Below are positions 1 to 27,400 of a stretch of DNA of 27,400 bases, piece after piece. Within the stretch, counting starts at the first letter, position 1, and the number at the start of each line of letters is the position of its first letter. The stretch comes from a virus. Made by a program: the position numbers and the translations under genes. Location: positions 1-27,400 of IMG/VR virus record IMGVR_UViG_3300034024_000021, one strand, 5' to 3'. The notes under the pieces are model-generated. The model was not told the DNA's origin. It did no database searches and saw nothing but the letters and a program-made list of their open reading frames with translations.

Positions 1-1
1 C

Positions 2-316
2 GAGGCGCTGGTGGAGCACCTGAAGGAGTGCCGCCAGGTGGACGCGGCGATCGTCGCGGACGGCAACGCGGACGAGCTGGTGGCGTCGCTGATCGAGCAG
101 GGCTGGACGTACGAGGGCACCGAATACGTGGAGGGTAAGCGGGTCCGCTACCTGGTCCCCCCGCCGGGGGTTCTGGTCAAGGACGAACGGCCCGGACTGG
201 ACGAGGTATGGGACGAGGCCCACCGGGAGGCGTGGGCACGCCGGACCGTGGCCGCCGCTGGCAAGGACTGGAAGACCCACCGGGCCAAGTTCGGCGGGGC
301 CGTCCTCCCACGCTGA
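2..316 (+). CDS. C-terminal part of an unidentified gene (5' end outside window)
   Basis: The frame is open from base 2, so the GTG at 11 is probably internal and the gene begins before the window. The visible part is about 104 residues, hydrophilic and charged, with a VPPPG turn near the middle and a basic C-terminus; it ends at a TGA at 314-316. I do not recognise a family. Its position just upstream of the portal region is where terminase or other packaging genes usually lie, but the residues do not show a terminase nuclease motif, so no function is given. A long structured non-coding stretch follows. Confidence 0.6.
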   Translation, partial: EALVEHLKECRQVDAAIVADGNADELVASLIEQGWTYEGTEYVEGKRVRYLVPPPGVLVKDERPGLDEVWDEAHREAWARRTVAAAGKDWKTHRAKFGGAVLPR

Positions 317-341
317 GGGCCGGGCACCGAGGACCCCACAC

Positions 342-414
342 CGAGCACCCCAGCCCCCACGCCGCGCTTCTCGGCCCCCGCCGAGGCCATCCGGTGGGCG
401 CGCTGGGGTGCTCG
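342..414. repeat. 13-bp perfect inverted repeat enclosing a hairpin
   Basis: CGAGCACCCCAGC at 342-354 is the exact reverse complement of GCTGGGGTGCTCG at 402-414. Between the arms is a perfect small hairpin, CTCGGC (370-375), loop CCCC, GCCGAG (380-385). It begins 26 bases after the stop codon of the first gene, so it may act as a transcription terminator or be the first domain of a structured RNA. There is no T-tract. Confidence 0.65.
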
Positions 415-418
415 CGTA

Positions 419-461
419 ACGGGGCCATGAGAGGGGCACGACCTCACAGGAGACGGCCCGT
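419..461. repeat. Second hairpin of the structured region
   Basis: ACGGGGCC at 419-426 pairs with GGCCCGT at 455-461, leaving one bulged G. An inner TGAG-GG/CCTCA pairing extends the stem. It sits directly between the 342-414 and 464-613 inverted repeats. Confidence 0.4.
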
Positions 462-463
462 AG

Positions 464-613
464 ACCCCGGGGGGACCGGGGGGACTGAGGGGACCTCTCC
501 CACCTATACACGTATGGAAAACATGTTCTTGTGGCGCGCGTGATGCGCGCACACATGTGTATGGGGCTGGCGGTGCCGGGAGGGTTCCCCCACTCCCCCC
601 GCTCCCCCCGGGT
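464..613. repeat. Large imperfect palindrome with G-run and C-run arms
   Basis: The left arm (about 464-500, three G-runs) is nearly complementary to the right arm (about 579-613, matching C-runs), with roughly four of five positions pairing. Further in, ATACAC (506-511) pairs with GTGTAT (557-562). At the centre is a 10-bp stem with one bulge at 530-555 (GCGCGC / GCGCGC, loop GTGAT). The G-runs could also form a quadruplex. Confidence 0.6.
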
Positions 614-627
614 GCCGGGCGCGCCCG

Positions 628-645
628 TTGACCGTGGAGTGTCAA
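628..645 (+). promoter_or_regulatory. Dispersed operator, copy 1
   Basis: TTGACCGTGGAGTGTCAA is a perfect TTGAC-N8-GTCAA inverted repeat. It lies upstream of the leaderless promoter of the 694 gene, with its GTGGAGT centre in the + orientation. Confidence 0.85.
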
Positions 646-680
646 GCGGACGGCCCGCCCGAGATGCCCCCTGGACCCCG

Positions 681-693
681 TACGATGGGCCAC
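681..693 (+). promoter_or_regulatory. Leaderless promoter (-10 box) of the 694 gene
   Basis: TACGAT at 681-686 is followed by seven bases and then the ATG at 694, which places the transcription start at or next to the start codon. There is no Shine-Dalgarno sequence before the ATG. No clear -35 box is seen; the 17-mer GAGATGCCCCCTGGACC lies at 661-677. Confidence 0.55.
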
Positions 694-1005
694 ATGACGA
701 TCCCGGCCTGGCTCCAGCTCCTGATCTACGCGCTGGCCGTGGCGCGCGTGACCGGCCTCATCTACGCGGACACCATCACCGAGCCGCTACGGGACCGCCT
801 GATCGGCTGGCTGGACGACCGGCCCGCCACCCTGGGCGCGTTCATCGCGGCGCTGATCCAGTGCCCGTGGTGTGTCTCGATCTGGCTGGGCGCGCTCGCT
901 GCTCCCCTGGTCTGGTTCTGGGGTGACTCGCCCGTCATGCTGATCCTGGGCCTATGGCTCGCCCTCAGCCAGGTGACTGGCATGACGCACAACCTGGGTA
1001 GGTAA
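694..1005 (+). CDS. DUF1360-like membrane protein
   Basis: This 103-residue protein has two or three hydrophobic segments (about residues 5-22, 45-75 and 82-96). It carries the features I associate with DUF1360: an N-terminal ALAVARVTGLI stretch, a DTITEPLR segment and a CPWC motif followed by a tryptophan-rich helix. The family has no established function; it is common in phages and Gram-positive hosts and is expected in the cytoplasmic membrane. The ATG at 694 was chosen over the upstream GTG at 628 because it starts the conserved hydrophobic region and lies seven bases after a -10 box; the upstream codons also cover an operator. The portal gene starts two bases after its stop. Confidence 0.75.
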   Translation: MTIPAWLQLLIYALAVARVTGLIYADTITEPLRDRLIGWLDDRPATLGAFIAALIQCPWCVSIWLGALAAPLVWFWGDSPVMLILGLWLALSQVTGMTHNLGR

Positions 1006-1007
1006 CC

Positions 1008-2945
1008 GTGGCGCTGAAGCGACCCAAGACCATCGAGCCGCCGCCGGACCGGACGTTCGGCCGCGCCGAGGTGGAGCGCCGTATCTCGCTGGCCGGTGCC
1101 ACCGCGATGGTGGACTTCTCGGACGGCTCCTCGTGGAAGACCTGGAAGTTCGGGAACAGCACCTGGCAGACCGAGGCGTGGCGGCTCTACGACATCGTGC
1201 CCGAACACCACTTCCTGGCCGGGCGCATCGGGGAGAGCGTGGCCCAGGCCCGGCTCTACGTGACCGAGGTGGACGACACCGGCGAGGAGACCGGCGAGGT
1301 CCAGGAGGACCGCATCCGGCGGCTGGCCGCCGTGCCGCTCGGCACCGGCTCCCAGCGGGACGACAACCTCCGGCTGGCCGGGGTGGACCTGGCCGTGGGC
1401 GGCGAGTGCTGGATCGTGGGCGAGGGCGCGGCCCGCAACCCCGAGCTGGCCGAGGGCTCCTGGTTCGTGGTCACCGGCGCGGCGTTCAGCAAGACCGGCG
1501 ATGAGGTGGCCGTCCGGCGGCCCCAGGTGCGCGGCGGCTCCAAGCTGGTGCTGAAGGACGGGGTGGACATCCTGATCCGGTGCTGGCGTCCGCACCCCAA
1601 CGACACCGACCAGGCCGACTCGTTCACGCGCTCGGCCATCGTGCCGTTGCGCGAGATCGAGCTGTTGACCAAGCGCGAGTTCGCGGAGCTGGACTCACGG
1701 CTCACCGGCGCTGGCGTCATGTTCCTCCCCGAGGGCGTGGACTTCCCCCGCGAGGAGAGCGACCCGGCCGGGCTCGCCGGGTTCATGGCCTACCTTCAGC
1801 GCGCCGCCGCCGCCAGCATGACCAACCAGGGCGACGCCCGGAGCATGGTCCCGATCATGGCGACCATCCCGGACCACCTCCTGGAGCACCTGGACAAGAT
1901 CAAGCCGCTGACGTTCTGGTCCGAGCTCTCGGCCGAGATCACGCCGATGAAGGACAAGGCCATCACCCGGCTGGCCTCCTCGGCCGAGATCCCGTCTGAG
2001 GTGCTGACCGGCATCGGGGACGCCAACCACTGGACCGCCTGGCTGATCTCGGACGAGGGCATCCGGTGGATTCGCGGGTACCTCGGCCTGGTGGCCGATG
2101 CGCTGACGCGGGGGTTCCTCCGGCGCGCCCTGGAGCACATGGGCGTGGCGAACCCCGAGCGCTATGCGTTCGCGTTCGACACCTCGGCGCTGGCCGCCAA
2201 GCCCAACCGGCTGGACGAGGCGCTTCAGCTCCACGACCGCCAGCTCATCCGTGACGACGAGGTGGTCCGGGCCGGAGCGTTCGACGTGGCCCAGATGCCC
2301 AGCGTCCAGGAGCGCGCGGTCCAGATCCTCCTCGGCCTGGTCAAGACCCAGCCGGACCTCATCCTGGACCCCGAGGTCCAGCGGCTCCTCGGGCTCCCGG
2401 CCGTCCAGGCCGTGGGTCTTCCGCCCACGGCGGCCCAGCGCACCGATGGCGACCTGGACGACGACGAGAGCGAGGGGCCACCCAACGGCGGGGAGGTGGA
2501 GGCACCCGACGAGGCGCGCGCCATCACGGCCGCGCTGGACCGGCGCATCGGGGAGCTGACCGCCGTCCGCGTGGTCTCTCCCCCCGACCCTGAGCGGGTG
2601 TTCAACGCCAGCGCCAAGCTGATGGTGATGCGCGCCCTGGAGCTCGCCGGTGGCCGCCTGACCACGCCGCAAGAGCGCCGGGGCCGCTGGTCCGACGTGC
2701 CGCGCCACGAGCTCCACCACCACGTCGGCCCGATCACGCCGGAGAAGGCGGCCCGGGTGACCGAGGGCGCGTGGAACCACGTCAGCCTGGTGGCCTCGGA
2801 CCTCGGGGTGGACGCGGACGACCTGGGCGCGCTGCTCCAGGGCTACGTCCACGAGCTCCTGACCCGGGGCATCCGGCACCACGACGATCTCCTGTTCGCG
2901 GCGCTGAGCATCGCCAACCGGGGCCGAGGGCTGGTGGCCGCGTGA
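1008..2945 (+). CDS. Portal protein
   Basis: At 645 residues this is of the size and type of actinophage portals, which form the dodecameric ring at the head vertex through which DNA enters and leaves. Recognisable parts are the N-terminal WQTEAWRLYDIVPEHHFLAG segment (about residues 53-72), the following VAQARLYVTEVDDTGE stretch, and the middle region with PSEVLTGIGDANHWTAW. An acidic linker (near residue 483, DGDLDDDESEG) leads into a C-terminal 140-residue region with a His-rich ELHHH patch; that region may be an extra domain. The start is a GTG with a weak upstream GGTAGG. The stop overlaps the start of the next tiny gene (GTGA). Confidence 0.9.
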   Translation: MALKRPKTIEPPPDRTFGRAEVERRISLAGATAMVDFSDGSSWKTWKFGNSTWQTEAWRLYDIVPEHHFLAGRIGESVAQARLYVTEVDDTGEETGEVQEDRIRRLAAVPLGTGSQRDDNLRLAGVDLAVGGECWIVGEGAARNPELAEGSWFVVTGAAFSKTGDEVAVRRPQVRGGSKLVLKDGVDILIRCWRPHPNDTDQADSFTRSAIVPLREIELLTKREFAELDSRLTGAGVMFLPEGVDFPREESDPAGLAGFMAYLQRAAAASMTNQGDARSMVPIMATIPDHLLEHLDKIKPLTFWSELSAEITPMKDKAITRLASSAEIPSEVLTGIGDANHWTAWLISDEGIRWIRGYLGLVADALTRGFLRRALEHMGVANPERYAFAFDTSALAAKPNRLDEALQLHDRQLIRDDEVVRAGAFDVAQMPSVQERAVQILLGLVKTQPDLILDPEVQRLLGLPAVQAVGLPPTAAQRTDGDLDDDESEGPPNGGEVEAPDEARAITAALDRRIGELTAVRVVSPPDPERVFNASAKLMVMRALELAGGRLTTPQERRGRWSDVPRHELHHHVGPITPEKAARVTEGAWNHVSLVASDLGVDADDLGALLQGYVHELLTRGIRHHDDLLFAALSIANRGRGLVAA

Positions 2946-3004
2946 TCACGCTGGGGCTGGCCCTGATCTTCGGGGGCGTGACGCTGGTCTGGAGCATGTG
3001 GTGA
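2942..3004 (+). CDS. 20-residue hydrophobic peptide, possible membrane peptide
   Basis: A GTG overlapping the portal stop (GTGA) opens a 20-codon frame encoding VITLGLALIFGGVTLVWSMW, which is almost entirely hydrophobic and long enough for one membrane span. Its stop overlaps the start of the MuF-like gene, so it fills the gap between two coupled genes exactly. This suggests real translation, although so short a frame can occur by chance. Its function is unknown. Confidence 0.4.
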   Translation: MITLGLALIFGGVTLVWSMW

Positions 3005-3822
3005 CCGGCCCGGTGTGGGACGGCCAGGGCCGTGACCCCTGGCTCCCCGTCCGGCTGGAGGCGCGCGCCGAGATTGCCTCGGTGGAGCGCGACATCCGGG
3101 CCGCTGTCTGGGCCGCGCTCTCGGACTGGCTGGTCCAGCTCGCGCGCCGCGTGCTCCGGGGGGACCAGCGTCCGGACATGGATGCCGTGTGGGCGATGGC
3201 CCCGCTGTGGCGCGAGGCCGTGGACCTGATCCTGAACGGCGAGGTGTGGAAGGCCATCGGCGTGGCGTTCGCCCGGGTGCTCGGCCCGGACTACAACTGG
3301 ACCCAGCGACCGGCCGTCACGGCGTACCTGGCCCAGGTTCGCAACCGGCTGGTCCGGGTGCCGGACGAGGTGTACGACCTGGTGGCCGGGGAGCTCGCCA
3401 AGGGCGTGAACCTCGGGGAGTCGATCCCCAAGCTGAGGGACCGCGTTGACAGTGTTCTGTCAACGACTGGTTCCGAGCGCTGGCCGAACCGCGCAACCGT
3501 CATCGCCCGGACCGAGACCATCGGCGCGCTGAACGCTGGCCGCGCCGATGCGTTCCGCGTGGTGGCGGCCGACGCGGACGAGCCGCTGGAGATGTTCTGG
3601 ATTGCCACTGACGACCACCGGACCCGGCGCACGCACGACGAGGCCGAGGGCCAGCGCGTCCCGGTGGGCGGCCGGTTCAACGTGGGAGGGTTCGAGCTCG
3701 CGTTCCCAGGCGACCCGAGCGGGCCTCCCCAGGAGGTCATCCAGTGCCGGTGCACCATGCTGTTGGTGGAGCCCGGCGAGACCGTAGACCTGAGCAACCG
3801 CCAGATGCGCCGCTCCCGGTAG
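2998..3822 (+). CDS. MuF-like minor capsid protein (phage head morphogenesis)
   Basis: This 274-residue protein lies directly after the portal, the usual place for MuF/SPP1 gp7-like proteins, which attach to the portal inside the prohead. The C-terminal half carries the typical family pattern: a RTET motif in ARTETIGALNAGR (about residues 168-180), then FWIATDDHRTRRTHDEAEGQ (about 201-220), and finally the cysteine motif QCRCT (about 249-253). The N-terminus is helical. Start is GTG at 2998, overlapping the preceding peptide's stop. An operator copy (3446-3463) lies inside the coding sequence and encodes VDSVLST. Confidence 0.85.
   Translation: MVTGPVWDGQGRDPWLPVRLEARAEIASVERDIRAAVWAALSDWLVQLARRVLRGDQRPDMDAVWAMAPLWREAVDLILNGEVWKAIGVAFARVLGPDYNWTQRPAVTAYLAQVRNRLVRVPDEVYDLVAGELAKGVNLGESIPKLRDRVDSVLSTTGSERWPNRATVIARTETIGALNAGRADAFRVVAADADEPLEMFWIATDDHRTRRTHDEAEGQRVPVGGRFNVGGFELAFPGDPSGPPQEVIQCRCTMLLVEPGETVDLSNRQMRRSR
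3446..3463 (+). promoter_or_regulatory. Dispersed operator, copy 2 (inside MuF-like gene)
   Basis: TTGACAGTGTTCTGTCAA is a perfect TTGAC-N8-GTCAA repeat inside a coding region, about 2.8 kb from copy 1. Confidence 0.8.
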
Positions 3823-3843
3823 CCTGGTCACAAGGAGGCAGTG

Positions 3844-5280
3844 ATGGGTACAAAGTTCCGGACCATGCTCGCACCGATCGGGCTCAGCACCGGGGACGGC
3901 CGCCGGTTCGCGGCGGACGGTATCGAGCTCGCGGACGTGCCGTTCTCGTTCGAGTGGGTCCGCTCGCGTGAGGGCGGCCACGACGGTGCCGTGGGCGTGG
4001 GCGTGGTCCAGGAGGCCGCCGTCCTGTCCGTCAAGGACGCGCTGGCCCAGGAGTACGTCAGCCCCGAGAACGCCAAGGGCCTGGACAGCAAGATGATGGG
4101 CGTGTGGGCCAAGGGCGAGCTCCACGACGGTGTGGACCGTGAGCAGATGCCGCGCCTGGCCGAGGACGTGGCCGAGGCCATGCACCTGATGGGCGCTGGC
4201 ACGCTCGGCCCCTCGGTGGACCTGGACTCGTTCGAGGGCGTGCCGGTCATGGCGGGCACCGACGACCCGATGACCTGGGAGCTGTTCGAGGACTACGTGG
4301 AGGAGCACGGCGAGGAGCCCAAGGTGGAGCTCCTGGTCACCCAGGGCCGGGTCCGCGCCGCGACCCTGGTCAGCATCCCGGCGTTTGCCGAGACCTCCCG
4401 GCCGATGGAGCTCATCGCCCAGGAGGTCACGGACGAGACCGTGGCCGAGGACACCAAGCGCGCCGCCGCGCTCATCGCCAGCGCTGGCCGGGGCACCCGG
4501 CCGGACCTGGCCGCGTTCACGCTCCCCAGCCTGGACGGCCCGACCCCGATCACCTGGGACTGGGAGACCGGCCGGGTGTACGGCCACATCGCCACCTGGC
4601 AGACCTGTCACGTGGGCTACTCGGACGTGTGCGTGACCGCGCCGCGCGACTCCAGCGGGTACTCGGCGTTCAACCGGTTCCCGGTGGAGACCGAGGACGG
4701 GGAGACGGTGTGGGCCGGGCGCATCACGGTGGGCGGACGCCACGCCGGTCTGGACCTGGACGCGCCCCGGACGATGGCCGTCTACGACGGCAAGACCACG
4801 GCCGCCTACGTCCGGGCGTACGAGGACGCGCACGGGATCGTGGTGTCCGGCTCGATCGAGCTGGCCGCCGACGACCCCCAGCGCGCGGCCATCGACCGGC
4901 GCAAGGTCTCGGGCGACTGGCGCGAGACGCCGGACGGGCTCAGCCTGGTGGAGGTGCTGGCGCTCTCGCCGGGGCCGCGCCGCCACGCGGAGCCGGGGTT
5001 CCCCATCCCGGGGACCTTCAGCCGGGCGGGCCGCCAGGTGGCCCTCACGGCCGCGCTGGGTCCGGACGCGGACGAGGCCGGGCTGATGACGCTCCGGGCC
5101 GCGAGCCTGGACGTGGACGCGCTGGCGGACGCTGTGGTCCGTCGCCAGGAGGCGCGCGCCGCCGCGCTCCGGGCGCGTGAGGCCCTGGCCGCCGACCTGG
5201 AGCCGACGCTGGCCGCTGAGCGTGCCAAGCTGGACGAGACGCGCGCCGACCTCGTGGCGGCGCTGGGACAGGGGAGCTGA
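3844..5280 (+). CDS. Capsid maturation protease with long C-terminal region
   Basis: This 478-residue protein follows the portal and MuF genes and precedes the capsid, as expected of a head maturation protease. Residues 1-190 look like the protease domain: LAPIGLSTGDGRRFA near the start, GTLGPSVDLDSFEG (about 119-132) and TLVSIPAFAETSRP (about 172-185). A second region has GRVYGHIATWQTCHVGY (about 243-259) and SGDWRETPDGLSLVE (about 356-370), both familiar from actinophage proteases. The C-terminus (about 415-478) is charged, helical and probably coiled coil, and could serve as a scaffold. AAGGAGG five bases before ATG 3844 supports that start over the GTG at 3841. I did not assign catalytic residues. 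Confidence 0.8.
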   Translation: MGTKFRTMLAPIGLSTGDGRRFAADGIELADVPFSFEWVRSREGGHDGAVGVGVVQEAAVLSVKDALAQEYVSPENAKGLDSKMMGVWAKGELHDGVDREQMPRLAEDVAEAMHLMGAGTLGPSVDLDSFEGVPVMAGTDDPMTWELFEDYVEEHGEEPKVELLVTQGRVRAATLVSIPAFAETSRPMELIAQEVTDETVAEDTKRAAALIASAGRGTRPDLAAFTLPSLDGPTPITWDWETGRVYGHIATWQTCHVGYSDVCVTAPRDSSGYSAFNRFPVETEDGETVWAGRITVGGRHAGLDLDAPRTMAVYDGKTTAAYVRAYEDAHGIVVSGSIELAADDPQRAAIDRRKVSGDWRETPDGLSLVEVLALSPGPRRHAEPGFPIPGTFSRAGRQVALTAALGPDADEAGLMTLRAASLDVDALADAVVRRQEARAAALRAREALAADLEPTLAAERAKLDETRADLVAALGQGS

Positions 5281-5282
5281 CG

Positions 5283-5429
5283 ATGGCGTGTGCGTGCAAG
5301 GGTGCCAAGAACCGGGGCACCTACAAGGTGAAGCTGCCGGGCGGCATGACGGTGACCAAGACGACCGAGGCCGCCGCTACGGCGTTCGCGGCCAAGCACC
5401 CGGGCAGTACGGTGACCAAGGTCGCCTGA
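5283..5429 (+). CDS. 48-residue conserved-type small protein
   Basis: ATG at 5283, two bases after the protease stop and preceded by GGGGAGCTGACG, encodes MACACKGAKNRGTYKVKLPG followed by a threonine- and alanine-rich half that ends in HPGSTVTKVA. Short proteins with an N-terminal cysteine pair, a KLPGG turn and an AAxAFAAKHPG segment are common next to actinophage head genes; their function is unknown. It is the last gene before three hairpins and the reversed cassette. Confidence 0.75.
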   Translation: MACACKGAKNRGTYKVKLPGGMTVTKTTEAAATAFAAKHPGSTVTKVA

Positions 5430-5464
5430 CACAGGCGCGAGGCTGGACGGAGCGGTCCAGCCTC
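5423..5464 (+). terminator. Two tandem hairpins after the head gene block
   Basis: CGCCTG (5423-5428) pairs with CAGGCG (5432-5437) across the stop codon. GAGGCTGGAC (5439-5448) pairs with GTCCAGCCTC (5455-5464). Together with the stem at 5496-5523 they make three successive hairpins between converging genes. Confidence 0.5.
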
Positions 5465-5495
5465 CCCGGCCTCCCCCGTGGGCCGGGATGCGGAG

Positions 5496-5523
5496 AAGGC
5501 CCCCACCTCGCGGTGGGGGCCTT
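5496..5523. terminator. Strong bidirectional terminator
   Basis: AAGGCCCCCACC, loop TCGC, GGTGGGGGCCTT is a perfect 12-bp stem. It has A residues on one side and a T-rich CTTCCTCATT on the other, so it can stop both the forward head transcript and the reverse transcript of the 5543-5728 gene. Confidence 0.8.
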
Positions 5524-5528
5524 CCTCA

Positions 5529-5546
5529 TTGACGGTGAACTGTCAG
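5529..5546 (+). promoter_or_regulatory. Dispersed operator, copy 3
   Basis: TTGACGGTGAACTGTCAG lies just past the terminator. Its right half supplies the stop codon (TGA on the - strand) of the 5543-5728 gene. Confidence 0.8.
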
Positions 5547-5728
5547 GACTTGTTCTTGTGGCCCTGGCCCTTGCCGAACGTCTTGTCCGTCTGGGTCAGG
5601 AGGACCGAGCCGTCCGCCCGCTTGACGAACAGCTCGCCTTTCATCGGGGTCTGGTCCACCTCGTCCCGGGCGTACTCCCGGTCTGCCTTGTGTCCGGCGG
5701 TGGGCTGGTCGCGCTTGTCGTTGCTCAT
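5543..5728 (-). CDS. Small hydrophilic protein, unknown function
   Basis: This 61-residue protein is strongly charged, with an N-terminal MSNDKRDQPTAGHKADREYA, a central KGELFVKRADGSVLL strand-like part and a Lys/Gly/His-rich C-terminus. I do not recognise a family. Its ATG lies six bases after a -10 box with no ribosome site between, so it is probably expressed from a leaderless mRNA. Its stop codon lies in an operator, next to the 5496-5523 terminator. It forms a one-gene unit with its own promoter and terminator. Confidence 0.7.
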   Translation of the reverse strand: MSNDKRDQPTAGHKADREYARDEVDQTPMKGELFVKRADGSVLLTQTDKTFGKGQGHKNKS

Positions 5729-5734
5729 GCGTCT

Positions 5735-5763
5735 ACTTTACCGCGATGCCTGCAAAGAAGCAA
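5735..5763 (-). promoter_or_regulatory. Leaderless promoter of the 5543-5728 gene
   Basis: On the - strand, TTGCTT (5758-5763), a 17-base spacer and TAAAGT (5735-5740) form a promoter, followed by six bases and the ATG. The -35 box lies partly within the stem of the upstream terminator. Confidence 0.65.
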
Positions 5764-5792
5764 GGCCCGGACCGTGGTGGTCCGGGCCTTGC
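5760..5792 (-). terminator. Terminator of the 5803-6021 gene
   Basis: GCAAGGCCCGGACC and GGTCCGGGCCTTGC form a perfect 14-bp stem with a five-base loop; on the - strand it is followed by TTCTTTGC. It lies 10 bases after the stop codon of the reverse gene. Confidence 0.8.
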
Positions 5793-5802
5793 TCGGTCTC
5801 GC

Positions 5803-6021
5803 TCAGTACCCGCCGGTCTCGTCCACCAGCTCCACGAACACCCCGGCGGCCAGGCCAGCGGCGGTCAGCTCGGCCACGAAATCGGCCGGGGTGTCGGTCA
5901 CGCGGGTGGTCATCTGGCGGTTACGGCCGCCGGTGGTGTCGCGCACGTCCACGAAGTAGCGGCCCTCCACGCGGGCGTCGGTGGAGATGCTGACCCGGGC
6001 CTCTACGGTCTTGTCGCTCAT
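5803..6021 (-). CDS. Small beta-rich protein, unknown function
   Basis: This 72-residue protein begins MSDKTVEARVSISTDARVEG and is predicted by eye to be mostly strands, followed by a DTPADFVAELTAAGLAAG helix. I do not recognise the family. The start was placed at ATG 6021 because a GGAGAGGG ribosome site lies upstream and the -10 box at 6065-6070 excludes longer versions. It is a single-gene unit: operator-covered promoter in front, strong hairpin behind. Confidence 0.7.
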   Translation of the reverse strand: MSDKTVEARVSISTDARVEGRYFVDVRDTTGGRNRQMTTRVTDTPADFVAELTAAGLAAGVFVELVDETGGY

Positions 6022-6064
6022 TGTCTGTGTCCCTCTCCGCTGGCGTGCCCTGCTGATAGAGAGA

Positions 6065-6093
6065 ACATTACAGGCATGACAGTGAAGTGTCAA
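6065..6093 (-). promoter_or_regulatory. Promoter of the 5803-6021 gene with operator over the -35
   Basis: On the - strand, TTGACA (6088-6093), a 17-base spacer and TAATGT (6065-6070) form a near-consensus vegetative promoter. The -35 box is one half of operator copy 4, so repressor binding would block it. The same bases encode the end of the upstream gene (6068-6322). Confidence 0.75.
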
Positions 6094-6322
6094 CTCCGGG
6101 TTCCGCGTGATGTCCGGCCTGGCACCCGGCCGCGATGAGCGCGCGCTGGAACCGCACCGTGGCCGCCCACTCGTCATGCCGCGCCCGGCCCTTGTCCCGC
6201 ATCCCGGCCGGGCTCACGTCGTGGGCCGCGCCGGAGCCGTGGGCGAACCCCGGCCGGGGGATGAGCACGCTCGGCCGGGTGTCCAGCCAGCGCGCGCTCT
6301 CCTCCGAGCACGGGGCACACAT
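6068..6322 (-). CDS. Small CxxC protein, unknown function
   Basis: ATG at 6322 overlaps the stop of the preceding gene, giving an 84-residue protein. It begins MCAPCSEESARWLDTRPSVL, with an N-terminal CxxC, then has GFAHGSGAAHDVSPAGM and RARHDEWAATVRFQRALIAAG. The Cys and His residues suggest metal binding, but only weakly. I do not recognise the family. The longer upstream frame to 6598 is rejected because it is low-complexity antisense of the membrane gene. Its last ten codons overlap the promoter and operator of the next gene. Confidence 0.65.
   Translation of the reverse strand: MCAPCSEESARWLDTRPSVLIPRPGFAHGSGAAHDVSPAGMRDKGRARHDEWAATVRFQRALIAAGCQAGHHAEPGVDTSLSCL
6076..6093 (+). promoter_or_regulatory. 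Dispersed operator, copy 4
   Basis: ATGACAGTGAAGTGTCAA has one mismatch in the outer left base and an intact TGAC-N8-GTCA core. It spans the -35 box and part of the spacer of the reverse promoter. Confidence 0.85.
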
Positions 6323-6621
6323 CACCACGGCTGGTAACTCCCGGGCCTCGTCCGGGGCGGACCCGCCACCGGCGGCTCCGGCCGCTCGGCCCGCTGGCGT
6401 GCCCGCTCGCGCCGGTCCAGCTCGGCCAGGGCGCGCTCGCGGCGCGCGGCCGGGCGGTCCTGCCAGCGGCCGTACGCCCAGGCGTAGAGCCAGAACAGCG
6501 CGGCCACCAGGACCAGGCCAGCGAACAGCCAGGCCACGGCGGCCGACACGTAGTAGTCCACCGGCCCGCACTCGTACGGCCCCAGCTTGCTCGGACATGT
6601 GTACGCCAGGCGCGCCGTCAC
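6322..6621 (-). CDS. Single-span membrane protein, unknown function
   Basis: GTG at 6621 (overlapping the previous stop as GTGA) gives 99 residues. After a short N-terminal part with two cysteines (YTCPSKLGPYECGPVDYY) comes one long hydrophobic segment (about residues 25-48), then a highly charged Arg/Glu cytoplasmic tail and a Pro-rich end (PVAGPPRTRPGSYQPW). By the positive-inside rule the tail is cytoplasmic. It is translationally coupled on both sides. Its function is unknown; a host-surface or superinfection role is possible but has no sequence support. Confidence 0.65.
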   Translation of the reverse strand: MTARLAYTCPSKLGPYECGPVDYYVSAAVAWLFAGLVLVAALFWLYAWAYGRWQDRPAARRERALAELDRRERARQRAERPEPPVAGPPRTRPGSYQPW

Positions 6622-6968
6622 GGCCGCCACCGGTGCTCGGTCAGCGCCGCCGCTACCTGGTCCGCCGAGACGCCGGAGATCAGGGTCTCGGAGCACTCCT
6701 CGCACCCGAGCCAGAACTGGGTCTCCACGTCCCGCATGGTCAGCCGCCCGTCCACCACGCCCGAGGTGTTCACCGGCCCGGCCTGCCAGACCAGCGCGCC
6801 GGAGCCGCACTCGCGGCAGATCCCCCGGGCCACCAGCGACGCGCGGCAGTCCCGGCACGTCACCAGCTCCAGCTCGGTGACCAGCGAGCCCGGGAGGGCC
6901 GCTGACAGCGAGCACTCGGTGAGCACGTCCCGGCGCTCGGGGCCGCCGCCGATCAGGTGCCGGATCAC
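6618..6968 (-). CDS. Zinc-ribbon-like protein, unknown function
   Basis: GTG at 6968, overlapping the stop of the 6965-7276 gene, gives 116 residues. The middle holds CRDC, nine residues later CREC, and about 35 residues further CEEC, so three CxxC knuckles are available for one or two zinc sites. The C-terminal part (DQVAAALTEHRW) is helical. I do not recognise the family; small zinc-ribbon proteins may bind nucleic acid or protein. It is the second gene of a four-gene coupled unit (6068-7276). Confidence 0.65.
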   Translation of the reverse strand: MIRHLIGGGPERRDVLTECSLSAALPGSLVTELELVTCRDCRASLVARGICRECGSGALVWQAGPVNTSGVVDGRLTMRDVETQFWLGCEECSETLISGVSADQVAAALTEHRWRP

Positions 6969-7276
6969 GCCGACACCTCGGCCTTGCGGACCTCGCGCTG
7001 GAGCCACCGGTAGGTGGGGCTCCAGACGTAGCGCTCCTCCAGGCCGCCGCCGACCACCGGGGTCCACTCGAACGGCACGTTTCGCCAGGAGCCCAGGAGG
7101 TAGTCCGGAACGCTGGTCCGGGTACCGGGGTTGCCGCCGAACTGCTCCAGGCTGATGTTGATCCCGGCCCAGCTCGGCGTACCCCACCGGGGGTCCTGCT
7201 CCACGCGCTCGGTCACCCGGAGCGCGCTCGATCCGTTCGTGATGGTGGAGCCCACCTGTACCTCGCTGGTGTCCAT
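6965..7276 (-). CDS. Beta-rich protein, unknown function, first of a four-gene unit
   Basis: This 103-residue protein begins MDTSEVQVGSTITNGSSALR and contains many Trp and Gly residues (RWGTPSW, GSWRNVPFEWTPVVGG, YVWSPTYRWLQ). It looks strand-rich, with a short helical charged end. The start at ATG 7276 is supported by GGAAGGGGAGG just upstream and by the promoter at 7305-7333, which rules out the longer frame to 7333. I do not recognise the family. It leads the unit 6965, 6618, 6322, 6068, in which every junction overlaps. Confidence 0.65.
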   Translation of the reverse strand: MDTSEVQVGSTITNGSSALRVTERVEQDPRWGTPSWAGINISLEQFGGNPGTRTSVPDYLLGSWRNVPFEWTPVVGGGLEERYVWSPTYRWLQREVRKAEVSA

Positions 7277-7304
7277 TTGCCTCCCCTTCCGTCGCTGTCC
7301 CTGT

Positions 7305-7333
7305 ACCTTACCGCGCTGACTGCAAGGTTGCAA
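7305..7333 (-). promoter_or_regulatory. Promoter of the four-gene reverse unit
   Basis: On the - strand, TTGCAA (7328-7333), a 17-base spacer and TAAGGT (7305-7310). The spacer end GTCAGCGCGG resembles the GTCATGCCTG of the operator-bearing promoters, but no full operator is present. Confidence 0.6.
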
Positions 7334-7339
7334 CCGAGA

Positions 7340-7365
7340 GAGGCCCGGCTGGCGGGCCGGGCCTC
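7340..7365 (-). terminator. Terminator of the 7368-7744 unit
   Basis: GAGGCCCGGC, six-base loop, GCCGGGCCTC is a 10-bp perfect stem two bases past the stop codon of the 24-residue gene. The T-tract is poor. Confidence 0.65.
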
Positions 7366-7367
7366 GG

Positions 7368-7442
7368 TCACTCGTCGTCGGGCGTGGGCGGGGGCGGAGG
7401 AGGGGGGAGCGGGCTCGGCCACTCGGTAGACGGCCCGCTCAT
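7368..7442 (-). CDS. 24-residue polyproline peptide
   Basis: ATG at 7442 overlaps the stop of the 7439-7744 gene (ATGA) and opens a 24-codon frame with seven consecutive prolines and an acidic TPDDE end. Coupling and the terminator just after the stop favour real expression, though chance cannot be excluded for so short a frame. A run of prolines would normally slow ribosomes and require EF-P. Function unknown. Confidence 0.4.
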   Translation of the reverse strand: MSGPSTEWPSPLPPPPPPPTPDDE

Positions 7443-7744
7443 CCGGCGACCACCGGGAGGTGGACCCAGACCCAGCCGTCCGCCGGGATGACGGCGGTCT
7501 CCACGCTGGTCCCGTCCACGCGGCCCACGCGCCACTGACGCCAGTTCTTGGCCTCGTCCTCGGGGACGGTCAGCGTCAGGCCCTCCTCGTCCACGCGCTC
7601 GGTCACGATGATGTGCTCGGTCACCGCGCCGATCCAGCGGCTCGGCCGGGGGCCGTCCGCGCCGATGGGGGAGCTCACCAGCATGTCCCCCGTTGCCACC
7701 AGCGCGGCGCTGACGCGCGCTGGCCGAATCTCCAGGATCTCCAT
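7439..7744 (-). CDS. Beta-rich small protein, unknown function
   Basis: This 101-residue protein begins MEILEIRPARVSAALVATGD. Alternating hydrophobic residues, RWIGAVTEHIIVTERVDEEG, WRQWRVGRVDG and DGWVWVHLPVVAG suggest a small beta barrel. The family is not recognised. The ATG lies six bases after TAAGGT with no ribosome site, so translation is probably leaderless. A polyproline peptide is coupled downstream, and both have their own promoter and terminator. Confidence 0.65.
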   Translation of the reverse strand: MEILEIRPARVSAALVATGDMLVSSPIGADGPRPSRWIGAVTEHIIVTERVDEEGLTLTVPEDEAKNWRQWRVGRVDGTSVETAVIPADGWVWVHLPVVAG

Positions 7745-7750
7745 CCCCCC

Positions 7751-7779
7751 ACCTTACCGGCACGACTGTGGGGGCGGAG
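7751..7779 (-). promoter_or_regulatory. Leaderless promoter of the 7439-7744 gene
   Basis: On the - strand TAAGGT (7751-7756) is followed by six G and the ATG. The -35 region (CTCCGC) is poor. The spacer CACAGTCGTGCCGG resembles that of the 8585-8613 promoter (CACAGTCATGCCTG). Confidence 0.55.
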
Positions 7780-7799
7780 CCCGTAGGCCCCGCCCCCAC
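7768..7799 (-). terminator. Terminator of the 7812-8540 gene
   Basis: GTGGGGGCGG (7768-7777) pairs with CCGCCCCCAC (7790-7799) around a 12-base loop, just after the stop of the reverse gene. Confidence 0.6.
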
Positions 7800-7811
7800 C
7801 GGGTCGGTCGG

Positions 7812-8540
7812 TTACTTCGCGCCGCAGTCCGGGCCGAGCGCCACGCTGAAGTACGGGTTCTTGGTGTCGCTGAGCTCCCGGCCGCACCGGCGGCACTGGC
7901 GGAGCGTGAGGCCCGCCAGGATGGCGCTCGCGGTCACGTCGGCCCGGATGGCGGCCAGGATGCGGGCCTTCTCGCCAGCGTTGCGGATCGGGAACCGGTC
8001 ATCCGAGGAGATGCGGTTCAGGAACAGGAAGCCCTCCCACTTGGTCCCGGCCTTGCCGTAGTCCACCGTGTAGCACCGAACCTCGTCGGTCTCGACCGCG
8101 TACCGACCGGCCGGGATCTCGACCTCCCCGGTGGTGACCTTGGGGGCGGCTGGGGCCGTCGCCTTCAGCTCGCGCTCCTTGGTGATCATCCGGTCGATCC
8201 AGGCGCTGGCGTTGCCGGTCCGGCCGGTGGTCCAGCGGCCGTGCTCGGTCATCCCGTCCGTGTAGGTCCGGGCCTGCTCACCGCTGCTGGCGTCCAGCGC
8301 GGTCAGGCGGCCGATCAGGTCATCCATGAACTTGACCTGGCCGGGGGTCCGGAGGTCCACCACGTCCTTGTCCTCCACCAGGTCCAGGAGGTCCACGTCC
8401 TGGTTGGCCTCCAGCGCCAGGGCCTCGGTGTCGTCGGCAACCGCGCCGCCGCCCAGGTTGGTCCCGCCAGCGGTGTGGAAGGTCATCAGGAAGTTGGCGG
8501 TGTGGGGGTTCTTCCGGTAGTTCCGCTCGATGGTCCGCAT
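7812..8540 (-). CDS. Unknown protein with a C-terminal DUF6011-like zinc motif
   Basis: This 242-residue protein is the largest of the reversed cassette. The N-terminus (MRTIERNYRKNPHTANFLMT) is followed by an acidic helical part, a basic WIDRMITKERE helix near the middle, and a strand-rich region with GEVEIPAGRYAVET. It ends in CRRCGRELSDTKNPYFSVAL followed by GPDCG. That C-x2-CGR-L-x-G-P-x-C pattern is what I know as DUF6011, a small zinc-binding tail found on phage and actinobacterial proteins. The enzymatic role of the rest is unknown. ATG 8540 with GGGAAGG upstream is preferred over the longer start at 8579, which would overlap the promoter's start site. Confidence 0.7.
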   Translation of the reverse strand: MRTIERNYRKNPHTANFLMTFHTAGGTNLGGGAVADDTEALALEANQDVDLLDLVEDKDVVDLRTPGQVKFMDDLIGRLTALDASSGEQARTYTDGMTEHGRWTTGRTGNASAWIDRMITKERELKATAPAAPKVTTGEVEIPAGRYAVETDEVRCYTVDYGKAGTKWEGFLFLNRISSDDRFPIRNAGEKARILAAIRADVTASAILAGLTLRQCRRCGRELSDTKNPYFSVALGPDCGAK

Positions 8541-8563
8541 TGTCGCTGGCCCTTCCCGTTCGG

Positions 8564-8580
8564 CTTGTCGTGCTGACAAG
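8564..8580 (-). repeat. Small perfect inverted repeat in the 5' leader
   Basis: CTTGTC, five bases, GACAAG. It lies about where transcription from the 8585-8613 promoter should start, so it could fold at the 5' end of the mRNA or be a second protein site. Confidence 0.4.
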
Positions 8581-8584
8581 GACT

Positions 8585-8613
8585 ACGTTACAGGCATGAC
8601 TGTGGAGTGTCAA
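8585..8613 (-). promoter_or_regulatory. Promoter of the 7812-8540 gene with operator over the -35
   Basis: On the - strand, TTGACA (8608-8613), 17 bases, TAACGT (8585-8590). Layout and spacer end (GTCATGCCTG) match the 6065-6093 promoter base for base over ten positions. Confidence 0.75.
8596..8613 (+). promoter_or_regulatory. Dispersed operator, copy 5
   Basis: ATGACTGTGGAGTGTCAA; same geometry as copy 4, covering the -35 box of the reverse promoter. Confidence 0.85.
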
Positions 8614-8658
8614 CACCCGGGGAGGAGGACATCTCGGCCGGGCTGGCCGTGCCGGTGC

Positions 8659-8664
8659 TACGAT
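8659..8664 (+). promoter_or_regulatory. Possible -10 box upstream of the capsid gene
   Basis: TGCTACGAT contains an extended -10-like TACGAT, identical to the hexamer before the 694 gene. No -35 box is evident. Operator copy 6 would lie on its start site. This would restart transcription after the reversed cassette. Confidence 0.35.
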
Positions 8665-8669
8665 CACGC

Positions 8670-8687
8670 TTGACATGCCAGCGTCAG
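8670..8687 (+). promoter_or_regulatory. Dispersed operator, copy 6
   Basis: TTGACATGCCAGCGTCAG has the intact TGAC-N8-GTCA core and a divergent centre. It lies 58 bases before the capsid start and 56 bases after copy 5, the closest spacing in the window. Confidence 0.7.
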
Positions 8688-8745
8688 GTCTTGGTCCGGC
8701 TGGAGGTCGATCAGGCATGACACGACCGACTGAAGGTAGGACACC

Positions 8746-10449
8746 GTGGAGTACGAGTTCCCGTTCCCGGTCCCGGCCGACCTGACCGCGCTCAGCGCGG
8801 AGGAGTTCGCCGCGTTCGCGGCCCAGGTCCGGACCCACGCACAGACCACCATCGCGGACGACAACGCGAGCGCCGAGGCCCTGCTGGCCGTGCGCGAGCT
8901 GTTCGGCGCGACCCAGACCGAGAACACCCGGCGCACCGAGCTGGCCGCCAACGCCGCGACCGCTCGCGCCGAGCTGGCCGCCGGTCTCGCGCCGACCGAG
9001 CCGACCCCGGCCCCCGAGCCCACCCCGGCCCCCGCGCCGGTCCCGGCTCCGGAGCCCGCCGGTAACCCCACCGTCCCGGCGGCTCAGCCCCCGGCGTCCG
9101 GCACCCTGGACACCCCGCCGGTGGCCGAGGAGCCCGCGTACGCCGTCATGGTCGCCAGCGCCGACGCGCCGGGCAACCAGGGCGAGCTCTCCAGCTTCTC
9201 CCAGGTCGGTGAGCTGATCGAGCGCCGCCTGGCCGGTTACTCGACCGCCACCCGGCGCAAGGGCGACGCCAAGTCGCTCGGCAACGGCCGGTTCTCGGTC
9301 GGCGGCCGGACGATGAGCCGCCACGGCAACGTGGCGTTCCAGCGCCAGTTCCCGGACAACCTCCGGATCACGGACACCAAGGACGCGCTCTCGGTCCTGG
9401 ACTTCGCCACCAGCGAGGCCCGCCTTCCGGGCGGCTCCCTCGTCGCGTCGATGGAGGCCCAGATCAAGGCGGGCAAGTCGCTGACGGCGGCCGTGGGCTG
9501 GTGTGCCCCGTCCGAGACGATCTACGACCTGTGCGAGCTGGAGACGATGGACGGGATGCTGGACATCCCCGAGGTCCAGGCCACGCGCGGCGGGTTCTTC
9601 GTCCCGGACGACGGCGGCCCGAACTTCTCCACCATCTACGACTCCATCGGTGACGACGGGGACGTGATCCTGACCGAGTACGACGTGGAGAACGGCGTCG
9701 AGAAGGTCTGTGTCGAGATCCCGTGCCCGGACTTCGTGGAGGTGCGCCTGGACGTGGCGTACGTCTGCATCACCGGCTCGCTCCTCCAGCGTCGGGGCTA
9801 CCCCGAGGCCGTGACCCGGTTCACCCGGGGCGCGATGGTCGCGCTGGCCCACAAGGTGAACGAGTCGGTCATCGCGCGCATCGTCGCCGGTTCCGGCGCG
9901 CCGGTCACCATCCCCCAGGACGCCAGCGGCGACGACGCGGCCAGCGCGCTGCTCTCCGCCGTGGAGCTCGCCATCGAGGACATGCGGTACCGCCACCGGA
10001 TGGGCCGCAACGCCACGATGGAGGTCGTGCTCCCCGCGTGGGTGCTGGCCCCGATCCGCGCCGCGCTCGCCCGCCGGGCCGGTGTCGCGCTGATCAACGT
10101 CACCAACGCCGAGATCCTGGCCGCGTTCACCACGCGCGGCGCGGTCCCCCGGTTCGTCTACGACTGGCAGGACGCTTACAGCGGCCTGGCCGGTGGCCCG
10201 GGTGCCCAGGCCGCCATCACCACCTGGCCCGCCAACGTCCAGTTCCTGGTCTACCCGGCCGGTACCTGGGTCAAGCCGGTCCGCGACGTGGTGAACCTGG
10301 ACACCGTGTACGACAACGCGCTCCTGACCCAGAACCAGTACACCGCGCTGTTCGCGGAGGACGGGTTCGCGGTGCTCAAGATGTGCGCCGACTCGCGCCT
10401 GTACCAGGTCGGCATCGACACCTCCGGTGTCGTCGGCTGCTGCCCGTAA
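8746..10449 (+). CDS. Major capsid protein with scaffold-like N-terminal domain
   Basis: This 567-residue protein has three parts. Residues 1-85 are acidic, helical and scaffold-like. Residues about 86-121 are a Pro/Ala/Glu linker (TPAPEPTPAPAPVPAPEP). The remainder is the shell domain, of the type found in actinophage HK97-fold capsids, with DALSVLDFATSEARLPGG, TIYDLCELETMDGMLDIPEV, GGFFVPDDGGPNFSTIYDS and a C-terminal cysteine pair. The arrangement suggests a scaffold fused to the coat protein and removed by the upstream protease; the cleavage site is not obvious. The GTG start is preceded by GAAGGTAGG. A strong hairpin follows the stop. Confidence 0.85.
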   Translation: MEYEFPFPVPADLTALSAEEFAAFAAQVRTHAQTTIADDNASAEALLAVRELFGATQTENTRRTELAANAATARAELAAGLAPTEPTPAPEPTPAPAPVPAPEPAGNPTVPAAQPPASGTLDTPPVAEEPAYAVMVASADAPGNQGELSSFSQVGELIERRLAGYSTATRRKGDAKSLGNGRFSVGGRTMSRHGNVAFQRQFPDNLRITDTKDALSVLDFATSEARLPGGSLVASMEAQIKAGKSLTAAVGWCAPSETIYDLCELETMDGMLDIPEVQATRGGFFVPDDGGPNFSTIYDSIGDDGDVILTEYDVENGVEKVCVEIPCPDFVEVRLDVAYVCITGSLLQRRGYPEAVTRFTRGAMVALAHKVNESVIARIVAGSGAPVTIPQDASGDDAASALLSAVELAIEDMRYRHRMGRNATMEVVLPAWVLAPIRAALARRAGVALINVTNAEILAAFTTRGAVPRFVYDWQDAYSGLAGGPGAQAAITTWPANVQFLVYPAGTWVKPVRDVVNLDTVYDNALLTQNQYTALFAEDGFAVLKMCADSRLYQVGIDTSGVVGCCP

Positions 10450-10461
10450 TGATCACCGCTG

Positions 10462-10487
10462 GCGGCCCGGCCACCCGGCCGGGCCGC
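10462..10487 (+). terminator. Hairpin after the capsid gene
   Basis: GCGGCCCGGCC, loop ACCC, GGCCGGGCCGC is a perfect 11-bp stem without a T-tract. It may be a partial terminator or an mRNA 3' stabiliser that keeps capsid message abundant relative to downstream genes. Confidence 0.65.
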
Positions 10488-10519
10488 TCGGCCCAACCTC
10501 ACCGAGGAGGTGATCACGG

Positions 10520-11344
10520 ATGGCTCTGATCCCAGGGATGCCGGTCCCCGCGCCGGAATCGCTCCGCCGCCGGTACGGCCTGTTCGACGCGGCCAGCGGA
10601 CCGCTCGACCTCCCGGCACACGGGGAGGGCGGGGGCGTTCGGTTCGTCCCCGTGGCCTGTGGGCGTTCCATCGCCTACGGCGTCACGTGCTACGAGCCGG
10701 GGACCGCGCCGGTCAAGCCGCTGGACGGCGACGCTGACGAGGTTCAGACCGGCGTGTTCGTCGCGCTCTCCACGCTCAACTGTGGCGCGCCCGGCAACAG
10801 CACGACCGAGTATGAGGCCAAGGTCCGCCGCCGCCTGGAGCTGGCCGAACAGTCCGCCGTGGAGGCGGCACTGTGGACCGGCCTGGACTACCAGGACAAC
10901 GGGATGGGGACGCTGAGCCTTGACGGTGAAGCGTCAGACATCCCGACGAACTACGATCCCGGACTGATCACGGACGTGGTGGGCGCGCTGGAGCGGTTCG
11001 CCTACACGGACAACCAGTACGGGGGCGTGGCCTACCTCCACGCACCGATCGAGGTCGCGGCGTTCGCGGCCGAGGCCGGTCTGATCGTCCCCGAGGGCAC
11101 CGGCCCCACGGCGCGCAAGCTGACCCCGATGGGGTCCGTCTGGGCGTTCGGGGCGTACCCTCCCGGCTCGGTGATCATCACCGGCCAGACCACGGTCTGG
11201 CGCGCGCCGGAGATCCAGGTCTACAGCTCGTTCGAGAACGCCACGAACGAGGTCGTGCTGGTGGCCGAGCGCGCCTACTCGGTCGCTTTCGAGTGCTTCG
11301 CCGGACGGGCGGAGTTCGATCCTCTGGAGGAGGTGGGTTCGTAG
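10520..11344 (+). CDS. Putative capsid-associated structural protein
   Basis: This 274-residue protein sits between capsid and major tail protein. Its layout, with a CGRSIAYGVTCYEP region, a middle YEAKVRRRLELAEQSAVEAA helix followed by LWTG, then GGVAYLHAPIEVAAFAAEAG and TNEVVLVAERAYSVAFEC, resembles a class of actinophage head proteins with encapsulin/HK97-like features. It may be a second shell or vertex protein or a decoration protein; the exact role is uncertain. A GAGGAGG ribosome site precedes ATG 10520. An operator copy (10920-10937) is embedded in the gene. Its stop overlaps the next start (TAGTG). Confidence 0.6.
   Translation: MALIPGMPVPAPESLRRRYGLFDAASGPLDLPAHGEGGGVRFVPVACGRSIAYGVTCYEPGTAPVKPLDGDADEVQTGVFVALSTLNCGAPGNSTTEYEAKVRRRLELAEQSAVEAALWTGLDYQDNGMGTLSLDGEASDIPTNYDPGLITDVVGALERFAYTDNQYGGVAYLHAPIEVAAFAAEAGLIVPEGTGPTARKLTPMGSVWAFGAYPPGSVIITGQTTVWRAPEIQVYSSFENATNEVVLVAERAYSVAFECFAGRAEFDPLEEVGS
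10920..10937 (+). promoter_or_regulatory. Dispersed operator, copy 7
   Basis: TTGACGGTGAAGCGTCAG; core intact, inside the 10520-11344 coding region, + orientation. Confidence 0.75.
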
Positions 11345-12036
11345 TGGCGAACTTGCTGTGTGCCAAGCCCCTTCAGGGGGAGACCATGCGCGTGACTCGT
11401 CTGGACGAGTGCGGCAATCCCGAGTTCGGGGACTGCGCGTACGCCGTGTCTGACGGGTTCGTGTCCATCACCATGACCCCCGAGGCCGAGGAGGGCGAGC
11501 GCTTCCTTCAGCGCAACGCTCGCGGCCGGGCCATCATCAACCAGCGGAGCGCGCCGAGCCTCAACTGGTACGCGGTCTCGATCGTGTTCCAGGAGGTGGA
11601 CATGGAGCTGTTCACCATCGTGACCGGCCTCCAGCCCTACCTCGACGCGGCGGGCAACACGATCGGCTTCCCGGTCACGGAGTCCGATTTCGCCACGGCC
11701 AACTTCGCCCTGGAGTCGTGGATGGGCAACGCCGAGGAGGAGTGCCTTCCCGGCGACCAGTTCCCGTTCTTCGGGTACAACCTCCTGCCCTGGGTCGTGG
11801 AGGGCGCGCTGTCCGAGGACATCGTGATCACCAACGACCTGATCACCTTCACGGTGGTGGGCCGGACCCGCAAGGGCACGCCGTGGGGCACCGGCCCGTA
11901 CGACGTGCTCCGGGACGAGGCTGGCGACCCGGCTCCGCTCCCCACGGCGATCCCGAGCGACACGCACCACCTCCCGGTGTGGACCCAGCTCGCGCCGCCG
12001 GAGCCCGAGTGCGGTTGCCAGGCGCTCAGCTCCTGA
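11344..12036 (+). CDS. Major tail protein (tail tube)
   Basis: This 230-residue protein matches the familiar actinophage tail-tube subunit: N-terminal MANLLCAKPLQGETMRVTRL, then YAVSDGFVSITMTPEAEEGE, SLNWYAVSIVFQEVDMELF and the C-terminal FTVVGRTRKGTPWGTGPYDV. Subunits stack as rings around the tape measure to form the tail tube. The GTG start overlaps the previous stop and is preceded by GGAGGTGGG. It is unusual that this gene lies before the head-tail adaptor and connector genes rather than after them. Confidence 0.85.
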   Translation: MANLLCAKPLQGETMRVTRLDECGNPEFGDCAYAVSDGFVSITMTPEAEEGERFLQRNARGRAIINQRSAPSLNWYAVSIVFQEVDMELFTIVTGLQPYLDAAGNTIGFPVTESDFATANFALESWMGNAEEECLPGDQFPFFGYNLLPWVVEGALSEDIVITNDLITFTVVGRTRKGTPWGTGPYDVLRDEAGDPAPLPTAIPSDTHHLPVWTQLAPPEPECGCQALSS

Positions 12037-12049
12037 CCGAGCTCCGAGG

Positions 12050-12078
12050 TGGACACCTCCCCGTCATTCCTGTAAAGT
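12050..12078 (+). promoter_or_regulatory. Promoter of the small-gene unit 12123-12622
   Basis: TGGACA (12050-12055), a 17-base spacer and TAAAGT (12073-12078). The spacer ends CGTCATTCCTG, like the reverse promoters' GTCATGCCTG. TGGAC-N8-GTCAT (12050-12067) is a decayed copy of the operator at the same position relative to the promoter. Confidence 0.65.
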
Positions 12079-12122
12079 TGCAGGGGTGGCGGGGAGGTCC
12101 CGTTACGGAGGAGGATTCGCCG

Positions 12123-12308
12123 GTGAAAAAGAGCGAGAAGCAGGCCAAGGAAGCGCTCCGCAACCACCCCCAGGTCCAGGCCACGGACCACGTGATCCGG
12201 GTGACCAAGAAGGGGGCGAGCATGGAGTACAACCGGGGCCAGGCCGTCAAGCAGGGGTTCGGCTCCGGGCTCCGGGACATCCTGAGCTCCAAGAAGAAAA
12301 AGAGCTGA
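12123..12308 (+). CDS. Small lysine-rich protein, unknown function
   Basis: This 61-residue protein begins MKKSEKQAKEALRNHPQVQA and ends SSKKKKS; it is strongly basic and probably helical. GGAGGAGG lies ten bases before the GTG. Basicity suggests nucleic-acid binding or packaging with DNA, without direct evidence. First of three tiny genes read from the 12050 promoter. Confidence 0.7.
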   Translation: MKKSEKQAKEALRNHPQVQATDHVIRVTKKGASMEYNRGQAVKQGFGSGLRDILSSKKKKS

Positions 12309-12311
12309 GCC

Positions 12312-12488
12312 GTGGGGAACAAGGGCGGGAACAAGGCCCGCGAGAGCGGCAAGGACGACGCCAGCCGCCGGAGCGAGGACACGACGACCCAGAACGCCAG
12401 GGACGAGGCCGTGGCACGTGACCCGGACATCCGTGGCGTGACCAGGCGCGAGGCCCGGGGCATCCACAAGCGTGGCGCTCAAGACTGA
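12312..12488 (+). CDS. Small charged protein, unknown function
   Basis: GTG at 12312, three bases after the preceding stop, encodes 58 residues, very hydrophilic and Arg/Asp/Gly-rich (VGNKGGNKARESGKDD... ends IHKRGAQD). It is probably disordered. Not recognised. Its stop overlaps the next start (TGATG), which supports translation of both. Confidence 0.6.
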   Translation: MGNKGGNKARESGKDDASRRSEDTTTQNARDEAVARDPDIRGVTRREARGIHKRGAQD

Positions 12489-12622
12489 TGGCCGACACGG
12501 TGGCGTGCCAGACCTGCCACGGCCAGGGTGAGATCCAGAAGGAAGTCAAGCCGGGCAAGTGGGAGACCCAGAAGTGTCCCGCCCGGTGCAACAACGGCAA
12601 GGTGAGCAAGCGCAACCTCTGA
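12488..12622 (+). CDS. 44-residue DnaJ-type zinc-finger-like protein
   Basis: ATG at 12488 overlaps the previous stop. The protein has CQTCHGQGEI near the N-terminus and KCPARCNNGKV near the C-terminus. The first is a good CxxCxGxG knuckle as in the DnaJ cysteine-rich domain; the second is a looser Cx3CxNG form. Four cysteines can bind one zinc. Such minimal proteins recur in actinobacteria and their phages; the role is unknown. The stop codon lies in operator copy 8, and a terminator follows. Confidence 0.7.
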   Translation: MADTVACQTCHGQGEIQKEVKPGKWETQKCPARCNNGKVSKRNL

Positions 12623-12636
12623 CAGTGCATCGTCAA
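12619..12636 (+). promoter_or_regulatory. Dispersed operator, copy 8
   Basis: CTGACAGTGCATCGTCAA. Its left half carries the TGA stop codon of the zinc-finger-like gene, and it lies directly before the terminator. Confidence 0.75.
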
Positions 12637-12638
12637 GG

Positions 12639-12675
12639 ACAGGCCCGGCGGGGAAGTTTCCCCTGCCGGGCCTGT
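12639..12675 (+). terminator. Strong terminator of the small-gene unit
   Basis: ACAGGCCCGGC pairs with GCCGGGCCTGT, continued inward by GGGGAA/TTCCCC around a two-base turn. The result is a 17-bp stem with one bulged T and a short T-containing tail. Confidence 0.75.
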
Positions 12676-12679
12676 TGCG

Positions 12680-12685
12680 TACGCT
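12680..12685 (+). promoter_or_regulatory. Possible -10 box for the head-tail adaptor unit
   Basis: GCGTACGCT just after the terminator gives a TANNNT box about 24 bases before the ATG, leaving room for the GGAGGAGG ribosome site. There is no clear -35. Confidence 0.35.
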
Positions 12686-12709
12686 GGGGAGCAACTGGAG
12701 GAGGAGCCG

Positions 12710-13528
12710 ATGGCGGCACCGTGTGAATGGGACGTGGACCCCGTGGCCCTCGGCGTGTGTGCCGACTGGGCCGAGCTCCCGGCCGAGCGCCAGGCCACGG
12801 CGCTGGCGCTGGCGACCAGCTACCTGTGGGCCGTCACCGGCCGCCGGTTCGGCGTGTGCCCGGTGACGGTCCGGCCGAGCCAGGCGCTCCGGGGAGCCGA
12901 GCTCGCGTACCAGACCTTCCACGCCGCGCCGGGCCTCGGTGGCCTGGGCACCCCCGGCGGCCCGTTCCTGTTCGGTGGCCGCTGGTTCAACGCCGGGTGC
13001 TCCACCGCGTGCTGTGGCAACTCGGCGTGCGCTGTGGTGCTCCGGGGGCCGGTCGCCAGCGTCTACTCGGTGGAGGTGGACGGCGAGGTGGTCCCCCCGA
13101 GCGCGTACCGGGTGGACGTGACCGGCGGTGCGTGGCTCCTCGTCCGGACCGATGGCGAGTGCTGGCCGCTGTGCCAGAACTTCACGGCCGACGAGGGCGA
13201 GGTGGGCTCGTTCGTCGTGGACTACGGCCAGGGGAGCGAGGTCCCGCTGGCGCTCCAGGTGGCCGCCGCCATGCTGGCCTGTGAGTACAGCAAGGCCCTG
13301 GCCGGTGGCCCGTGCAAGCTGCCCAGCAAGATGACCCGGCTGTCCCGCCAGGGCGTGGAGATCGAGCTGGAGCCGCCGGACCCGGCGGACGGCAAGACCG
13401 GCATCCGTGAGGTGGACCAGGTGGTGGCGACGTACAACCCCGGCGGTCTCCAGCGTCCGCCCCAGGTGCTCTCGCTCGACCTCCCCGAGCAGTGCGACCG
13501 GGCCACGGTCTGGGCGGGGGGCTCCTGA
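12710..13528 (+). CDS. Head-to-tail adaptor protein
   Basis: This 272-residue protein is of the actinophage head-tail adaptor type. It opens with MAAPCEWDVDPVALGVCADW, then a helix (RQATALALATSYLWAVTGRR) typical of gp6-like connector proteins. A Cys-rich middle (CSTACCGNSAC) and a C-terminal LALQVAAAMLACEYSKALAG helix follow. Adaptor rings sit under the portal once packaging ends. GGAGGAGG precedes the ATG. The stop overlaps the next start (TGATG). Confidence 0.75.
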   Translation: MAAPCEWDVDPVALGVCADWAELPAERQATALALATSYLWAVTGRRFGVCPVTVRPSQALRGAELAYQTFHAAPGLGGLGTPGGPFLFGGRWFNAGCSTACCGNSACAVVLRGPVASVYSVEVDGEVVPPSAYRVDVTGGAWLLVRTDGECWPLCQNFTADEGEVGSFVVDYGQGSEVPLALQVAAAMLACEYSKALAGGPCKLPSKMTRLSRQGVEIELEPPDPADGKTGIREVDQVVATYNPGGLQRPPQVLSLDLPEQCDRATVWAGGS

Positions 13529-14076
13529 TGGCCGCGCCGGACCCGCTGGTGATGCCGCTCGCACGCGAGCTCCTGGGTTGCTATGACCTGGAGCTGATGA
13601 AGCTGGACGAGCCGCCCAAGTACGTCCAGCTCCGAGCGGGCAACGTCGTGGCCCACCTCCTGAGCACGTTCCAGGACGAGTGTTGCGAGGGCCTGGCCTG
13701 GGTCCGCCCGGCCTCGTTCTTCCCGAGCTCGACCACCTTCCCGACTCAGGACGCGGCCCCTCAGCCCAAGGGCGTGAGCGCGTGGGCTGTCACCCTGGAG
13801 CTCGGGTTCGTCCAGTGCGCGCCGGTCGGGGACGAGAACACCATCCCCACGGCGGAGGACTGGGACGCCACGGTCCAGGGCGTGATGGACGGCGCGGCGG
13901 CCATGCGCCGGGCGCTGTGCTGTTTCATCGAGTCCAAGCAGGGCCGGGCGCGCCGGGTGCTCCCGGGCACCTGGCAACCGATCGAGGTCCAGGGCGGGTG
14001 CGTGGGCGGCATCATGCCGATCACGATCCAGGGTCCGGCATGTGATTGCGCCGAGGCTGGCGAGACCTCATCCTGA
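13528..14076 (+). CDS. Head-tail connector / tail-terminator-like protein
   Basis: This 182-residue protein is translationally coupled to the adaptor. It has several cysteines, including CCEG and CDC. The N-terminus is helical (LVMPLARELLGCYDLEL) and the rest looks strand-rich (VSAWAVTLELGFVQCAPVG), as in neck and tail-terminator proteins. Its place between the adaptor and the gp10-like gene supports a neck role, but I cannot separate stopper from tail terminator by eye. A GC-rich hairpin follows. Confidence 0.55.
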   Translation: MAAPDPLVMPLARELLGCYDLELMKLDEPPKYVQLRAGNVVAHLLSTFQDECCEGLAWVRPASFFPSSTTFPTQDAAPQPKGVSAWAVTLELGFVQCAPVGDENTIPTAEDWDATVQGVMDGAAAMRRALCCFIESKQGRARRVLPGTWQPIEVQGGCVGGIMPITIQGPACDCAEAGETSS

Positions 14077-14085
14077 CAGCAGGAA

Positions 14086-14117
14086 CCCCCGGGGGGTCTC
14101 AAGTCCGCTCCCGGGGG
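14086..14117 (+). terminator. GC-rich hairpin between connector and gp10-like genes
   Basis: CCCCCGGG (14086-14093) pairs with CCCGGGGG (14110-14117) around a 16-base loop. It is followed by TCCGCTATTCCT. Possible terminator or attenuator. Confidence 0.5.
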
Positions 14118-14188
14118 CTCCGCTATTCCTCGAACCTTACAGCCGTGGTCGCCTAGATCACAAGGGTCTGACGTATCAGGAGGTGGCC

Positions 14189-14602
14189 GTGGTCGCTCAC
14201 TCGCTCCGCATCGACCGCGCCCAGCTCACCGGCGTGGGGATGGATGAGGCCCGTAAGGCGGTCAACCGGGTGGTCCGCCGGACGTACACCCGCTCCCAGG
14301 TGCTGGTCCCGGTGGACAACGGCCCGCTGAGGGCGAGCGGTCAGCCGGACCTCATCCGCGACCAGGGCGCGGTGGTCATCGGCTCGGTGACCTACACGGC
14401 GGAGTACGCGGCGGCCGTGCACAACGGGCGGCGCGCGCTGACCATCACGGCCAAGGGCAACGGCCGCCTGAAGTTCACCGTGGACGGCCGGACGGTCTAC
14501 GCGCGCCGGGTCCACCAGCCCGCCCGAGCGGGCCGCCCGTACCTCTCTCAGGCGCTCCGCGAGGTGGCCGCTCAGGAAGGGTTCGTGGTCACCATCGGCT
14601 GA
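14189..14602 (+). CDS. HK97 gp10-like neck/tail-completion protein
   Basis: GTG at 14189 follows AGGAGG by five bases and gives 137 residues. A longer frame back to 14042 is rejected because it runs through the hairpin and has a Pro/Arg composition unlike the rest. The sequence has ARKAVNRVVRRTYTRSQVLV and VPVDNGPLRASGQPDLI, then VTYTAEYAAAVHNG, and ends GRPYLSQALREVAAQEG. That is the usual HK97 gp10-like order (early helices, 'vDtG.LR.S', 'YA..vh.G', 'pfl..A'). Confidence 0.7.
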   Translation: MVAHSLRIDRAQLTGVGMDEARKAVNRVVRRTYTRSQVLVPVDNGPLRASGQPDLIRDQGAVVIGSVTYTAEYAAAVHNGRRALTITAKGNGRLKFTVDGRTVYARRVHQPARAGRPYLSQALREVAAQEGFVVTIG

Positions 14603-14618
14603 GATGCCCCCCGCCTGG

Positions 14619-14631
14619 TAGGTTAGGGGGC
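14619..14631 (+). promoter_or_regulatory. Leaderless promoter (-10 box) of the 14632 gene
   Basis: TGGTAGGTT: a -10 box at 14619-14624 followed by seven bases and the ATG, with no separate ribosome site. GAGATGCCCCC lies 18 bases upstream, as before the 694 gene. The sequence also folds (TGCCCCC / GGGGGCA). Confidence 0.55.
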
Positions 14632-15069
14632 ATGACCGACGAGACCACGGCCCCCGAGGCCGCAACCACCGAGCTCCCCCCGGAGCTGGAGATCCCGTTC
14701 GCTGGCCGGACGCTGTGGGTCAAGATGCCTACCCCGGAACAGCTCCTGGTGTGGAAGCGCACGCTCCGCCAGCTCCAGGCGGCCGACGTGTCCGGCTGGA
14801 ACGGGGAGCAGGTGATGAAGGCGCTCGAACGTACCCGCCTGATCATTGACTCGCTCCTGGTCCACGACACGGACAAGGAGTGGCTGGACGATGAGATGCT
14901 GGCGGGCACCATCGGCCTGATGGACACGGCCGGGATCATCAACGGCACGGTGGACGCTTTCGCCACGGCGGCCGAGGAGGGCGGCAACCGGGAGACCCGG
15001 CGCGCCGCCGCCAAGAAGGCCACCCCGGCCAAGAAGGCGGCCCGCAAGAAGGCGACCCCGGGCCGATGA
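14632..15069 (+). CDS. Tail assembly chaperone-like protein
   Basis: This 145-residue protein begins with an acidic low-complexity stretch, then LEIPFAGRTLWVKMPTPEQL and LLVWKRTLRQLQ. It continues with a helical body (LERTRLIIDSLLVHDTDKEW) and a Lys/Ala-rich end (KKATPAKKAARKKATPGR). This is the layout of the first tail-assembly chaperone of actinophages, which helps fold the tape measure. Its stop overlaps the next start (ATGA); the next small gene lies in the -1 frame, as expected of a frameshifted partner, but I see no canonical slippery heptamer. Confidence 0.6.
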   Translation: MTDETTAPEAATTELPPELEIPFAGRTLWVKMPTPEQLLVWKRTLRQLQAADVSGWNGEQVMKALERTRLIIDSLLVHDTDKEWLDDEMLAGTIGLMDTAGIINGTVDAFATAAEEGGNRETRRAAAKKATPAKKAARKKATPGR

Positions 15070-15191
15070 ACAGCCGGGGGCGGCGCACACAGCGCCGCGC
15101 CGCCGAGCGCCGGGCCTACAACCTGGCTCAGCGCGAGCGCCGGGAGATCCAGCGCTCGTACCGGATCAAGCGAAAGAAGGCCACGCGATGA
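15066..15191 (+). CDS. Small highly basic protein
   Basis: ATG at 15066 overlaps the chaperone stop (ATGA). The 41 residues begin MNSRGRRTQRRAAERRAYNL and end RIKRKKATR; about two in five are Arg or Lys, and the protein is probably one long helix. It may bind nucleic acid or be an extension of the chaperone by -1 frameshifting. Its stop overlaps the next start (ATGA). Confidence 0.55.
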   Translation: MNSRGRRTQRRAAERRAYNLAQRERREIQRSYRIKRKKATR

Positions 15192-15547
15192 TGCCCCTGG
15201 GCACCACCGACCCGCACCCGTCCGCCGTGCTCGGCACGCGCGAGCACGCCGAGGCCATCACGGACGGCCGCCACCCGGGCGTCCAGGCCGCGCTCCAGTG
15301 GCTGGCGTTCTCCCACCTCCCCGAGCCGCTTCAGCGGTTCTCGCGGCCGTTCTACCAGACCGCCGTGGAGCTCGTGATCGAGATCCGCACGGACTCGCCC
15401 GAGCTGACCACGGCGCTCAACAGCCTGGTGGAGGCCAAGGACTGGGCCGTCCGCGCCGGTATCCGGCACCAGCACGGCCGTCCGGGACCGGTGTCCCGGC
15501 CCGCCACCGTCGTCAACCCCCCGCTGTTCGAGGAGCCGGGCAAGTGA
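15188..15547 (+). CDS. Acb2/Tad1 hairpin-domain-like protein (possible anti-CBASS/anti-Thoeris sponge)
   Basis: This 119-residue protein carries, at about residues 43-92, the pattern I associate with the Acb2/Tad1 hairpin domain: HLPEPLQRFSRPFYQTAVEL, then SPELTTALNSLVEAKDWAVR. Acb2 and Tad1 proteins of other phages bind cyclic nucleotide signals and so blunt CBASS and Thoeris immunity. Many phage proteins with this short domain have not been tested, so the function here is inferred. The N-terminus (DPHPSAVLGTREHAEAITDG) and the Pro-rich C-terminus flank a helical core. ATG at 15188 or 15191 is possible. It overlaps both neighbours (ATGA, GTGA). Confidence 0.65.
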   Translation: MMPLGTTDPHPSAVLGTREHAEAITDGRHPGVQAALQWLAFSHLPEPLQRFSRPFYQTAVELVIEIRTDSPELTTALNSLVEAKDWAVRAGIRHQHGRPGPVSRPATVVNPPLFEEPGK

Positions 15548-15927
15548 CCGCCGCCGAGGAGCCGCGCCAGATGGTGTGGAAGGACGACGCGCCGGACGAC
15601 ACCTCGGACGGGTTCCACACGTTCGGGGAGCTCTACGACCACCGGCGCGCGCTGACCGCCGTCCTGGCCGCCGCCGCGAGCTCGGCCGGGGACTCCTGGC
15701 GGAGCAAGGCCCACCACCCGGACGACTCGCCCATGTTCGAGGGCGGGTATTTCATCGTGGGGATCGAGCTCCCCACCGGCACGATCACGTACCACTACAA
15801 GCTGGCGCACTGGGACGACTTCGCGGCCGTGCCCGAGCTGGAGCACGCGCCCAAGTGGGACGGGGCCACCCCGGCCGACACCGTGACCCGGTGCCTGGAG
15901 CTCGCCCGGAACGTGGCCGGGTACTGA
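15544..15927 (+). CDS. WDGH-domain-like phage protein
   Basis: GTG at 15544 overlaps the preceding stop and gives 127 residues. It has the order typical of the protein type annotated as WDGH domain: SDGFHTFGELYDHRRALTAV, SWRSKAHHPDDSPMFEGGYF, FIVGIELPTGTITYHYKLAH and PKWDGATPADTVTRCLELA. The name-giving WDGH is WDGA here. The function of this family is unknown to me. Conserved His/Asp residues could suggest catalysis or ligand binding. The longer frame back to 15298 overlaps the Acb2-like gene and is rejected. Confidence 0.65.
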   Translation: MTAAEEPRQMVWKDDAPDDTSDGFHTFGELYDHRRALTAVLAAAASSAGDSWRSKAHHPDDSPMFEGGYFIVGIELPTGTITYHYKLAHWDDFAAVPELEHAPKWDGATPADTVTRCLELARNVAGY

Positions 15928-15928
15928 C

Positions 15929-16618
15929 GTGGAGGTGGACCCGCTCGCGTCGATGCGGTGCTGGGCCATCGAGCTGGAGCTGGGGGGCCGGACGTTCGAC
16001 GTTCCGGCCCTCACGGCTGTGGACTGGTGGCCGGTGCTCACCTCGGCCGACCTGACCCAGATCCTTGACTTTGTAGTGTCAACGCCGGAGGACCCGTTCA
16101 ACCTGGACGATCTCCTCCTGGACGGGGAGCTGACCCAGGCCGAGCTCCAGACGGCGCTCACGGACGCGCTGGAGACGGCCTCGGGCCGCTCGCGCCACGT
16201 GACGTTCGTACTGGCGACCGTGGCGAGTCAGTTCTGGGCCTCGATCAACGGCGCGCTGGTCCGGCGTGGGTTCCGCTGGGAGGGCCAGCCGCTCGGCGCG
16301 GTGCTGGACGCTGTGTACGCCGAGCTCACCTCGCGGCTGGACAAGGACGAGCTGACCAAGTTCGAGGCGTTGCTGGCGGACGAGTCGCTGACCCAGCCGG
16401 GCAAGAAGCGCAAGCCCGCTCGCGCCGTGGTGAGCGAGTTCGAGTCGATGGCCGGGCCTCGGCCTACGACTGGTGTCGTAGCCACCTCCGGGCAGTCCGG
16501 TAATGCACGTCCCAAAACTCAGCCACGGCTCCGGCGGCCCCGCCAGGGCGGCCAGTCTGGCGAGCCCAGGCCGCCACGCGAGCCACGCGCTGGAAGTGAT
16601 CCGGCGGCCAGCTCCTAG
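15929..16618 (+). CDS. Second tail assembly chaperone-like protein
   Basis: GTG at 15929, one base after the preceding stop. Residues 1-150 form a helical body with LTAVDWWPVLTSADLTQILD, DGELTQAELQTALTDALETA, SQFWASINGALVRRGFRWEG and ELTSRLDKDELTKFEALLAD, like the tail chaperones that precede actinophage tape measures. The last 50 residues are Pro/Arg/Gly-rich, and they are coded opposite the end of the 16464-16892 gene. This tail may be an overrun with little function. An operator copy lies inside the gene at 16065-16082. Confidence 0.55.
   Translation: MEVDPLASMRCWAIELELGGRTFDVPALTAVDWWPVLTSADLTQILDFVVSTPEDPFNLDDLLLDGELTQAELQTALTDALETASGRSRHVTFVLATVASQFWASINGALVRRGFRWEGQPLGAVLDAVYAELTSRLDKDELTKFEALLADESLTQPGKKRKPARAVVSEFESMAGPRPTTGVVATSGQSGNARPKTQPRLRRPRQGGQSGEPRPPREPRAGSDPAASS
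16065..16082 (+). promoter_or_regulatory. Dispersed operator, copy 9
   Basis: TTGACTTTGTAGTGTCAA, perfect outer and inner arms, inside the second chaperone gene. Confidence 0.8.
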
Positions 16619-16892
16619 AGCCGCTGGGGCGCGGCTGGGCCAACATCCGGTACTGGGCCTCCCCCTCGCCCTTCAGGGCGCTGGCGGCCACGCTGGCGAG
16701 CTGGCGGACGGGAATCTGGGCCAGGACCGTGGAGGTCACCGGGCCACCATCGCGTGCCCACACGACGAGGCCCCGGACCTCGGGCCGGTCCGTGTCCTGG
16801 GCCAGGTAGACATCGACGGTCCACGGCCACTCGGGATCGACCACCTGAACCATGTCCCCGGTGTTCGAGAGCTGAGCTCGTGAGACATCCAT
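16464..16892 (-). CDS. Helix-turn-helix-like protein
   Basis: This 142-residue protein begins MDVSRAQLSNTGDMVQVVDP. The N-terminal half is strand-rich (WPWTVDVYLAQDT, VRGLVVWARDGG), and a linker follows. The C-terminus has FQRVARVAAWARQTGRPGGA and AVAEFWDVHYRTARRWLRHQ. That end closely resembles a common actinobacterial HTH in which a helix is followed by 'AVAE.fgv..sTA.rWvrr'. DNA binding is likely. The ATG lies six bases after TAGGAT, so the mRNA is probably leaderless. The 3' end overlaps the second chaperone gene by 155 bases in antiparallel; CTACGAC/GTCGTAG at 16464-16481 forms a small hairpin at its stop. It could regulate the phage, but nothing links it to the operators yet. Confidence 0.7.
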   Translation of the reverse strand: MDVSRAQLSNTGDMVQVVDPEWPWTVDVYLAQDTDRPEVRGLVVWARDGGPVTSTVLAQIPVRQLASVAASALKGEGEAQYRMLAQPRPSGSRSWPPDHFQRVARVAAWARQTGRPGGAAGAVAEFWDVHYRTARRWLRHQS

Positions 16893-16898
16893 CCGGCC

Positions 16899-16904
16899 AT
16901 CCTA
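16899..16904 (-). promoter_or_regulatory. Leaderless -10 box of the HTH gene
   Basis: TAGGAT on the - strand, six bases before the ATG at 16892. No clear -35; the repeated GAGATGCCCCCTGGACC (16908-16924) lies just upstream. Confidence 0.5.
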
Positions 16905-16951
16905 GCCGAGATGCCCCCTGGACCTTGGGTGCCGTGACATCTCACGGTCCG

Positions 16952-16963
16952 TAGGCTGGGGGA
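16952..16963 (+). promoter_or_regulatory. Leaderless -10 box of the tape measure gene
   Basis: TAGGCT at 16952-16957, then GGGGGA and the GTG at 16964. With the reverse box at 16899-16904 this forms a 71-base divergent promoter region. Confidence 0.5.
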
Positions 16964-19897
16964 GTGACCGATGTCGGCAAGGCCAGAGTTGAGGTTGAGG
17001 GCGACGTACGCAACTTCGCCCGGAACACCGAACGGGACCTTGACCGTGCACTGTCACGGATCAACGTCCGGCCGGTGGAAGTGCCGATCGACTCGGACGG
17101 GGTGCGCAAGGCCGGAGAGAACGCGGGCCGGGACCTCGGGGACGGGATCACCGAGGGCGCGGACGGACGGCTCCGGGACGCACGCGGCAAGTTCGTGGCG
17201 ATGGGCGACCGGGCCGGGGCCGCCGCCGGGGAGGCCGTGGGCCGCTCGGCTGGCCGCAACATCGGCAAGAGCCTGGAGCGCAACACCGACGAGAGCGCCA
17301 TCCGCCGGTTCCTGGCCGGTCTGTTCGGCCGGACCGGCACCGACTCGGCAACGCTGTTCGCCAACTTCCTGACCAAGGGCATCCAGCGTCTCCCCGCGCT
17401 GATCGGCCCGGCGCTGATCCCCATCGGCGCGGCCGTGGCCGGTGGCATCGCGGTGGCCGCCGGTGCGGCGATCGGCTCGCTCCTGGGCGCGGCCATCACG
17501 GCCGGGGTGGGCCTGGGCGCGCTCGGCCTGGGGGTAATGCTCCTCAAGGAGGAGCCCGCTCTCAAGGCCGCCGCCAAGAGCCTGACCGACTCGATGAAGT
17601 CCGAGTTCACGGCCGCCGCCCAGCCGCTTCTCCAGCCTCTGGTCAAGGCCCTGGGCGAGTTCGAGAAGCTGACTCAGCGCATCGCTCCCCAGCTCAAGAC
17701 GATGTTCTCCGCGCTGGCCCCGGCCATCGCGCCGCTGACCGCCGGGCTGATCGGCCTCGTGGAGAATGCGCTCCCGGGGTTCGTCAACCTGGTGGCCTCC
17801 AGCGGGCCGGTCATCGCGGCGTTTGCCACGGGGCTGTCCGAGACCGGCGGCGCGCTCCGCAACATGTTCGACAACATCGCCTCGGTGAGCCCTGAGCTCG
17901 GCGTATTCTTTGGCGATTTCTTCGACGGTATCCAGTTCCTGATCAGCAAGCTGGGCGAGTTCATCGCCTGGTCCGCCCGGACGTACACGGCAATTCGTGA
18001 GGTCGTTACCGGGTTCAGCTCGTGGGGCGAGGCATTCGACTACGCCGTTACGGCGATCCAGAACCTGATCAGCCAGGGGCTCTCGTACCTGGCTGACAAT
18101 CTACCGTCAATCATTGAGCGGATCATCGCGTTCCGCCAGCAGGTCACGGACGCCATTCTCAAGATGGTGACCGGGCTGGCCGACGCGCTCCCGACGATCG
18201 TCCCCCAGATCATCCAGGGCGTGATCCAGCTCGTGACCGGCCTGGTCAACGCGCTGGTGAGCTCGGCCCCCCGGATCATTGAGGCCGCCGTGGCCCTGGT
18301 CCAGGGCCTGGTGACCGGCATCGTGAGCGCGCTCCCGACGCTGATCCCGGCAATCGTCCAGCTCGCCACCACGCTGATCACGGGCATCATCGCAGCGATC
18401 CCCCAGCTCATCCAGGCTGGCATCCAGTTGATCCAGGGCCTGATCACGGGCCTGTTGACCGCGCTCCCCACGGTCGCCACGGCGCTGATCACGGCCATCC
18501 CCCAGATCCTCTCGGCGTTCATCGCGGCGGCCCCCCAGCTCCTCATGCTGGGGATCAACCTGATTACCGCCATCGTCCAGGGCATCGGCCAGGCCATGCC
18601 CCAGATCGTGGCCGCGATCCAGAATGACCTCATCCCGACGCTGCTCAACACGCTGAGCACCCAGGGTCCGGCCCTGATGCAACAGGGCCTCGCCATGCTG
18701 ATGAGCCTCGCCCAGGGGTTCATCGACAACATCGGGATCATCACCTCCACGATCACCGGCGTGATCATCCCGGCCATCACCCAGCTATTCCAGAACGCGC
18801 CGCAATTCGTTGAGGCCGGAATCGCTGTGCTGACCCAGCTCCTCAATGCGTGGGTGGCGAATCTGCCGCTGTTGACCCAGTTCATCACCGGCGTTCTGAT
18901 CCCCCAGATTGCCGCGTTCCTGAAGAATGCCCCGGCCATTCTCCAGGCCGGTATCGACATGATCCTGAAGATTGTCGAGGCGTTCAATACGGCGCTGCCG
19001 ATGATCATCAGCTTTGTGACGGACACGCTGATCCCGACGCTGGTCCAGGCGCTGATCGACAACGGGCCTCAGCTCGCGGCGGCTGCGGGCCAGATCATGG
19101 TCATGCTCACCGTGGCGTTCATCAAGGCCATCCCTCAGCTTGTGGGCGCGGTCCTGAAGATCAACGCGGCCATCACCTCGGGGCTGCTCTCGGCGCTCGG
19201 CCAGATCATCGCGGCCGGTGCCCGGCTCATGGTCGGGTTCGTGACCTCGATCATCAGCAACGGCGTGGGGGCGGCGCGCAACGCCATCAACAGCGTGAAG
19301 AACGCCATCGTCTCGGCCGCGAGCTCGGCCGCTTCCTGGCTGGTCTCGGCCGGGCGCTCGGTGGTCAACGGCCTGATCTCGGGCATCAGCGCGATGATCG
19401 GCGCGGCGCGGTCCAAGGTCGCCAGCATCAAGAGCGCCGTGACCGGTGCGCTGGCGGGGGCCGGGTCCTGGCTGGTGAGCGCTGGCCGCCAGATCATTGA
19501 CGGTCTGATCTCCGGCATCCAGGCCGGGTTCGGCCGGGTGCGGGGGCTGCTCAACTCGCTGACCTCGATGCTCCCGGACTGGAAGGGTCCGGCCGAGGTG
19601 GACCGCAAGATCCTGGAGCCCTCGGGTGACATGGTGATGGCCGGGTTCGAGAAGGGCCTGGAGTCGCGGTTCGCCAGCATCCGCAAGACCCTGGGCGACC
19701 TGACCGGCGACCTCCCCAGCTTCGCCTCTCCGGCCGGGAGCCGGACGCGCGGCGGCGATGGCGCGGCCCTGGGCGGTACCGTCCAGATCACCGTGGAGGC
19801 TGGAGCCATCGTGATCCAGGGCCAGGGGCGCGAGGCTGGCCGCGAGGCCGCCGAGGCTGTCCTGGAGCTCCTGGGGCAAGCTACCTTGGCACGATGA
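16964..19897 (+). CDS. Tape measure protein
   Basis: At 977 residues this is the longest helical, low-complexity protein of the tail block, and its length sets the tail length. Residues 1-115 are charged and helical (MTDVGKARVEVEGDVRNFAR). Residues about 140-190 are hydrophobic Ala/Gly-rich (possible membrane segments). From about 370 to 760 there are repeated amphipathic segments such as AIPQLIQAGIQLIQGLITGL. Near the end come two similar blocks, SWLVSAGRSVVNGLISGI and SWLVSAGRQIIDGLISGI, then MLPDWKGPAEVDRKILEPSG, a motif common to actinophage tape measures. Operators lie at 17040 and 18093. By the usual rule of about 0.15 nm per residue the tail would be near 150 nm (inference). Confidence 0.92.
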   Translation: MTDVGKARVEVEGDVRNFARNTERDLDRALSRINVRPVEVPIDSDGVRKAGENAGRDLGDGITEGADGRLRDARGKFVAMGDRAGAAAGEAVGRSAGRNIGKSLERNTDESAIRRFLAGLFGRTGTDSATLFANFLTKGIQRLPALIGPALIPIGAAVAGGIAVAAGAAIGSLLGAAITAGVGLGALGLGVMLLKEEPALKAAAKSLTDSMKSEFTAAAQPLLQPLVKALGEFEKLTQRIAPQLKTMFSALAPAIAPLTAGLIGLVENALPGFVNLVASSGPVIAAFATGLSETGGALRNMFDNIASVSPELGVFFGDFFDGIQFLISKLGEFIAWSARTYTAIREVVTGFSSWGEAFDYAVTAIQNLISQGLSYLADNLPSIIERIIAFRQQVTDAILKMVTGLADALPTIVPQIIQGVIQLVTGLVNALVSSAPRIIEAAVALVQGLVTGIVSALPTLIPAIVQLATTLITGIIAAIPQLIQAGIQLIQGLITGLLTALPTVATALITAIPQILSAFIAAAPQLLMLGINLITAIVQGIGQAMPQIVAAIQNDLIPTLLNTLSTQGPALMQQGLAMLMSLAQGFIDNIGIITSTITGVIIPAITQLFQNAPQFVEAGIAVLTQLLNAWVANLPLLTQFITGVLIPQIAAFLKNAPAILQAGIDMILKIVEAFNTALPMIISFVTDTLIPTLVQALIDNGPQLAAAAGQIMVMLTVAFIKAIPQLVGAVLKINAAITSGLLSALGQIIAAGARLMVGFVTSIISNGVGAARNAINSVKNAIVSAASSAASWLVSAGRSVVNGLISGISAMIGAARSKVASIKSAVTGALAGAGSWLVSAGRQIIDGLISGIQAGFGRVRGLLNSLTSMLPDWKGPAEVDRKILEPSGDMVMAGFEKGLESRFASIRKTLGDLTGDLPSFASPAGSRTRGGDGAALGGTVQITVEAGAIVIQGQGREAGREAAEAVLELLGQATLAR
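17040..17057 (+). promoter_or_regulatory. Dispersed operator, copy 10
   Basis: TTGACCGTGCACTGTCAC, core intact, 77 bases into the tape measure gene, where a bound protein could block early elongation. Confidence 0.75.
18093..18110 (+). promoter_or_regulatory. Dispersed operator, copy 11 (weak)
   Basis: CTGACAATCTACCGTCAA keeps TGAC-N8-GTCA, but its centre lacks the GTG feature of the other copies. It may be a chance or decayed match. Confidence 0.45.
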
Positions 19898-19913
19898 CGG
19901 GGAGGTCTGAGTA

Positions 19914-22900
19914 ATGGGCACGATCACCACGCTCCGCCCCAGCTCGACCTCCTCGGGGGTCGGCTGGACGCCGAGTACAGGCACGCTCCACGGCGTGACC
20001 TCGGATAACTCCGATGCGACGTACGCGACCTGGGGCGGCTCCGGCTCGGCGCTGATCCTCGGCACGCCGGTGGACAGTCCCCCCGTGGGGGAGCGGCGGC
20101 ACCAGGTTCGGCTCCGGATGCGCGGCGAGGACGGGGACTCGTGGGGCGCGGTCCGGCTGAGTTCCGGCGCGCTGGCCGCTGGCGTGGCCGCCCAGTTCCC
20201 TGCCTCCCCGGCCACGGTGACGGGCTCGTGGGGGTTCGGCGCTCCGGCGGACGGCTCCACGATCCTCTACACCTACGTGACCGGGCAGACCGCTGGCGTC
20301 CGGATCGAGGAGCTGTATATCGAGGTGGACAGCCGCGAGGCCCCCACCTTCACGCCTCAGATCCAGGACGGCTCCGGCGCGATCACCACCACGATCTCCG
20401 ACACGGCCCAGCCCACCATCCGGGCCAGCGCGGTGGACCTGGACGACCTGGGCGCGCGCCAGTACCGGTACTGGGTCACGCTCAACGGGGCCACCGTCTG
20501 GGATACCGGCATCGTCTCGGGCACGGCCACGGCGCGCCAGACGGCCGCCCTGGACAACGGCTCGTATGTGGCCCACCTCCAGGTCTGGAGCACGCTCGGC
20601 CAGAACACCGCGTACCCCAGCGACGAGGAGACCCTGGCGTTCACCGTCCAGGTGGGCCAGGTCGCCAAGCCCGAGAACCCCACGGTGGTGCCGGTGGAGG
20701 GCTCCCCGTTCTACGACATCCAGGCGTGCGCTCCGTTCGTGGAAGACCTGGACGGTGGCGTGGGGTTCGTGGAGGTCCAGCGGGTGGACTGCCCGGTGGG
20801 CGGATACCTGACGCTGACCGGCTCCGGGGACAGCTACGCCAGCGCGCCGACCCCGAGCGGCACCCCGCCGGTGGACCTGGAGCTGGTGATCCAGGCCGGG
20901 CGCGATGACGGCTGGCGGCCGGATGCCGAGGAGACGCTGGCCTCCCACTACCTGACCACCGGCGAACAGCGGGCGTGGCGCTTCAGCCTCCAGAACGATG
21001 GCCGGGTGGAGTTCGCCTGGAGCGAGGACGGGACCAGCACGCTGGAGTTCGCCACCTCCACGGACAACGTGCCGGTGGACCCGTTCGGCAACGCTTGGGT
21101 CCGGGTGCGCTTCACGGCGGACAGCGCCGGAGCCTGGCTCGTGGAGTTCGCCTCGCGCGACGACGAGAGCTCGCCCTGGGCCGCCCTCGGGGAGCCGGTC
21201 ATCGGTGCCGTTCCCCGGCCGCTGTTCAACTCCACGGCGGACTACCTCGTGGGCGCGTACATGAGCGGGTCCGGCCCGCTGAACCGCTGGACCGGCCGGG
21301 TCTACTCGGCCCAGTTCCGCTCGGGGCCGGACGGCGAGCTCATGCTGAGCCCCGACTTCAGCAACCACCTGGACGGCACGGCCGACTTCGAGGACGGCCA
21401 GGGGAACCCCTGGACGGTCCACAGCCCGGCCAGGATCTACTCGCCCACCTCCACGGTCACCGTGGCGATGCTCGGCCCGCTGGAGTCCGATGCGTGCGCC
21501 TCGTGGGTGGACTACACCCTCCCCCGGACCGGCGTGGGCGTGACGTGCGAGCACAACCCCGAGTCGTGCTGCTCGTACTACCGGGCGCGCACCGTGGGCC
21601 GGGTGGACGGGGACCTCCGGATCTCGGACTGGTCCGATGTCTACGACGCGGGTATCCCGGCGGGCCTGATCGTGATGTGGCCGGGGACGAACGCCAGCAT
21701 CCCGGCCGGGTGGGAGCGGACCACCGAGCTGGACGGCAAGTACCCCAAGGGCGTGGCGAGCGCGGCCACCCAGCCGGGCACCACCGGCGGCGCGGCGACG
21801 CACAGCCACACGCTCCCGACGCACACCCACGACACCAGCCACGGCCACACGGTGACCGGCGCGAGCGGCACGGCCACCGGCACGGTCAACAGCTCGGACG
21901 GTGCGGTGGGCACCACGGCCGGGCTCCCGACCCACACCCACACCCGCTCGCCGCTGAACAGCGCGACGGTTGTCAGCGGTACGGCCACCCCGGGGAGCGG
22001 GACCGGTAGCAACGACCCGGCGCGCGCCGAGGTCGTGTTCATCGAGTCGGACGGCTCGCCGCTCGGTGTGCCGGTCGGCGCGGCGGCCCTCACCGGTGAC
22101 ATTGCACTGTCAGGCTGGGCGGACTCCTCGCTGGCGAACACCGGCGGCCGGTACCTGAAGGGCGCGACCGCCGGGGGCAACGGCGGCACCACGGCGGCCA
22201 GCGGCGTGGCGGCCCACGCGCACAGCATCGCGGACCACACCCACGCGGGGACCAGCCACACGCACACGAGCCCGTCCACCGGCACGTTCAACAGCAACCG
22301 CTCGCTGTTCGCCGGTCCGACCTCGGCCATGTGGACCATCAGCCACAGCCACCCGGTCAACGTCACGGCGGCCACCTCGGCCGCGCTCGCCCTGGGCGGC
22401 GCTGGCAGCTCCGGCGCGGCCGGTCAGCTCAACCCCCCGTTCCGCCAGCTCCGGCTCCGCGAGAACGTCTCGGCCGGAGTCTCGCTCCCCGTGGGCCTGA
22501 TCTGTCTCTGGCGCGGCTCGCTCGGCTCGATCCCGGACAACTGGAAGCTGTGCGACGGGACCGAGGGGACGCCGGACATGTTCGGCCTGTACCCCCGGGT
22601 GACCACCGACGCGGCGACCGTGGGCACCACCGGCGGCTCCCTGGACCCGCACACCCACACCAGCCCCAGCCACACGCACACCACCGGCACCCACAACCAC
22701 GCCACGGCGATCCCCTCGGGGGCCGCCGCCACGACCCTGGTCAGCTCGACCAACACCCTGGCCGTGGTGACCGGCACGCACACGCACACCTCCACCAACT
22801 CCGACAACGCCACTCCGACCGTGGGCGGCTCGACCTCGGGCACCCTGGCGAGCACCACGACGGAGCCGCCGTTCGAGGAGGTGGCGTTCGTCCAGCTTGT

Positions 22901-23336
22901 GGAGGAGCCGGTACCGCCGCCGGACCCGGATGTGTTCTGCCTGGAGTGGGACCAGGACCAGCACCTGATCCGGACCACCGGCCCGAACGGGCCGATGTGG
23001 GCTCCGGTGCTGGGGAAGTTCGAGTGGTCCGTGGACCGGCCGTTCACGGCGGCCACCGGTCTGATGGGCTCGCGGTTCGTCACGAGCGCCGCGCCGGGTG
23101 GCCGGGACCTGACCATGACGGCGGCCGTGGAGTCCGAGGCCGAGCTGGCCCGGCTCCGCGCGGTGCTGGCCCGGCCGCTGGTGCTCATCTCCCCGAGCGA
23201 CGCGAGCGAGGTCTGGGCCGCGCCGGTGGCCGAGTCGGTCCGCATCGTCAAGGTGGGCCGCATCCGCCAGGTGACCGCGACGTTCATCGGGACCGGCCCC
23301 GAGCCCGCTCCCCAGCTTGCCGACGTGGGAGTATGA
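19914..23336 (+). CDS. Minor tail protein with collar modules and a lectin-like insertion
   Basis: This 1140-residue protein starts at ATG 19914 after GGGGAGG. Residues 1-290 are beta-rich and share an N-terminal TSDNSD segment and an immunoglobulin-like part with the next gene. Residues about 296-510 look like a LamG/concanavalin fold (SHYLTTGEQRAWRFSLQNDG, YLVGAYMSGSGPLNRWTGRV) and are absent from the paralogue. Three collar-type modules follow, near 580 (GLIVMWPGTNASIPAGW), 710 and 858 (VGLICLWRGSLGSIPDNW). They have many HxH motifs (HSH, HTH, HGH), like the iron-binding HxH motifs of T4 gp37. The C-terminal 150 residues are a beta domain. Likely role: tail tip or receptor binding. Operator copy 12 lies within it. 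Confidence 0.75.
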   Translation: MGTITTLRPSSTSSGVGWTPSTGTLHGVTSDNSDATYATWGGSGSALILGTPVDSPPVGERRHQVRLRMRGEDGDSWGAVRLSSGALAAGVAAQFPASPATVTGSWGFGAPADGSTILYTYVTGQTAGVRIEELYIEVDSREAPTFTPQIQDGSGAITTTISDTAQPTIRASAVDLDDLGARQYRYWVTLNGATVWDTGIVSGTATARQTAALDNGSYVAHLQVWSTLGQNTAYPSDEETLAFTVQVGQVAKPENPTVVPVEGSPFYDIQACAPFVEDLDGGVGFVEVQRVDCPVGGYLTLTGSGDSYASAPTPSGTPPVDLELVIQAGRDDGWRPDAEETLASHYLTTGEQRAWRFSLQNDGRVEFAWSEDGTSTLEFATSTDNVPVDPFGNAWVRVRFTADSAGAWLVEFASRDDESSPWAALGEPVIGAVPRPLFNSTADYLVGAYMSGSGPLNRWTGRVYSAQFRSGPDGELMLSPDFSNHLDGTADFEDGQGNPWTVHSPARIYSPTSTVTVAMLGPLESDACASWVDYTLPRTGVGVTCEHNPESCCSYYRARTVGRVDGDLRISDWSDVYDAGIPAGLIVMWPGTNASIPAGWERTTELDGKYPKGVASAATQPGTTGGAATHSHTLPTHTHDTSHGHTVTGASGTATGTVNSSDGAVGTTAGLPTHTHTRSPLNSATVVSGTATPGSGTGSNDPARAEVVFIESDGSPLGVPVGAAALTGDIALSGWADSSLANTGGRYLKGATAGGNGGTTAASGVAAHAHSIADHTHAGTSHTHTSPSTGTFNSNRSLFAGPTSAMWTISHSHPVNVTAATSAALALGGAGSSGAAGQLNPPFRQLRLRENVSAGVSLPVGLICLWRGSLGSIPDNWKLCDGTEGTPDMFGLYPRVTTDAATVGTTGGSLDPHTHTSPSHTHTTGTHNHATAIPSGAAATTLVSSTNTLAVVTGTHTHTSTNSDNATPTVGGSTSGTLASTTTEPPFEEVAFVQLVEEPVPPPDPDVFCLEWDQDQHLIRTTGPNGPMWAPVLGKFEWSVDRPFTAATGLMGSRFVTSAAPGGRDLTMTAAVESEAELARLRAVLARPLVLISPSDASEVWAAPVAESVRIVKVGRIRQVTATFIGTGPEPAPQLADVGV
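22096..22113 (+). promoter_or_regulatory. Dispersed operator, copy 12
   Basis: GTGACATTGCACTGTCAG; core intact, inside the first collar protein gene, about 4 kb from copy 11. Confidence 0.65.
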
Positions 23337-23340
23337 AGTC

Positions 23341-26151
23341 ATGGCTGTGACCAACGTTCTCCGGCCGGTCTCGGTGCGCAAGACCGGGGCCGGGACCGCC
23401 GTGCCCTCGGGCACCCTGGCCGCCGTCACCTCGGACAACTCGGATTCGACGTACATCCGGTTCCTGGACTCGGCCTCGGGCAACTGGTCTCTGAGGCTGG
23501 AGCCGCACACCCCGGCCGCCGGGTACCAGCGGCACCGGATCAGGGGTCGCATTCGCATCGCGTGCGACGCCGGGACGATGACGGAAGACATCGACCTGGG
23601 CCGGGGCGAGACCGACTACATCGAGTACGACACGCTCCCGGTCACGGACGTGATGACCGAGCAACAGGGGGAGTGGTACACCACCCCGGCCTACGGTCTC
23701 GGCACCGTGGGCGCGCTCTCGGACCTCAACATCGGCGGGGGCTGGCCGGACCTGGAGAGTGGAGCCGGGACCGAGATCCGGACCGCCGAGGCGTACGTGG
23801 ACATCGACTGTCGGCTCCGGCCGCAGTACGCGCCCGAGGTCCAGGACAACGCCGGGGACGACCAGACCGGCGGCACGATCACCGACACGAACCAGCCGGT
23901 GCTCTATTTCGGTTCGGTCGGGTACGACGGTCTCCCGGCGCTCAACTGGGCCGTGACGGTCAAGCAGGGCGCGGCCGTGATCTTCACGACCTCGGGCTCC
24001 GGCCAGCCCCCGGCCGAGGTGCCGGTGGGGACGGGCCTCGATGACGGCGCGTACACGGCGGAGTTCGTGGTCCGCTCCACGATCCGTGACTCCGACCCGT
24101 TCGAGTATGCCCAGACGCGGGCGTTCAGCGTCCAGAACACGGTCCCCCCGCCGTCCCCTCCCCTGGTCACGGTGACCGCCGAGATGGGCGGGTACCGGGT
24201 CACCTGGGAGAACCCCGGCGGCCAGGCGTGGGACAACGACTATGTGGTGGCCGAGCTCTGGCGCGACGATTGCACCGGCTCCCAGCGCATCGCCACCGTG
24301 CCCAACGGGCTGAACGGCTCGTACCTGGACCTGGCGATTCCCCAGCTCGATCCCCAGCCGGTGCCTGGTCCTGACTGTGAAGTGTCAACCGAGGCGTGTG
24401 ACATCACGTACCGGGTGCGCTACCTGGGCTACGTCTCCACGTTCGTGGAGCTCCCGAGCACCATCCCGGCGGACATGATCCTGGGCTGGCCGGGCACGGC
24501 CGCCAGCATCCCGAGCGGCTGGACCCGGATCACCACGCTGGACGGAGTGTTCCCCCGGGGCACCAGCGGCACCGGCGCGCCGGTCGCCACCGGCGGCACG
24601 GCCAGCCACAGCCACACGCTCCCCGGCCACAGCCACTCGATCGGCGCGCACAGCCACGGCCTGGGCGGCTCCACGGGGAGCTCGGACAGCTCGACCACCT
24701 CGGCGCGGTTCAACGGTGCGAGCCAGCCCCAGGCGAGCCAGCCCCACACGCACACCCGGCCGGGCTCCACTGGCTCGCACGGTGGCGGCTCCTCCAGCTC
24801 GACCGCCCCGGGGACGAGCACGGCGAACAACGCTCCCCCGGCGCGTGACGTGATCTGGATCAAGAGCGACGGCGCGCAAGCCAGCTACCCGGTCGGCATC
24901 CTGGGCTGGGCGACCGAGAGCGTGTCCGGCTGGACCGACGATGCGACCTCGGCCGGGCGCTTCCTCAAGGGCGCTCCGGCGGCCGGGAACGGCGGGGCCA
25001 CCTCGGGCGCGGCGACGCACACCCACTCGGTCAACGCGCACACCCACAACGGCATCAGCCACGACCACTCGATCGGCTCCACCTCGCTGTCCAATCCGTC
25101 CAGCTCGGTGGACGCCGGGTACGGCTCCAGCTCCCCGCGCTGGCTCCCGAGGCACACCCACCCGATGGACGTGATCTCGGCCAGCACCGGCAACACCAAC
25201 AGCGTGGGCGGGGGGACCTCCAGCGCGGTCAACCTGGAGCCCCCTAACCGGCGGCTCCGCGTACTGCGCAACACCGGCGGGGGCACCCAGACCCGGATCA
25301 TCGGCCTGTACCAGGGCACGGTGGCCGCGCTGAATCCGCTCCTGACGCTGTGCAACGGTGCCGGGGGTACGCCGGACATGCGGACGTACTTCGCCCGCGA
25401 GAAGGGCTCCGACTCGGTGAACAGCACCGGGGGGACCTCGGCGCACACTCACACGACCCCGAGTCACACGCACGACATCGGCGGGCACAGCCACGACACC
25501 AACGTGGGCACCAGCAACACCGGCTCGTTCGAGCGGCCCTCGTTCGGTGACCTCGGGGACAGCCCGACGACCGGCCACACGCACAGCTCCGGCAACACCG
25601 CGAGCGCCAGCCCCGGTGTCAGCTCCTCGGGCTCCGGCACCACGAACAGCGTCAGCCACATCCCCCCGTACCGGGAGGTGCATTTCGTCCGGCTGGACGG
25701 CACGATCTCCGGCGGCCCGCTCCCGGTGCCGGAGCTCAAGGTCTCGGACTTCGCCAGCGCGACCGTGCCCAGCTTCACCTACGGGGACGACCTGGACCGG
25801 CTGAGCACGTTCACCGAGAAGGTGGCCGTGGCCTCGGACCGCTCGCACACGTTCCCCCGGCTCGTGGCGGACACGGTGCCGCTGGACGGTGGCCTCCCCT
25901 CGGTCAGCACCACGCTGGCCGGGGAGGACATGACCTTGACGCTGGCGGCCGAGGGCCTTCCGGCGATCAACCGGCTGGAGCGCATCCTGAGCGCGGACCG
26001 CGTGTACTGGAGTCCCGTGGGCGGGACGCCGGGCTGGTACGCGCCGGGCGGCTGGTCCGTCCGGGCTCCGGCCCCGAACGTGAAGGTGCTTCAGGTCACG
26101 ATGGTCCGCCAGCCGTGGCCCGAGACCGATGACCCCGAGGAGTACCTGTAA
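23341..26151 (+). CDS. Minor tail protein, paralogue of the preceding gene
   Basis: ATG at 23341, four bases after the preceding stop, gives 936 residues. The N-terminus (PSGTLAAVTSDNSDSTYIRF) parallels the previous protein (HGVTSDNSDATY). The next part has the same ITDTNQP/ISDTAQP signature and an FSVQ/FTVQ boundary. Three collar-type modules lie near residues 374 (MILGWPGTAASIPSGW), 516 (VGILGWATESVSGW) and 652 (IIGLYQGTVAALN), each with dense HxH motifs such as SHSHTLPGHSHSIGAHSH. It lacks the lectin-like insertion. Tandem duplication is likely. Operator copy 13 lies within it. Its stop overlaps the next start (TAATG). Confidence 0.75.
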   Translation: MAVTNVLRPVSVRKTGAGTAVPSGTLAAVTSDNSDSTYIRFLDSASGNWSLRLEPHTPAAGYQRHRIRGRIRIACDAGTMTEDIDLGRGETDYIEYDTLPVTDVMTEQQGEWYTTPAYGLGTVGALSDLNIGGGWPDLESGAGTEIRTAEAYVDIDCRLRPQYAPEVQDNAGDDQTGGTITDTNQPVLYFGSVGYDGLPALNWAVTVKQGAAVIFTTSGSGQPPAEVPVGTGLDDGAYTAEFVVRSTIRDSDPFEYAQTRAFSVQNTVPPPSPPLVTVTAEMGGYRVTWENPGGQAWDNDYVVAELWRDDCTGSQRIATVPNGLNGSYLDLAIPQLDPQPVPGPDCEVSTEACDITYRVRYLGYVSTFVELPSTIPADMILGWPGTAASIPSGWTRITTLDGVFPRGTSGTGAPVATGGTASHSHTLPGHSHSIGAHSHGLGGSTGSSDSSTTSARFNGASQPQASQPHTHTRPGSTGSHGGGSSSSTAPGTSTANNAPPARDVIWIKSDGAQASYPVGILGWATESVSGWTDDATSAGRFLKGAPAAGNGGATSGAATHTHSVNAHTHNGISHDHSIGSTSLSNPSSSVDAGYGSSSPRWLPRHTHPMDVISASTGNTNSVGGGTSSAVNLEPPNRRLRVLRNTGGGTQTRIIGLYQGTVAALNPLLTLCNGAGGTPDMRTYFAREKGSDSVNSTGGTSAHTHTTPSHTHDIGGHSHDTNVGTSNTGSFERPSFGDLGDSPTTGHTHSSGNTASASPGVSSSGSGTTNSVSHIPPYREVHFVRLDGTISGGPLPVPELKVSDFASATVPSFTYGDDLDRLSTFTEKVAVASDRSHTFPRLVADTVPLDGGLPSVSTTLAGEDMTLTLAAEGLPAINRLERILSADRVYWSPVGGTPGWYAPGGWSVRAPAPNVKVLQVTMVRQPWPETDDPEEYL
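24371..24388 (+). promoter_or_regulatory. Dispersed operator, copy 13
   Basis: CTGACTGTGAAGTGTCAA inside the second collar protein gene; centre TGTGAAGT is close to copies 4 and 5. Confidence 0.75.
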
Positions 26152-27224
26152 TGGCTACGAGGTTCGCCAGCGCGCGGCACCAGGCGGCGCTCAGCACGCC
26201 AACGGGGTTCCGCCGGTGGTCGCGGTTCACCTTCTCGCGCGGTGGCGTCACGCGCGACCTGGAGCCCACCGGCGGCTCGATCACCCAGGACGCGCGCCGG
26301 AAGGCCCGGTGGGACGGGCGGCTCACGTTCGCCGGGGACTCGCTCCTCCCCCGGCGGCCGGGCGACCTCCTGACCCCGTTCGGTACGCGGCTCCAGATCG
26401 AGCTCGGCCTGGAGCTCCTGGACGGCTCGATCTCCACCGTGCCGTACGGCACGTTCGAGGTGGCCTCGGCGCGCACCCGGACCGAGGCCGGTCAGCGCGT
26501 GGTGGACGTGGGCCTGATCGACATCAGCGACAACGTGGAGCGGTACCGGTTCGAGACACCGTTGACGGTGCCGAGCGGGACCGACCTGGCGACGATGGTC
26601 AACTCGGTGGTGACCAACCGGTCCGGCCAGAACCCCGGGGTGAGCCCGACCGGCGCGCTCCTGGGCGCGGCCCGGATCTTCGGCCTGGACCCGGCTACGG
26701 CCCCGTGGTCCGAGATCCTGGACGTGCTGGACAGCTTCAGCCGGACGGCCTGGTACAACCGGGTGGGTGCGATCCAGATCGGGACGCTGACGCCGGACCC
26801 GGTGACCGCGTACCCGCTGGACCTGATGACCTCGCTGTCCGCCGACTACGACACCCGGCCGCCCAACGTGATCGTGGCGCGCGGCGAGGCCCAGGACGGG
26901 ACCGCGCCGGTCCAGGCGGTGGCCGTTGACAGTGACCCGTCAAGCCCGACGTACGCCGGGACCGGGCCGGGCACGAGCCCGTACGGCCGGGTGACGGAGT
27001 ATTTCAGCTCCCCCCTGATCAAGACCGTGGCCCAGGCCCAGGCCGCCGCCAACACGATCCTGAGCCAGAACGTGGGCGCTGGCGCGACGTACACCCTGGT
27101 CCGTCCGTACGATCCCACGATCTCCGCCGGGGACGTGGTGAGCCTGGAGGGCTCGGCGCTCGCGGTGGACTCCGTGACGCTCGATCTGTCCGGGGACACA
27201 AGCCTCCAGGTCCGGGAGCTCTGA
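26151..27224 (+). CDS. DUF5047-like minor tail protein (putative baseplate hub)
   Basis: This 357-residue protein begins MATRFASARHQAALSTPTGF and has WSRFTFSRGGVTRDLEPTGG followed by SITQDARRKARWDG. It then has a GDLLTPFGTRLQIELGLELL segment and VPYGTFEVASARTRTEAGQR, the arrangement I associate with DUF5047-type proteins of actinophage tail tips. C-terminal repeats (TVAQAQAAANTILSQ, VSLEGSALAVDSVTLDLSG) resemble gp27/hub proteins that hold the tail spike. The position between collar proteins and an OB-fold protein fits a hub. Operator copy 14 is inside. Confidence 0.65.
   Translation: MATRFASARHQAALSTPTGFRRWSRFTFSRGGVTRDLEPTGGSITQDARRKARWDGRLTFAGDSLLPRRPGDLLTPFGTRLQIELGLELLDGSISTVPYGTFEVASARTRTEAGQRVVDVGLIDISDNVERYRFETPLTVPSGTDLATMVNSVVTNRSGQNPGVSPTGALLGAARIFGLDPATAPWSEILDVLDSFSRTAWYNRVGAIQIGTLTPDPVTAYPLDLMTSLSADYDTRPPNVIVARGEAQDGTAPVQAVAVDSDPSSPTYAGTGPGTSPYGRVTEYFSSPLIKTVAQAQAAANTILSQNVGAGATYTLVRPYDPTISAGDVVSLEGSALAVDSVTLDLSGDTSLQVREL
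26926..26943 (+). promoter_or_regulatory. Dispersed operator, copy 14
   Basis: TTGACAGTGACCCGTCAA, perfect arms, inside the hub-like gene. Confidence 0.75.
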
Positions 27225-27400
27225 TGCTCGACTACACGAGCCTGCTCAAGAAGCTGGCCCCCGAGGACGACGGGGAGGACTTCCTCCGGCTCCGCGTGGG
27301 CACGGTCAGCGTGGTCAACGCCAACGGCACCCTTGACATCACAATGTCAAGCGGCGTGATCGTCCCCGGGGTGCCCAAGCTGGCGACCGCCCACGCGCCG
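27224..27400 (+). CDS. N-terminal part of an OB-fold baseplate protein (runs off window)
   Basis: ATG at 27224 overlaps the previous stop (TGATG). The visible 59 residues begin MLDYTSLLKKLAPEDDGEDF and continue with RLRVGTVSVVNANGTLDITM and VIVPGVPKLATAHAP. The 'VGTV..VNANGTLDI....VIVPGVP' pattern is that of OB-fold tail-spike or hub proteins (gpV-like) that follow hub genes. The 3' end is beyond the window. Operator copy 15 lies within. Confidence 0.6.
   Translation, partial: MLDYTSLLKKLAPEDDGEDFLRLRVGTVSVVNANGTLDITMSSGVIVPGVPKLATAHAP
27333..27350. promoter_or_regulatory. Dispersed operator, copy 15
   Basis: TTGACATCACAATGTCAA, perfect arms. The centre reads GTG only on the - strand, so this copy may be inverted relative to the others. 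Confidence 0.7.

Follow-up and report, generated by a model that had tools for sequence, protein, structure and literature searches.

A single gapped palindrome, TGAC-N8-GTCA, recurs through the structural genes of the soil bacteriophage DNA considered here, which raises the question of what the copies do and which protein could read them. The window, that is, the whole stretch of 27,400 bases that was analysed, is a genome fragment covering the left half of a phage, the half with the structural genes. Its portal, head, capsid and tail genes are read rightward, and a block of small genes at 5543-8540 is read leftward. The Actinoplanes phage phiAsp2 (NC_005885, 58,638 bases) shares about 80% DNA identity with the window phage, and about 60 metagenomic relatives in IMG/VR have portals that are 60-85% identical; near-complete relatives and several fragments were examined.

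Occurrence of the palindrome

All 15 copies listed in the original prediction exist, although each position was given as that of the preceding base and TGAC starts one base later. The proposed scan of the genome and its relatives against shuffled sequence gave 15 copies in the window against 0.47 expected from dinucleotide shuffling (maximum 3 in 100 shuffles), in line with the early estimate of well under one, and a chance origin of the sites is thereby excluded. Most relatives carry 16-36 copies, with 36 in phiAsp2 and 16-32 in most near-complete relatives, and the reversed-pattern control gives 0-1, which shows that the motif family is real. A spacing of 8 between TGAC and GTCA is the only one to stand out in the window, each other spacing occurring once or not at all. 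TGAC-8-GTCA is also the top-scoring gapped palindrome in both the window and phiAsp2, where a scan of other arms and spacings found none comparably enriched. The distant capsid relatives TPA2 and Fireball, and also Vendetta, have 0-1 copies, and remote Streptomyces prophages, whose capsids share 34-39% identity, have none.

The full palindrome is an 18-bp TTGAC-N8-GTCAA with both arms fixed at spacing 8. As had been noticed, most copies share a centre, 10 of the 15 reading GTG at positions 2-4. The sites and the associated promoter element are as follows.

Operator sequence, arm TGAC: TTGACACTTCACAGTCAA
629..644, + strand: site 1, in the intergenic space ahead of the gene that precedes the portal gene; exact match to the full TTGAC..GTCAA
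3447..3462, + strand: site 2, within the MuF-like head morphogenesis gene 3001-3822; 43/48 relatives keep the arms
5530..5545, + strand: site 3, overlapping the stop codon of the leftward gene 5543-5728
6077..6092, - strand: site 4, over the -35 (6093-6088) of a leftward promoter with a spacer of 17 and the -10 TAATGT at 6070-6065
8597..8612, - strand: site 5, overlying the -35 of the promoter from which gene 7812-8540 is read leftward, with the -10 TAACGT at 8590-8585; conserved in relatives
8656..8664, + strand: extended -10 TGcTACGAT of an inferred capsid promoter; start predicted near 8671
8671..8686, + strand: site 6, where the capsid transcript is predicted to start; conserved
10921..10936, + strand: site 7, in gene 10520-11344; poorly conserved (3/26)
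12620..12635, + strand: site 8, providing the TGA stop of gene 12488-12622
16066..16081, + strand: site 9, in gene 15929-16618; arms kept in 15/16
17041..17056, + strand: site 10, a short way into the large tail gene 16964-19897, a homologue of pas27; arms kept in 8/16
18094..18109, + strand: site 11, in gene 16964-19897; conserved in 0/15, possibly a chance occurrence
22097..22112, + strand: site 12, in gene 19914-23336; conserved in 7/16
24372..24387, + strand: site 13, in gene 23341-26151; conserved in 13/15
26927..26942, + strand: site 14, in gene 26151-27224; conserved in 6/16
27334..27349, + strand: site 15, near the fragment's right end; similar site at 17603 in G006

Sites on promoters

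Three classes of site can be distinguished: those on the -35 of leftward promoters, that at the point where capsid transcription is predicted to begin, and those in or between genes. In the promoter type, TTGAC(A) of the palindrome serves as the -35, followed after a 17-bp spacer by TAATGT, TAAGGT, TAAAGT or TAACGT (consensus TTGACACTTCACAGTCA-nGCCTG-TAAnGT). Of 438 sites scanned in 23 related records, 136, about 30%, lie exactly 17 bp before TAnnGT. The promoter-type sites of the window, at 6077 and 8597, both read leftward into the small-gene block, and orthologues of the first promoter-operator are found in phiAsp2 at 6096 and in the relative G004 at 45026. The conserved control region of phiAsp2, at 31-37 kb, likewise has leftward and rightward operator-promoters around the small protein Pas39. 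The site at 8671 lies about 7 bases past the extended -10, just upstream of the capsid gene; this element and the site are kept together in many relatives, for example at 47845 in G004, 26593 in G001 and 33670 in G010, the centre bases differing. The rest of the window sites, in or between genes, have no promoter partner. Within the leftward block, a promoter-like box on the minus strand (TTGCAA-17-TAAGGT, 7305-7333) has a spacer resembling the operator (CTTGCAGTCA) and, judged by its sequence, is possibly a degenerate operator-promoter of that block.

Sites inside genes

It had been thought that the sites ignore reading frame; instead, all nine window sites lying wholly in called genes are framed as (nnT)(GAC)(nnn)(nnn)(nnG)(TCA), and the same frame is found in 94 of 108 in-gene sites from 12 relatives. 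Permutation of synonymous codons within the window genes produced a mean of 0.07 sites, with no frame preference, and such shuffles gave 0.07-0.75 sites per genome compared to up to 13 observed. The preferred frame has the least cost to the protein sequence, while frame 0 would create a stop, suggesting that the in-gene sites evolved under coding constraint rather than being randomly dropped copies. Two sites supply stop codons, as had been stated, namely 12620 on the plus strand and 5530 for a minus-strand gene; the former has orthologous stop-codon sites with differing centre bases at, for example, 12111 in phiAsp2, 51649 in G004 and 1482 in G006.

Conservation of in-gene arms beyond codon constraint, another check put forward with the original prediction, was found at 3447, 16066 and 24372, which lie far above their gene background. 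The arms at 3447 are the best kept of 268 same-frame positions, the gene-wide mean being 0.116, and the centre is more variable than the arms both there and at 16066. At 17041, 22097 and 26927, the arms are kept in 38-50% of relatives. The in-gene sites are under selection. The direction ascribed to the sites holds as a bias among in-gene copies, which relative to the promoter-type site are antisense in 86 cases, sense in 42 and ambiguous in 10, but this bias is only 2:1. Collectively, the selection, the sharing among relatives and the copies on promoters bear out a dispersed operator- or stoperator-like family, and a dispersed operator network in these phages is well supported.

A gene that accompanies the palindrome

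The original prediction invoked a repressor and put no name to it. Comparison of all phiAsp2 genes and open frames among the relatives covering the region revealed Pas43 as the sole soluble protein present in 17 of 17 motif-bearing genomes and 0 of 6 motif-poor ones. The half of the genome that holds pas43 lies outside the window, and its presence in the window phage is inferred from close relatives. Pas43 corresponds to the PHROGs entry phrog_6361, of unknown function. In 27 homologues, H99, E100, H103 and H121 are invariant, forming an HExAH with a downstream histidine, and a C-terminal zinc ribbon with CxC...CxxC is conserved. The structural model (mean pLDDT 80) has SPRTN (6mdw) as its best structural neighbour, over 103 residues at 3.4 A with a Z of 8.2, a fold score barely above the level reached by unrelated models. 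The Pfam SprT-like family matches Pas43 at E 0.007, below the family cut-off; Foldseek alone gave no significant match, and a sequence search of the PDB gave none. Taken together, the sequence and the model indicate a SprT-like metallopeptidase with a C-terminal zinc ribbon.

The position of the gene also connects it with the palindrome. In phiAsp2, G006 and G035, pas43 starts about 7 bases after a -10 whose -35 falls in an operator, and the message is therefore probably leaderless and autoregulated. In the close structural relative G014, the pas43 module has been lost along with almost every site, and HTH_3 genes are present instead, which looks like a swap of control systems; of its 3 sites, two or three remain as promoter-operators despite the lack of pas43.

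The palindrome and Pas43 in unrelated elements

Divergent Pas43 homologues with 31-43% identity occur in otherwise unrelated elements. Within 200 bp upstream of 17 such genes, 6 sites were found compared to 0.055 expected (P 4e-11), whereas the same interval upstream of 19 chromosomal SprT-like controls contained none. Two further divergent homologues have a site flush after the stop codon. The TGAC site is lacking at nine divergent homologues (L316, L317, L323-L326, L328, L329 and L332). The homologues of G258 and G204, also without TGAC sites, share TTGGC-GTGTACAC-GCCAA near the gene, which differs from the operator by one changed arm base at the same spacing.

The cluster in G225 was found independently of Pas43 by a motif scan of 297 Actinomycetes genomes, and its region holds 7 sites together with a 40% identical Pas43. 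Conversely, when 394 genomes were searched with an alignment of Pas43, only G186, G117 and G225 passed E 1e-60, and in each of them the palindrome is flush with or near pas43. The G225 element is an integrated prophage, with the order T2SSE gene, serine integrase, recombination directionality factor, head and tail genes, Pas43 and T2SSF gene, so that Pas43 stands near one prophage end. This prophage (L282-L285 and L372; G225:C1, about 35.7-99.6 kb) sits within a tad-like T2SSE/T2SSF cluster, and its directionality factor is Gp3-like. A phage in IMG/VR with 44% GC and a P22-type portal (L318) has sites 40 bases before the pas43 start and just past its stop. Another (L314), which encodes a family A DNA polymerase, an L5 gp49-like protein, Lsr2 and a divergent Pas43, has 9 full 18-bp sites in 15 kb, where 0.46 would be expected by the 16-bp pattern. 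The IMG/VR records L312 and L319 also carry divergent homologues. When phiAsp2 and eight divergent motif-bearing elements were compared all against all, Pas43 was the only family common to all; because the eight were chosen for having both the motif and Pas43, this comparison shows only the absence of another shared candidate.

Two other sets of repeats were seen in these searches. A 42.8 kb contig with a Pas43-like protein (G304:C2, L354-L356) has no TGAC sites and has other dispersed palindromes, TCGAC-N9-GTCGA in 13 copies and TAGCG-N6-CGCTA in 9. The repeat TTGACGCTTCTATGTCAA in G117, G101, G278 and G196, genomes of one order, probably belongs to a mobile element and has no relation to the phage operator.

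A proposed repression network and its binder

With somewhat more confidence than doubt, we read the sites as operators of a phage-wide repression network of which the Pas43 family is the most likely binder. Pas43 would either bind the operators itself or act as a protease that partners their binder. A phage-encoded dimer would occupy the 18-bp TTGAC-N8-GTCAA. At early promoters the TTGACA hexamer of the -35 lies under the palindrome, and binding would therefore exclude RNA polymerase; at the capsid promoter, the bound palindrome would lie over the predicted start. Sites in and between genes could act as stoperator-like roadblocks to stray transcription of lytic genes, so that the site-bound repressor would silence a dormant genome. 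Since the pas43 promoter usually carries a site, the gene would be autoregulated.

The invariance of the catalytic HExxH...H suggests that the repressor may carry its own off-switch. By analogy with SPRTN biology, we would guess this to be self-cleavage on single-stranded or damaged DNA. In its most far-reaching form, which we put forward tentatively and hold with less than even confidence, Pas43 would represent a new class of repressor, in which a zinc protease of SPRTN fold reads a palindrome, represses its own promoter and many other promoters and genes, inactivates itself proteolytically upon DNA damage, and spreads among unrelated phages as an immunity module of one gene together with its dispersed operators. 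We know of no SprT-like protein that acts as a sequence-specific repressor, and a literature search found none named as such. Binding by Pas43 itself is opposed by the lack of a helix-turn-helix in its model, by the HTH_3 proteins also encoded in G225, by the promoter-operators that persist in G014 without pas43 and by the nine divergent homologues that have no TGAC site; Pas43 could be a target and partner instead of the binder.

The main rival explanation keeps the same operator network and makes Pas43 an operator-controlled anti-repressor protease that cleaves a separate DNA-binding repressor. The invariant HExxH...H and the metallopeptidase fold would suit this role, and two-gene systems of the kind, ImmR/ImmA and IrrE/DdrO, are established (PMC10233336, PMC7907104). 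The HTH_3 proteins in G225 keep the explanation alive. However, the only HTH protein conserved across the motif-bearing phages is Pas39, which also occurs where the motif does not, and the nine motif-bearing elements have no family other than Pas43 in common. Moreover, the same arms are found in elements from low- and high-GC hosts, which a changing repressor would not predict. We therefore regard an anti-repressor role as possible but doubtful.

Binding by Pas39, a small HTH_17 (MerR/excisionase-like) protein of the control region, is improbable. It is present in every motif-bearing genome covering the region, divergent from operator-controlled genes, but it is also intact in G014, with 82% identity and the same recognition helix next to 3 sites, and it occurs in G028 and G030-G032, which have 1-2 sites and no motif family. 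It is missing from the set common to the divergent motif-bearing elements, and its presence in motif-poor genomes excludes it as a sufficient binder. Small HTH proteins related to Pas39 (L205-L255, A4), encoded by widely differing phages and prophages of actinobacteria, share a C-terminal tail, RPGQGARTD, that hardly varies. Besides Pas39, no HTH protein conserved in the family was found, the window being a fragment. The RFX-like Pas1 and Pas2 were rejected because only about half of the relatives have them, and an HTH_3 repressor because such genes are merely scattered in the family. The genes pas1 and pas2 (L005:55-640) encode adjacent, related small phiAsp2 proteins; a weak match to the RFX winged helix (E 1e-4), seen among phiAsp2 proteins lacking an assigned role, agrees with the record's note on Pas1.

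Two further explanations, that a host transcription factor binds the sites and that the sites are a non-regulatory DNA signal for packaging, recombination, segregation or methylation, are both very unlikely. The former draws on the lack of an identified phage HTH repressor, but TTGAC-N8-GTCAA is near chance in the 297 Actinomycetes genomes (mostly 0-3 copies, like the control, with a maximum of 8 and no sign of a regulon), and the motif follows the phage gene across hosts of 44-74% GC. The latter fits sites that are dispersed, palindromic and placed in genes, yet not the fixed distance to a -10 seen for about 30% of them, nor the site on the capsid transcript start and those adjoining pas43 promoters in unrelated elements.

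Comparison with known systems

The sites of Cluster A phages such as L5 and Bxb1 are asymmetric sequences of 13-14 bp that lie mostly between genes and mainly point one way (PMC3029335, PMC6550527), and are bound by a monomeric repressor with an HTH and a stoperator domain (PMC6550527, PMC9283540). Those of Rhodococcus CA (PMC5721134) and Gordonia A15 (PMC5559632) phages are also asymmetric, at 13-14 bp, and where stated predominantly in one orientation. As in the present family, Cluster A genomes have dispersed copies, 20-30 in number, with one on an early promoter and a proposed silencing role; here, the early promoters at 6077 and 8597 carry sites, and the family has 136 promoter-type sites. 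The site end TGTCAA is common to both, perhaps because each overlaps a TTGACA -35 box. By contrast, the present site is an 18-bp palindrome, more than half of the window copies lie in genes, and the orientation bias is 2:1. With both arms fixed and a largely intragenic distribution, the sites could not be equated with the L5 site that one copy had been said to resemble. Being palindromic, often intragenic and weakly oriented, the family would work like the L5-type stoperators but is not a member of that group.

The conserved inverted repeats of phiC31 are palindromic repressor sites found on many early promoters and elsewhere, and the present sites can be likened to them by description, as palindromic, putative repressor sites on early promoters. 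To our knowledge, dispersed repressor sites are confined to a small number of actinophage groups, and those of their repressors that have been characterised are HTH proteins. Streptomyces R4-type phages have a repressor-stoperator system with recognised repressors and serine integrases (PMC10276819); the likeness is again one of description, the recognised repressor and the integrase being features of the R4-type phages.

In ImmR/ImmA and DdrO/IrrE, as here, an HExxH metalloprotease is tied to a regulon of palindromic operators, but the ImmA/IrrE proteases belong to another family and act on a separate HTH repressor, none of which is conserved here. Pas43 has in common with SprT/SPRTN the fold, the HExxH with a third histidine and a zinc-binding C-terminal part. 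We know of no sequence-specific binding or repression by SPRTN, which acts in DNA-protein crosslink repair. SPRTN is activated by DNA and cleaves itself (PMC5128726, PMC7826251).

The same palindrome thus adjoins the phrog_6361 gene in several unrelated phage types. If Pas43 is the repressor, phages lacking a recognised repressor gain one, and phage SprT-like proteins gain a role beyond DNA repair. A repressor with a built-in protease, if true, would link DNA damage directly to induction. Homologues that are 31-43% identical and have identical or one-base-shifted operators make the evolution of specificity testable.

Lifestyle of the window phage

The original prediction that the phage is temperate or derived from a temperate one has been neither borne out nor refuted. 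Tyrosine and serine integrases and ParA (PF00589, PF00239 and PF13614) are absent from 20 related records, the window being a fragment. When GTDB genomes were searched with the window capsid, the only hits were the Streptomyces prophages of 34-39% capsid identity, the peptides used being such as would recognise 12 of the 20 family members compared, window included; plasmid records gave distant matches only. Lysogeny of the window phage is therefore unproven. A distant integrated prophage, that of G225, does carry the same motif together with a Pas43 homologue.
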